A stretch of DNA of 64,000 nt from Sphaerolaimus hirsutus. Lineage: Eukaryota > Nematoda > Chromadorea > Monhysterida > Sphaerolaimidae. This document shows positions 1 to 64,000 of this stretch, piece by piece. Below the pieces are notes generated by a model. That model had not been told where the DNA came from, ran no database searches, and saw nothing but the letters and a program-made list of their open reading frames with translations. The stretch covers positions 27,725,785 through 27,789,784 of the forward strand of contig OZ038452.1 of NCBI GenBank assembly GCA_964036195.1. The letters are read 5' to 3'. The translations under genes were made by a program, and so were the position numbers. Within the stretch, counting starts at the first letter, position 1; each line of letters begins with the position of its first letter.

Positions 1-143
1 CCACACAAGTTACGCTATAATTACGAAATTTTTCAACACTTTCAACGACATACAACAACATAATCACCAACACGGATATTTTAACGCCAAATTTCCAAAA
101 ACCAAAAAAGCAGTCACGTCCACAAAATCCCCCCAACCCCCAC

Positions 144-2586
144 CTCAGCCATGTAAGCCAACTGGGCGACCAATCTGGCCCTCTCCTTGGGGGGCAGCTT
201 GACCAGGATGCGGCAACGGCGCGCCAGCCAGTACAGGCACTTGAGCGCGCTCGCGCACACGCACAGGTATGCCGACTGCAGCCCCGACAACACGTGCTGC
301 GGGGGGGGGGGGGGGGGGGTTCCGGTAGTTTGGCACGATTTTGGTCTCAGCATTTGAATGGGGTAATAAGGGTTGGCCGGAAGTTTTTTTAGACGATTTT
401 TATATTAAAAAGCAACGTTTTTTAATGGGGTCGTTAGATACGTGTTTTTTATGTGACATCTGAACACGAACGATATCCCAACTTTCGTATAATTTTAACC
501 CTTTTCCCGGTACAGTTACCGGCAGAAAATTCCCGAAGACAAAACCGACTCTCGAAAACTCAGTTACGATTAAACTGTGATCATGAAACCCCAGTTCCGA
601 TGCCAATAAAATTGTTTTTTTTCTTCAGTTTAGCCTAAATGCAAAGCTGAAAACCAGCCGACAAACAAATTTAAACCAGTTTACCTCGGTCAGACTGAAA
701 ATGTGCTTGGATGAAGCAGCTTCCAATAGCGCCGCGGCCGCGTCGAATATCAGAGACACTCGCTGACGCAGCTGTTAAATTTCGGAAAAAGTGCAATTTT
801 GAACGATTGAATCTACACACAAATTGAACTAAAATGACTATGATCATACGGACTCGGACGGGTTCAACACAAATAATGTTCGAATTCTATTTACTGTCGG
901 ACTGTCTCATTCAATTCAGATTGGTCAATTAGACAACGATAAATGATTTTCCGATCATCACAACGATCATTCCGATCAAGACAACGATAAATGATTCAAG
1001 TTTTTCTCCAAACCAATCCAAGCTCAAATGACCCCCAAACCTGTTCATTCTGGGGCAAATCCACCGGTGGCAGCTTGTGCAAAAAGTCATCACTTTCACA
1101 CTTTTGTACATTTTCTGCGGGGTGTGCAAATGCGTCGGAGAGCACAGTGTCGCAGCGGTTTAGTACGTCCACCCAACGACCCATGCTCACCTTGGAAAAG
1201 GGGGGGAGGTCGATAAGTCGATGCCGAGAAAATTGCATTCTATATAGAACGTTTTTGAACATGTGACACTCTAAAAAGGGTAAATGTGCTTACGTTATTG
1301 CGTTAAATTACGTTGTTGTTGTTGCAGGGGTCTCCTAGGGGGGGGGGGGGGTGGGCTGCCCCCCCCCCCAAATCAGCCAGCTATCTATCTATCCCGGAGG
1401 CCGCTCAGCTATCTATCTATCCCGAGGCAAATTTTTTGGCTACTACCCCAAAAGACCCCCCAAATCGCTCAGCTATCTATCTATCTGGAGTTGTCTTTGA
1501 TAAATTTTGCCCCAATTTTCGCTCAAATGACTAATTTTCACACCTTTTTATAGTTTTTCACCTTCAAAATCGTGCTTTCCGGCTATATACATGATTCTAT
1601 ACCTATTTTTAGCCATTTTATACCTACTTTTGGCTACTTTTAACTGCTTATTAGCGATTTTTTCCCCTTTCTGCCTTCTTAACCTTGAAAAAGCCTAGAT
1701 ATTGTGCCCCCGCCAGCTCCCCCCAGAAATATTTTCAGCTATCTATCCCTCCGGAGGAGCGATATCCAGCCCCTGCGAGGGCCGAAATCCTGGAGACCCG
1801 TGTTGTTGTTTTGTGGAAAATTTTTACAAAAATTGGCAGGACCAAACGTAAGTACCATTTATCTGCTCAACTCAGTTTTCGAAATTTCAGATTTATCAAC
1901 TTATTTTAAAAAATTGTTAGAACTTCCAAATATGGTGACGAGTCAACATATACAGCTGTCTCAGTCCTTTGTGATGTTTCATATGGGGCAATGGGATAGC
2001 CCGATATATAAGTGACGATTTCTGCTTGAAAAGTTTGTTTTTTCGTTTCTTTTTCATCATTTATCAAACCTTTGTGACTCCAACAAGTGAAATTTGGCAT
2101 TGTATGTTTTAAAAAATCGTGATTTAAGTGATTTATAGGTTTAAAAATTGAGTGTATTTTCAATACAATGACACGACACTATGTAAAACGTCAAAAATAA
2201 ACCACTTTTGGTAATTCGGTGCGTAGCATTCTCCGCAGAATTTCATCCAAATCTTCACCCGTGCCGCCTCCCAGTGTAGAAAAATCGGACGGCTGCGAAA
2301 TAATTCGATCGTCATTAAATTATTTTCGATCATTTTCGATACTGGCACAGAGCCAAATAGGAAGCGAAAAAACCGTGACTCAAGGGCCAATTTTTTAGAC
2401 GTTGATATTTGGTATATAAAAATGCTGACCACAAAATAAATCGCCGGAAACCCATGATTTGATGCCACTTCGATAGCGACTTAATTTTTGGCACAGTGCC
2501 AATACCGGATACTAAAAATTATCACAAACCATCTCATCTTCACTCTCCTGCTGGGACAAACCCACTGTCGCCTGTTCGATTTTCAT
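144..2586 (-). CDS. HUWE1: HUWE1-type HECT E3 ubiquitin ligase, N-terminal 178 residues (5' end of gene, runs off left edge)
   Basis: Coding exons in transcript order: 2586-2530, 2292-2206, 1190-1041, 771-685, 296-144. Each has AG/GT borders and every junction is phase 0, giving one frame of 178 residues. The start is the ATG at 2586, which opens MKIEQ and parallels MKVDR of vertebrate HUWE1. Downstream, MGRWVDVLNRCDTVLSDAF matches the family's WVDLLDRFDGILADA. The fourth and fifth exons (RVSLIFDAAAALLEA; LARRCRILVKLPPKERARL) align with the following helical-repeat segment in order and spacing. HUWE1 is a giant ligase (over 4,000 residues) that ubiquitinates many nuclear and cytosolic substrates; the HECT domain must lie beyond base 1. 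The third intron-exon region contains a hAT-type insertion at 1325-1802. A further in-frame stretch lies upstream to about 2923, but I treat it as 5' UTR. Identity rests on recalled family sequence, so a protein search should confirm it. Confidence 0.82.
1325..1802 (+). mobile_element. hAT-type MITE, family A (copy A1), in HUWE1 intron 2
   Basis: Ends are CAGGGGTCTCC and GGAGACCCGTG. The inside has a G-run/C-run hairpin next to the left end, several CTATCTATC blocks and CTTGAAAAAGCCTA. Other copies of this family show clear 8-bp target duplications; here the flanks are GTTGTT simple sequence, so the duplication cannot be read. About 478 bp, no coding capacity. Confidence 0.8.
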
Positions 2587-3170
2587 ATTAGTCTCGCTTA
2601 AATATTTCTGAACAAATGAAATTCAACGGCGATTTTCGCCCGGAATCGTACGCATTTCACGCGTCGCGGATTTCTTCGGACGATTTCTCTGCGCGAAATT
2701 TTTCTTTTTTTAATACTTTTCTCGTTGAAAATGGTTTCAAAGGGAGCGAGACTTGTGCCGAAATTTCCGGTGATAATAAAGTTTGAGAGAAGTTTCTCAA
2801 GGGATTAGGGGATGGAAATAGAATTTGTTTTGGTGGAAGTTTTCTATGAAGCAAGTGAAACGAATATTCAACATGGGAACATGAAACAACAGAAGATTTT
2901 CTCTCAGTAAAATCTTTCAACACAGAAATCTCGGGAACAAAATCAGACTGAAAGTATTCTTTGGGCAGCGATGACTATGTGAGCTAAATTAAATGTAATT
3001 TTGTACGCCAATATTTGATTTTTCACCCTCAATGTATCTAATTTCAGGCAAAGATTTCATTTCATTGGCACTTGCAAACCCACAAAAGATCAACACGTAC
3101 GAGTGTTTCCCAAAAATAAAAAAATAAAATCTCGAATCAATCATCGAAAATCTTGGCGACGTTCCAATTA
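2587..3170. promoter_or_regulatory. Shared 5' region between the divergent HUWE1 and SEM1 genes
   Basis: 584 bp separate the two start codons, which face away from each other. A CpG-containing patch sits at about 2,630-2,700, against an otherwise AT-rich background. A good acceptor (ATTTGTTCAG) on the minus strand at about 2,608 suggests HUWE1 has a 5' UTR intron here. A short plus-strand frame (2616-2786, 56 codons) overlaps it but I see no sign that it is used. A bidirectional promoter is inferred from layout only. Confidence 0.45.
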
Positions 3171-4767
3171 ATGAAAATGGCCACAAAAACAACAGAGGAA
3201 ACGAAACCAACGCAAAAGGTGGAACCGAATGCCATCGAAGAAGATGATGAATTTGAGGAATTTCCTGTTGAAGGTTTATTTTTTGTTTCAGTTCCGTTTT
3301 GGGATAACTTTTAAGTTGCAATTTAAAAAATTGAAATTGTCTTTTTCTCAAATGGGCTGAAAAGTAGAGGTGGGGCCAGAAAAAAGTATGCCGAGTTATA
3401 CATTATGTTTTCATGTCTATTGCGGACATTCAATGCCTCTAGAGAGTGATCGGATAGCATATTGATGGTGCTTTCTGTAAAAATCCATTTTTTGAGTTCT
3501 TACATTACTCATTTCATCGAAATTTCGTGACTTCATCAGAGGGAATTACTCATAGCATAGTGTTTGAATCCTCTTAGAAGAGAAGCTAAGTACATTGAAA
3601 GAGGTGTTCATACTTTGGCTGGATTTTTTACTACACTAACATTTTGCACCTTATGAGCAATGAAAATGTAGAGGCAAATTAACAAAACAGTTTATGCCAC
3701 AAAATCGATGAAAAATCGATGAGCACCCCATATTGTCAAATTGCATGAAAGAATTTCACATGTCCATATGTATCTAATTGAAAATTATGACTTCTCCAAG
3801 GACGTATCCGGGGGGGGGAGGGGCTGCAGCCCCCCCCCCCCCTTCCCCGGGATGAGACCTAAAAAGTCTCGGAAAATGCGACTTTTCCTATATATTTTTC
3901 GTGGTTTCTTAAAAAATTTGCGCGCAAGCGCGCAATTTCTTCCCCATGCATTGTAAATATTTTCAGGGGATCGGTCCCTGTAAACAAATATCCTTGGAAA
4001 TGAACACATTTTTGGGACTTTCGCTTTATATGTATGCATATTTACATACATATAAAGCGGTTCCTGGCGCTGGCGCCAACGCCAATAGCGCCATGGCGTG
4101 GCGTCTTTGTATGGCGCTAGCGCCAAAACGCCTTTCCGTCCCTATTTGGGGAAAAATTTTTAGGGGGGGGCTGAGCCCTCGTAAAGAAGCAGCCCCCACC
4201 CCGCTCAAAAATCCTGGATACTTCCCTAGACTTCTCATATGCCACATTTTCCCCATTTTCAGAATGGTCGAATTTGGCAGCGTCCGGTGGAGATACGGAA
4301 GAAGTGAACATGTGGGAAGACAATTGGGATGATGAAACTCAGGAGGACGCATTCAGTAAACAGCTCAGGTTACTTTTTGCTATTTGTAAGGACTTATCCT
4401 GAATTTTTGAGCCGGGGGTGGGCTGTTTGTTCATAGAGGCGGGTGAACGGGGGGGGGGCTCAGCTGAACCCCCCCCCCCCGCTTAAAAATCCTGGATTGT
4501 CATCCCTGCGTATGTAAATATCAAATGTAAAATGGCAGTGAAATGTGTGAGTCTAATGTAGGTAAGTCTAAGTGAATGTAAAATTTGCGCCCCGTAACAT
4601 TATCTCCATTTTACATTATATTTGACATTTTACATTTGATAGACATTTCGCATAAATTAAACTGGAATTTGTCTGTAATCTAGAACTGTTCTAGTCTGTT
4701 TGAGTGTAATGCACATTTTTTTTGTATTTTCAGAGCTGAATTCGAAAAGTTAGCTGCGCAAAAGTGA
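3171..4767 (+). CDS. SEM1: SEM1/DSS1, 26S proteasome lid subunit Rpn15
   Basis: Exons 3171-3273, 4263-4368 and 4734-4767 have GT-AG borders and matching phases (1, then 2), and code for 80 residues (78 if translation starts at the second ATG, 3177). The family signature is plain: an acidic EEDDEFEEFP block in exon 1, then MWEDNWDDETQEDAFSKQLR at the exon 2-3 join, followed by a short lysine-containing tail, close to the usual 70-80 residue length. SEM1 is an intrinsically disordered acidic protein. It bridges Rpn3 and Rpn7 in the proteasome lid and also partners BRCA2 and TREX-2. Intron 1 carries a hAT-type element (3797-4228) and intron 2 a relic of the same family (4388-4508). Divergent neighbour is HUWE1. 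Identification is secure from the motif alone. Confidence 0.96.
3797..4228 (+). mobile_element. hAT-type MITE, family C (copy C1), in SEM1 intron 1
   Basis: Left end CAAGGACGTATCC, right end GGATACTTCCCTA, with a perfect 8-bp target duplication GACTTCTC (3789-3796 and 4229-4236). Inside are a G-run/CTGCAG/C-run hairpin, a CGCGCAAGCGCGC palindrome and a cluster of GGCGCC/GCGCTAGCGCC palindromes. 432 bp, non-coding. Confidence 0.9.
4388..4508 (-). mobile_element. Short decayed family C element in SEM1 intron 2
   Basis: Starts AAGGACTTATCCTGAATTT and ends AATCCTGGATTGTCATCCCTG, with the family's TTTTTGAGC, G-run and C-run in between. Only about 120 bp remain, all arm sequence. The target duplication is not recognisable. 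Confidence 0.6.
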
Positions 4768-5127
4768 TGTTTGATACCTGATTTTCGTTGTGTTAAAATT
4801 GCTACAATTTGATTATAAATATCATTGTACTTAACGGGTTTAAATACACGTGCTGTTTTGCAAATTTGACAAGTACTCATTATGAAATCTAGTATCCACT
4901 TGAAATTATATCTTTAAAAAACGCTTGCCGACGAGTAACACTACGCATTACTGTACACACATTGGCGACCTCGTATATTGCACACACCATTGCACAATTT
5001 TGTGATCAACACTACAGCTTCATTTGCAGCATGATTCAACATTATCATTTGAACGTAGTTCGTCGGCTCGTCAGCAAGCTTTGAATTGGGACGGGAACCA
5101 GTTGACATTTGGTTTCCTTGTCAACTA
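4768..5127. other. Spacer downstream of SEM1
   Basis: AT-rich 3' flank of SEM1. It includes TTATAAATAT at about 4815, which may act in polyadenylation, but no canonical AATAAA close to the stop. I see no gene here. Confidence 0.4.
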
Positions 5128-5540
5128 CCGTATTTCCTCGAAATACCTCCCTCTCGAAACACCCCCCCCCCCTCGTTTGACCCCCCCCCCCTCTCGGGAC
5201 CACTATGAAACAATCACCCCCCTCGAAATACCCCCCCCCAAATTGAGTGTAAAGGGAACGTACATGATAATAACTGTAGTTTGTGTTCTGTGTACTGCAG
5301 AACACACGTTAAAACAATGTCGGTGTCACGTTAGAACAGTGTACATACCATCTACATACTAATATTAGTCTACAGAACCTTATAAATGGCAGTTTTTGTT
5401 GCATTTTTCGACGTCTGCGTACGTTTCAAACGACAATTTCGTACTTGGTTTTCAAAAAATTTCTTGTGAAATAATACCCCCCCCCCTCTCGGGACCACTA
5501 AGAAACAATCACCCCCGGGGGGTATTTCGAGGAAATACGG
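5128..5540 (+). mobile_element. TA-target MITE, family B (copy B1)
   Basis: Inverted ends CCGTATTTCCTCGAAATAC and its complement, flanked by TA on both sides (5126-5127, 5541-5542). C-runs alternating with CTCGAAATA fill the arms. The core has the family marker AACGTACATGATAA...GTTCTG. TA target and end sequence suggest a Tc1/mariner-like relative; no transposase is present. Confidence 0.85.
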
Positions 5541-6015
5541 TAGTGTGTAAGGCCAAAAAGCAATGCCCAAATTTAGCAAAAATCTTGCAAGTCAAACTAC
5601 TCAACAGCACCACGACTTCTGATCTAATGAACATTCGATTTGATGCCTGATGAAACTGTCGTTTTTCACAATACACTTACAGTTGACAAATCACTGCGCT
5701 AACCCGGTTGATGGCTGATACTGCATTATTGAAAAAATTTACATCATGTGAGCTCAATTCTACCGATGATCAAAAAAAGATGAAACGCTGAAAATACTTT
5801 TATAACGAAAAAATAAACATTGCGTCGATAAAAAAAAAAAATTGTGGCTATTTCGAAAGTAGATAATTGGCAACTAGTGTCAATGAAAATTCTATTAATT
5901 CAAGTGACAAGGAAACTTAAAATAAGTGAGCTTGCTACTCAAAAAATACTTGTTACTTAGTGTCACTCGCCTCGTTTACTACCTTATTTGTTTCTATACT
6001 TCAGCACATCGGAAA
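5541..6015. other. Spacer upstream of the small membrane-protein gene
   Basis: AT-rich. The sequence TTTCTATACTTCAG ending at 6004 is a good 3' splice site just before the start codon of the next gene, so a non-coding first exon probably lies in this spacer. No other feature seen. Confidence 0.4.
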
Positions 6016-6627
6016 ATGTCCAGAGAAGACTTTAGCAGTGTTTACAATGACAAACAAGATAGAAGTTGGGCGGCGCAGCACATTTATGAGGTTTGAATGT
6101 TTTCAAATTTGATGTGGTTTCATTTTGGAGATTTCATCTGTGTGAAAACTGAAATGGTGACATCCAGCCTACTCTTATTGTATGCTATGTGTTTTAGTTT
6201 TCAAATTTTAACTTTCATTAATTCACATTCAAATCTAAATTAAATAAAATTGTTCAACCGTGTTCATTAATTTGCATTTGAAAAAAAATTTCACGCGAAG
6301 TCACGGTGAAAACTAGTGTGTAGGCACAATGCAAGATATGCAAATGTGCCTCTCAAACTTTGCGAACAGACTGGCTAAGATGTGCAAAATATGTTGATGT
6401 TTCCACGCAATTTTAAGGTTGAAAAATTGCAAATTAAAATTTTGAAAAATATTAATAAATCAGAACAATTTTTTACCCCGCAGCTGCACAGCTCGCTGCC
6501 GAAATTCGAGGAATTGTTCGACCAGGAAACATTCATAATTTGTGTGGTTTTAGTTGCGATTTCGAGTTTGCTGATTGCATTTTTACTTTCTAGAGTCATA
6601 GGGATGCAGCTCAAAGATTATTCGTGA
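6016..6627 (+). CDS. Small single-pass membrane protein, 72 residues
   Basis: Exon 1 is 6016-6090 (25 codons, donor GAG|GTTTGA). Exon 2 is 6484-6627 (acceptor CCCCGCAG, 47 codons plus TGA); the junction is phase 0. The first about 43 residues are charged (MSREDFSSVYNDKQDRSW, then PKFEELFDQE). They are followed by a strongly hydrophobic segment at about residues 44-64 (ICVVLVAISSLLIAFLLS) and a short tail (RVIGMQLKDYS). This looks like a tail-proximal single-span protein with no signal peptide, of the SMIM or tail-anchored type. I do not recognise a named family. The splice structure, codon usage and lack of frame breaks argue that it is real. It lies between SEM1 and the 3' end of USP5. Confidence 0.7.
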
Positions 6628-6684
6628 TTTGGCGCCTTCACTTGACGAGTTTTTTCAAATTTGCTCGTGAGATAAATGTAGTGT

Positions 6685-6786
6685 AACGTGTGTTCTGCAT
6701 TATACAGATCACAAACTGCGGTATTTGTCATGTACATTCTCTTAACATTCAATTTTAGGGGGGGGGGGTAATTCTAGGTAATACGG
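6685..6786 (-). mobile_element. Half of a family B element (B2 relic)
   Basis: Only one arm remains, from AACGTGTGTTCTGC to the end GGTAATACGG followed by TA. It parallels the reverse complement of the B1 core. It starts about 60 bp after the stop codon of the small membrane-protein gene. Confidence 0.6.
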
Positions 6787-6805
6787 TAGACGTTGTCAAG
6801 GTGTA

Positions 6806-7055
6806 GAAGGATGAAAAGGGATAAAAATAGCTCAAAATTGGTATAAGAACATATAGTACAAGAAATAGCTGAAAATAAGCAACAAGGCACATGAAGTAGC
6901 TAAATATTTTGGAGGTGAAAATTTATAAGAAGGTATGAAAATTAGTGATTTTGTCCGAAAATTGGGGTAAAATTTCTTTAGTCACCGCAGTGGCATATTT
7001 AGTGGGGGGGTTCACAGGATAGTAGCCAAAAAATTCCCTCAGTATAGATAGATTG
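6806..7055 (-). mobile_element. Decayed family A element (A6) between the small gene and USP5
   Basis: Shares with intact A copies, in order: AAAGGGATAAAAA, AGGTGAAAATTTATAA, ATTGGGGTAAAATTTCT and AGTAGCCAAAAAATTCCCTC. Both ends are lost. Confidence 0.6.
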
Positions 7056-7290
7056 TTTCATTTTCACTAGCCATTTATCTTCTCAAAAATTTCTCACTTC
7101 TCCACTTGCGAAATCGACCCCAGTACTGCATTTACATTTGTGCTCTTTCATTTTTTTCAAATGTGATCGATTATAGCAATTCATTTTACTAAAATCTAAA
7201 CAGTACATAATTTCACATTATACATTAAAAATGAGTAAAAAACGCAAATATTCACCATTTCCTAAAATATTATCACAACAAAAATCACAA

Positions 7291-10200
7291 CTAGCATCTC
7301 TGGTACAAGTAGATGTAAGCCAATCCAAACGGCGGTTTTTCACTGTAAGACACTTTTTCGTCGTTGTAAAGCACCCACTTATTATGCTGCGAAAAATGTG
7401 GACATTAAAATGGAACCTAAAAAACAATACTAAAATGTAGACAATGCGCTCACCTTGAAAATATGGGCAACATAGTGGCCGGAATGCACGTTTTCACCCA
7501 TGTGCGTGATCATGCCAACGAGTCTGGAAAAGCTAACCATTCAAAAATGATTGAATTGAAATGAAAATTGAAATTATCCTTTGAATATAGTTGACACAGA
7601 ATTTTGATGTCAACAAGTGTGGACCCTATCAAACATGTGTACACAGCCCTGTGCCATTACGCATGTAAACCCATTATGCGTTATTCATGCTATTGTGTCA
7701 TAATAAGCTGTGATATGTTAGTGTAGTATATAATATCCAGCCAATGTGCCCCCATATAGCTGTACAGTGTGATACATCACTGCCAATGTATTTGCCTGCT
7801 CTTATAACCTTATTTAAGCACTATTCCATGCCCAACTTCAATTGAAGTCACAAACATTCGACAAAACGAGATATAAATACATAAGAAGTTGACATAAAAC
7901 GGATATTTTTTTACATAAAACACCACTTATAATGCTATCCCATGGCTCCACAGCCATTCTGTGGCTATATATAACATCACAAAGTACTGCCAGTTGTCTA
8001 ATGTACCCATAACCATAACTGAGAGCTTTTGAAAAAAAGTTGTTTTTTTAATATAAAAAAAAACAGGGTAAAAAAACAGGGTCATTGAAAAAAACGTTTT
8101 TTTCCATCCCTATACAGGTCTACAATTTTTTTATGGATAATATATATACCAATACCTTAATCATGTCCAATACTCAGTGTTGTAAGCCACAGCTAGAACG
8201 AATTGAAAAATTCCTTTTTTTCATGATCTGTCATCATTTTACATCAGGGAACTAATTTTACATTTTATGTTAATGTTTGCATGCAATCATTGACATGAAA
8301 ATAAATTTTTTAAATTCGCTCTAGCTGTGGCTGATAACACTCAGTATTGAACAAGATACATTGATACATATATTATCCATAAAAAATCGTAGACCTGTAG
8401 CATCATCCACATTCATGTAATTAATTTTACAACGTCATTTTAAGTTGCCATTTTACGTCAAAATCACGCTAAGCTGTAATCTCGTCTTAATGGATGTAAA
8501 TTCATAATGGGTTTACATGCGTAATAAGCCTGACACGCACACACTTGTATTTTCCGGCCCCATCCATACAGTTCTCCTGGAGGCTGGTCAAATCTTCACT
8601 CATCTCGGAATCAACAGGCTGTGGCTCGGTGGGATTTTGCGCATCGGGGTTCGAAAATAGCCATTCAACTGCCTGCTCAACACTGTTTTGGCACTTTTCC
8701 AAGGCACTCCTTGCAGCATTGAGTGAGAAACCAAATTCAGCCAATTGTTGAAGTTTTGCCTCTGGGCGATTGGAAAAAAATATTGTGGATTTATATGACT
8801 AGGGGGTAACACGGCAATTGTGAAGTTGGATGACGAACTTTTGAGCATTTATGGAAAACTATGACATAAATGGTACAGACTTGAACACCAAAGTTTTCTG
8901 ATGACAAGGTCAAAAAATTATTACATTTATTTTATCATAAAGCAAAAAGCAAGATTACTCAATTCCTGGCATCTGAATATAATTAGGCATAAATTCCCTG
9001 GCGTTTTCCACCCACACACCAGTAAAATTTTGCCATCACCTCAAACAGCCCCCCCCTTGAACGCACCATCCACACTGGGGGTCTTCTTAGCGCTGGCACC
9101 CCCCGCACCCCCCGCGCGCAGATCCATGTGTTCCTCATTCAAATCCGGGTCGTCCAGGTGCTGCATGACCCAGTTGACGCACTGTTCCGCGTTCGCGTCC
9201 ATGTTACCGTTTAAATACACTGCTTTACGCGCCGCCGCCCCGCTGAAACCTGGGGGGGGGGGGTTGGGGATTTCATGTCAATGTTCTGGGTGATTTGTGG
9301 GTGGCGGGTGTTTTTTTAAGTGAAAGCAGGAAAGTATCAGCATTTTCGAACAAAAACAGTGGAAAAAACCCACTGGCTGCCCCAGTGAACGGCGTCAAGA
9401 ATGCCATGGACAATAACTATGAAAAAGTGAAGAAAAAATAAAACTGAAAAAAAAGAACCCATATCGAGCAACTGTGCCACAATTGGCTCGTTTAATTGTG
9501 GTCTTCTAGATTCCTCCACACGTTCTTCAGACATTTGAACTTCTCCAGGCTGCAATCCTGTAAAGTAGACGAAAAAACGTTAAATCGTGACTTATAAAAA
9601 ATAAATTTTCATGTGCAAATAAAATTTAATAGGTACTCTGCCTATGTGAGATTTACCTGAACCCTTGAACTGGGTCAAATCGAGATTTTGTACATCTTGC
9701 AGATCGACGGGCAGCTTTTTCGGCGTGAAATTGTCCTCGGACAGGGTGAAGCGCTGAAATTTTCGAAACTTTGGTTTTGGTAACTGAATTTCAAGGCACA
9801 AAGTATGAAACTTCAAGTGAAAGCTATCATACAGGGTGTGGCAATTTAGACGCCCGCTCTAGATTTCGAATAACTTGTCACTGGGTAATCGGATTAACGT
9901 CAAATTTTACGTCAACATTTACAACTTAATAGGAAAGGATCCCTGAGAAAATGGCTGCGATAGCTCCACTCGTTCTCACGTTATTCACACAAACGCGTAA
10001 TTGCCACTAGCAACACCCCTCATGATGATAGGCATTGAGCGATAAAAACGCACAATAATCAGTGCAAAAATTTTATTATGAAGGAGCGATGTGCACCGAC
10101 TCACAAAATGCAACAAATTATCACTAAATGTGCCCACCACTCTTATCAATAGCCAACTGCAACCGAGTGGGGAAGCAATGCCCTGCCAATCATTGTCAGG

Positions 10201-13200
10201 TGGTAGTAAAGCGACAATTATTGGTGTTTGTGTGAATAACTTGAGAACGAGTGGAGCTATCGCAGCCATATTTTCAGGGATCCTTTCCTATTTAGTTGTT
10301 AATGTTGACCTAGAATTTGAACGGAATCCGACTACCCAGTGACAAGTTATTCGAAACGTAGAGCGGGCGTCCAAATTGCCGCACCCTGTATAATTCCATG
10401 CGAAAAGAATACCCACCTTCACGTGGACTAATAGAAATTCCGGAAATGTAGCCATGCGCGCCAGTCTGGACACACCCGTATTTTGTCCACTCACTGGGCT
10501 TTTGTGCTCTGCGGTGAGCAGAGAGATAAATTTCGGTCACTATATTTTGGGAAAAATTTCATGCCAGCAAAAATACCGGGCATTATGTCCTCCGAGAAAG
10601 AGTGTTCAAGCAAAGCCCGCATAGAAATTTTCGGCCGCACCTGAAATTGTGCACACGCTTGAAGTTATGTACTCAATTTTGTCATCGGAAAATTCCATTT
10701 GAAACCACGATAAAACGTCGTAGGCTCATCCCACATCTATACCCATCCCACATTTAAATCTACTTTGTCTCACAAATAGACTATTTAATTTAGGGAATTT
10801 CAAAAAAGTCATGATGACACAAGGTAATCAATCTAATATAACATGTTAGAGTGTTTGAAGGCAATTTGACACCACATGTGTTAAAACATGACAGCTGACA
10901 ACCATTGAGTGCAGTCAGTGTTATTGAGTACAACTTTGACCTGCAAAATGACCGAGTCATTGAAAGTGGCTCTTAATGTAGCACTTTTTCATCATCAACA
11001 TTTTTTTGCATCCATTATCCACCAAAAATGCAAGAATACGCATCAAATATGACAGGCATCCAATTTATGGGCCGGGATGTGGGATGGGTTTAGATGTGGG
11101 ATGGCAGACCCGATAAAACGTCGTCTGTTAGTATAAATACTACTTGGGGGATATGTGGCAAGTTGGCGCTGTGGAATGCGTTCGATACGACACAATTATG
11201 TCGATATTCTATTAGTTTCGTCATAAAAAGTACGAATTATCGTGACGACCAAAGCATATTGAATCAAGAAAATCATCAATACCGACACTCCAGCTGGTAT
11301 TTACGGTCAGTACGATTTGAATTTTCGATATTCGATTTTTTCCCAAAAACTTGATAATCGACATCGATGTTGACCCGGATATCGACATTCGGAAAGAAAA
11401 AATGGTCGATAACGAAAATAGACATAAACAATAGTCGATATTCGATAGGATTCGATAGGTCCCAGTCTTTTGAAAGTAAATTTTCGAACGTCAAAATCAA
11501 CAAACCACTTCCAAATCACTGCCAAACTTTCCCAATTCCATCAATTTCTGTTCATACGCTTGAACTTCAGCTTTATTCAGCACCTTCTCCATGGGTACAG
11601 GTAGAGATAGAAGTATTTCCGTGTGGGATCGGTAAGACACTTGGCCAGAAATTAAATCTTTGAGGCGCTCTTCCGACTGAAAAAAATTGTCGGTAAAAAT
11701 ATGATGGATATTCGAGCACTCATGCCATCACCGCCAGTCGATTATTCAGTGGTATAAGATAACTAAGTGAAAGTCAATGCCCACCGCTTGAATAACTCCC
11801 CCATTTGACATTGAGTTTGGTACATGCAAAGCTATACCCACGAAAGTATAACACCGAAAGTATAACATTAGTGCTGAAAGTGTCGAAAATAATTAAGTTA
11901 CTATTTAACTGAGCCATTGATATTTAGGTAATGTAACATGTTGTTTATGCGGTTTATTTGTAACACATTCAACCATTGGCCCTAAACACACCATTTTACA
12001 ACTGAAATTTCGAAAACTCATCGAATACTGATCACCTTTGAACGTACACCCATGTTCACATGGGTTCGGACACTTGAAAAATTTTCATTCAAACATTAAT
12101 TCCACTGGAACAGGTTTTAGGTTTTGGGTTTTGGTTTTGGGTTGTATCAAAAGAAAGTTTAAACATTTCTCTACAAATGCCTTGGGCCACCCCTTGACAG
12201 AATCCCCTTGCTGAATGCCCAAAATAGTGTGCCAACTGTGCTTGAGTGATGCACATTTGTGCGGAACTAGGGAAAATGGTTGTTAACTCACCCAATGAGT
12301 ATCAAGAAGCATGAGGTGATGAAAGTCTGACTTTATCTGATTTTTAAAAGGAATTGTACTCTGGCAACTAGCCAGAGCTTATTTCTCTCTTCAAAGCCAA
12401 AATCCAGCCTTGAAAGACAGATTTATGGCTACATAAAGGAAGTGTCCGAACCCTTAAGTGTCCGAAGTGAGCAACACAATTTTGAAAAAAAATGTGTGGG
12501 CCTCTTACGAATTCCACAAGGGATTCTGTCAAGGGGTGGCCCAAGGCATTTGTAGAGAAATGTTTGAGCTGTATTTTGATACAACCCACAACAATCAGGG
12601 TTTACTTGTTCCAGTGGAGTTAACGTTTGAATGACAAATTTTCAAGTGTCCGAACCCATGTGAACATGGGTGTATATTTGAGTTTACTGGAATGAGGTGT
12701 CTGCCAACAACACGTGCCGGAAATTCACACCTAATTGACGAATTTTCGGAATTCAAGTTGAAAACGTCAAATCAAACCTATCAAATGACTAAATAATTCA
12801 CCAATAAGTTTTCATGTCGAAAAAATAAGTTATCTCACCTTGAATCTCATGCAATCAGTGGCGTGAGAAACCTGTCCCGAGTACACATTTCTCTCCATAA
12901 TTCCAAACAAGTGCCTAATATACTCTTCCGCATCTTGTTGTTTGCAAGTGGAAAATTCGGCGTGATTTCTGCCGATCAGCTCGCGGAAAACAATCGGGCG
13001 AACGCCTGATTTCGGGGTTAGATGATTTCAGGCACTGTTGGCAATGGGCCAACACACACTAGTTGACATCGCAAATTCGCGTCAACTCAGTGTCAATTGA
13101 ATAAAACAAGAAGTTTGTAAAAAGCATCACACTTAACACGAACAATGAAAACGAAGTGTCATGATGTAAAATTAACTATGCTCTATCAGATAGATAAGTT

Positions 13201-16200
13201 GAAATCACAGTATCACTTAAAATTCAGTTGACATTTAGTTGACACGAATTCAGTTGACATTTAAGTGTGTGGGGGCCCAATGTGCCGGCAATGGCAAATG
13301 TTTCTATACACGGCAGACATCACACTTAGTATGAAAACCTACCATAACCAATCTGAATGATAAACCAAAAATTTTACAGTTTTTTCATCATAATATTTCA
13401 TTTTTACTATGGAATAATTGATTATGAAATTTATCACAAGATTTTATTCATTACATTATGGTAGGTTTTCATACGAAGTGTGCAGACCGCCAAGTATACC
13501 TATCTGGAGCAGATTTTTAGATTCGACTGAGTTTTGTTCAGTAGCCTTGATATTCAGAGTGGGCTTATGACGTAGAGTAACGGTAAACTAATAATTTGGT
13601 AAACTCATTTTTTAGCTTCTGAGCGCAACTGAGTTTACCGGTGTTATTCCTTAGTCAACTGTAGTTGACCGAGGCTACCGCAAAATCTCCGACAGATTGA
13701 CACTCTGAATATCAAGGCTACTGAACATAACTCCAAACCGCAGATTTTTAGGAAATTTTCACCAAATGTTCAAGCAAAATCGCTTGTGTTATCACCTGTT
13801 CGTCATCAAAATCGCGATGGGCTTTTTTATTAAGTTTACCTATTTTAGATGAAAACTTTTTACCAATTTTTCTGCCTTTATTGCTTTCTGCACCTTGAAA
13901 AAGCGTATACATATTGAACCCATCTAAAGAACTATTTCTGCTATCTATCAAATCTAACTTCAAATTTATCTAACTATCTATCTATCTATCTGCTAGGAGC
14001 GATTTGCTATCTATCAAACCCCTTCGTTCTTTAGCATGGACACAAAATGCAAAATAACCATTTCTGCGATGCAGCAATTCCTTCTTCACATCCGGCAAAA
14101 TTTCGCTCACTTCGTTCGAATATTTCGCACCATTGGAAAGTGCATCGAAAAATTTACATATCTGCGTCGATATTTTGATAATTCTCGCGCCAAATTTTGA
14201 CAAAAATTGATGCAAAAGCACCTGAATTGGAATGTCTTCAGTTGGCGATCGATCGTTTATGGTATTTATATATTCCCGCATCAATGTGGGATACGTTTTG
14301 GCGTAAATATCGATAAAATGTCGCACTGACGCTAGGCACTGCATCACCTGAAAAAGAATTCAGCTAGGTAAATGTTTTCTGAAAAATAACGGAGATCTTA
14401 ATCCCTTCTAAATAACTCTAACTAAATAGATATAAATACTTGATATTTATAATGTTTGCTATACTTTAATGTCGTGCCCACTTCCAAAAAATGTATCGTT
14501 TATAATCATGTTAAATATTTTTTCAGACATCTCTGTGTGCCATGTGGTTCCATTATGTGGAAATCTTATAAGCATTATTGAATGAAACACTGGGATAAAT
14601 CGACTTCTCAAAACAACCAACCGAATTCACATAACAACTACTGCCCAAATTGTGTATTCCAACAAAATCGCAGCCAAATGCACTCTTCAAAGATTCGCCG
14701 TGCTCAAGAACCTCATAAAAATCGGCTTGCATATTCAATTGTATCTGAAGTTCATCCAAACTGAGTTCGGTTTTGCGCAGAGATGACTGTTCCAAGCCGA
14801 AATGCAACAGATGCTTCGACAGGTTCGGATCTACCACCTGAAAAAAAATTTTTTGCATTTTTTTCTGTTGATTGAGAGATTTTGGATGCGAGAATTTATT
14901 TGATGAGTCTCGCATCCAAAATGCGGAGGACGGTGATTGTACGGAATACTGTCACAGCACAGCACAAAAATTATGCAAGTTGTTGTCTATTCTGAACAAT
15001 TTTAGCTTAGCAGAAAAAAGCATTTTCTCATATTTCAATGCGATTACTGTAAAAGTGTGCGTGGCCACATTTGTTTGGGAGAGACGTAAAAATATTTTAA
15101 ACATTTCCGGTTCCATTTTTGTCTTTTGCAAAATTTGCAAACTGTTCAACCTATCAGTAAAAACTACAAACAAGCAGAGTTACACTTATAGTTTTATTCA
15201 GTCACTCCAGGGGTCTCCTAGGGGGGGGGGGGGCTGCCCCCCCCCCAAATCGGCCAGCTATCTATCCCGAGGCAAAATTTTTGGCTACTACCCCCAAGGA
15301 CACCCCCCCCCCAAATCGCTCAGCTATCTATCTATCTGGAGTGATTTTTGAGAAATATTGCCCCAATTTTCGCTCAAAATCACTAATTTTCGCACCATTT
15401 TATAGTTTTTCACCTTCAAAATCGTTTTTCATCTACTTTTAACTGATTATTAGCGATTTTTTCCCCTTTCTGCCTTCTTAACCTTGAAAAAGCCTATATA
15501 TTGTGCCCCCGCCAGCCCCCCCCCCAGAAAACTTTTTCAGCTATCTATCCGTCCGGAGGAGCGATTTGCTATCTATCCAGCCCCCGCGAGGGCCAAAATC
15601 TTGGAGACCCCTGAGTCACCCACTTCAGTGTCCTCGTCGTAGCTGTAGACATCTGCGCCAGTCGCATCGATTGTGCCCAGTTTCACTACAAGTGGGTTGT
15701 CCCGCGCGCTGCATAAAGATGTCTAGTGAGCGTTTATTCATTAGGATTCATTGGATTGAGGCGGCTATAAAGAGACCATATACCTGTTCTTTCAGTTTTC
15801 AGACGAATACTTACTTTACTAAAATATATATTTAGTGTGAATTTTGCATATCATACTTGACATATTATGTTGATAAAAATTTAACAACTAAAAATTATGC
15901 TTCATTAATCCCCAGACACAACCTTTCAAAGTTCCTTTTAGCATGTTCATTTCCGCTGACACTTTGCATATCGCCTTTTAGCATAATGACATGTTTTCTG
16001 CCGCACAAAACGGTGCCGTCAGTCAAATTTAGCCACAAATTTGTGGTTAAATCACATTGGCCACATTTCCACGGGCCAGATGGAGGGATTTTCGGCGGGT
16101 TGGCGTGCTGAAATTTATTCGTTGCGTTTTACGAAGGTAACATAAATAATAAGGCTTTAACGGTGACAGACCTTATGAAAAACCCTATTTTTCTTAAATG

Positions 16201-18098
16201 TTTTTTTTTCAATTTTTTCCAACAAAAATTTTTCGAATTCTGGGAATGTTTTGGAATACTTTCAATAGACAAAAACATGCTGCTCTATGTGAGTGTAGCT
16301 GCCCTCATATTTTTCCATTCTTCCATTTTCCATCCAACAGAAATAAGGTATCAAGTTCCATTGGTACTGAGAAAAACGAACAAGGAAAACGGAGGAATGC
16401 GACTCAAAAAAAATTGGCATCGGGCCAGAAAGTCCCGACATTTCCCTAAAAATCGTGAATGTCCTGCACCGTCACATGTCACCGCAAACTCAAATAGCTT
16501 AAAAAGTCAACTCAAAAGTGACCTGTATGAGCGTGTTTGCGTGTTTAGTTACCGGTCTCTCTTCGCCGCCCCACACGTTGGCTGCGCTCTGCATGGCCAC
16601 GCGGTGGCACGCGTCTGGCATGGCAATCATCTGTAATGACATTGTGCACATTTTTTATTTGTGAATCTTGAGTGGAGGTTATAATTGTATTGGCAATGGG
16701 CCAAGATTCAGACCAGATGCCATTTCCACACCCTCTAAAATGTCAAATGTCAAGCAGTGTTTAAAGTCATGTAAAAATTCATGAGATATGTCAAACATCA
16801 AGCAAAAACGATTTTACATTTTAAATTTACATGACACTGAGCATGATATTTGACACTTTACTCGCCTTCAATCAGTTCAGTTCTGGTAAAAATTCTGTCT
16901 TTCATCACGAAAAAGTCATCCGACGCAAAAAAAACTCAACAAATGAAAAATACCTCAGTGCAAACGTCATACAATTCTTGGCCCAATACAGCGGCATCCA
17001 TCGGATACTCAGGCGCGCCCTCACACAACGGTGCACTTAAAACAACGTTGTATGTTTTGACAACTTCAAATGTCGCTTTGTTTGGATCCTGGGTGATTCA
17101 TTTAAGAAATAGAAAATAGAATTCAATACAAAATTCAAGAACTAAAAGATTAAAGAAGCAATTATTACTTTTTGGAACGTGAATGACATAATTTGAAACT
17201 TCGTCCTTTCCTGTTTTATTACACCAAAAAATGAATTAACATATTATTTTATGTTTTTGTGTGCAAAATGAACACTAGGCACGATTTACTGCATCTAAAA
17301 TAGTATTTTTTTTATATATAAACCGTGATACGAAATCGTAAATTTGAAAAAAACGTCATAGAAAACCTGATCTCACCCCCCCCCCAAAAAAAAGATCAAA
17401 ATCAAAAATTTCAAGACCCAATAAAAAATAACAGTGTTGAATCCTCCATCAACATTCAAAGCCAATTTGACGACTTTATCGGTCGGTTCCCCGTCGGTGG
17501 GCTTGGTGTCGCATTGTCGCAGCGTGTGCGCGTAGTGCAGGTAGCCGCACTGGAAAATGGGGTACTTTTTTATGGTTACTATACTGGGGTCAATTCTATG
17601 GGTGAAAAAGGGTCAAGAAATAGTTCTCGATTGAAATCGTCGCCACTTATTTATGTTTAGTTTTCACTTGACTCACCGCTTTTTGTATCATCAATCACAT
17701 ATGTTACCGCGCAAAATGTGCACTTTGGTGCGAAAGATTCAGCATTTATTAATCTAGTTCCTCGAGAGGCAAAAAATTATCCAATTCCAATAAACGCTAG
17801 AATCTATAAGCTGTAAATTCAAACGCACTCAAACTATAAATTCAAAACGCACCAGTTTGGTAGCAGCCACATACATGGGCACATGCTGACCGCACAGCGC
17901 GTAGTGATTGGTCAGGCAAATATAGAGACCATCTGAAAAATTGGACACGTGCCAAGAATTTCATAACGGAGTTAAATAATAAAAGTGAGAGCATTTACCT
18001 TCGTGAATTGGCATGTGAAAGCAGAAAATGCATTCCTCCTTGTAAATTTTGTCGCCCGCAGTTGGCTTGCGGTATTTGACAAGGTGAAGTCCTTCCAT
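7291..18098 (-). CDS. USP5: USP5 / isopeptidase T, deubiquitinase of free ubiquitin chains (19 exons, complete)
   Basis: Exons in transcript order: 18098-17999, 17932-17853, 17549-17433, 17088-16954, 16630-16523, 16107-15923, 15708-15624, 14837-14622, 14347-14020, 13005-12839, 11676-11506, 10640-10577, 10508-10417, 9753-9657, 9557-9459, 9249-9067, 8761-8545, 7523-7454, 7386-7291. They total 2,610 bases with every phase consistent: 869 residues (human 858). Domains in order: N-terminal cryptic zinc-finger region; ZnF-UBP at about 180-270 with C195, C198, C215 and H235 as likely zinc ligands; Cys box GIHNLGSSCYVNS with nucleophile C338; UBA1 around 670-710 (QLLDMGFSG); UBA2 around 744-785 (AEFGFSLNAARSALE); His box SGHYVAHIFK (H831) and YNDEKV; end at TAG. 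USP5 recycles unanchored polyubiquitin to monomers, sensing the free C-terminus through ZnF-UBP. All catalytic residues are intact. The exon 16 donor is chosen at GAT G|GTGCGT because it keeps frame; a longer exon would meet an in-frame TGA. Confidence 0.95.
7656..8525. mobile_element. Inverted-repeat element Q in USP5 intron 17, with element P nested
   Basis: ATTACGCATGTAAACCCATT at 7656 has its exact complement ending at 8525 (23-bp match). The interior is AT-rich and holds a second inverted-repeat element. The right end lies 20 bp from the exon 17 donor. No target duplication is clear. Confidence 0.65.
8115..8397. mobile_element. TA-flanked inverted-repeat element P nested in Q
   Basis: CAGGTCTAC...GTAGACCTG ends flanked by TA. 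The arms continue as ATGGATAATATATAT and, further in, as AGCCACAGCTAGAACGAATT against AAATTCGCTCTAGCTGTGGC, so most of the element can fold on itself. Confidence 0.7.
9832..10388. mobile_element. Long-inverted-repeat MITE L in USP5 intron 13
   Basis: CAGGGTGTGGCAATTTAGAC at the left and GTCCAAATTGCCGCACCCTG at the right, with TA on both sides (9830-9831, 10389-10390). The arms match for about 170 bp, through AGGAAAGGATCCCTGA and the GGCTGCGATAGCTCCACTCG block. 557 bp; a foldback-style Tc1/mariner-like MITE. Confidence 0.85.
10727..11103. mobile_element. Inverted-repeat element T in USP5 intron 11
   Basis: The first and last 27 bp (CATCCCACATCTATACCCAT start) are inverted copies with one mismatch. 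The motif GATAAAACGTCGT appears just outside both ends, 13-18 bp from the right end and directly next to the left end. No coding capacity. Confidence 0.65.
12047..12672. mobile_element. TA-flanked inverted-repeat element M in USP5 intron 10
   Basis: CACCCATGTTCACATGGGTT opens it and its complement closes it, with TA on both sides. Arms match for well over 100 bp (CGGACACTTGAAAA; TTGATACAACCC; GCCTTGGGCCACCCCTTGAC). 626 bp. Confidence 0.8.
13032..13300. repeat. Imperfect inverted repeat in USP5 intron 9
   Basis: GGCAATGGGCCAACACACAC...AGTTGACAT at the left faces AGTTGACATTTAAGTGTGTG...GCCCAATGTGCCGGC at the right. The match is patchy, so this is a decayed MITE at best. A fragment of the same end recurs at about 16,692. 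Confidence 0.4.
13321..13482. mobile_element. 162-bp palindromic MITE (N) in USP5 intron 9
   Basis: CACACTTAGTATGAAAACCT...AGGTTTTCATACGAAGTGTG; the whole element is close to a perfect hairpin with an AT-rich loop. Confidence 0.7.
13536..13726. mobile_element. 191-bp palindromic MITE (O) in USP5 intron 9
   Basis: GTTCAGTAGCCTTGATATTC...GAATATCAAGGCTACTGAAC, a 26-bp exact terminal inverted repeat. Confidence 0.7.
13800..14019 (+). mobile_element. Decayed family A element (A5) reaching the exon 9 splice donor of USP5
   Basis: Retains ACCTTGAAAAAGCGTA, a run of CTATCTATC units and GGAGCGATTTGCTATCTATC, which is the right arm of family A. It ends exactly at the USP5 exon 9 border, so the intron's first bases (GTTTGATAGATAGC on the minus strand) correspond to element sequence. 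Confidence 0.55.
15208..15613 (+). mobile_element. hAT-type MITE, family A (copy A2), in USP5 intron 7
   Basis: Ends CAGGGGTCTCC / GGAGACCCCTG, target duplication AGTCACTC (15200-15207) against AGTCACCC (15614-15621), one mismatch. 406 bp. It sits ten bases inside the intron that follows USP5 exon 7. Confidence 0.9.
16690..16860. repeat. Fragment of the TGTCAAATGTCA repeat in USP5 intron 4
   Basis: AAAATGTCAAATGTCAAGCA...CATGTAAAAATTCATG...TTTACATGACA...GATATTTGACAC resembles the repeat that dominates 27-52 kb. It is an isolated, decayed piece. Confidence 0.4.
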
Positions 18099-18362
18099 TT
18101 TATACGGAAATCGGGTTGAGAAAAATCAGATTATTTTTTAAATGGAGTTGACACTCGTTTCGGGACATAAGTTCAGATGATGAATCATAACTTTTGTAGA
18201 TTCACCAGGTTTATTCGTGCATTTTTATCAGTAATGCGAATAAAATTAGCGCTCAATCACCGATAAAAATTATTGTCTCGAAGAATGCACGGACAATGAT
18301 ACCGATATATACATTTTAACAGATTTTACAATACAGTAACAGGCGGAGAAGCGATCCGGGGG
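18099..18362 (-). promoter_or_regulatory. Upstream region of USP5
   Basis: 264 bp between the USP5 start codon and a hAT-type element. AT-rich, with two imperfect ATTCGTGCATTTTTATCAGT / CCGATAAAAATTATTG facing copies at about 18,210-18,275. No TATA box or named motif is convincing; promoter assignment is by position. Confidence 0.3.
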
Positions 18363-18982
18363 TAGGGTTCAAACGGGATTGACTTTTCGGGATCGGGATC
18401 GGGATCGGGATTCACTTTTTGAGATTTCGGGATCGGGATCGGGATCGGGATTGGGGTTTCGGGATCGGGATCGGGATCGGGATTGGTTTTTTGAGATTTC
18501 GGGATCGGGATCGGGATCGGGATTGGCCGGGATTGGGGTCACGGGATCGGGATCGGGATTGGGATAGGCATTTTTCTGGGATCGGGATTGGGTTCTAGGG
18601 ATAGAGATTTCGGCCATTTTTCTGGCATTCACAGTTGTTCATAAGGGTCTCAAAACGCTGTTGGATGCCAGAAAAGTGGCATAAAATTGACGCTGGGGTT
18701 TGCATCCACTTTTTTGCATGCAAAAACGTCATTATTTCACTTTTTATAATTTCCACTAATTTTTCCGGGATCGGGATCCCGGACTTGGGAGTTTCTCGGG
18801 ATCGGGATCGGGATTTGAAAATTTTCGGGATCGGGATCGGGATCGGGATTGGTATTTTTGAGATTTCGGGATCGGGATCGGGATCGGGATTGGGGTTTCG
18901 GGATCGGGATCGGGATCGGGACTGATAAATCCCGGAATTTCACGGGATCCGGGATCGGGATCGGGATCCCGTTTGAACCCTA
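18363..18982 (+). mobile_element. hAT-type element, family D, filled with GGGATC repeats
   Basis: TAGGGTTCAAACGGGAT...ATCCCGTTTGAACCCTA ends with the 8-bp target duplication TCCGGGGG on both sides (18355-18362, 18983-18990). Both arms are arrays of GGGATC hexamers broken by GGGATTGG and TTTTTGAGATTTC. The middle (18,600-18,765) is unique. 620 bp. Open frames rich in RDRDRDRD or PDPDPDP come from the hexamer and are not genes. Confidence 0.85.
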
Positions 18983-18991
18983 TCCGGGGGT

Positions 18992-20312
18992 ACAAAAAGA
19001 CAATTTCTTTTAAAAAATGGGAATCCCGACATTATGTGAACTTGGCTCCTGTCCAAAAACCCGTATGGAAATTCCGTTTGTATACCGCCGTTGACGATGG
19101 TGAGCTGGCGCGGCATGCTATTGTGCCGGCGGCCATTAGCGACTATATCCGGTGACTTTATCACATTCCGCGGACATTATCAGTGACTCGGACGGAAATT
19201 CTGTGTCTTTTGCTCTCGTTCGTACAATGTGTAATTGTATCCAGATAAAAAATTAGACTTCATTGGAAAAATACTGAGTTCACATAATGTCGGCGATCCT
19301 AAAAAATGTAATACCAAAAAATCTGGATAATTCTGGATCTGGAAAAATCTGGATCTGGAAAAAAGTCGATACTGCCAGACTTATAATATGCATTATGATG
19401 ATAACGAAGATTGTTTCTGAAACCCCTTCTAAATTATCGTATATCCTCAAATTATTCCGCCTTCAATTGACCCCCTCAAAATACCCCCCATCTTCAATGA
19501 TGTATAATACATCATGTATGCGATGTAAAAATACATAAAAATGTAAACATTGCTTTTTGCTAATTTACATAAAGCAATTGCACATATTAGTTTGTGTAGA
19601 TATGTATATACATACTAGGTAGATATAAATGTCGAAATATACCTAGTTATTTTTGATACAATACACATAATTGAAACTACAAAACGCAGCAAAGCTTCAT
19701 AACCAACTCAAAATCTGAGCCCAAGTAAGCGTCACACGATCCCCCTTTTGTAAACTTTAGTATCACTGTAGGCAGCAGGTTCGAATATATCAGCACCCCT
19801 GTCACAGGGGAACACAGACATGGAGCAGCGTCGCGATGTGGCAGAGTGGCTCACGCACCTGGGGCCAGATTTAATTCTCGCGTAATGCGCCCTACCCGAA
19901 CGTAATGCGCCCAATGACTTGTTTACAGTTGCCCTACATGCACGCACCTCGCGAAAACGCAATTCAATTGCATGTCGGGAGGTCGTTCTCAGGTGTAGGG
20001 CAATCGTAATCAAGTTGTAGGGAGGCTGCCCGATTTTTTTTGTGAATTTGTATACTTTATTGGTCTGTATAGACTACTCGGCACACGTATACACAATATG
20101 TCGGACACATGCATACACTGTATGTCGAACTGCGAGTCAACCATATTTTAAAACATTTTTTGGGGTTTTTCTGCAACGTAAAAATCTGCGTAAATGATCA
20201 CAAATATTCAAGTTTATCAATAAGGTCATCCTTTTCGGAGAGCTCTTGGGCCACAAGGAGAGCGTCGTTTTGCTGCGGCGCGGTGAAGTGATGTATTCGT
20301 CCGATGATGCTA
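18992..20312. other. Intergenic stretch without recognised genes
   Basis: Mixed unique DNA with AT-rich stretches (19,500-19,680). A GGTTCGAATA motif at about 19,780 and GTGGCAGAGTGGCTCACGC at about 19,840 resemble tRNA B and A boxes but are in the wrong order for a tRNA or tRNA-derived SINE. No other structure seen. Confidence 0.35.
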
Positions 20313-21002
20313 TCACATGTCGTATACATTTTGATTTTTAAACGCCGTTTCACCATGTTGTGCAATTGAACAACGATCCATACATTTTATCACATGATCA
20401 TGAATAAGACCTCTATGCCATTGACATCGGTCACTTTTTTGAGCCCATTTCAAAATAGAAAGTGGGCATTTCGGTAACCCAACAGAATCACATGCACATT
20501 TTCCAGTATGAATTAACTCTACAACACGTTTCTGTGACGGTCCATGTGCACAATTGCCAAACATATGCCCCAACGTCAGCGCTATTCGCTTGTCTGTTTT
20601 GCTGCAAGTATTACAGAACAACATTTCCCCTTTAGGGTATTGTATAGCGTTATATCTCGTTTGCAGCCAAAGCCAATATTTTCCTGAAACTTTTTTCAGA
20701 TCCAAGACATCATTATGGATGTCATTATGCCGTAATTTTTGACTCGTGTGGCTTAAAACAGCATCGGCACATTGTTGTTGCCACAATTTATTGGTGAAAT
20801 TTTTCAGCCATGTTTTTGTCATAAATCTGCAGAGATCAAGTGATAGACCCAGCGACCCTGCAAATTTCTCTGCCCTCTCAAATATCGACGCACCCATACA
20901 CTCAATTTTCGTTTTCCTTTGTAACACCGTTGAGGATAGATATTTATACGACTGTGATAGTAAATTGTTTGATGATGTCGACGCATATCTATCGAATTTC
21001 AC
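20313..21002 (-). pseudogene. Open frame resembling the C-terminal part of a non-LTR retrotransposon polyprotein
   Basis: A 229-codon frame, open to an in-frame stop about 40 bp upstream of its first GTG. Its middle has RYNAIQYPKGEMLFCNTC...TLGHMFGNC, which follows the layout of the zinc-binding segment behind the reverse transcriptase in R2/NeSL-like elements: an R-x-NAL stretch, CxxC, then a T-L-x-H-I/M-x-x-x-C signature. No reverse transcriptase catalytic motif is present and the flanks give no partner frame. I therefore call it a 5'-truncated relic. Cys/His pairs continue downstream (GKCACDSVG; DRCQWHRGLIHDH; KCMDRCS). Alternative: a lineage-specific zinc-binding protein. Confidence is moderate because the match is by motif layout only. 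Confidence 0.4.
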
Positions 21003-21543
21003 TGTATGCCGTTTGAGGCGATGTGACGGTAATACACCGTTCTAGTTTTGTGGTCGGATAAAAGCTGCATTGATTCCGTGTGCCGATTTAATTTTCTTTT
21101 TCAAGGGGAAAAACGCTTTCTTGTACATTTTTGTCTGCTCATATCTCGGCCATTTCTTAGCCGATTTTGACCCGTGAACACTTAAAATAATCAGAATTAT
21201 CAGTGTAAGCCGCACAATGTAAGTAGCTTATTCATCCCCACTATCACGCTGGTAGCCAAATAAATCAGTGGTGAAAAACGCATTTCCAACGCGCTGACGA
21301 ATAATGATTGATAGCGGTGACAAAAGTGTGATGGGAAGGGCAAATGTTTGTGCAGTCGCTGGCTGTGTTTTGTGGGCGCGACCCCTCTTGCTTGAACTGA
21401 ACACACTTGCGAGCCCCATAAAAAGTCTGAGGAAATATTTACTTAGACAAATCGTATACTACCTGATGTTTTTCAGTCCCGCATGACATCTAATCTACGT
21501 AGGCTTTTACAGCTTATTAAAAGTTATTGTTGCCATAAAATGT
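21003..21543. other. Spacer left of element S1
   Basis: Contains CATATCTCGGCCATTTCTTAG with AACACTTAAAATAATCAG at about 21,140-21,200, a sequence shared with the F elements (42.8, 43.2, 44.2, 45.2 and 45.5 kb). It is therefore partly element-derived. No gene seen. Confidence 0.4.
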
Positions 21544-21564
21544 AATTGAGGCGTCGAATTCTAA

Positions 21565-22062
21565 AAGTCGACAAGTCCAAATTTGGAAAATTTGAGTTAA
21601 CCCCGTGAAAATGATCTGGGGATGGTCCCTCTCATTTTTCAAAATTTTCCATAAATTTTCCTACCTCACATTCCCCTATACGACCATGCCAAATTTGACC
21701 ATTTTGGGGGAAAATGGAGAAAATTTGGGCAAGAAGTCGACAAGTACGCCTAGTTTTTGGGCAAAAAGTCGACAAGTCCACCTTGTGCAGCCTTTTTTGT
21801 TGGGACAAAAAAAGCAAGAAATGTGTTAAGTCCGCTATGGGCAGTGATTTCTAAAAGTCGACAAGTACAAAAATAGCCCATAAGGCAAATTTTTTCAAGC
21901 TGGGAACAAAAATGTTTGCAAGTGCAAGAAGTCGACAAGTCCACTCCCCTGCCCATAAAATTTTTTTGGGCAAGAAGTCAACAAGTCCATGCCTGATTAG
22001 AGCTAAAAGTCGACAAGTCCATTTCATTAACGCAAGAAGTCGACAAGTCCACTTTTGTTTAC
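21565..22062 (+). repeat. Array of AAGTCGACAAGTCC motifs at the left end of S1
   Basis: Eight copies of the 14-15 bp motif (A/G)AAGTCGACAAGTCCA, all in the same direction, at about 21,566, 21,735, 21,767, 21,857, 21,928, 21,976 (one base changed), 22,006 and 22,034. They are spaced irregularly (about 28-170 bp) in otherwise unique sequence. The terminal inverted repeat ends with the same motif. This is the layout of multiple subterminal transposase-binding sites known from En/Spm, Ac and P elements. Confidence 0.75.
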
Positions 22063-22079
22063 TGAACATTGTTTGTAAA

Positions 22080-24075
22080 AGTAGTGCCATTTCCATGGCG
22101 TTGGCGCCATTTTTATGGAGTGGCACTATTGACTCCAAAGTAGCGCCATTTCCATGGCGTTGGCGCCATTTTTATGGAGTGTTGCTGTTGACTCCAAAGT
22201 AGCGCCATTTCCATGGCGTTGGCGCCATTTTTATGGAGTGGCACTATTGACTCCAAAGTAGCGCCATTTCCATGGCGTTGGTGCCATTTTTATGGAGTGG
22301 CACTATTGACTCCAAAGTAGCGCCATTTCCATGGCGTTGGCGCCATTTTTATGGAGTGTTGCTGTTGACTCCAAAGTAGCGCCATTTCCATGGCGTTGGC
22401 GCCATTTTTATGGAGTGGCACTATTGACTCCAAAATAGCGTTATTTCCATGGCGTTGGCGCCATTTTTATGGAGTGACACTATTGACTCCAAAGTAGCGC
22501 CATTTCCATGGCGTTGGCGCCATTTTTATGGAGTGTTGCTGTTGACTCCAAAGTAGCGCCATTTCCATGGCTTGGCGCCATTTTTATGGAGTGGCACTAT
22601 TGACTCCAAAGTAGCGCCATTTCCATGGCGTTGGCGCCATTTTTATGGAGTGGCACTATTGACTCCAAAGTAGCGCCATTTCCATGGCGTTGGCGCCATT
22701 TTTATGGAGTGTTGCTGTTGACTCCAAAGTAGCGCCATTTCCATGGCGTTGGCGCCATTTTTATGGAGTGTTGCTGTTGACTCCAAAGTAGCGCCATTTC
22801 CATGGCGTTGGCGCCATTTTTTTGGAGTGGCACTATTGACTTCAAAGTAGCGCCATTTCCATGGCATTGGCGCCATTTTTTTTGAGTGGCACTATTGACT
22901 CCAAAGTAGCACCATTTCCATGGCGTTGGCACCATTTTTATGGAGTGTTGCTGTTGACTCCAAAGTAGTGCCATTTCCATGGCATTGGCGCCATTTTTAT
23001 GGAGTGGCACTATTGACTCCAAAATAGCGTTATTTCCATGGCGTTGGCGCCATTTTTATGGAGTGGCACTATTGACTCCAAAGTAGCGCCATTTCCATGG
23101 CGTTGGCGCCATTTTTATGGAGTGGCACTATTGACTCCAAAGTAGCGCCATTTCCATGGCGTTGGCGCCATTTTTTTGGAGTGGCACTATTGACTCCAAA
23201 GTAGCGCCATTTCCATGGCGTTGGCACCATTTTTATGGAGTGTTGCTGTTGACTCCAAAGTAGTGCCATTTCCATGGCATTGGCGCCATTTTTATGGAGT
23301 GGCACTATTGACTCCAAAATAGCGTTATTTCCATGGCGTTGGCGCCATTTTTATGGAGTGGCACTATTGACTCCAAAGTAGCGCCATTTCCATGGCGTTG
23401 GCGCCATTTTTATGGAGTGTTGCTGTTGACTCCAAAGTAGCGCCATTTCCATGGCGTTGGCGCCATTTTTATGGAGTGGCACTATTGACTCCAAAGTAGC
23501 GCCATTTCCATGGCGTTGGCGCCATTTTTATGGAGTGGCACTATTGACTCCAAAGTAGCGCCATTTCCATGGCGTTGGCGCCATTTTTTTGGAGTGGCAC
23601 TATTGACTCCAAAGTAGCGCCATTTCCATGGCGTTGGCGCCATTTTTTTTGAGTGGCACTATTGACTCCAAAGTAGCGCCATTTCCATGGCGTTGGCACC
23701 ATTTTTATGGAGTGTTGCTGTTGACTCCAAAGTAGTGCCATTTCCATGGCATTGGCGCCATTTTTATGGAGTGGCACTATTGACTCCAAAATAGCGTTAT
23801 TTCCATGGCGTTGGCGCCATTTTTATGGAGTGGCACTATTGACTCCAAAGTAGCGCCATTTCCATGGCGTTGGCGCCATTTTTATGGAGTGTTGCTGTTG
23901 ACTCCAAAGTAGCGCCATTTCCATGGCGTTGGCGCCATTTTTATGGAGTGGCACTATTGACTACAAAGTAGCGCCATTTCCATGGCGTTGGCGCCATTTT
24001 TATGGAGTGGCGCTATCAACTCCAAAATGGCGCCATTTCCATGGCGTTGGCACCATTTTTCTGGAGTGGCACTAC
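22080..24075 (+). repeat. 59-bp tandem satellite, left arm of S1 (about 34 copies)
   Basis: Monomer begins TAGCGCCATTTCCATGGCGT, continues TGGCGCCATTTTTATGGAGT and ends GGCACTATTGACTCCAAAG. The period is strictly 59 (one copy has a 1-bp deletion near 22,570). Main variants are TGTTGCTGTTGACTCC for TGGCACTATTGACTCC, AAAATAGCGTTATTTCC, and TTTTTTTGGAG for TTTTTATGGAG. Because 59 is not a multiple of 3, the long frames across it simply repeat every 177 bp and are not genes. Confidence 0.95.
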
Positions 24076-24655
24076 ACTTTTTTTCAAAAAAATTTTTAAT
24101 ATTTTTTAAATATTTTTTTCAACATTTTTTTCAAATTTTTTTCCAAAATTTTTTTATAATTTTTTTTAATTTTTTTTTTCAAATTTTTTTTTAATTTTTT
24201 TTTAAACTTTTTTTAATTTTTTTTTAAATTTTTTTTATTTTATTTTATTTTTTATTATTTTTTTAAAGTTTTTTAATTTTTTTTTGTTTCAATTTTTTTC
24301 TTTAATTTTTATATTTTTTTAATATTTTTTCTCAAATTTTTTTTTCTTTTTTTTAATTTTTTTTATTATTTTTTTTCAATTTTTTTTCTAATTTTTTTAT
24401 ATAATTTTTTTAAATTTTTTTATTATTTTTTTTTCACATTTTTTTTGTTTCAATTTATTTTTCAAATTTTTTTTTATTTTATTTATTTTTTATTTATTTT
24501 TTTATTATTTTTTTTTATTTTCTTTAAAAAATTTTTCACATTTTTTTTTTATTTTTGAAAAAAAAATTTTTTTAAAATTTTTTTTCCAAATTTTTTTCTT
24601 CAAATTTTCTTAAAAATTTTTTTGTTAAATTTTTTTTTTCTCAAATTTTGTGTTC
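24076..24655 (+). repeat. Poly-T-rich tract in S1
   Basis: About 580 bp made almost wholly of T-runs of 4-10 separated by A, AA or C (for example TTTTTTTTAATTTTTT). The mirror tract of A-runs lies on the other side of the core. Confidence 0.9.
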
Positions 24656-24990
24656 AAATTTTTCCATTTCCTTGGCTCCGTTCCAATGCAAGAGTCTTGT
24701 ATGATAGGGCCAACACTAGATATATAACCATGTATATGAATGAAAATAGAGATTATGAAGGTGGAAATTGGCAAAGTAGAGCAAATTTGACAATTTTTAG
24801 CTAACTTTGAGTTTTCACTCTCATTAGTATAATACGCAACTGATAAGTGGGATGAGGGCCACGTTCTGATACATGACCCAATCCGTTCCAATCCTTTGAA
24901 TATGGCGACGCAAAAATGACGTCATGCACTCTCCACTGGAGAGATTGACGCAAATGTTTGTAGGGTGATACGTCTGCCAACTTATACATA
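24656..24990 (-). repeat. Core sequence K inside S1
   Basis: Unique core with CTTGGCTCCGTTCCAA, GAAGGTGGAAATTGGCAAAG and CACTCTCCACTGGAGAGA. The same roughly 350-bp sequence is found in F2 (44,636-44,992) and in S2 (58,960-59,330). S1 lacks about 50 bp (GCGGATTTTGAAATTTTGGC...) that S2 and F2 keep. No frame longer than about 90 codons. Confidence 0.75.
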
Positions 24991-25264
24991 ATTTTATTTA
25001 TTGAGTTTTATCAATTTTGCTTATCAATTATTTCAACAATACAATATTTTTTCAGAATCACACAAAATTAAACAATGAACAACAGTGTCATCTCAGTAAC
25101 ATCTAGGGATGGAAAGTACATCCTAGTACAACTAGTCTAGTTTTTGATACAACCCTGAACAATAATGTCCGTAACAAATCATGGCAGCATGCTAACTCAA
25201 ATTAAATCTGAAAAAGATTCACATAATAGGGCCAACTTCTTCCACTGAAGAATAAAAGCAACTT

Positions 25265-25622
25265 AAAAACTTAAAACTTTATTTAAAAAATTTAAAAACA
25301 ATAAAAAAGAAAAAAAAAATATTTAAAAAAATTTTGAAAAAAAGAAGAAAAAAATTGATACAAAAATGTTTAAAAAAATTTTAGAAAATTTTGGAAAAAA
25401 AAGAAAAAATAATAATAAAAAAATTTTTATTTAAAAATTAAAAAAAAAATTGAAAAAAAAATGTATAAAAAAATTCTTAAAAAAATTTGCAAAAAAATTT
25501 TTTCAAAGATAAAATTTGGAGAAAAAAATTTGAAAAAAGTTATAAAAATAAAGAAAAATTTGAAAAAAAATTTGAAAAAAATTTATAAAAAAAATTTGAA
25601 AATTTTTGTTGAAAATTTTGGA
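25265..25622 (+). repeat. Poly-A-rich tract in S1
   Basis: A-runs with single T or G breaks; mirror image of the T-rich tract at 24,076-24,655. Confidence 0.85.
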
Positions 25623-26610
25623 GTCGACAGCACCACTCCATAAAAATGGCGCCAATGCCATGGAAATGGTGCTATTTTGGAGTTGTTAGCACCACTCCAT
25701 AAAAATGGCGCCAATGCCATGGAAATGGCGCTATTTTGGAGTTGATAGCGCCACTCCATAAAAATGGTGCCAATGCCATGGAAATGGCGCTACTTTGGAG
25801 TCAATAGTGCCACTCCATAAAAATGGCGCCAACGCCATGGAAATGGCGCTATTTTGAAGTTGATAGTGCCACTCCATAAAAATGGTGCCAACGCCATGGA
25901 AATGGCGCTACTTTGGAGTCGATAGTGCCACTCCATAAAAATGGCGCCAACGCCATGGAAATGGCGCTACTTTGGAGTCAATAGTGCCACTCCATAAAAA
26001 TGGCGCCAACGCCATGGAAATGGCGCTACTTTGGAGTCAATAGTGCCACTCCATAAAAATGGCGCCAACGCCATGGAAATGGCGCTGTTTTGAAGTTGAT
26101 AGTGCCACTCCATAAAAATGGCGCCAACGCCATGGAAATGGCGCTATTTTGAAGTTGATAGTGCCACTCCATAAAAATGGTGCCAACGCCATGGAAATGG
26201 CGCTACTTTGGAGTCGATAGTGCCACTCCATAAAAATGGCGCCAACGCCATGGAAATGGCGCTATTTTGAAGTTGATAGTGCCACTCCATAAAAATGGTG
26301 CCAACGCCATGGAAATGGCACTATTTTGGAGTTGATAGTGCCACTCCATAAAAATGGCGCCAACGCCATGGAAATGGCGCTATTTTGGAGTTGATAGTGC
26401 CACTCCATAAAAATGGCGCCAACGCCATGGAAATGGCACTATTTTGGAGTTGATAGCGCCACTCAATAAAAATGGCGCCAACACCATGGAAATGGCGCTA
26501 TTTTGAAGTTGATAGCACCACTCCATAAAAATGGCGCCAACGCCATGGAAATGGCGCTATTTTGGAGTTGATAGCGCCACTCAATAAAAATGGCGCAACT
26601 TCCAGGTGCT
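25623..26610 (-). repeat. 59-bp tandem satellite, right arm of S1 (about 17 copies, reversed)
   Basis: Reverse complement of the left-arm monomer (CTCCATAAAAATGGCGCCAA CGCCATGGAAATGGCGCTA). Common variants here are GTTGATAGTGCC for GTCAATAGTGCC, different from those of the left arm. Confidence 0.95.
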
Positions 26611-27117
26611 TTTAAATCAAATGTTTGCAAGTGCAAAAAGTCGACAAGTCCACATGGTTTAAAGCAAGAAGTCGACAAGTCCGAAGGTGTTTGCAGCAAG
26701 AAGTCGACAAGTCCACCTTTGTTTACTGGATTTTGCTGCTGATTTCTTGCAAATATCCAAATGGCATTTTATGGACACCCCATTTTTCACATAAACGTTG
26801 AGAGCAGGGGTTGAAAATTTGACACTTTATTGTCAACATATGGAACTTAATGTAAAGCATGAGAGAGCCAGATTGGACACGCTGCACAGACCAGAAATTG
26901 GATCTGAAACTTAAAATGCGATTTACTCGAAATCACATTTTGTGGACTTGTCGACTTTTAGAATTAGACGCCTCAATTATGTAAATAAATATTTATCTGA
27001 ACCGCGGTGATGGGCAATTAAAAAATGACACGGGAGAATGGTGAACTTTCCGGCACATGGATGTAATAACAGCGAAAATAGACGCAAATGTGACCAAAAA
27101 ACAAAAAAAACAGTTAC

Positions 27118-27292
27118 ATATGTCTGGTAAATTGAGAAAATCGCTTGACTGCGACGCGGCGGCGGCTGCAGCGGCAGCGCTAACGGCGTTGAAAATGTTC
27201 TGCTGCTGGTGCAGCTGGGCGAGCAGCTCGTTCGCATTCAAGCCCAACAAATTGAATGGGGCCCCGGCGTTGCCGCTTTGCGTCGTGTGCAC
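27118..27292 (-). CDS. Exon of an unidentified gene, Q- and A-rich (partial)
   Basis: Bounded by acceptor CTCCTTCAG (27,293 side) and donor GTAACT (27,117 side). Starts in phase 0 and ends in phase 1, 58 codons. The product reads NLLGLNANELLAQLHQQQNIF, then eight alanines, then SQSSDFLNLPD. The GC-rich, CpG-containing codon usage contrasts with the AT-rich surroundings and resembles the exons of HUWE1 and USP5. Such mixed Q/A/S-rich segments with an amphipathic leucine helix are typical of transcription factors and co-regulators, but I do not recognise the protein. Upstream exons on the same strand may be those at 29,761-29,853 and 33,541-33,633. The next exon downstream is not found; it would have to lie beyond S1. 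Confidence 0.5.
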
Positions 27293-27919
27293 CTGAAGGA
27301 GTTTTGACAACGTTTGCCAAAGCGTTTGAAACAGGTGCCAATCCCAGATCCTGTAAAAAGCCCTGAAAAATGTCGAATGTCATGCAAAGAGTCAAAAGTC
27401 ATGGAAAATGGCCTGCAAAATGACAACTAACCTAGCAAAAAGCCCTGTAAAATGTCGAATGTCAGGGCACTTTATGAGACTTTTGACGCTGCATGACATT
27501 TGACATTTGAGTTTTGATAAATGGCAAAAGTCCCGTAAAATGTCAAATCTCATGTAAAGTATGAAAAGTTATGGGAAATGCCTGCCAAATGGCAAGTACA
27601 TGACACTTTATGAAGCTTTTAACGTTGCACGACATTTGACATTTCAAATTTATATCTGTTAAAGTGCCATTAAATGCTCAGCCAGCAATCACATACGTGG
27701 AACAAACGCAATCACACAATCAACAGCTGCCAATCTCAGATCCTGTAAAAAGCCCTGTAACATGTCAAATGTCATGCAAAGTGTCAAAAGTCATGGAAAA
27801 TGGCCTGCAAAATGGCAACTAACCTAGCAAAAAGCCCTGTAAAATGTCATGTAGTGTGAAAAGTTATAGAAAGTGCCCTAGATCCTAGATTTTGTAAAAA
27901 GCCCTGTAAAATGTCAAAT

Positions 27920-28414
27920 CAGGGGCGTATCCAGGATGTTTGACCGGGGGGGGGGGCTGCTTGTTTACGGAGGCCGGCGAGCGGGGGGGGGGGGGCTCAG
28001 GGTTCAAACGGGATCGACTTTTTGGGATCGGGATTCACTTTTTGAGATTTTGGGATTGGGATCGGGATCGGGATTAGAGTTTCGGGATCGGGATTGGTAT
28101 TTTGAGATTTCGTGATCGGGATCGGGATTGGCCGGGATTGGGGTCACGGGATCGGGATTGGCATTTTTTCGGGATCGGGATTGGGGTCTAGGGATACAAA
28201 TACAGCAAATAGCACACGATCGAGTCGTTTTTTAACGATTTGCGGCTACAGGGAGCAAATATGATGATAATACCTCATCTCTGGTAATAAATGCATTGCG
28301 CGCAAATTTTTTTTTGCTGATGTTGAAAAAGTCAGATTTTCCGGTCACTTTCTGGTCTCACCCGGGAAGGGGGGGGCTGCAGCCCCCCCGGCCACCCCCC
28401 TGGATACGGCCCTG
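27920..28414 (-). mobile_element. hAT-type MITE, family C (copy C2), carrying a family D fragment
   Basis: CAGGGGCGTATCCAGG...GGATACGGCCCTG with perfect target duplication TGTCAAAT (27,912-27,919, 28,415-28,422). From about 28,011 to 28,195 it holds the left arm of family D (AGGGTTCAAACGGGATC and GGGATC hexamers) without a right end. Confidence 0.85.
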
Positions 28415-28584
28415 TGTCAAATGTCATGTAGTGTGAAAAGTTATAGAAAGTGCCCTGCTAAAAAGCCAAGTTTTTTTCAAACCCGTGAAATATAGGTTTC
28501 ATTACACATAGCTGCTAAAGTGCCATTAAATGCTCAACCAGTATTTATTTAGGAGTGCTACAGTAAATATCAGAACTGTGAATA

Positions 28585-29057
28585 CAGGGGTCTCCAGGAT
28601 TTTGGCCCTCGCGGGGGCTGGATAGATAGCAAATCGCTCCTCCGGAGGGATAGATAGCTGAAAAAAATTTCTGGGGGGGGCTTGGGGGTGGCTCGCGGGG
28701 GCAAATTATAGAGGTTTTTTCAGTGCATAGAAGGCAAAAAGGGGGAAAAATCAGTAAAAACGGGCTAAAAATGGTTAAAAATAGGTATTTAAACATGTAC
28801 ATAGGCGAAAGCCGCAATTTTGAAGGTGAAAAACTATAAAATGGTATGAAAAGTAGGGATTTTGAGCGAAAATTGGGACAAAATTTCTCAAAAATCACTC
28901 CAGATAGGTAGGTAGCTGAGCGATTTGGGGGGGAGGCTAAGGGGGTAGTAGCCAAAAATTTTGCCTCGGGATAGATAGATAGCTGAGCGGCCTCCGGGAT
29001 AGATAGATAGCTGACGGATTTGGGGGGGGCAGCCCCCCCCCCCCTAGGAGACCCCTG
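28585..29057 (-). mobile_element. hAT-type MITE, family A (copy A3)
   Basis: CAGGGGTCTCCAGG...CCTAGGAGACCCCTG with perfect 8-bp target duplication TGTGAATA (28,577-28,584 and 29,058-29,065). It interrupts the repeat phrase CAGAACTGTGAATAGTTGGC. Confidence 0.95.
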
Positions 29058-29129
29058 TGTGAATAGTTGGCATTTTGCAGGGCATTTTCCATGAGTTTTG
29101 AACGCCAGGTGGCAAACCCAGACGTATGA

Positions 29130-29208
29130 AATTACCTTGAAATACCGCCAGGGGATGTATTATTTAACCAGCAAAATTTGAAGGGGGGGGGTAATTCGAA
29201 ATAGCTAT
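29130..29208. mobile_element. Family B relic
   Basis: ATTACCTTGAAATACCGCC followed by GGGGGGGGTAATTCGAAATA; both arms are shortened. It is duplicated at about 32,912-32,986 in the second tandem unit. Confidence 0.4.
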
Positions 29209-29760
29209 CATTGACATGCTTCCAAACCAAGACATAAATCAGTGCCAGCACAGAGTATCAATCCCGCCCAATATTTTCAACAAAAGAAACAATGTAAACA
29301 CCGGACCCGTTGGAGGCGTCCAGGGCGGCGCTGCCAGTCTCTGAGCCATTGGTCATGTTTGCCCAGCGGGCGATCCGCGACAGGGCACTTTGTATGACTT
29401 TTGACACTTTGCATCACATTTGACATTTTACGGGGTCTGGGAGTGGATGACAAATGAACCAAATGAAATCCCATTTGGGCGTGTGACAAAACCTCAAAGC
29501 CACACAAAGCTGGGGCCAGTTCCGCAAGTGGAGATCTAAAATGGCAAACAAAGTGAATTGAGAAGTAAAATGGCAAAACCGAATTGAATTGAGAAATTAA
29601 AATAGCAAAAGCGAAGAGATATTACGTTTTTATTTTTATCTTTTTACTACGCTTTGCCAATTTACTTGCCATTTTACTTCGTTTTTTTTTCATTTAACTT
29701 CTCACTTCTCCACTTGCGGAAATGGCACCTGGTCGGGAACAAAAAAATTTATGAAATCAC

Positions 29761-29853
29761 CTGTGCATTGGGATTGGTGACTATGGCGCCCGGTTGTACC
29801 GTCATTCTTGGTTGCTGTTGCATTTGCTGCTGCTGCCAATCCCAGATCAAGTC
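29761..29853 (-). CDS. Candidate Q-rich exon, copy 1
   Basis: Donor GCACAG|GTGATT at 29,760. Acceptor TTTTACAG at 29,854 gives 31 codons in phase 0 at both ends (WQQQQMQQQPRM, TVQPGAIVTNPNAQ). Its phase fits the exon at 27,118-27,292. The acceptor and the first seven codons overlap the repeat phrase CCAATCCCAGATC, so the true exon may begin later, at one of the CAG triplets. Unidentified gene. Confidence 0.4.
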
Positions 29854-30982
29854 CTGTAAAATGTCAAATGTCATGCAAAGTGTCAAATGTCATGGAAAAT
29901 GGTCTGCAAAATGGCAACTACAGTGTCAAGTGTTTAGAGTTTTGATAAATGACCATAGGGGGCAGTCCCAGACCTAGCAAAAAAGCCTGTAAAATGTCAA
30001 ATGTCATGGAAAATGGCCTGCATAATGGCAACTACAGGGCACTTTATGAGACTTTTGACGCTGCATGACATTTGAGTTTTGATAAATGGTGTCAGGGGGC
30101 AGTCCCAGACTCCCAGATCTAACAAAAAGGGCTGTAAACGGTCAAATGTCATGGAAAATTGCCTGCAAAATGGCAACTACCAGACACTTTATGAGACTTT
30201 TGATGCTGCATGACATTTCAGTTTTGATAAATGGCAAAAGTCGTGTAAAATGTCAAATGTCATGTAAAGTGTGAAAAGTCATGGGAATTGCCTGCCAAAA
30301 TGGCAAGTACATAGCACTTTATGAGACTTTGAACATTGCATGACATTTGACATTTGAGTCTTGATAAATGACCACAGGGGGCAGTCCCAGACCTAGCAAA
30401 AAGACCCTGTAAAATGTCATGTACTGTGAAAAGTTATAGAAAGTGCCCTGCTAAAAAGCTAAAAAGTTTTTTCAAACCCGCGAAATATAGGTTTCATTAC
30501 ACATAGCTGCTAAAGTGCCATTTAAAATGCTTAACCGGTATTTATTTAAAGGAGTGCTACAGTAAATACCCTGTGAATGGTTGGCATTTTGCAGGGCATT
30601 TTCCATGACTTTTGACACTTTGCATGACATTTGACATTTTACACTGCTTTTTACAGGGTCTGGGAGTAGCAACTGGGCCCAAAGCAGTTCCTCGACATCG
30701 AATGCCATGTACTGTGAGAAGTTATAGGAAGTGCCCTGCTAAAAAGCTAAGTTTTTTAAACCCGCGAAATATAGGTTTCATTACACAAAGCTGATAAAGT
30801 ACCATTAAATGCTCAACTGGTATTTATTGAGGAGTGCTACAGTAAATACCAGAACTGTGAATAGTTGGCATTTTGCAGGGCATTTTCCATGACTTTTGAC
30901 ACTTTGCATGACATTTGACATTTTACACTGCTTTTTACAGGGTCTGGGAGTAGCAACTGGGCCCAAAGCAGTTCCTCGACAT

Positions 30983-31432
30983 CAGGGTAGTATCCAGGAT
31001 TTTTGAGCGGGGGGGGGCTGCTTGTTTACGGGGGCCGGCGAACGGGGGGGGGCTCAGCCCCCCCCCTAAAATTTTTCCCTATATAGGGACGGAAAAGCGT
31101 TTTGGCGCTAGCGCCATACAAAAGCGCCACGCCATGGCGCTATTGGCGTTGGCGCCAGCGCCAGGAACCGCTTTATATGTATGTAAATATGCATACATAT
31201 ACAGCGAAATTCGGAAAAATGTATTCATTTCCAAGGATTTTGGTTTAAAGGGGCCGATCCGCTGAAAATACACTGCACGGGAAAGAAATTGCGCGCTCGC
31301 GCGCAAAATTTTTAAGAAATATCGAAAACTATATCGGAAAAGTTGCATTTTCCAGTACTTTTTAGGTCTCACCCCGGGAAGGGGGGGGGGCTGCAGCCCC
31401 CCCCCCCGCCCCCCCCCCCTGGATACGTCGTG
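30983..31432 (-). mobile_element. hAT-type MITE, family C (copy C3)
   Basis: CAGGGTAGTATCCAGG...CCTGGATACGTCGTG with perfect target duplication CTCGACAT (30,975-30,982, 31,433-31,440). 450 bp, same internal palindromes as C1. Confidence 0.95.
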
Positions 31433-32356
31433 CTCGACATCGAATGTCATGTACTGTGAGAAGTTATAAGAAGTGCCCTGCTAAAAAGCTAAGTTTTTTT
31501 AAACCCGTGAAATATAGGTTTCATTATACAAAGCTGATAAAGTGCCATTAAATGCTCAACTGGTATTTATTTAGGAGTGCTACAGTAAATACCAGAACTG
31601 TGAATAGTTAACATTTTGCAGGGCATTTTCCATGACTTTTGACACTTTGCATGACATTTGACATTTTACAGGGTCTGGGAGTGGCAACTGGGCCCAAAGC
31701 AGTTCCTCAACATTCAGTCGCCATTTTGCAGGGCAATTTCCATGACTTTTGACACTTTGCATGACATTTGACATTTTACAGGGCTTGACTTTTTGGGATC
31801 GGGATTCACTTTTTGAGATTTCGGGATTGGGATCGGGATCGGGATTAGAGTTTCGGGATCAGCATTGGTATTTTAAGATTTCGTGATCGGGATCGGGATT
31901 GCCCGGGATTGGGGTCACGGGATCGGGATTGGCATTTTTTCGGGATCGGGATTGGGGTCTAGGGATACAAATACAGCAAAAAGCACACCATCGAGTCGTT
32001 TTTTAACGATTTGCGGCTACAGGGAGCAAATATGATGATAATACCTCATCTCTGGTAATAAATGCATTGCGCGCAAATTTTATTTGCTGATGTTGAAAAA
32101 GTCAGATTTTCCGGTCACTTTCTGGTCTCACCCAGGAAGGGGGGGGGGCTGCAGCCCCCCCGGCCACCCCCCTGGATATGGCCCTGTGTCAAATGTCATG
32201 TAGTGTGAAAAGTTACAGAAAGTGCCCTGCTAAAAAGCTAAGTTTTTTTCAAACCCGTGAAATATAGGTTTCATTACACATAGCTGCTAAAGTGCCATTA
32301 AATGCTCAACCAGTATTTATTTAGGAGTGCTACAGTAAATATCAGAACTGTGAATA

Positions 32357-32840
32357 CAGGGGTCTCCAGGATTTTGACCCTCGCGGGGGCTGGATAGATA
32401 GCAAATCGCTCCTCCGGAGGGATAGATAGCTGAAAAAAATTTCTGGGGGGGGGGGCTTGGGGGTGGCTCGCGGGGGCAAATTATAGAGGTTTTTCAGTGC
32501 ATAGAAGGCAAAAAGGGGGAAAAATCAGTAAAAACGGGCTAAAAATGGCTAAAAATAGGTATTTAAACATGTACATAGGCGAAAGCCGCAATTTTGAAGG
32601 TGAAAAACTATAAAATGGTATGAAAAGTAGGGATTTTGAGCGACAATTGGGACAAAATTTCTCAAAAATCACTCCAGATAGGTAGGTAGCTGAGCGATTT
32701 GGGGGGGAGGCTAAGGGGGTTGTAGCCAAAATTTTTGCCTCGGGATAGATAGATAGCTGAGCGGCCTCCGGGATAGATAGATAGCTGACGGATTTGGGGG
32801 GGGGCAGCCCCCCCCCAGCCCCCCCCCTAGGAGACCCCTG
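32357..32840 (-). mobile_element. hAT-type MITE, family A (copy A4)
   Basis: Duplicate of A3 with the same target duplication TGTGAATA (32,349-32,356, 32,841-32,848). The C/G runs differ in length, giving 484 bp. Confidence 0.95.
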
Positions 32841-33540
32841 TGTGAATATTTGGCATTTTGCAGGGCATTTTCCATGAGTTTTGAACGCCAGGTGGCAAAC
32901 CCAGACGTATGAAATTACCTTGAAATACCGCCAGGGGATGTATTATTTAACCAGCAAAATTTGAAGGGGGGGTAATTCGAAATAGCTATCATTGACATGC
33001 TTCCAAACCAAGACATAAATCAGTGCCAGCACAGAGTATCAATCCCGCCCAATATTTTCAACAAAAGAAACAATGTAAACACCGGACCCGTTGGAGGCGT
33101 CCAGGGCGGCGCTGCCAGTCTCTGAGCCATTGGTCATGTTTGCCCAGCGGGCGATCCGCGACAGGGCACTTTGTATGACTTTTGACACTTTGCATCACAT
33201 TTGACATTTTACGGGGTCTGGGAGTGGATGACAAATGAACCAAATGAAATCCCATTTGGGCGTGTGACAAAACCTCAAAGCCACACAAAGCTGGGGCCAG
33301 TTCCGCAAGTGGAGATCTAAAATGGCAAACAAAGTGAATTGAGAAGTAAAATGGCAAAACCGAATTGAATTGAGAAATTAAAATAGCAAAAGCGAAGAGA
33401 TATTACGTTTTATTTTTATCTTTTTACTACGCTTTGCCAATTTACTTGCCATTTTACTTCGTTTTTTTTTCATTTAACTTCTCACTTCTCCACTTGCGGA
33501 AATGGCACCTGGTCGCGAACAAAAAAATTTATGAAATCAC

Positions 33541-33633
33541 CTGTGCATTGGGATTGGTGACTATGGCGCCCGGTTGTACCGTCATTCTTGGTTGCTGTTG
33601 CATTTGCTGCTGCTGCCAATCCAAGATCAAGTC
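33541..33633 (-). CDS. Candidate Q-rich exon, copy 2 (tandem duplicate)
   Basis: Same frame, donor and acceptor as the exon at 29,761-29,853; 93 bp, phase 0 to phase 0. If both are used they would add the Q-rich segment twice without a frameshift. Confidence 0.35.
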
Positions 33634-34941
33634 CTGTAAAATGTCAAATGTCATGCAAAGTGTCAAATGTCATGGAAAATGGCCTGCAAAATGGCAACTA
33701 CAGTGTCAAGTGTTTAGAGTTTTGATAAATGACCATAGGGGGCAGTCCCAGCCCTAGCAAAAAAGCCTGTAAAATGTCAAATGTCATGGAAAATGGCCTG
33801 CATAATGGCAACTACAGGGCACTTTATGAGACTTTTGACGCTGCATGACATTTGAGTTTTGATAAATGGTGTCAGGGGGCAGTCCCAGACTCCCAGATCT
33901 AACAAAAAGGGCTGTAAACGGTCAAATGTCATGGAAAATTGCCTGCAAAATGGCAACTACCAGACACTTTATGAGACTTTTGATGCTGCATGACATTTCA
34001 GTTTTGATAAATGGCAAAAGTCGTGTAAAATGTCAAATGTCATGTAAAGTGTGAAAAGTCATGGGAAATGCCTGCCAAAATGGCAAGTACATAGCACTTT
34101 ATGAGACTTTGAACGTTGCATGACATTTGACATTTGAGTTTTGATAAATGACCACAGGGGGCAGTCCCAGACCTAGCAAAAAGACCCTGTAAAATGTCAT
34201 GTACTGTGAAAAGTTATAGAAAGTGCCCTGCTAAAAAGCTAAAAAGTTTTTTCAAACCCGCGAAATATAGGTTTCATTACACATAGCTGCTAAAGTGCCA
34301 TTAGCATTAAATGCTTAACCGGTATTTATTTAAAGGAGTGCTACAGTAAATACCCTGTGAATGGTTGGCATTTTGCAGGGCATTTTCCATGACTTTTGAC
34401 ACTTTGCATGACATTTGACATTTTACACTGCTTTTTACAGGGTCTGGGAGTAGCAACTGGGCCCAAAGCAGTTCCTCGACATCGAATGCCATGTACTGTG
34501 AGAAGTTATAGGAAGTGCCCTGCTAAAAAGCTAAGTTTTTTAAACCCGCGAAATATAGGTTTCATTACACAAAGCTGATAAAGTACCATTAAATGCTCAA
34601 CTGGTATTTATTTAGGAGTGCTACAGTAAATACCAGAACTGTGAATAGTTGGCATTTTGCAGGGCATTTTCCATGACTTTTGACACTTTGCATGACATTT
34701 GACATTTTACAGGGTCTGGGAGTAGCAACTGGGCCCAAAGAGTTCCTCGACATCAGGGACGTATCCAGGATTTTTGAGCGGGGGGGGGGGCTGCTTGTTT
34801 ACGGGGGCTGGCGAACGGGGGGGGGGCTCAGCCCCCCCCCTAAAATTTTTCCCTATATAGGGACGAAAAAGCGTTTTGGCGCTAGCGCCATACAAAAGCG
34901 CCACGCCATGGCGCTATTGGCGTTGGCGCCAGCGCCAGGAA

Positions 34942-35954
34942 TAGGGCTCGAAACTCGATTTTTTTCAAACTCGAGTTCGAGTCTCAACCCCAAAAATTTT
35001 CCGGTCGAGCTGGCGAGTCGAGTCGGGCAAGTCAGTGAAAAGTCGAGTCGAGTCAGGCAAAAATCTCGAGTCTCGAGTCGAGTCGGATGCGTTACTTTTT
35101 CACATGAATCTTGCAGAAATTTCAGATACTGGTTCTTCAACCAATGTTTTACACACTCTAATGCCAATGGTTGATTTTAATATCAAGATAAAGCAAAAAT
35201 ATCACTACTGTATTTCCTCGAATTGCCCCCTGGGGGGTTTATTTTTTCAGAGTGGAAATTTTGAGGGGTGTATTTCGAGGGGGGTTATCATTTCGCCATA
35301 AATTTTTCGAAATCCCAGTACTAAATTGTTGTTTGCAACTTACACAAACGTCGAAAAATGCAACAAAAACTGCCATTTATAACACTCGGTGAACTTACAA
35401 CCACATTACGTTCTCTATACAGTAAATTGGGGGGGGGGTATTTCGAGGGGGGGTTTATAGGTTCATAGTGCCCATTTTGAGAAGGGGGTATTTCGAGACG
35501 ACGGGTAATTCGAGGGGGGTGGTATTTTGAGGAAATACGGTACATTACAACTTTTTGGGTCAGTGCCAACATTGTGGAATGTATTTGACGTGGTGTGTGT
35601 GTTTCATTCCGTAGAATTGTATAGCAACTTGAGTTGAGAAACTTGACTTTAGACATCATTGAATAGATATGACAAGCAATTATATATGCTGCATGCGGTG
35701 CGGAAATGCGCGCTTGCGCGCAAAATTTTTGAATATATGTTCAAAAGTCATATTAAAATTGATATTTTTGATATGATTCAATGGGAAACCCCGACTCGAA
35801 ATTTGCTGAATTTTCGAGTCGAGTCGGGCAAAAACCTTGAGTCTCGAGTCAGGGCCATATTTTTCCGGTCGAGTCAGTCGAGTCGAGTCGGCACCCCATT
35901 TTACCCTCGAGTCACGAGTCGAGTCGAGTCGAGTCGAGTCGAGTTCGAGCCCTA
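34942..35954 (+). mobile_element. hAT-type element, family E, nested in C4
   Basis: TAGGGCTCGAAACTCGA...TCGAGTTCGAGCCCTA with 8-bp target duplication GCCAGGAA (34,934-34,941, 35,955-35,962). The arms are rich in GAGTC/GTCGA simple repeats. It contains a family B element at 35,208-35,540. Confidence 0.92.
35208..35540 (+). mobile_element. TA-target MITE, family B (copy B4), nested in E
   Basis: CTGTATTTCCTCGAATTGCC...TTTTGAGGAAATACGG flanked by TA. 333 bp; third nesting level (B in E in C). Confidence 0.85.
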
Positions 35955-36714
35955 GCCAGGAACCTCTTTATATGTATGTAAATATGCATACATATACAGC
36001 GAAATTCGGAAAAATGTATTCATTTCCAAGGATTTTGGTTTAAAGGGGCCGATCCGCTGAAAATACACTGCACGGGAAAGAAATTGCGCGCTCGCGCGCA
36101 AAATTTTTAAGAAATATCGAAAACTATATCGGAAAAGTTGCATTTTCCGGTACTTTTTAGGTCTCACCCCGGGAAGGGGGGGGGCTGCAGCCCCCCCCCC
36201 CGCCCCCCCCCTGGATACGTCCTTGCTCGACATCGAATGTCATGTACTGTGAGAAGTTATAGGAAGTGCCCTGCTAAAAAGCTAAGTTTTTTTAAACCCG
36301 TGAAATATAGGTTTCATTTTACAAAGCTGATAAAGTGCCATTCAATGCTCAACTGGTATTTATTTAGGAGTGCTACAGTAAATACCAGAACTGTGAATAG
36401 TTAACATTTTGCAGGGCATTTTCCATGACTTTTGACACTTTGCATGACATTTGACATTTTACAGGGTCTGGGAGTGGCAACTGGGCCCAAAGCAATTCCT
36501 CAACATTCAGTCGCCATTTTGCAGGGCAATTTCCATGACTTTTGACACTTTGCATGACATTTGACATTTTACAGGGCTTTTTACAGGGTCTGGGAGTGGC
36601 AACTGGGCCCAAAGCAGTTCCTCAACATTCAGTCGCCATTTTGCAGGGCGATTTCCACGACTTTTGACACTTTGCATGACATTTGACATTTTACAGGGCT
36701 TTTTACAGGGTCTG

Positions 36715-37390
36715 GGAGTGGCACCTGGGCCCACAGTAGTTCCTCAACATTCAGCTAACTTGAACTTCACCTTGAACAATCAAGGTTCAGCACCTGATGA
36801 AAAGCTACATAAAACAACAAAATGCAATTCTCTATAAATGTGTTAACGAGCAAGTAGAATACTTTTAGTGTAAAACATTTCAGTCATTTTTAAAAAAGTA
36901 AGTCCTCATAAATGACGCCAGGGGGCAGTCCCAGACCTAGTAAAAGGCCCTGTAACATGTAAAATGTCATGCTGTGTCAAAAGTCCTAGAAAGTGCCCTG
37001 AAAATGGCGACCTACTTGCAGACATCCAAGGACTAATAAATGTGCAATGGACCAACATGAAACAAGAGAAATCACACAATCAACAGGTGCCAATCCCAGA
37101 TCCTGTAAAAAGCCCTGTAAAATGCCGAATGTCATGCAGTGTCAAACGTCATAGAAATTGCCGTGAAAATTGCGAGTCAACGCTTTGCAGGGCGTTTTCG
37201 ATGACTTTGACAGTTTGTCAACCCCTTCACGCACCTGTAGACATGGACCACCTGCAATCACCTACATGGAACAAACGCAATCACACAATCAGTAGCTGCC
37301 AATCCCAGATCAAGTCCTGTAAAATGTCAAATGTCATGCAAAGTGTCAAATGTCATGGAAAATGGCCTGCAAAATGGCAACTCACCTAGC
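36715..37390 (+). repeat. 670-bp repeat block, copy 1
   Basis: Block with CAACATTCAGCTAACTTGAA, GGGGGCAGTCCCAGACCTAG, CATGGACCACCTGCAATCAC and CAGTAGCTGCCAATCCCAG. It recurs almost unchanged at about 47,505-48,120 and 50,115-50,790, and its first 290 bp recur at 38,535-38,822. Confidence 0.75.
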
Positions 37391-38822
37391 AAAAAGCGCT
37401 GTAAAATGTCGAATGTCAGGGCACTCTGTGAGACTTTTGACGCTGCATGACATTTGAGTTTTGATAAATGGCGTCAGGGGGCAGTCCCAGATCTAGCAAA
37501 AAAGCCTGTAAAATGTCAAATGTCATGGAAAACTATCAGGCACTTTATGAGACTTTTGACGCTGCATGACATTTGACATTTGAGTTTTGATAAATGGCAA
37601 AAGTCCCGTAAAATGTCAAATCTCATGTAAAGTGTGAAAAGTCATGGGAAATGCCCGCCAAAATCGCAAGTACACGGCACTTTATCCATTTTGCCATTTA
37701 TCAAAACTCAAATGTCATGCAGCCTCAAAAGTGTCATAAAGTGCCTGGTAGTTGCCATTTTGACATTTTACAGGCTTTTTTGACACTCCATGACGTTTGA
37801 CATTAGAGTTTTGATAAATGGTGTCAGGGGGCAGTGCCATACTCCCAGATCTAGCAAAAAGGCCTGTAAAATGTCAAAATAGCAACTACCAGGCACTTTA
37901 TGAGACTTTTGACGCTGCATGACATTTGAGTTTTGATAAATGGTGTCAGGGGGCAGTCCCAGACTCCCAGATCTAACAAAAAGGGCTGTAAACGGTCAAA
38001 TGTCATGGAAAATTGCCTGCAAAATGGCAACTACCAGACACTTTATGAGACTTTTGATGCTGCATGACATTTCAGTTTTGATAAATGGCAAAAGTTGTGT
38101 AAAATGTCAAATGTCATGTAAAGTGTGAAAAGTCATGGGAAAATGCCTGCCAAAATGGCAAGTACATAGCACTTTATGAGACTTTGAACGTTGCATGACA
38201 TTTGACATTTGAGTTTTGATAAATGACCACAGGGGGCAGTCCCAGATCTAGCAAAAAGCCCCGTAAAATGTCAAATGTTATAGTGAAAATAGTAAATGGT
38301 ACTGTGAAAAGTTATAGGAAGTGCCCTGCTAAAAAGCTAAGTTTTTTCAAACCCGCGAAATATAGGTTTCATTACACAAAGCTGCTAAAGTGCCATTAAA
38401 TGCTCAACTGGTATTTATTTAGGAGTGCTACAGTAAATACCAGAACTGTGAATAGTTGGCATTTTGCAGGGCATTTTCCACGACATTTGACACTTTGCAT
38501 GACATTTGACATTTTACAGGGTCTGAGAGTGGCACCTGGGCCCACAGTAGTTCCTCAACATTCAGTTAACTTGAACTTCACCTTGAACAATCAAGGGTCA
38601 GCGCCTGATGAAATGCTACATAAAACAACAAAATAGAATTCTCTATAAATGTGTTACCGAGCAAGGCTGTAGAACACTTATAGTGAAAAACATTTCAGCA
38701 TTAAAAAAAAAGTAAGTCCTCATAAATGACGCCAGGGGGCAGTCCCAGACCTAGTAAAAGGCCCTGTAACATGTAAAATGTCATGCTATGTGTCAAAAGT
38801 CCTAGAAAGTGCCCTGAAAATG

Positions 38823-40830
38823 TTTCTTAAAGTATTATGTCCGCCGGGGGTGAAAAATTGTTCAATGACGTGAAAATTGCAAAGATATTTGTTTTTGAAA
38901 AGTTTATGAAAATATTTACGATCGCAAATATTTATGAAAATATTGTGGAAATGGTTGAAAATAAAGCGGGACAAGAAAAGCGCTGCATGCACCTTAATAA
39001 AGCCCCCCCCCCCCCGTAAATTCACTCGGTCTCCCCTCGCTTCGCGCCCGCCACGAGCATGTATAGGGCCGCAGTGCAATGCTGACTGTGAGTCAGCAGC
39101 GGCAGAAGTCAGTAGGTGTGGCGGGACACGAACCTATGTGGACGCGGCGAAAAATATTTCCTACATAAAAAAAGTTTATAATAACAAAAGAAACATTTAC
39201 ATGAATTTTCATCGAGTATTGTCAACAAAAACAAATCGAATATTGATAAAAAAAATTAGAAAATTCGACTAGATTGAAAAATGAAGTGACTAGATGGCTG
39301 GAAAAAACTCAAATCAGCCGGGACAATTTGTACAAATGTATGTACAAATTAAATAGAAATCAAGCGGCCGGAATAGGCCACACCCCCCCCCCATAGCTGC
39401 TTCCACATGAGTTACCCCCCCCCCACACAGCTGCGTCGCAAAGTGATAAAGGAGGGGGGCTACATCAATAGATCAACCATGATGTTCACCCGGCTGTGTA
39501 ATATTGTAAAATGTTCGACAGAACAAAATTTTTTTGAATTTTTCAAAGTTGGCCGTGTGAACATCACGGCGGACCGCCGGCCCTACGCTCTTACACAAGC
39601 ACCGCGCACATATAGAGCGGCCCCCCTCCACCTACACCAGACCCCCCGGGAGCACAAACCCAAACAAACCAAAAAACCAGGGGCCGACCGAGTTGAATTT
39701 TTATTTCGCCAGAATGTGAAAGGAAAAATGGCCGGCCCCTAAGGGGAACCCACAACCCCACCGCGTCAGCCCCCTGCCTCAGCTGTTTTTCCTCAGCTAT
39801 CGCTCCTCGAATCATATTTCTCTGGGCTGTGAAAAGGGAAAATACTTACAAAGTGAAAATAGGGCGGTCGCCGGAAATTTACTCGGTAAAGATCCTAGCC
39901 CAGAAAATTCAAACCCAAACTACCCCCTGAACCCCCCAAGACAACCCCACAAATGCTTTCCAGACAATGTTGAAACATTTACGTATATGTTTGAGAACCA
40001 CTGCAAACACGAAAATCAGAAAAAAATACAGTCTTTCGCAAATAAAATTTTGGCAGGGGTCGGCTCTGCAAAATCACTACATTCAACCCCAAAACAACAC
40101 CCCCAACCCTACACCACAACCCCCTCAAAACCCCCAACCTCAAACCCCAACTCCGCTGACGCCAACTTACCCCCCCCCCCTCCCGTAATTCCCTCCCCGT
40201 AAAAATCATCACACTTCTTCACGCAAACCCAAAACGCCAAAACCCTCGCTTATCATGCCGCCCCGCTGTCTCCGTGGCCCTGATCCTTTTCCGGGTCCAT
40301 AGAATAAATAGGGCGGCTGCGAAAATATGCTGGCCGAGTGCCAAATCGCTGGGACTTGAATTTCGCCGGATCGGTCGAAAACTGACTGTCAATGGCGAAA
40401 TCTCGTTGAAAGTAGAAATAGGGCGGCTAAAATCGATCCGCCGGTGCCATTTAGTGGCACAATCTGCGCGAAAAAGGGTTTTGCGCACTCAAAGAATGTC
40501 GCGACAGCGTGCGACAGAAAAAAATCAAGAAACGTTTCGCCAAAATGGCAGACTGAAACTGCCAAGGGCGAAAATGCGCGAAAACGGCGTGCAGCCAAAT
40601 GTTTCAGGTGAGGCGTGTGCAAATGGTTTTAGCCCATGCACACAAATTCAACCTGAAACGGGAATTGACGCTCGAATGAAAGCGTCGACAATAAACTCAC
40701 TATGTGAGTTGATCAAATGGCGCGAGTCGCCAATATTTGAGAGACTTTGGGCTCCTCAAGAGGGTCCGGCCCAAAAGCCATTTGCACATTCCTCAGCTGA
40801 GCCTGGGGCACTTATGAAGTGAGGAGTTTC
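38823..40830 (+). mobile_element. Diverged 2 kb element G, copy 1
   Basis: The repeat domain is cut at GCCCTGAAAATG (38,822). The following 2 kb parallel 52,200-54,270 in order: CCTATGTGGACGCGGC, GCGGCCCCCCTCCAC with CCAGACCCCCCGG, CAGCTATCGCTCCTCGAATC and TCTCTGGGCTGTG. Ends are not defined. A 182-codon frame at 40,274-40,822 is basic and composition-driven; I see no domain in it. Gene-less element or decayed larger element. Confidence 0.5.
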
Positions 40831-40992
40831 ATTACACCCGTTAGTTCCCGTTACACCGCCCTTTTGAAGGGCAGACAGCCGATTTATTTAAACGATACGA
40901 TTTTTAATGATGCGCAAATGCGATTATTGGCGCAGGTATTTTATGGGGGTATTAGAGAGCGGCTGGGGTATTCTAGCCTTTGACACATCGAG

Positions 40993-41045
40993 GGTTGGAT
41001 AGATAGCAAATCGCTTCTCCGGGGGGGGCTGAAAATATTTGGAGG
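40993..41045 (-). mobile_element. Family A fragment
   Basis: GGATAGATAGCAAATCGCTTCTCCGGGGGG, then CTGAAAATATTTGGAGGGGG, corresponds to the right arm of family A only. Confidence 0.5.
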
Positions 41046-41065
41046 GGGTTGCGTTGTTCAATATA

Positions 41066-41489
41066 CCGTATTACCTCGAATTATCCCCCCCCTTGAATTG
41101 ACCCCCCCCTCGAAATACCCCCCCTAAATTTCGGCTGAGGAAATAATAAACCCCCCCCTCGAAATACCCCCCCTAAAATTGTGTGTAACGTGAATGTACA
41201 TGACAAATACCGCAGTTTGTGATCTGTACAATGCAGAACACACGTTAGAACTGATGATTAAGTGACGTTAGGGAAGGGTTTGTGTGTATATACAGTAATA
41301 TATGCCTATAAACACATATAAATCTATGTGATTGTTCGATTTTTCTACGTCTGCGTATGGGGGATTTCCGAAAATTTCTGGCGAAATAATAGACCCCCCC
41401 CTTGAATAAACACCCCCCTTGAATTATCCCCCCCTCAAATTTTGCTGGCGAAATAATAAACCCCCTGGGGGTATTTCGAGGTAATACGG
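41066..41489 (+). mobile_element. TA-target MITE, family B (copy B3)
   Basis: CCGTATTACCTCGAATTATC...GTATTTCGAGGTAATACGG with TA on both sides. 424 bp; internal GTGTGTAACGTGAATGTACA as in B2. Confidence 0.88.
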
Positions 41490-41732
41490 TAGGTGTGTCC
41501 TTTACAATAGTGCTGAATATAGGCGAAAGTTATAAAAATTAGATATTTTGAGAGGAAAATTATTGAGCACGCGGTGAAAAAATACATAAAAATCGATTTT
41601 TTTTTAAATTTTGAAAATTCGAAAACGTTGTTGAATTTTAAAATTTAGCACAATTGTTAGCCGAAAAATGGGTGCAAAACGCAGAAACGCAATTCAAATC
41701 ATCACCTTTCATGAATTTATTTGTAGCGGGAG

Positions 41733-42073
41733 TAGCGTTCCAAAAATCTCTGGGAGATTTATATTTAAAAAAATATAATTAAATACAAAAAATCTCTTAT
41801 TTAATAATAATTAAATTATAAAAATTATTTACTTATTAACTAATTAGAAATTATTAAATTATAAATTACTTAATTATTAACTAATTATAATTCTTCTAGC
41901 GAGATTTAATAATTTTATTTATGAGAAAAATATATAATTAAATCTATCATTTATATTTATTTATATTTTCTCAGCGTTTTTCAGAGAGATTTAATTATAT
42001 TTTATTTTTTGAGAGATTTTCTGAGATAATATTTAATTATATATTTTTTAAATCACCCATTTTTGGAATGCTA
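41733..42073. mobile_element. AT-rich inverted-repeat element U
   Basis: TAGCGTTCCAAAAATCTCT at the left and TTTTTGGAATGCTA at the right. The inside is almost pure A/T with repeated AGAGATTTAATTATATTT. TA borders are part of the ends. Confidence 0.5.
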
Positions 42074-42537
42074 AGCGGGAGAACAAAAAATCTGCAGACT
42101 TATCTGTGGTAAAAACTTGAAAGGCTGTTAAATATAAATATATATTCAAAATTAAGCAGAAAAAGTTGAAAATGGAGTAATTTGATATAAAAAAATCCGA
42201 AAAGTCATAAAAAAAGATTCAAAAAGTAATCAAAAAGATTCAAAATTTCAAAAACTAAATTCGAAAATCCGAAAACTACTTAAGGAAAAAATTCAAAAAG
42301 TCATTTTAGAAAAAAAACTTTCAAATCTAACTACTTTTTTCAGAGGGTTTGCCATAGTTAGTGATGAAACAAGAGTGTATCTAGTGAGCAATCTAGCTCT
42401 AGCAAAATTCAATTGCTTGAATTGGTATCAAACTTCCTTCAATTATGAGGCAAATTAAGAGCCACATTTTTGTGGATACATGGAAACTATAATGGATAAT
42501 ATAATATTTATGTGTCAATTGAAACCATCATGTAGTA
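42074..42537. other. AT-rich spacer
   Basis: Runs of TTCAAAAAGTCAT-like short repeats at 42,180-42,320. No gene or element ends seen. Confidence 0.35.
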
Positions 42538-43717
42538 TTAGGTTGTAAACTAAATAACCTTAATTTTTTTGCGATTTCACATTCATGCGTCCCATTTTGT
42601 TGTACATTGGCGGAAGTTAAAAATGTTCGGGTATGTTGGGGTTTGGGGTTGGGGCTATGACGAAAACTTTTTGTTTCCTCGAATAATCCCCCAGTCCCGA
42701 GATAAGGGGGGTCTATAGAAAGGTGGTCGTTTTGAATGACCGATCTGGATGTTGGACGGATATTTGAAGCTCTATACATCAGCCATTTCTGGGCCGATTT
42801 GGGTCGATCAACGCTTAAAATGATCAGTAAAACTTGCGGATTCCATTTTTGTGGTCGGATTAGTGATGTAAGTTAAGCAAATCTTCTCCCATCAGAGATG
42901 CGTAAAGGATATGCATATGGAGAAGTTGCATTCCCGCCGCTTTATGCGGTTACCTTTTCCTATAGTTAGGAGGCTAAAGTTCAAAGTGCTATAACGTTTG
43001 ATTGGAAAGAGATATTTAAAAAAAAATTTGCGCCAGATGAATTCTCTTTATCTAAAGTTTATGATAGCATGGTCAGAAACACAAATTTCTGGTGTTGAAA
43101 AACCGGGTCAAATCAGCATACGAAATTCAAACATCACTAATCCGACCACAAAAATGGAATCTGTGGGTTTTACCGATCATTTTAAGTGTTCACTGATTCA
43201 AATCGGCCTGGAAATGGCCGATTTATGGAGCTTCAAAGTCAACGTCCAGAGCGGCTATTTCAGAGCGGTCCAGACCACCTTTTTATAGACCCCCATTATC
43301 TCGGGACTGGGGGATTATTCGAGGAAACAAAAAGATTTCATCATAGTCCCAACTCCAAACAACTCCAAACTCCAACATACTCGAACGGCATTAATATCCG
43401 CCAATGTATACTCCGGTTACTTACACCTTGCACGCGTGGTTCCCGCTGGAAGTGTGCCAACAATGGTTAACGCGTGCGAATTTCATAAAAAGATGACATA
43501 ATTGATTGTTGTTATAATGTTATTCATCAACATATTCACATCGATGAATTTTTCACCTTTTTGTGGAAATCGCATGATTTAATAATCATTGGCACGCTTC
43601 CAACACGAGACATAAATCAGTGCGAGGGCAGAGTGTCATGTCCGCCGAGTATACAACAGAATGGGACGAATGAATGTGAAATCGCAAAAAATTAAGGTTA
43701 TTTAGTTTACAACCTAA
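42538..43717 (+). mobile_element. Long-inverted-repeat element F1
   Basis: TTAGGTTGTAAACTAAATAA...TTATTTAGTTTACAACCTAA with TA on both sides (42,536-42,537, 43,718-43,719). Arms carry CCCCCAGTCCCGAGATAA facing TTATCTCGGGACTGGGGG, and TCAGCCATTTCTGGGCCGAT facing its counterpart. 1,180 bp, no transposase frame. Confidence 0.85.
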
Positions 43718-43981
43718 TATTTGATTGTGTAGTAATTCAATCAAATACTACAATCAGAAACGAGAGTCGATAAGAAACAGGCAGTGCCAGTCTAGTACAC
43801 CCTACAGTCTGGCGCATTGCATTTGGATTTAGCTTTCTTATCTCTTATCTAGTCTAGTTTTCATATATTTGTGATTTGGGAGGACATGTAAACACGTCTA
43901 CGCGTGCTATCTTTCACACACATTCGATTCATCTGGCGAATATCCTAATTCTATCTAAATTGTTTGGGCAAGTAATTTGTA

Positions 43982-45833
43982 TTAGGTTGTAAACTAATGA
44001 AGTGTCTTTTTTCGCCATCTCATACAAATATACATTTGTGCTTTCCATTGTGTTGTACGTTGACCGATATTGATGCCATTTGAGTATGTTGTGGTTTGGG
44101 GTCTGGGCTATGATGAAATGTTTTTGTTTGCTCAAATAATCCCCCAGTCCCGAGATAAGGGGGGTCTATAAAAAGGTGGTCATTTTACGTGGCCAATATG
44201 CACATTGACTTTGAAGCTTAATAACTCAGCCATTTCTGGGCCGATTCGGATCGTTCAACACTTAAAATAACCAGGACAATCCGCAGATTGTATTTTTGTG
44301 GTCGAGTTAGTGATGTCTTAATCCCGTATGCCGATTTGACCCGGTTTTTGAACCTGAAAAATATTCGTAAAGTCGGCGGACATTTCACCCTACAAAATCG
44401 GAGAGTTAGAATTCGCTCGTGAATAGAGCGAACAACGAAACTTGTGTCCCACGCGGACGCTAGAAATTGAAAAGGAAAATCATATTAAAAGAAAAATGGA
44501 CGTTTCGCTGCGTCCGTGCGTGCCGCGCCCTAGTTATCTACATTTTCAACGTTGCTCGTAAAGAATTTGACCGTTCAAACTACCGTTTTACCGTTCAAAC
44601 TACCGTTTTTGTTTTTATTTTATTTTTCATTCGTTGGCTCCGTTCCAACAGAAGAGAACTTGGCAGCTGGCCAAAATTTCGAAATCCGCTATTAATATGA
44701 ATAAAATAGGCTCACAATAGCTATATAACCATGTATAAAAACAAAAATAGCGATTATGAAGGTGGAAATTGGCAAAGCGAAGCAAATTTTAACGATTTTT
44801 TGCTAACTTTCAGTTTTCACTTTCATTTGTAAAATACGCAACTGGTAACTGGGATAAGGGCCAAGTTTTCATACTTGACCCGATCTATTCCAATGATTAA
44901 AATATTGCGTCACAATACCTAATGCCGTCATGCACTCTCCACTGGAGAGACTGACGCAAATGTTTGTAGGGCGATACGTCTGCGGACTTTAATTATAATT
45001 TTTCAAGACGATTTTTTGAAGTTGCTATCATATACTATAGACAAAAAGAATAAATCTGGCCCAAAAATTTCTTCAATATCTCTCTCCAGTCAAAAGTTAT
45101 ATCAGTTTAAACATTCGCCTCCCAACAATAAATAGAAAAATCTGCATGACGAGCAAATGCATGTGACTTCAGAAATCCATATCTCGGCCATTTCTCAGCC
45201 AATTTCCACCAATGAACACTTAAAATGATCAGAAAAACCTGTAAGTTTCATTTTTATTCTCAGGTTATCTGTATTCATCGTTCTTGATTAGTTGTTTACA
45301 TGTATGGGAGGCGGAAGTTTAAAGTTCTATTACTTTTGATTGGAAAGAGATATTGAAATAATTTTTTTGGTATGTTATCGTCTAAAGGTCTACCATTGTC
45401 TACCATTGTCTACCATTGTCTAAAGTATATGATAGCATGTTTAGAAAAATTTATTTTTTGTGTTTAAAAACTGGGTCAAATCGGCATACGTAATTTAGAC
45501 ATCACTCATCCGACCACAAAAATGGAATCTACTGGTTGTGCTGATCATTTTAAGTGTCGAACGATCCAAATTGGCCCAGAAATGGCTGAGTGAGTAAGGT
45601 TCAAAGTGAATGTGTAGACCGGCCATGCAAAATGACCACCTTTTTATAGACCCCCCTTATCTCGGGACTGGGGGATTATTCGAGGAAACAAAAACATTTC
45701 TTCATAGCCCAGACCCCAAACCCCAACATACTCAAATGGCATCAAAATCGGTCAACGTACAAAAGAATGTGGGATGCACAAATGTATATTTGTATGAAAT
45801 CGAAAAAAGACACTTCATTAGTTTACAACCTAA
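43982..45833 (+). mobile_element. Long-inverted-repeat element F2, carrying core K
   Basis: Same ends as F1 (TTAGGTTGTAAACTAATG...CATTAGTTTACAACCTAA) with TA flanks. It is about 670 bp longer than F1 because of extra sequence around 44,380-45,060 that includes core K. Confidence 0.85.
44636..44992 (+). repeat. Core sequence K inside F2
   Basis: TGGCTCCGTTCCAACAGAAG through GAAGGTGGAAATTGGCAAAG, CACTCTCCACTGGAGAGA and GTAGGGCGATACGTCTGC. It parallels the unique core of S1 and S2 but is more diverged than S1 and S2 are from each other. Confidence 0.75.
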
Positions 45834-46249
45834 TATTATGTATTGAAAAAAAGTGATGCAATAGCTTTTAACTGCGCGGCAGTGGGCAAAAATCAGAAAA
45901 CATTCCCAAAAAGTTAAGCAACACTGGGTTTGGGATCGTGCAAAAATGAGCGCTCATTCACCCAAATGATATAAAGCAATGCCAAAGCTGAAATGCAACA
46001 CGTTGGCTCTGTGCCAAGGGATGCTAGAGAGGGGTTGCACTGATACGCACATCTGCCCGATACGCACATTTGCCCGTTTTTTTCACTTGACACTCTTTCA
46101 AGTGATTTTCAGATATGAGTAAAGTAAAAAAAGTTGCGCAATGACATTAGTGAACTTTTTTCACTACACTCATATTTGAAAATCACCTGAAAATGTGTCA
46201 AGTTACAGTTGATACTTCATTTTCGATGAAAACGGTGCTTGGCACAATG
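45834..46249. other. Spacer between F2 and the repeat domain
   Basis: Contains two facing copies of a TTTTTTCACTTGACACTCTTT/AAAATGTGTCAAGT-like sequence at about 46,075-46,205 (a small inverted repeat). No gene seen. Confidence 0.35.
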
Positions 46250-47504
46250 CGGTTGATGTGCTGGTGCCACTCCCAGACCCCGAAAAAATCCCTAAAAATG
46301 TCAAATGTTATGCGAAGTGTCAAAAGTCATGGTAAATGCTCTGCAAAACGTTCAATACATTTTACGCCCTTGTTCATACATCTGGGCCTGCCCCCTGCCT
46401 TTCAAAAATCATGCAAAGTCTCAAAAATGTATAGAAAATGCCCCGCAAAATGCCAAATATTCAGTTCTCTATTTACTGTACCACCCCCAAATAAATTCGA
46501 GCATTTAATCGCACTTTAACAGATATGTCTTATGAAACCAATATTTCGCGGGTTTGAAAAACCTTTTTAGCAGCCTTAAAAATCTCATAAAGTACCATCT
46601 ACTGGGCTAAAGTACCCATGACTTTCCCCACTTACATGAGATTTGACATTTTACAAAACTTTTGCAATTTATCAAAAATAAAACGTCAAACGTCATGCAG
46701 CGTCAAAAGTCACATAAAGTACCCTGTACTTGCCATTTTGCAGCCCATTTTCCATAACATTTGACATTTTACAGGCCTCTATCCTACATCTAGGACAACC
46801 CGTGACATCATTTATCAAAAATCAAAAGTCAAACATCATGCTATCATAAACTGCCCTGTAATTCCCATTTTACACCTCATTTTCCATGACTTTTGACACT
46901 TTGCATGACATTTAACCTAATCTGAGGGTCGGGCTATTTCGAAAGGTGTTTACTATTTTGCCAGAACTTTCTAGAACTGACGTAATGTGTCACTAGACTA
47001 AATATGTACATGGGTATTGGTGCCCTGTTCGGGATATCACCTTGACTTTCAAAGCTTTCGCATGATATTTGACATTTTCAAGACATTCCTACAGTGTGTG
47101 ATTGCGTTCCAAAGGGCCCAAAGCAGTTCCTCGACATTGAATGTCATGTACTGTGAGAAGTTATAGAAAGTGCCCTGCTAAAAAGTTTTTTCAAACCCGC
47201 GAAATATAGGTTTCATTACACAAAGCTGCTGAAGTGCCATTAAATGCTCAACTGGTATTTATTTAGGAGTGCTACAGTAAATACCAGAACTGTGAATAGT
47301 TGGCATTTGGCAGGGCATTTTCCATAACTTTTGACACTTTGCATGACATTTTACAGGGCTTTTTACACGATCTGGGAGTGACAACTGGGCCCAAAGCAGT
47401 TCCTCAACATTCAGTCGCCATTTTGAAGGGCATTTACCATGACATTTGACACTTTGCATGACATTTGACATTTTACAGGGCTTTTTACAGGGTCTGAGAG
47501 TGGC

Positions 47505-48120
47505 ACCTGGGCCCACAATAGTTCCTCAACATTCAGCTAACTTGAACTTCACCTTGAACAATCAAGGTTCAGCACCTGATGAAAAGCTACATAAAACAAC
47601 AAAATGCAACCCTCTATAAAAGTGTTACAGAGCAAGGCTGTAGAATACTTTTAGTGTAAAACATTTCAGTCATTTAAAAAAAGTAAGTCCTCATAAATGG
47701 CGCCAGGGGGCAGTCCCAGACCTAGTAAAAAACCCTGTAACATGTAAAATGTCATGCTGTGTCAAAAGTCCTAGAAAGTGCCCTGAAAATGGCGACCTAC
47801 CTGCAGACATCCAAGGATGAATAAATGTGTAATGGACCAACATGAAACAAGAGAAATCACACAATCAACAGGTGCCAATCCCAGATCCTGTAAAAAGCCC
47901 TGTAAAATGCCGAATGTCATGCAGTGTCAAACGTCATAGACAGTGCCGTGAAAATTGCGAGTCAACGCTTTGCAGGGCGTTTTCGATGACTTTGACAGTT
48001 TGTCAACCCCTTCACGCACCTGTAGACATGGACCACCTGCAATCACCTACATGGAACAAACGCAATCACACAATCAGTAGCTGCCAATCCCAGATCATGT
48101 AAAAAGTCCTGTAAAATGTC
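47505..48120 (+). repeat. 670-bp repeat block, copy 2
   Basis: Parallel to 36,715-37,390, slightly shorter. Confidence 0.7.
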
Positions 48121-49353
48121 AAATGTCATGGAAAATGGCCTGCAAAATCGCAACAACAGGGCACTTTATGAGACTTTTGACACTGCATGATATTTGACAT
48201 TTGAGTTTTGATAAATGGTGTCAGGGGGCAGTCCCAGACTCCCAGATCTAGCAAAAACGCCTGTAAAATGTCAAATGTCATGGAAAATGGCCTGCAAAAT
48301 GGCAACTACCGGGCACTCTATGAGACTTTTGACGCTGCATGACATTTGACATTTGAGTTTTGATATATGGCAAAAGTCCTGTCAAATGTCAAATGTCATG
48401 TAAAGTGTGAAAAGTCATGGGAAATGCCTGCCAAAATGGCAAGTACATGGCACTTTATGAGACTTTTAACGTTGCATGACATTTGGCATTTGAGTTTTGA
48501 TAATTGACCACAGGGGGCATTCCCAGACCTAGCAAAAAGCCCTGTAAAATGTCAAATGTCATGTACTGTAAAAAGTTATAGAAAGCGCCCTGCTAAAAAG
48601 CTAAAAAATTTTTTCAAACCCGCGAAATATAGGTTTCATTACATATAGCTGCTAAAGTGCCATTAACTGCTCAACTGGTATTTTTTAGGAGTGCTACAGT
48701 AAATACCAGTACTGTGAATAGTCAGCATTTTGCAGGGTATTTTCCATGACTTTTGACACTTTGCATGACATTTGACAATTTACAGGGCTTTTTACAAGGT
48801 CTGGGAGTGGCAACTGGTCCCAAAGCAGTTCCTCGACATTCAGTCACCATTTTGCAGGGCATTTAGCATGACATTTGACATTTTACAGGGCTTTTTACGG
48901 GTTCTGGAAGTCCCTGTAAAATGTCGAATGTCATGTACTGTGAAACGTTATAGAAAGTGCCTTGCTAAAAAGCCAAGTTTTTTCAAACCTGCGAAATATA
49001 GGTTTCATTACACATAGCTGCTAAAGTGCCATTAAATGCTCAACCGGTATTTATTTAAAGGAGTGCTACAGTAAATACCCTGTGAATAGTTGGCATTTTG
49101 CGGGGCATTTTCCATGACTTTTGACACTTTGCATGACATTTGACATTTTACACGGCTTTTTACAGGGTCTGGGAGTGGCAACTGGGCCCAAAGCAGTTCC
49201 TCGACATTCAGTCGCCATTTTGAAGGGCATTTACCATGACATTTGACACTTTGCATGACATTTGACATTTTACAGGGTCTGGGAGTGACAACTGGGCCCA
49301 AAGCAGTTCCTTGACATTCAGTTGCCATTTTGCAGGGGATTTTCCATGACATT

Positions 49354-49799
49354 CAGGGCCGTATCCAGGGGGGGGGCGGGGGGGGCTGCAGCCCCCCCCC
49401 CTCCTGGGCGAGAGATAAAAATGTGCAGGAAAATGCGATTTTCAGTATCAATTTTTCAGGTGTTTGCAAAAAATTTGCGCGCAAGCGCGCATTTTCTTAT
49501 GTCGCGTGATCTACTGTCTGCACATCGGTCTCTGTATCCCAAATACCCATTACATGTAAATACACAAATATACGTTTTTCGCTCTATATGTATGCATATT
49601 TACATACATATACAGCGGTTCTCGGCGCCAGCGCCGACGCCAATGGCGCCATAGCGTGGCGCCTAGGAATGACGCCAGTGCCATGACACCATTCAATCAC
49701 CATTAAGGTAAAATTTTAGGGGGGATGGCTCAGCCCCCCCTCGCCGGGTTCTGTAAACAAGCAGCCCCCCCCAGCTCCAAAATCCTGGATACGTCCCTG
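49354..49799 (+). mobile_element. hAT-type MITE, family C (copy C5)
   Basis: CAGGGCCGTATCCAGG...CCTGGATACGTCCCTG with perfect target duplication ATGACATT (49,346-49,353, 49,800-49,807). 446 bp. It disrupts the repeat phrase CCATGACATTTGAC. Confidence 0.95.
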
Positions 49800-50114
49800 A
49801 TGACATTTGACACTTTGCATGACATTTGACATTTTACAGGGCTTTTTACAGGGTCTGGGAGTGACAACTGGGCCCAAAGCAGTTCCTCGACAGTCAGTCG
49901 CCATTTTGCAGGGCATTTACCATGACATTTGACACTTTGCATGACATTTGACATTTTACAGGGCTTTTTACAGGATCTAGGAGTGACAACTGAGCCCAAA
50001 GCAGTTCCTCAACATTCAGTCGCCATTTTGAAGGGCATTTACCATTACATTTGACACTTTGCATGACATTTGACATTTTACAGGGCTTTTTACAGGGTCT
50101 GAGAGTGGCACCTG

Positions 50115-50790
50115 GGCCCACAGTAGTTCCTCAACATTCAGCTTCAACTTGAACTTCACCTTGAACAATCGTGGGTCAGCGCCTGATGAAAAGCTACATA
50201 AAACAACAAAATGCAATTCTCTAAAAAAATGTGTTACCGAGCAAGGCTGTAGAACACTTATAGTGTAAAACATTTCAGCATTTTAAAAAAAGTAAGTCCT
50301 CATAAATGACGCCAGGGGGCAGTCCCAGACCTAGTAAAAGGCCCTGTAAAATGTCAAATGTCATGCTGTGTCAAAAGTCCTAGAAAGTGCCCTGAAAACG
50401 GCGACCTACCTGCAGACATCCAAGGATGAATAAATGTGTAATGGACCAACATGAAACAAGAGAAATGACACAATCAACAGGTGCCAATCCCAGATCCTGT
50501 AAAAAGCCCTGTAAAATGCCGAATGTCATGCAGTGTCAAACGTCATAGAAAGTGCCGTGGAAATTGCGAGTCAATGTTTTGCAGGGCGTTTTCGATGACT
50601 TTGACAGTTTGTCAACCCCTTCACGCACCTGTAGACATGGACCACCTGCAATCACCTACATGGAACAAACGCAGTCACACAATCAGTAGCTGCCAATCCC
50701 AGATCAAGTCCTGTAAAATGTCAAATGTCATGCAAAGTGTCAAAAGTCATGGAAAATGGCCTGCAAAATGGCAACTCACCTAGCAAAAAG
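50115..50790 (+). repeat. 670-bp repeat block, copy 3
   Basis: Parallel to 36,715-37,390. Confidence 0.7.
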
Positions 50791-50989
50791 CCCTGTAAAA
50801 TGTTGAATGTCAGGGCACTTTATGAGACTTTTGACGCTGCATGACATTTGACATTTGAGTTTTCATAAATGGCAAAAGTCCTGTAGAATGTCAAATGTCA
50901 TGTAAAGTGTGAAAAGTCATGGGAAATGCCCGCCAAAATCGCAAGTACACAGCACTTTATGAGACTTTAAACGTTGCATGACATTTGAC

Positions 50990-51760
50990 ATTTGAGTTTT
51001 GATAAATGGCGTCAGGGGGCAGTCCCAGATCTAGGAAAAAAAGCCTGTAAAATGTCAAATGTCATGGAAAATGGCCTGCAAAATGGCAACTACAGGGCAC
51101 TTTATGAGACTTTTGACAGTGCATTACATTTGACATTCGAGTTTTGATAAATGGCATCAGGGGGCAGTCCCAGATCTAGGAAAAAAGCCTGTAAAATGTC
51201 AAATGTCATGGAAAATGGCCTGCAAAATGGCAACTACAGGGCACTTTATGAGACTATTGACACTGCATGACGTTTGACATTTGAGTTTTGATAAATGGTG
51301 TCATGGGGCAGTCCCAGACTCCCAGATCTAGCAAAAAAGCCTGTAAAATGTCAAATGTCATGGAAAATGGCCTGCAAAATGGCAACTACCAGGCACTCTG
51401 TGAGACTTTTGACGCTGCATGACATTTGACATTTGAGTTTTGATAAATGGTGTCAGGGGGCAGTCTCAGACTGCCAGATCTAGCAAACAGGCCTGTAAAA
51501 TTTCAAATGTCATGGAAAATGGCCTGCAAAATGGCAACTACCAGGCACTCTGTGAGACTTTTGACGCTGCATGACATTTGACATTTGAGTTTTGATAAAT
51601 GGCGTCAGGGGGCAGTCCCAGATCTAGCAAAAAAGCCTGTAAAATGTCAAATGTCATGGAAAATGGCCTGGAAAATGGCAACTATCAGGCACTTTATGAG
51701 ACTTTTGACGCTGCATGACATTTGACATTTGAGTTTTGATAAATGGCAAAAGTCCTGTAA
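50990..51760 (+). repeat. Tandem array with a period of about 145 bp
   Basis: GCCTGTAAAATGTCAAATGT (one copy TTTCAAATGT) recurs at about 51,041, 51,187, 51,330, 51,490 and 51,636. Each copy is followed by GGAAAATGGCCTG(C/G)AAAATG, TGAGACTTTTGACGCTGCAT and GATAAATGG(C/T)GTCAGGGG. This is the most regular part of the repeat domain. Confidence 0.85.
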
Positions 51761-52199
51761 AATGTCAAATGTCATGTAAAGTGTGAAAAGTCATGGGAAA
51801 ATGCCTGCCAAAATGGCAAGTACATGGCACTTTATGAGACTTTTAACGTTGCATGACATTTGAGTTTTGATAAATGACCACAGGGGGCAGTCCCAGACCT
51901 AGTAAAAAGCTCTGTAAAATGTCAAATGTCATGTACCATGAAAAGTTATAGAAAGTGCCCTGCTAAAAAGCTAAAAAGTTTTTTCAAACCCGCAAAATAT
52001 AGGTTTCATTACACATAGTAGCTAAAGTGCCATTAAATGCTCAACCTGTATTTATTTAAAGGAGTGCTACAGTAAATACCCTGTGAATAGTTGGCATTTT
52101 GCAGGGCATTTTCCATGACTTTTGACACTTTGCATGACATTTGACATTTTACATGGCTTTTTACATGGTCTGGGAGTGGCAAGTGGAAGGAGCTAGACT

Positions 52200-54270
52200 C
52201 TAGACTCTATAAAAATAAGTTTGAAAATTTTGAAAAATTGGGACATGAAAGCGCAGCGCACTTATTTTCGCCCGCCCCCCGAGTTATAACTTCCACCTGG
52301 CCGCCACTTGAGCATGAATTGCCGACGTGGAATGTTGGCTCATGGCCAACAGCGGCTTGTGTAGGTAGTAGTGGCGGCACACGGACCTATGGTGACGCGG
52401 CAAAAATTTCGAAAATTGTGCCTAAGGGGACTGATAAAAATAAAGTCGTAAAAGCAACTAGAAAATTTATGAAATTGACTAGAAAAGTGAGCATGACTAG
52501 AAAAGGTGAACTAGACTAGAATTCATGTTATCATGACTAGACGACCAGAAAGAATTCAATCTGGGTGAGACTCACCATACAAATATTTGTACAAATTCAC
52601 ACAAACATATACAAGTGTCACTGTAGGTGAAATAAATAAATACAGGGCACAGGGGGGGGGGCTTGTGGGAAAAGTTGACCCAAACATGCGTGCAATTTGA
52701 CAGAGTTTTCAAATCCAAAGATAAATTTTCAAATAAAAATTACATGCATGAAGGGGTTGACTGCAAGCCCTACGCCCCTACCACACAACGAACACAGCGA
52801 GCGGCCCCCCTCCACATAATCCAGACCCCCCGGGGAGAAAGATCCCAAAAAACAGTAAAATGTGGCGTTCTGTGGGTGAAATAAAATTTGGTTTCATCAG
52901 AAATTTGTTTTTCGGAAAAGGCACCCGGCCACAATTCCCCTCCCCCAACCAAGTCAGCCCCTTGTCCCAGCTGAATCCTCGAGACTATCGCTCCTCGAGT
53001 CATATGTCTCTGGGCTGTGTAAAGATAAAAGGGATTTACCGCAAATCCTTCAATAAGACCACCCTCGAATAACTCCCCCTGTTGGCGAGGTGAGGAAAAA
53101 ATAACTCCCCCCCTCGAATAACTCCCCCCTCTTGAATAACTTTCCCCTCTGGATGAAAACAATACTATACAAAAACACAAAATAATATGAGCCTACAGCA
53201 GCGACAGCAGATACATGATGTGTATGCAGTGCATACACATCTTTTTATTGTTCTTGGACAGCTAAATACCTGAATTACATGAGTTTAACAGACTGCACCC
53301 AACAAGGAAAAAATAACTCCCCCCATCGAATAACTCCCCCCTCCAAAACGTCTGACGAAAAAATAACTCCCCTGGGGTCTTATTACAGGATTTAGAGTAT
53401 ACATGACGGGGAAACAATATAAGGGGGATATTGGAAGGATTTTTGCCCGATTGGTCGGAAAATGTCTTAGACTCCGCCCACCTGGTCGAGAAAAAGCACG
53501 ACCAAGAGTAAAAATACAATGTTTTTGAAGAAAAAAAATTTTGGCAGGGGTTTGCCCTGTGAAACTGATATTTCACCCCCCAGAAACATCAATCATTCAC
53601 TAAATGTTTACCCCCAACCCCCCACTGAAACCTCAAACCCCCCCCCCCAAGGTGACAAAAATTCGAAAATTGTATTTTTAACGGAACTTGGATGTGAAAA
53701 GCTGCGCGAAATTTCGCTGTGAAGAAACTACCACTAGAAACCCTAAAGGAACCTATGATGACATTGGTATCGATGGAAAACGCCCAATTGATAATATCAA
53801 ACCCCCAAAAATGGGAAAAATTCGGTTCGCAAATCTTGCAAAGTATTTTGATGCAAAATTTCGTGCAGCGTTTCGCTCTGTAAAAATGGAATGGGGATTA
53901 TCAAAGAAGGCAATCTATTGCACCTTTTACATTCGCCCCCCCCTTGACGCCAATGTCCCCCCCTGGGTGTGACCAACCCCCCCCTCAAACTTCAACTCCC
54001 CACAGTCAACGAAGAAAATTCACAAGAAACGAGGCAAAAGGCCTCAAAACCCCCCGCTCGCCATGCCGCCCTGCTTTTCCTCGAAGTCCGGCCACTGATA
54101 CATCCTCTGAAATGAATAGCCGCTGGGTTGCATTGATTTGGCATCGTGCCAACGCAGCTGAAGGCGAAAATTTCGTAAATCAGCTGGAAAACGGACTAGA
54201 CAGCCAAATAAATAGAACATGGCCATTTAGTGGCAAATCACTTCCTTTCCACTGCTAAATCTGTGTGAAA
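52200..54270 (+). mobile_element. Diverged 2 kb element G, copy 2
   Basis: Parallel to 38,823-40,830 (CGGACCTATGGTGACGCGGC; GCGGCCCCCCTCCAC; CGACTCCTCGAG-like block at 52,980; TCTCTGGGCTGTG). It carries an extra TA-flanked element at 53,056-53,380. No intact frame. Confidence 0.5.
53056..53380 (+). mobile_element. TA-flanked element related to family B, nested in G copy 2
   Basis: AGACCACCCTCGAATAACTC...AACTCCCCTGGGGTCT with TA outside both ends. Arms repeat CTCGAATAACTCCCCCC, like the CTCGAAATACCCCCC of family B. Confidence 0.6.
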
Positions 54271-56470
54271 GACGGTTCACGCATTAAAATAAAATCACAA
54301 AATAAAACAAATAAATAGAATAACAAAAGGCCTAGGTGGGGACTTTCATTCTAAAAGTTCACATATCCAGATTTTTCGATTTTTCAAAATCACATTTTAA
54401 AGTTTGGCGCTGGCCCGGCAGCGCCATGTTTGGGCGACAAAGCTTGCCCTGCACTTTTCAGATATCTCGGACATTTGTCTACAATTTTTGTGTCCCTAAA
54501 TTTTGTCAGCTGGCAAATATTTTGGGAGTATGTCATATTTTGTAAACCACCCAAAATAAGGAGTAAATTTGAAAATTTGAACTTGAAATGTAAATAACTT
54601 GCTAACGGTGCATCGCAGGGCAAAACCAATTACACCACTGAAAAGCCCTGTTTGAAAAGTACCCAAACCTAAATGTTCATATCTATATTTTTACCCGTAC
54701 TCGATTTATAGAGCAAAATATTTTTGGAAATTCACGTATGAACTTTTGGAAATGAAAATTTATTTTGTATGGGGTCTTCGCCGGTTCTTCGCGAGCGATC
54801 CGAAGCACGCGTGAACTTTTGGAAATGAAACTCCTGTGGTCTGGGATGGATATGTGATCTTTCGACGCGGAACTTCTGTTTTTCATTTAGGGGATTCGAG
54901 ATGGATATGAAAATTTCGATGGAACTGTCGATATGAAAATTGTGATTTTTCTGAAAATCGGTACCACTGTATCTCAGGAACGAAATGGACTATAATGCTG
55001 ATTTTTTTTCTAAAATGTGAAAAACTATACGTGGAGGTCAAATCCACGCTTAATTCGATTTTTCTGGATTTGGCGCTTGTGAACTTTTGGAACGGAAATC
55101 CCCAGGTGTGAAAATGGCTAATGGAGTGATTGGCGCGTGCAAAAATGTGCGCGAAAGCGAACAATGGAGTGTACTGGAGAAATATGACCAGTCGTTCCAA
55201 AGTTCAGGAGTCAGTTCATTAAGTACCATAATTAACATAAAAATAGCTATTGCAGCCCGAAATTGATGCCCGACAGGGTGGGCATAGGAATTAAAAATGG
55301 GGTAAAATTCTGTAAGAAATTTCCTGAACAAAATTTCGACTGTAAAAACGAAGGTTTGAGCAACGTTGACTATGTGCCAAGAAAAGAAATGATGTTTGGG
55401 TACAAGTGTGGTAAAAAAGAAATGGATACAGGGGTGATGCAAGCACCCCTCAGAAAGAAAAAATTTGAGCATACCCCCCAAATAAGCCACCGGCGAGAGA
55501 TAAAAATGAAAAAAACAAACCCTTGTGGGCAATTTTCACTGAAAATTGGCCACCGAGCGAAAGTAGCCCCAGGGCCGCATTCCTATTCACCAATCGAGTG
55601 CCAACCACCCCATCCGAACTGCCAAAACGACCTAAAGAACCTGAAAATCTGAAAATAGAATGTCAATTCAAGTTGTCAGGCAGTCAGCCTGAAGTGTCCT
55701 TTGAATTTCACACTGCATCTAGGGTTGGGACGATATGACTTTTCCATATCGATATTCTATATTTTTTACTCGACGGACCGCATTCTATGCATTTTTCTGA
55801 ATGAAACACTCCATCATGATGTCATCATAATAAAAATAAAAATAATTCCAGCAAAAAAACATGACGGGAAAAAACATTCCTCATTTGTATGCGACTCTGC
55901 CTTTTTCTTTTTAAAAATAGGTAGTTTTTTTTTTGTGAAAGTGCATACATAAGTATCTACCTCGCGCATTATCGACTAAGACATAAATAACTTTGCGGTC
56001 CGCTGAGTATATATAATTTTTCTTGATAAAGGAAGTTGGAATGCGAAAAGCAGACAAATGACTGATTGATAACAACATTTGACAAAATAAATGTTAAAAA
56101 TTCATGAATATGTATTTTTGAACATTGTAAAACTCTACTAAACTATATATATACCTACACAGTGTTATAATAAATAGTGCATAGTGCATAAGTACAAAAT
56201 ACCAATCATAATGAAGTATTTACTAACACTCAAATACAATATAATAGAATGCTCACATTATAAGAAAATGCATCGTCATATTTACAGTGTGTTATTTACT
56301 AGCAATGCACATTTTGTAAAGATTATGATTTCTAAAGGTTTACTTGGGCTTGGCAATTGGGGGGTTCATAAACAGATATCCAACATCACATTCTTCTTTA
56401 GTTTCTTACAATTTTGCTAGACCCGACCGAAGGTCGGCGCGAGGACTGCTAGTATTTTATAGTTGTAAAC
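54271..56470. other. 2.2 kb spacer between G copy 2 and S2
   Basis: No gene is supported. Frames of up to 160 codons (55,050-55,532, minus; 55,263-55,652, plus) overlap each other on opposite strands and lack splice sites or family motifs. AT-rich from 55,740. The phrase GACATAAAT...GCGGTCCGCTGAGTATAT at about 55,980 resembles AGACATAAATCAGTGC...CCGCCGAGTATA at 43,605, so old element pieces are likely. Confidence 0.35.
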
Positions 56471-56854
56471 AATTGAGGCGTCTAATTCTAAAAGTCGACA
56501 AGTCCACAAAATGCGATTTCGAGTAAATCGCATTTTAAGTTTCAGATCCAATTTGTGGTCTGTGCAGCGTGTCCAATCTGGCTCTCTCATGCTTTACATT
56601 AAGTTCCATATGTTGACAATAAAGTGTCAAATTTTCAACCCCTGCTCTCAACGTTTATGTGAAAAATGGGGTGTCCATAAAATGCCATTTGGATATTTGC
56701 AAGAAATCAGCAGCAAAATCCAGTAAACAAAGGTGGACTTGTCGACTTCTTGCTGCAAACACCTTCGGACTTGTCGACTTCTTGCTTTAAACCATGTGGA
56801 CTTGTCGACTTTTTGCACTTGCAAACATTTGATTTAAAAGCACCTGGAAGTTGC

Positions 56855-58245
56855 GCCATTTTTAGGGAGTCACGCTATCAACTCCAAAATAGGGCCATTT
56901 CCATGGCGTTGGCGCCATTTTTATGGAGTGGTGCTATCAACTCCAAAATAGCGCCATTTCCATGGCGTTGGCGCCATTTTTATGGAGTGGCACTATCAAC
57001 TCCAAAATAGCGCCATTTCCATGGCGTTGGCGCCATTTTTATGGAGTGGCACTATCGACTCCAAAATAGCGCCATTTCCATGGCGTTGGCGCCATTTTTA
57101 TGGAGTGGCGCTATCGACTCCAAAGTAGCGCCATTTCCATGGCGTTGGCGCCATTTTTATGGAGTGGCACTATCGACTCCAAAGTAGCGCCATTTCCATG
57201 GCGTTGGCGCCATTTTTATGGAGTGGTGCTATCAACTCCAAAATAGCGCCATTTCCATGGCGTTGGCGCCATTTTTATGGAGTGGCACTATCAACTCCAA
57301 AATAGCACCATTTCCATGGCGTTGGCGCCATTTTTATGGAGTGGCACTATCGACTCCAAAATAGCGCCATTTCCATGGCGTTGGCGCCATTTTTATGGAG
57401 TGGCGCTATCAACTCCAAAGTAGCGCCATTTCCATGGCGTTGGCGCCATTTTTATGGAGTGGTGCTATCAACTCCAAAATAGCGCCATTTCCATGGCGTT
57501 GGCGCCATTTTTATGGAGTGGCGCTATCAACTCCAAAATAGCGCCATTTCCATGGCGTTGGCGCCATTTTTATGGAGTGGCGCTATCGACTCCAAAGTAG
57601 CGCCATTTCCATGGCGTTGGCGCCATTTTTATGGAGTGGCACTATCGACTCCAAAGTAGCGCCATTTCCATGGCGTTGGCGCCATTTTTATGGAGTGGCG
57701 CTATCAACTCCAAAATAGCGCCATTTCCATGGTGTTGGCGCCATTTTTATGGAGTGGCACTATCGACTCCAAAATAGCGCCATTTCCATGGCGTTGGCGC
57801 CATTTTTATGGAGTGGCGCTATCAACTCCAAAATAGCGCCATTTCCATGGCGTTGGCGCCATTTTTATGGAGTGGCGCTATCGACTCCAAAGTAGCGCCA
57901 TTTCCATGGCGTTGGCGCCATTTTTATGGAGTGGCACTATCGACTCCAAAGTAGCGCCATTTCCATGGCGTTGGCGCCATTTTAATGGAGTGGCACTATC
58001 GACTCCAAAGTAGCGCCATTTCCATGGCGTTGGCGCCATTTTTATGGAGTGGCGCTATCAACTCCAAAATAGCGCCATTTCCATGGCGTTGGCGCCATTT
58101 TTATGGAGTGGCACTATCGACCCCAAAATAGCACCATTTCCATGGCGTTGGCGCCATTTTTATGGAGTGGCGCTATTGACTCCAAAACAGCGCCATTTCC
58201 ATGGCATTGGCGCTATTTTTATGGAGTGGTGCTGTCGACTCCAAA
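56855..58245 (+). repeat. 59-bp satellite, left arm of S2 (about 23 copies)
   Basis: Same monomer as in S1, with the ATCAACTCCAAAATAGCGCC / ATCGACTCCAAAGTAGCGCC variants alternating in short runs. Confidence 0.95.
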
Positions 58246-58660
58246 ATTTTCAAAAAAAATATTCAAATTTTTTTAATAAATTTTTTTCAAATTTTTTTTT
58301 CAAAAGTTTTTTTTTCAATTTTTTTTTATATTTTTCTTTTTTTTAAAATTTTTTTTCAAATTTTTCTTTATTTTTATAACTTTTTTCAAATTTTTTTCTT
58401 CAAATTTTATCTTTGAAAATTTTTTTATACATTTTTTTTATATTTTTTTTTCAACTTAAAAAAAAAATTTTTTTCTTAATTTTTTTTCAAAAAAATTTTT
58501 TTTCTTTTTTTATAACTTTTTTCAAAAAAAATTTTCATAAATTTTTTTTTCAAAATTTTCAAAAAAAATTTTAAAAATTTTTGTATCAATTTTTTTCTTT
58601 TTTTCAAAATTTTTTAAATAATTTTTTTTCTTTTTTATTGTTTTTAAATTTTTTAAATAA
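58246..58660 (+). repeat. Poly-T-rich tract in S2
   Basis: T-runs of 5-10 separated by A or C, as in S1. Confidence 0.85.
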
Positions 58661-59335
58661 AGTTTTAAGTTTTTAAGTTGCTTTTATTCTTCAGTGGAAG
58701 AAGTTGGCCCTATTATGTGAATCTTTCAGATTTAATTTGAGTTAGCATGCTGCCATGATTTGTTACGGACATCATTGTTCAGGGCTGTATCAAAAACTAG
58801 ACTAGTTGTACTAGGATGTACTTTCCATCCCTAGATGTTACTGAGATGACACTGTTGTTCATTGTTTAATTTTGTGTGATTCTGAAAAAATATTGTTTTG
58901 TTGAAATAATTGATATGCAAAATTGATAAAACTCAATAAATAAAATTATGTATAAGTTGGCAGACGTATCACCCTACAAACATTTGCGTCAATCTCTCCA
59001 GTGGAGAGTGCATGACGTCATTTTTGCGTCGCCATATTCAAAGGATTGGAACGGATTGGGTCATGTATCAGAACGTGGCCCTCATCCCACTTATCAGTTG
59101 CGTATTATACGAATGAGAGTGAAAACTCAAAGTTAGCTAAAAATCGTCAAATTTGCTCTACTTTGCCAATTTCCACCTTCATAATCTCTATTTTCATTCA
59201 TATACATGGTTATATATCTAGTGTTGGCCCTATTTTATCCATATTTATAGCGGATTTTGAAATTTTGGCCGGCTGCCAAGTTCTCATACAAGACTCTTGC
59301 ATTGGAACAGAGCCAAGGAAATGGAAAAATTTAAA
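58661..59335 (+). repeat. Unique core of S2, including sequence K
   Basis: Reverse complement of the S1 core. It keeps about 50 bp (TATTTATAGCGGATTTTGAA, TTTTGGCCGGCTGCCAAG) that S1 lacks but F2 has. S2 is therefore nearer to the ancestral core. Confidence 0.75.
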
Positions 59336-59841
59336 CACAAAATTTGAGGAAAAAAAATTTTTAAGAAAATTTGAAGAAAAAAATTTGGAAAAAAAATTAA
59401 TAAAAATAAAAAAATTTTTAAAAATTTAAATAAAAAAAATAAAAATAATAATAAAAAAATAAATAAAAAATAAATAAAAAAATTAAAAAAATATATAAAA
59501 AAAATTATATAAAAAAAATTTGAAAAAAAAATTGAAAAAAAATAATAAAAAAAATTTGAAAAAAGAAAAAAAAATAAAGAAAAAATATTAAAAAAATAAA
59601 AAAATTGAAAAAAATTGAAACAAAAAAAAGAAAAAAACTTTTTAAAAAAATAATAAAAAAATAAAATAAAATAAAAAAAAATTATAAAAAAATTATAAAA
59701 AAATTTTATAAAAAAAATTTAAAAAAAAAATTTAAAAAAATTTTTTTTTAAAAATTTAAAAAAAATTTTGAAAAAAAATTTGAAAAAAATGTTGAAAAAA
59801 AATATTAAAAAAATATTAAAAATTTTTTTAAAAAAAAGTGT
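59336..59841 (+). repeat. Poly-A-rich tract in S2
   Basis: A-runs with TTT and single-base breaks; mirror of the T-rich tract. Confidence 0.85.
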
Positions 59842-61226
59842 AGTGCCACTCCAGAAAAATGGCGCCAAAGCCATGGAAATGGCGCTATTTTGGAGTCAAC
59901 AGCAACACTCCATAAAAATGGTGCCAACGCCATGGAAATGGCGCTACTTTGGAGTCAATAGTGCCACTCCATAAAAATGGCGCTACTTTGGAGTCAATAG
60001 TGCCACTCCATAAAAATGGCGCTAACGCCATGGAAATGGCGCTACTTTGGAGTCAACAGCAACACTCCATAAAAATGGCGCCAACGCCATGGAAATGGTG
60101 CTATTTTGGAGTTGATAGCGCCACTCCATAAAAATGGCGCTAATGCCATGGAAATGGCGCTACTTTGGAGTCAACAGCAACACTCCATAAAAATGGCGCC
60201 AACGCCATGGAAATGGCGTTATTTTGGTATTGATAGTGCCACTCCATAAAAATGGCGCCAACGCCATAAAAATGGCGCTACTTTGGAGTCAATAGTGCCA
60301 CTCCATAAAAATGGCACCAACGCCATGGAAATGGCGCTATTTTGGTATTGATAGTGCCACTCCATAAAAATGGCGCCAACGCCATAAAAATGGCGCTACT
60401 TTGGAGTCAATAGTGCCACTCCATAAAAATGGCGCCAACGCCATGGAAATGGCGCTACTTTGGAGTCAATAGTGCCACTCCATAAAAATGGCGCTAACGC
60501 CATGGAAATGGCGTTATTTTGGTATTGATAGTGCCACTCCATAAAAATGGCGCCAACGCCATAAAAATGGCGCTACTTTGGAGTCAATAGTGCCACTCCA
60601 TAAAAATGGCACCAACGCCATGGAAATGGCGCTATTTTGGTATTGATAGTGCCACTCCATAAAAATGGCGCCAACGCCATAAAAATGGCGCTACTTTGGA
60701 GTCAATAGTGCCACTCCATAAAAATGGCGCCAACGCCATGGAAATGGCGCTACTTTGGAGTCAACAGCAACACTCCATAAAAATGGCGCCAACGCCATGG
60801 AAATGGCGCTACTTTGGAGTCAATAGTGCCACTCCATAAAAATGGCGCTAACGCCATGGAAATGGCGCTACTTTGGAGTCAACAGCAACACTCCATAAAA
60901 ATGGCGCCAACGCCATGGAAATGGTGCTATTTTGGAGTTGATAGCGCCACTCCATAAAAATGGCGCTAATGCCATGGAAATGGCGCTACTTTGGAGTCAA
61001 CAGCAACACTCCATAAAAATGGCGCCAACGCCATAAAAATGGCGCTACTTTGGAGTCAATAGTGCCACTCCATAAAAATGGCGCCAACGCCATGGAAATG
61101 GCGCTACTTTGGAGTCAATAGTGCCACTCCATAAAAATGGCACCAACGCCATGGAAATGGCGCTACTTTGGAGTCAATAGTGCCACTCCATAAAAATGGC
61201 GCCAACGCCATGGAAATGGCACTACT
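59842..61226 (-). repeat. 59-bp satellite, right arm of S2 (about 23 copies, reversed)
   Basis: Reverse-orientation monomers with private variants: GGTATTGATAGTGCC, CGCCATAAAAATGGCGCTAC and one copy shortened to about 43 bp at 59,960-60,000. Confidence 0.93.
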
Positions 61227-61239
61227 TTTACAAACAATG

Positions 61240-61690
61240 TTCAGTAAACAAAAGTGGACTTGTCGACTTCTTGCCCAAAAAAATTTTATGGGCAGGGGAG
61301 TGGACTTGTCGACTTCTTGCACTTGCAAACATTTTTGTTCCCAGCTTGAAAAAATTTGCCTTATGGGCTATTTTTGTACTTGTCGACTTTTAGAAATCAC
61401 TGCCCATAGCGGACTTAACACATTTCTTGCTTTTTTTGTCCCAACAAAAAAGGCTGCACAAGGTGGACTTGTCGACTTTTTGCCCAAAAACTAGGCGTAC
61501 TTGTCGACTTCTTGCCCAAATTTTTTCCATTTTCCCCCAAAATGGTCAAATTTGGCATGGTCGTATAGGGGAATGTGAGGTAGGAAAATTTATGGAAAAT
61601 TTTGAAAAATGAGAGGGACCATCCCCAGATCATTTTCACGGGGTTAACTCAAATTTTCCAAATTTGGACTTGTCGACTTTTAGAATTCGA
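61240..61690 (-). repeat. GTCGAC motif array at the right end of S2
   Basis: GGACTTGTCGACTTCTTG-type motifs at about 61,256, 61,302, 61,379, 61,464, 61,500 and 61,667, all in one direction; counterpart of the S1 left end. Confidence 0.75.
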
Positions 61691-61834
61691 CGCCTCAATT
61701 ATTGGGATTTTATTTTGCAACGAAAACGTTCAAGGCAACAAAATATAATGGACTGGGGATGAATAGAGTGATAGGGCCATCAATTTTTACTGTCCAGATT
61801 TAAAAAATGTCATCTACGAATATGGTGGTGTAAT

Positions 61835-62962
61835 CAACGATGGGTAAGTTCTCCAAAAAAAAACACTTTCTGTGTTTTGAGTTTTTCAAAAATGAATACC
61901 TGTGTTTTGAGTTTTTTTCGTGAAAAAAACTTGAGTAACTCTGTTTTTATTTCTGTGTTTTTTTTGTAAAAACTCAAGTTTTTTGAGTTTTTTCTAAAAA
62001 AACTCAAGTTTTTTCCAAAAAATTCGAGTTTTCCCCCCAAAAATTTTGATTTACAGCATTTCGATCTGGAAACAGTAGTTTTCTTATAAAATATTGGTTT
62101 TGCACATGTTTTAACCCCACATAACATTTGTGTATTCATTCAAGTGTCAAAAAAGTCCTTAAAAATGTCCACAATGAAGACATCAACATCACAACACCAG
62201 CAACAAAATGCCCAGAAACGACAATTTACGCAGTACTCCAAAATTCTTCAATGGATGTGCATTGTATGGAAGACTACAGAATTGATTTGAACTACAACTA
62301 CCATATTACCTCGAAATACCCCCATGGGCATTATTATTTTGTCAGAAAGTTTTGTAAGGATCATAGAAAATAGTAGGCATTTACGTACCCAAAACAGGTT
62401 ATAAATGCGTACAAACAGGATATATTTGAAATAAACATGTAGTCAGCTACACAGCCTAGTACAGTCTATGTGTAGCTGCGATACATGATGTACATCATCC
62501 CGGAGGGGGGTATTTCGAGGGGGGCGGGGCTTATTATTTCACCAGTCCATATTGAGGGGAGTTAATTCAAGGGGGGGTTTATTCAAGGTAATAAGGTATA
62601 CTTAAATGTCAAAACTTAAATTGTCAAATCCACCATGAGATGTGCATGCCATCTTTAATTTCTTTTTTGTACCATTATAAAATATGAATACATTATCTAC
62701 ATTTTTACATACTATAGACGCTTATCTTATCTTGTTTAGTTTAACTGAATTAATGTGCATTCAACCACTTCGCTGAAAAAAACACACAAACTCAAAAAAC
62801 TTTTCTGTGTTTCCGTGTTTCTGTGTTTCTGTGTTCTCCAAAAAAAAATCATTTGAGTTTTGAGTTTTTCAAAATTTATGAGTTTCTGTGTTTCTGTGTA
62901 AAACAAAAACACAGAAACTCAATGAGTTTCTGTGTTCAATTTCTGTGTTTTTTCCATCGTTG
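61835..62962 (+). mobile_element. hAT-type element, family H, 1.1 kb
   Basis: CAACGATGG...CCATCGTTG with perfect 8-bp target duplication GGTGTAAT (61,827-61,834, 62,963-62,970). The arms are built of CTGTGTTTCTGTGTTTTGAG and AAAACTCAAG repeats. A family B element is nested at 62,301-62,596. Confidence 0.9.
62301..62596 (+). mobile_element. TA-target MITE, family B (copy B5), nested in H
   Basis: CCATATTACCTCGAAATACC...TTCAAGGTAATAAGG with TA outside both ends. 296 bp. Confidence 0.8.
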
Positions 62963-63225
62963 GGTGTAATAGGCAGAGCTGAGCATTGATTCCATTGTCT
63001 GTGTGTTAGTGCTTCTGCCAGCCATTCTGATGGTACTGTCTTCGATCCCGCAAATTGACCCCTGCCTGAATTTTTTGCACTTTTTTGGAATGACCGTTGT
63101 ATTTGAAATAACTGCAAAACTGTGTCTCCATATTTTTTTGCAAAATTACTCCCAGAAGAAAATAATTGTCCTTTTTGTGATGACGACTTCGGCTGTATTT
63201 TCAACTTAAGCTCAGTTGTTTCCAA
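62869..63225 (-). pseudogene. Unidentified reading frame whose 3' end is interrupted by element H
   Basis: A 118-codon frame from 63,225. Codons down to about 62,963 read as ordinary protein (for example KKYGDTVLQLFQIQRSFQ and SEWLAEALTHRQWNQCSALP). The frame then enters element H and ends in H-derived residues at 62,869. Beyond H the original frame would have continued for only about five codons to TAG at 61,814-61,816. Upstream, stops break the frame above about 63,225, so it is an exon or a fragment. I do not recognise the protein; it could belong to another transposon. Confidence 0.35.
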
Positions 63226-63310
63226 TAAAGTGCAAAAAAAAGTTAGCGCCTCAAGCCGCGTTCAAACACAGAGACACATAGAAATAGACTGCAGGACGTG
63301 TTACTCGTTG

Positions 63311-63872
63311 GCGCACTGCACACTCAAAATTTTCAAGGGCGGTTCAAACGTTTTTGAGTTCCGCCAAGGCAGAACTCCAAGGGCGGTTCGAACATTTTTA
63401 TTTAGGAAAAATGTAGCATTTTTAGGACATTCGGATGAAATTCACACAATTCCGGATGAATTCACACAGTTTTTGTCCATTTGCATATCATAACAAAACA
63501 TTTCAAAAACATTGGGACACTTTCAATTCCGCCCTTGACTTAAGAGATACGCCCTTTAGAGAAGGTTGTTATGGGAAACACATCTTATTTATCTTACCAA
63601 ACATATTTGAGAAAAAAATATTTAAAGGTAGATCTAGGCTTTGTCTTCAAAAATGAATAGATAAATTTTTTAGTAATATCCACTTGTTTAAAAGATATTG
63701 AAGTTCACTGTGTGGCATATTTGTGTAAACCGAAACTGAATTCCATCCTCTAGAAAGTGTCTGAATGTTTTCTTGCCTAGATGGTGCACTGCACACTCAA
63801 AATTGTCAAGGGCGGTTCGGACGTTTTTGAGTTCTGCCAAGGCAGAATTCCAAGGGCAGTTCGGACATTTTG
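63311..63872 (+). repeat. Direct repeat of about 90 bp at the right edge
   Basis: GCACTGCACACTCAAAATT, AAGGGCGGTTC and GTTTTTGAGTTC occur at 63,313-63,398 and again at 63,785-63,872. A further AGGGCAGTTCGAACGTTTTT lies at 63,974. Apparently the arms of an element cut by the window edge. Confidence 0.55.
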
Positions 63873-64000
63873 CACTTTCCTACCTGTCTGAAATAATTCC
63901 GCCCATGCACAATCCGGGGCAATTCCGCCATCGTGCAAAGTGTTCAAACGTTTTATGTGCGGAATTGAAATCGAGGGCAGTTCGAACGTTTTTGGATTCC
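63873..64000. other. Right edge, continuation of the GGGCGGTTCGAACG repeat
   Basis: AATTCCGCC-rich sequence that includes a further arm fragment. No gene seen. Confidence 0.35.

Follow-up and report, generated by a model that had tools for sequence, protein, structure and literature searches.

The window, a stretch of 64,000 nucleotides from the nematode Sphaerolaimus hirsutus, contains two related elements, S1 and S2, separated by ~30 kb, with S2 inverted relative to S1. Both follow the same order: a unique left end, an array of 59-bp units, a T-rich tract, a ~600-bp core, an A-rich tract, the 59-bp array reversed, and a unique right end. S1 occupies 21544..26978 of the plus strand including both AATT target copies, and the element proper (21548-26974) measures 5427 bp. 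Its left AATT target copy and 32-bp terminal inverted repeat (GAGGCGTC...AAGTCC; 21544..21579, plus strand) match 26943-26978 in inverted orientation over 36 bp at 97% identity, the left-terminal boundary having been fixed from the 4-bp duplications seen in other copies. The left end of 533 bp (21544..22076, plus strand) holds seven copies of GTCGACAAGT, which are putative transposase-binding repeats. It is not an inverted copy of the 378-bp right end (26601..26978, plus strand), which holds four, three in plus and one in minus orientation inside the terminal repeat. The interior consists of the left array (22078..24074, plus strand; 33.9 copies by TRF, about 34 units), the T-rich tract (24075..24655, plus strand), the core (24656..25255, plus strand), the A-rich tract (25256..25614, plus strand) and the reversed right array (25615..26596, minus strand; 16.6 copies by TRF).

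S2 lies at 56471..61700 on the minus strand, both AATT copies included, and is 5222 bp long proper. Along the window, its right end (56471..56848, minus strand; 99.5% identical to that of S1) is followed by the right-arm array of about 23.6 units (56853..58245, plus strand; the TRF row runs over 56853-58247) and by the counterpart of the S1 A-rich tract, reversed and so T-rich (58256..58690, plus strand). The core (58684..59332, minus strand) matches that of S1 at 98-98.6% in two pieces, and the counterpart of the T-rich tract is here A-rich (59326..59840, plus strand). The left-arm array of about 23.5 units (59841..61228, minus strand) is reversed and appears in TRF as overlapping rows at 59847-61228; the 471-bp left end (61230..61700, minus strand) is one internal stretch shorter than that of S1. 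All 21 occurrences of GTCGACAAGT in the window fall inside the ends of S1 and S2. TRF and alignment thus confirm the mirrored layout of satellite, tracts and core given in a preliminary description of this DNA. At gathering scores, the window has no Rfam match, and Pfam gave none for 10 of its 33 open reading frames. On the host side, COX1 on a 14,754-bp contig has 14 in-frame TGA codons, which means that TGA is a sense codon in the mitochondrion.

In S1 and S2, the element boundaries are fixed and marked by terminal inverted repeats, as in TIR DNA transposons. The "matching ends" of the preliminary description hold as inverted copies over those 36 bp, target included, and not over the remainder, where the left and right ends give no inverted match (E<=1e-5). 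In the genome, a 35-bp end word occurs 1050 times (vs 0 for its backwards control), and MITEs of ~650 bp carry the same ends as the S family. The best inverted self-match, formed by array plus tract, extends over 1342 bp at 86% in S1 and 1835 bp at 85% in S2, so that the hairpin of 1-2 kb per arm proposed earlier is correct for the interior. Because the left and right ends behind the 36 bp are not inverted copies, such a hairpin would be interrupted near its base.

The inverted placement of S1 and S2 could be taken for a single segmental inversion, or an assembly artefact, of one locus without any mobile element, and segmental duplication does account for part of the spread of the family: L038-L040 share flanks, so the idea that a rearranged form had transposed three separate times was rejected. 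However, the S1-S2 alignment ends exactly at the element ends (21543<->61701 and 26978<->56471), and the arms differ in length (34 left and 17 right units in S1 vs 24 and 24 in S2). The genome-wide search with ends and core suggested in the preliminary description reveals a dispersed family. The core was found at 33 or more places at 91-100% identity, several of them partial (best 40 of 1656 candidates scored), the right end at a minimum of 40 places at 98-100%, and the exact 40-bp left end in 38 occurrences. Merging S-family ends and cores yields 58 clusters, two of which (L028 and L044) are the two ends of one element, hence at least 57 places, spread over many contigs. This number leaves out seven diverged matches to the core (89-92%, about positions 59-344); the same segment of the S1 core resembles another dispersed repeat at 81-92%. 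Among the same 15 copies, divergence is 0.80% for the left end, 0.74% for the right end and 1.80% for the core, and ends differ between copies by 0.7-0.9%.

Target duplications speak further against an inversion or artefact. Identical 4-bp flanks, constant in length, border 17 of the 18 two-ended copies: 11 are AATT and six are non-palindromic (ATTT three times, AAAT twice, ATCT once), and all 17 fit AWWT with the exception of ATCT. The flanks of L026 are unequal (AATT/ATTT), while L041, beyond the 18, has ATTT on both sides. The first row of L013, which joins a MITE left end to an S right end, was dropped from the flank count, and L014, L019, L023, L025 and L028-L030, for which the fetched stretch shows a single end, are not among the 18. 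Empty sites were found for L011. When its flanks are joined with one ATCT, the query matches 38 scored places besides its own two flanks and reads through the junction in 38 of 38, at 86-91% identity in 36 and 79-81% in two; the L011 locus itself splits the query into 1-151 and 147-296. The empty site is unbroken in five aligned paralogous places. In many paralogs, additional sequence sits ~30 bp away from the junction, pieces 1-118 and 119-294 being roughly 60-120 bp apart, and the L011 target copy therefore had its own small difference near the junction. Other candidates were not clean: in L018 vs L017, the S element plus ~125 bp is absent, the comparison of L011 and L026 with the window repeat at 7.7-8.1 kb was rejected, and flank comparison within the fetched loci gave nothing clean. 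Since identical flanks occur in nearly all two-ended copies and empty sites exist, S1 and S2 are DNA transposons. One inversion or artefact, with no other copies and no empty sites, had been named beforehand as the outcome that would speak against mobility; it is excluded, its probability being close to nil, so the transposon family stands.

The element carries its 59-bp repeat along, as anticipated, with arrays of greatly varying length inside the dispersed copies. Arms range from <1 to about 152 units, and whole copies from 971 bp (L031) to about 15.3 kb (L028+L044, with a right arm of 3.55 kb and a left arm of 3.74+5.22 kb). For L016, L018 and L027, insertions within the arms are counted in the lengths. 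Assembly gaps of 200 N interrupt or adjoin the S sequence at five fetched loci, and the array lengths may therefore in part reflect the assembly. Left and right unit counts are uncorrelated over 17 complete copies (rho -0.05), a comparison that leaves out L031, which has no core; the two arms of a copy thus vary independently.

This independence bears on the idea that the hairpin drives amplification, the folded arms being copied or converted onto each other in a way that keeps the mirror symmetry and expands the arrays. The arms can pair over the self-matches given above, two tandem monomers fold as DNA better than shuffles (z -5.9, 0/200 equal), and arm-fused forms exist (L031, L041, L042). 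Nevertheless, the left and right arms of a copy are no more alike than those of different copies (mean monomer distance 0.104 within 20 copies vs 0.104 between copies), left arms resemble left arms (0.091) and right arms resemble right arms (0.070), and no unit in the wrong orientation was found among the 22 copies examined. There is no homogenisation from arm to arm, and hairpin-driven amplification, with arms that differ independently, is improbable.

A second alternative holds that an independent satellite was captured, or is merely flanked, by the transposon ends, and that free arrays elsewhere are its true source. The arrays of one arm reach about 9 kb, L037 joins an array of 42 units to a left end only, and free arrays could be concealed by gaps in the assembly. 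Against these points, all 77 places of a 42-bp array word belong to the S family: 75 have a core or end no more than 3.2 kb away, and the other two (L045 and L051) carry S-type left-end sequence. For a 39-bp array word, the first places listed (of 666) fall into 14 clusters, and S ends or core are present in every one. As no array without transposon ends was found in the 77 places of the first word or among the matches listed for the second, an independent satellite is very improbable, and the seeding of free arrays suspected earlier finds no instance there either. By the words tested, the 59-bp "satellite" looks private to the S family. Derivation of the unit from the ends was rejected, as shuffles did equally well in 80/100 trials for the left end and 34/100 for the right end; for the core, 7/100 shuffles were equally good.

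The S family is apparently non-coding. In 22 copies, the longest stop-free frame across the core segment has a length of 73-118 aa. The 137-aa core frame of S2 contains an 80-aa piece that aligns free of stops in 20 of 22 copies, several of these alignments being shorter, and L017 and L018 have one stop each within the S2-type frame. The S2 frame has no Pfam match, and the core was not accepted as a gene, its open frame being attributed to chance. With copies that diverge by ~2%, an open frame is no evidence of coding, and a coding core is possible. Compared as inverted copies, the T-rich and A-rich tracts are weakly similar (z 3.4-7.3, 12 copies), while tracts of the same type give z 5.6-21 (T-T) and 12.7-35 (A-A) in 15 comparisons each; judged from these alignments, the two tracts may share an origin.

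The autonomous relative with the same ends that the preliminary description had hoped for did not emerge: no transposase-coding partner occurs among the ends listed (about the first 100 of 1050) and the pairs fetched. End variants with differing next bases were listed at 19 places and at 30 places, and neither list contains two places in facing orientation at the spacing of an element; C2:11482307 and C2:6493747 face a listed end ~0.6 kb away, like MITEs. Four longer facing pairs (L032, of 4.0 kb, L034, L035 and L036) each proved to be a ~650-bp MITE split by inserted sequence. L032 has 25 frames of at least 60 aa, and the eight scanned yielded no Pfam family. In L029 and L030, which have the S right end without a full core and are cut by assembly gaps, the listed parts hold no long frame.

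It is highly probable that S1 and S2 inserted independently and belong to a young foldback-type family of non-autonomous TIR DNA transposons with an array cargo. A transposase encoded elsewhere would probably recognize the 32-bp ends together with the GTCGACAAGT repeats that adjoin them, and insertion would occur at A/T-rich 4-bp targets, mostly AATT but also ATTT, AAAT and ATCT, which are duplicated. The cargo would comprise the mirrored 59-bp arrays, the tracts and the core. The founder presumably already had both arms in opposite orientation, after which each arm would lengthen or shorten alone, with unequal exchange or block-wise slippage as the likeliest process, and loss of the interior in some copies would give the fused arms.

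How satellite arrays start and spread is an open question. With two opposed arrays per insertion and unique parts differing by about 1-2%, the S family lets array growth be followed in many replicates that share one clock, and the left and right arms serve as an internal control for each other, which already argues against hairpin conversion. More tentatively, a foldback transposon with a 4-bp target, possibly of Sola type, might act as a satellite incubator, in which the ends are kept near-identical by transposase constraint and the opposed arrays turn over fast with no exchange between arms. If so, dozens of insertions would be separate replicates of array growth, from <1 to about 150 units per arm, and the birth of tandem arrays could be measured copy by copy within one genome.

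No published description of the S family was found in the literature searched. Helitrons and Helentrons are not known to duplicate their targets or to carry terminal inverted repeats. The S family has both features and does not fit this group. Helentron-type elements such as CgHINE of the oyster are likewise non-autonomous DNA transposons that move satellite-like arrays in the genome, and they have central repeats (PMC9659126); in S elements, the ends are inverted repeats, the target is duplicated and the arrays are two, in opposite orientation. The 4-bp A/T-rich target duplications resemble those of Sola2 (reported as AWWT, also as ATAT, AAAT and ATTT; PMC3627910), a likeness in the target duplications, with ATCT occurring once in the S family. 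Galileo, a foldback-like member of the P superfamily, is similar in that the tandem repeats of its arms expand and contract independently within a copy and its terminal-region repeats are proposed secondary transposase-binding sites, a role that is putative for the GTCGACAAGT repeats. It differs in having few units of ~210 bp (in the F group, an arm holds none, two or three), a known P-type transposase and arms that are true long TIRs (PMC3573991).

The preliminary description knew of no named transposon family with this plan, a view that gives way before the foldback elements, Tetris included, whose inverted arms are made of tandem repeats, as described in PMC4079207. Long inverted arms of tandem repeats are present in S1 and S2 as well, but they do not reach the ends as long TIRs, as they do in Tetris and Galileo. 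In that account, Tetris of Drosophila virilis consists of a terminal domain, tandem repeats, an inner domain and a middle (PMC4079207). Both Tetris and the S family are non-autonomous, place an array of variable copy number between outer and inner domains, have a non-coding middle, and have ends in common with a MITE (DAIBAM for Tetris) with the partner transposase not found (PMC4079207 for Tetris). The two differ in the target duplication (8-10 bp in Tetris vs 4 bp), the outer domain (up to 866 bp in inverted repeat vs 36 bp only) and the unit: that of Tetris (~220 bp) has 37 bp in common with the terminal domain and also forms satellite-like arrays, whereas the 59-bp unit resembles the S ends no more than shuffles do and, by the words tested, was not found outside the family (PMC4079207 for Tetris). 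The plan of the S family is foldback-like and closest to Tetris, and it adds to the foldback elements a transposon that has a 4-bp target and asymmetric ends.

Two related elements lie in opposite orientations in the window, S1 at 21544-26978 and S2 at 56471-61700, and both bear out the mirrored plan of the preliminary description. At the centre of each is a core of ~600 bp. In the S1 direction a T-rich tract precedes it and an A-rich tract follows; outside these lie 59-bp tandem arrays, the right-hand one a reversed form of the left-hand one, and unique left and right ends complete the element. The opposed arrays, or arms, hold ~34 and ~17 units in S1 and ~24 and ~24 in S2. Since the alignment between the elements is bounded by their ends (21543 pairs with 61701, 26978 with 56471) and arm lengths differ between the two, an origin of the pair as one inverted segment is ruled out. 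An arithmetic estimate from 57 places in 348 Mb gives ~0.3 pairs within ~31 kb at random; one such pair therefore needs no special cause. S1 adjoins a direct duplication of ~3.2 kb (28010-31167 and 31781-34941, 97.7% identity). A dense 19-bp repeat, CATGACATTTGACACTTTG-like, occupies 29386-38310 and 47438-52166, nested within tandem repeats of 122, 145, 152, 284 and 368 bp; these regions seem to represent a further repeat family, tandem at several levels.

The two elements belong to a dispersed family. In the assembly (348 Mb, 762 contigs), the S core was matched at 33 places (91-100%, several matches being partial) and at seven diverged partial ones at 89-92%, all among 40 of 1656 candidates scored. 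The right end was found at 40 places or more at 98-100%, and an exact left-end word occurs 38 times. Merging these gives 58 clusters; two of the loci, L028 and L044, belong to a single long element as its opposite ends, so the family occupies at least 57 places. Part of the core is related to a different dispersed repeat.

The 4-bp target duplications anticipated in the preliminary description were also found. Flanks are identical in 17 of 18 two-ended copies (AATT 11, ATTT 3, AAAT 2, ATCT 1), the sole mismatch being AATT/ATTT at L026, and a further copy, L041, has ATTT on both sides. Palindromic AATT alone would be ambiguous, but six cases are non-palindromic and so represent a duplication rather than part of the end: S inserts by 4-bp target duplication. 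One copy, L011, sits within a copy of another repeat. When its flanks were joined with a single ATCT, 38 scored places matched besides its own two flanks, 36 at 86-91% and two at 79-81%, and all 38 are uninterrupted across the junction, where L011 itself splits (1-151 and 147-296). In many of them the leftward part, 1-118, is a separate match with extra sequence between; the target copy has its own difference ~30 bp from the insertion point, and the junction is unaffected. In five of these places that were aligned, the site is unbroken; it reads ATCT at L047 and L049 and ATAT at L046, L048 and L050.

The 59-bp repeat looks private to the element in this assembly, judged by two array words, because the places examined carry S ends or core or lie near them. 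A 39-bp word occurs 666 times, and the first places listed group into 14 clusters, all of them close to S ends or core. Of the 77 occurrences of a rarer word over all contigs, 75 have a known S core or end no more than 3.2 kb away, and the remaining two, L045 and L051, have S-type left-end sequence (read by eye in L045; 94% over the inner 112 bp in L051). L037 comes closest to array escape: its 42-unit array is accompanied by a left end alone. The unit resembles the ends no better than shuffles do (80/100 and 34/100 as good); for the core, 7/100 shuffles were as good.

Arm length varies widely. In 17 complete copies with a core, the left arm has 6-37 units and the right 8-36, uncorrelated (rho -0.05). 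Two further elements lie outside this set: L031, 971 bp long, whose arms are each shorter than one unit, and L028, continued in L044, which spans ~15.3 kb with ~60 and ~152 units and contains an assembly gap. An array word in the right arm of L028 returns at repeated steps of 529, 350 and 350 bp, a spacing that fits growth in blocks of ~1.2 kb. Assembly gaps of exactly 200 N interrupt or border the S sequence of five loci, L019, L023, L028, L029 and L030. The unit folds as single-stranded DNA (dimer z -5.9, monomer z -2.4), and in the 22 copies examined all units found run in the direction proper to their arm. Mean unit distance is 0.104 both between the arms of one copy and between opposite arms of different copies, as against 0.091 among left arms and 0.070 among right arms; for units of the same arm it is 0.079. 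On these distances the founder most likely had distinct arms from the start, which have not been homogenised with one another since; unit distances show no trace of hairpin-driven conversion between them.

Several copies depart from the full plan. In L041 and L031 the arms are joined directly between intact ends, with neither tract nor core; they are joined in L042 too, where the right end is absent from the fetched stretch. A sister group combines the S shell with a second core (L045 1-1601, L051 744-1801 and G000:C4:5296148; three places at 100, 88 and 86%), with two units adjoining the left end in L051 and, by eye, ~five in L045. One contig bears a rearranged copy in triplicate (L038, L039, L040), spread by segmental duplication: its flanks are largely common to all three (best blocks 93-98%). 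A 12.5-kb tandem duplication that includes an S element is suggested at G000:C4:6743188 and 6755706, where the right ends and the array words share an offset of 12,518 bp.

Shorter relatives are abundant. The genome has 1050 occurrences of a general 35-bp end word, against 0 for the control, and ~100 listed places on two contigs include at least 13 facing end pairs 569-615 bp apart. One of these, L033, and a short element in L013 are ~650 bp long and array-less, with 79% (left) and 90.5-92% (right) likeness to the S ends, so S is a long sister of an abundant MITE. Another MITE of this end family, L036, carries an insert with short GGCGCC/CCATGG-rich stretches, by eye like the 59-bp unit.

The inverted repeat at the ends of S1 and S2 is only 36 bp long, the 4-bp target included (97% identity), and inward of it no inverted match was found between the left end (533 bp) and the right end (378 bp). 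Direct copies of its inner part are present in both: the left end has seven copies of GTCGACAAGT and the right end four, and S1 or S2 ends contain all 21 that the 64-kb window holds. Terminal-region repeats of Galileo were proposed as transposase-binding sites (PMC3573991), and the GTCGACAAGT repeats are putative sites of this kind. Among 15 copies with both ends and core, mean pairwise difference is 0.80% (left end), 0.74% (right end) and 1.80% (core), and left-end divergence reached that of the core in 0 of 151 resamplings of copies. CpG density per kb is 28 and 27 in the ends versus 15 in the core (one copy each); CpG methylation, if present in this animal, should speed change in CpG-rich ends. 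Selection for transposase binding or conversion among ends, not separable here, would explain the low divergence.

The likeliest mechanism is mobilisation, through the ends, by a transposase supplied in trans, with arrays, tracts and core as cargo and array length changing by unequal exchange or slippage. An ~80-aa frame in the core is stop-free in 20 of 22 copies over the aligned part; that of S2 has no Pfam match. No transposase-coding partner was found in the listed part of the 1050 ends, the fetched facing pairs or the frames scanned for Pfam. Sola2 target duplications are reported as AWWT (PMC3627910), a pattern that 16 of 17 S duplications fit; these 4-bp A/T-rich targets are a lead, not membership. 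No published description of the family emerged from a search of largely open-access papers, a weak indication of novelty.

In its plan S follows the foldback elements, Tetris above all, for which the published account (PMC4079207) gives an outer domain, tandem repeats, an inner domain and a middle, a MITE with common ends and a partner not found; S has the same domain order and an end-sharing MITE, and for it too no partner was found among the ends and frames covered. The two arms of Galileo are likewise reported to change independently (PMC3573991), as those of S vary. S differs from foldback elements such as Tetris and Galileo in its 4-bp target, its A/T tracts and its wide range of array lengths, and further in having a short terminal inversion ahead of internal opposed arrays.
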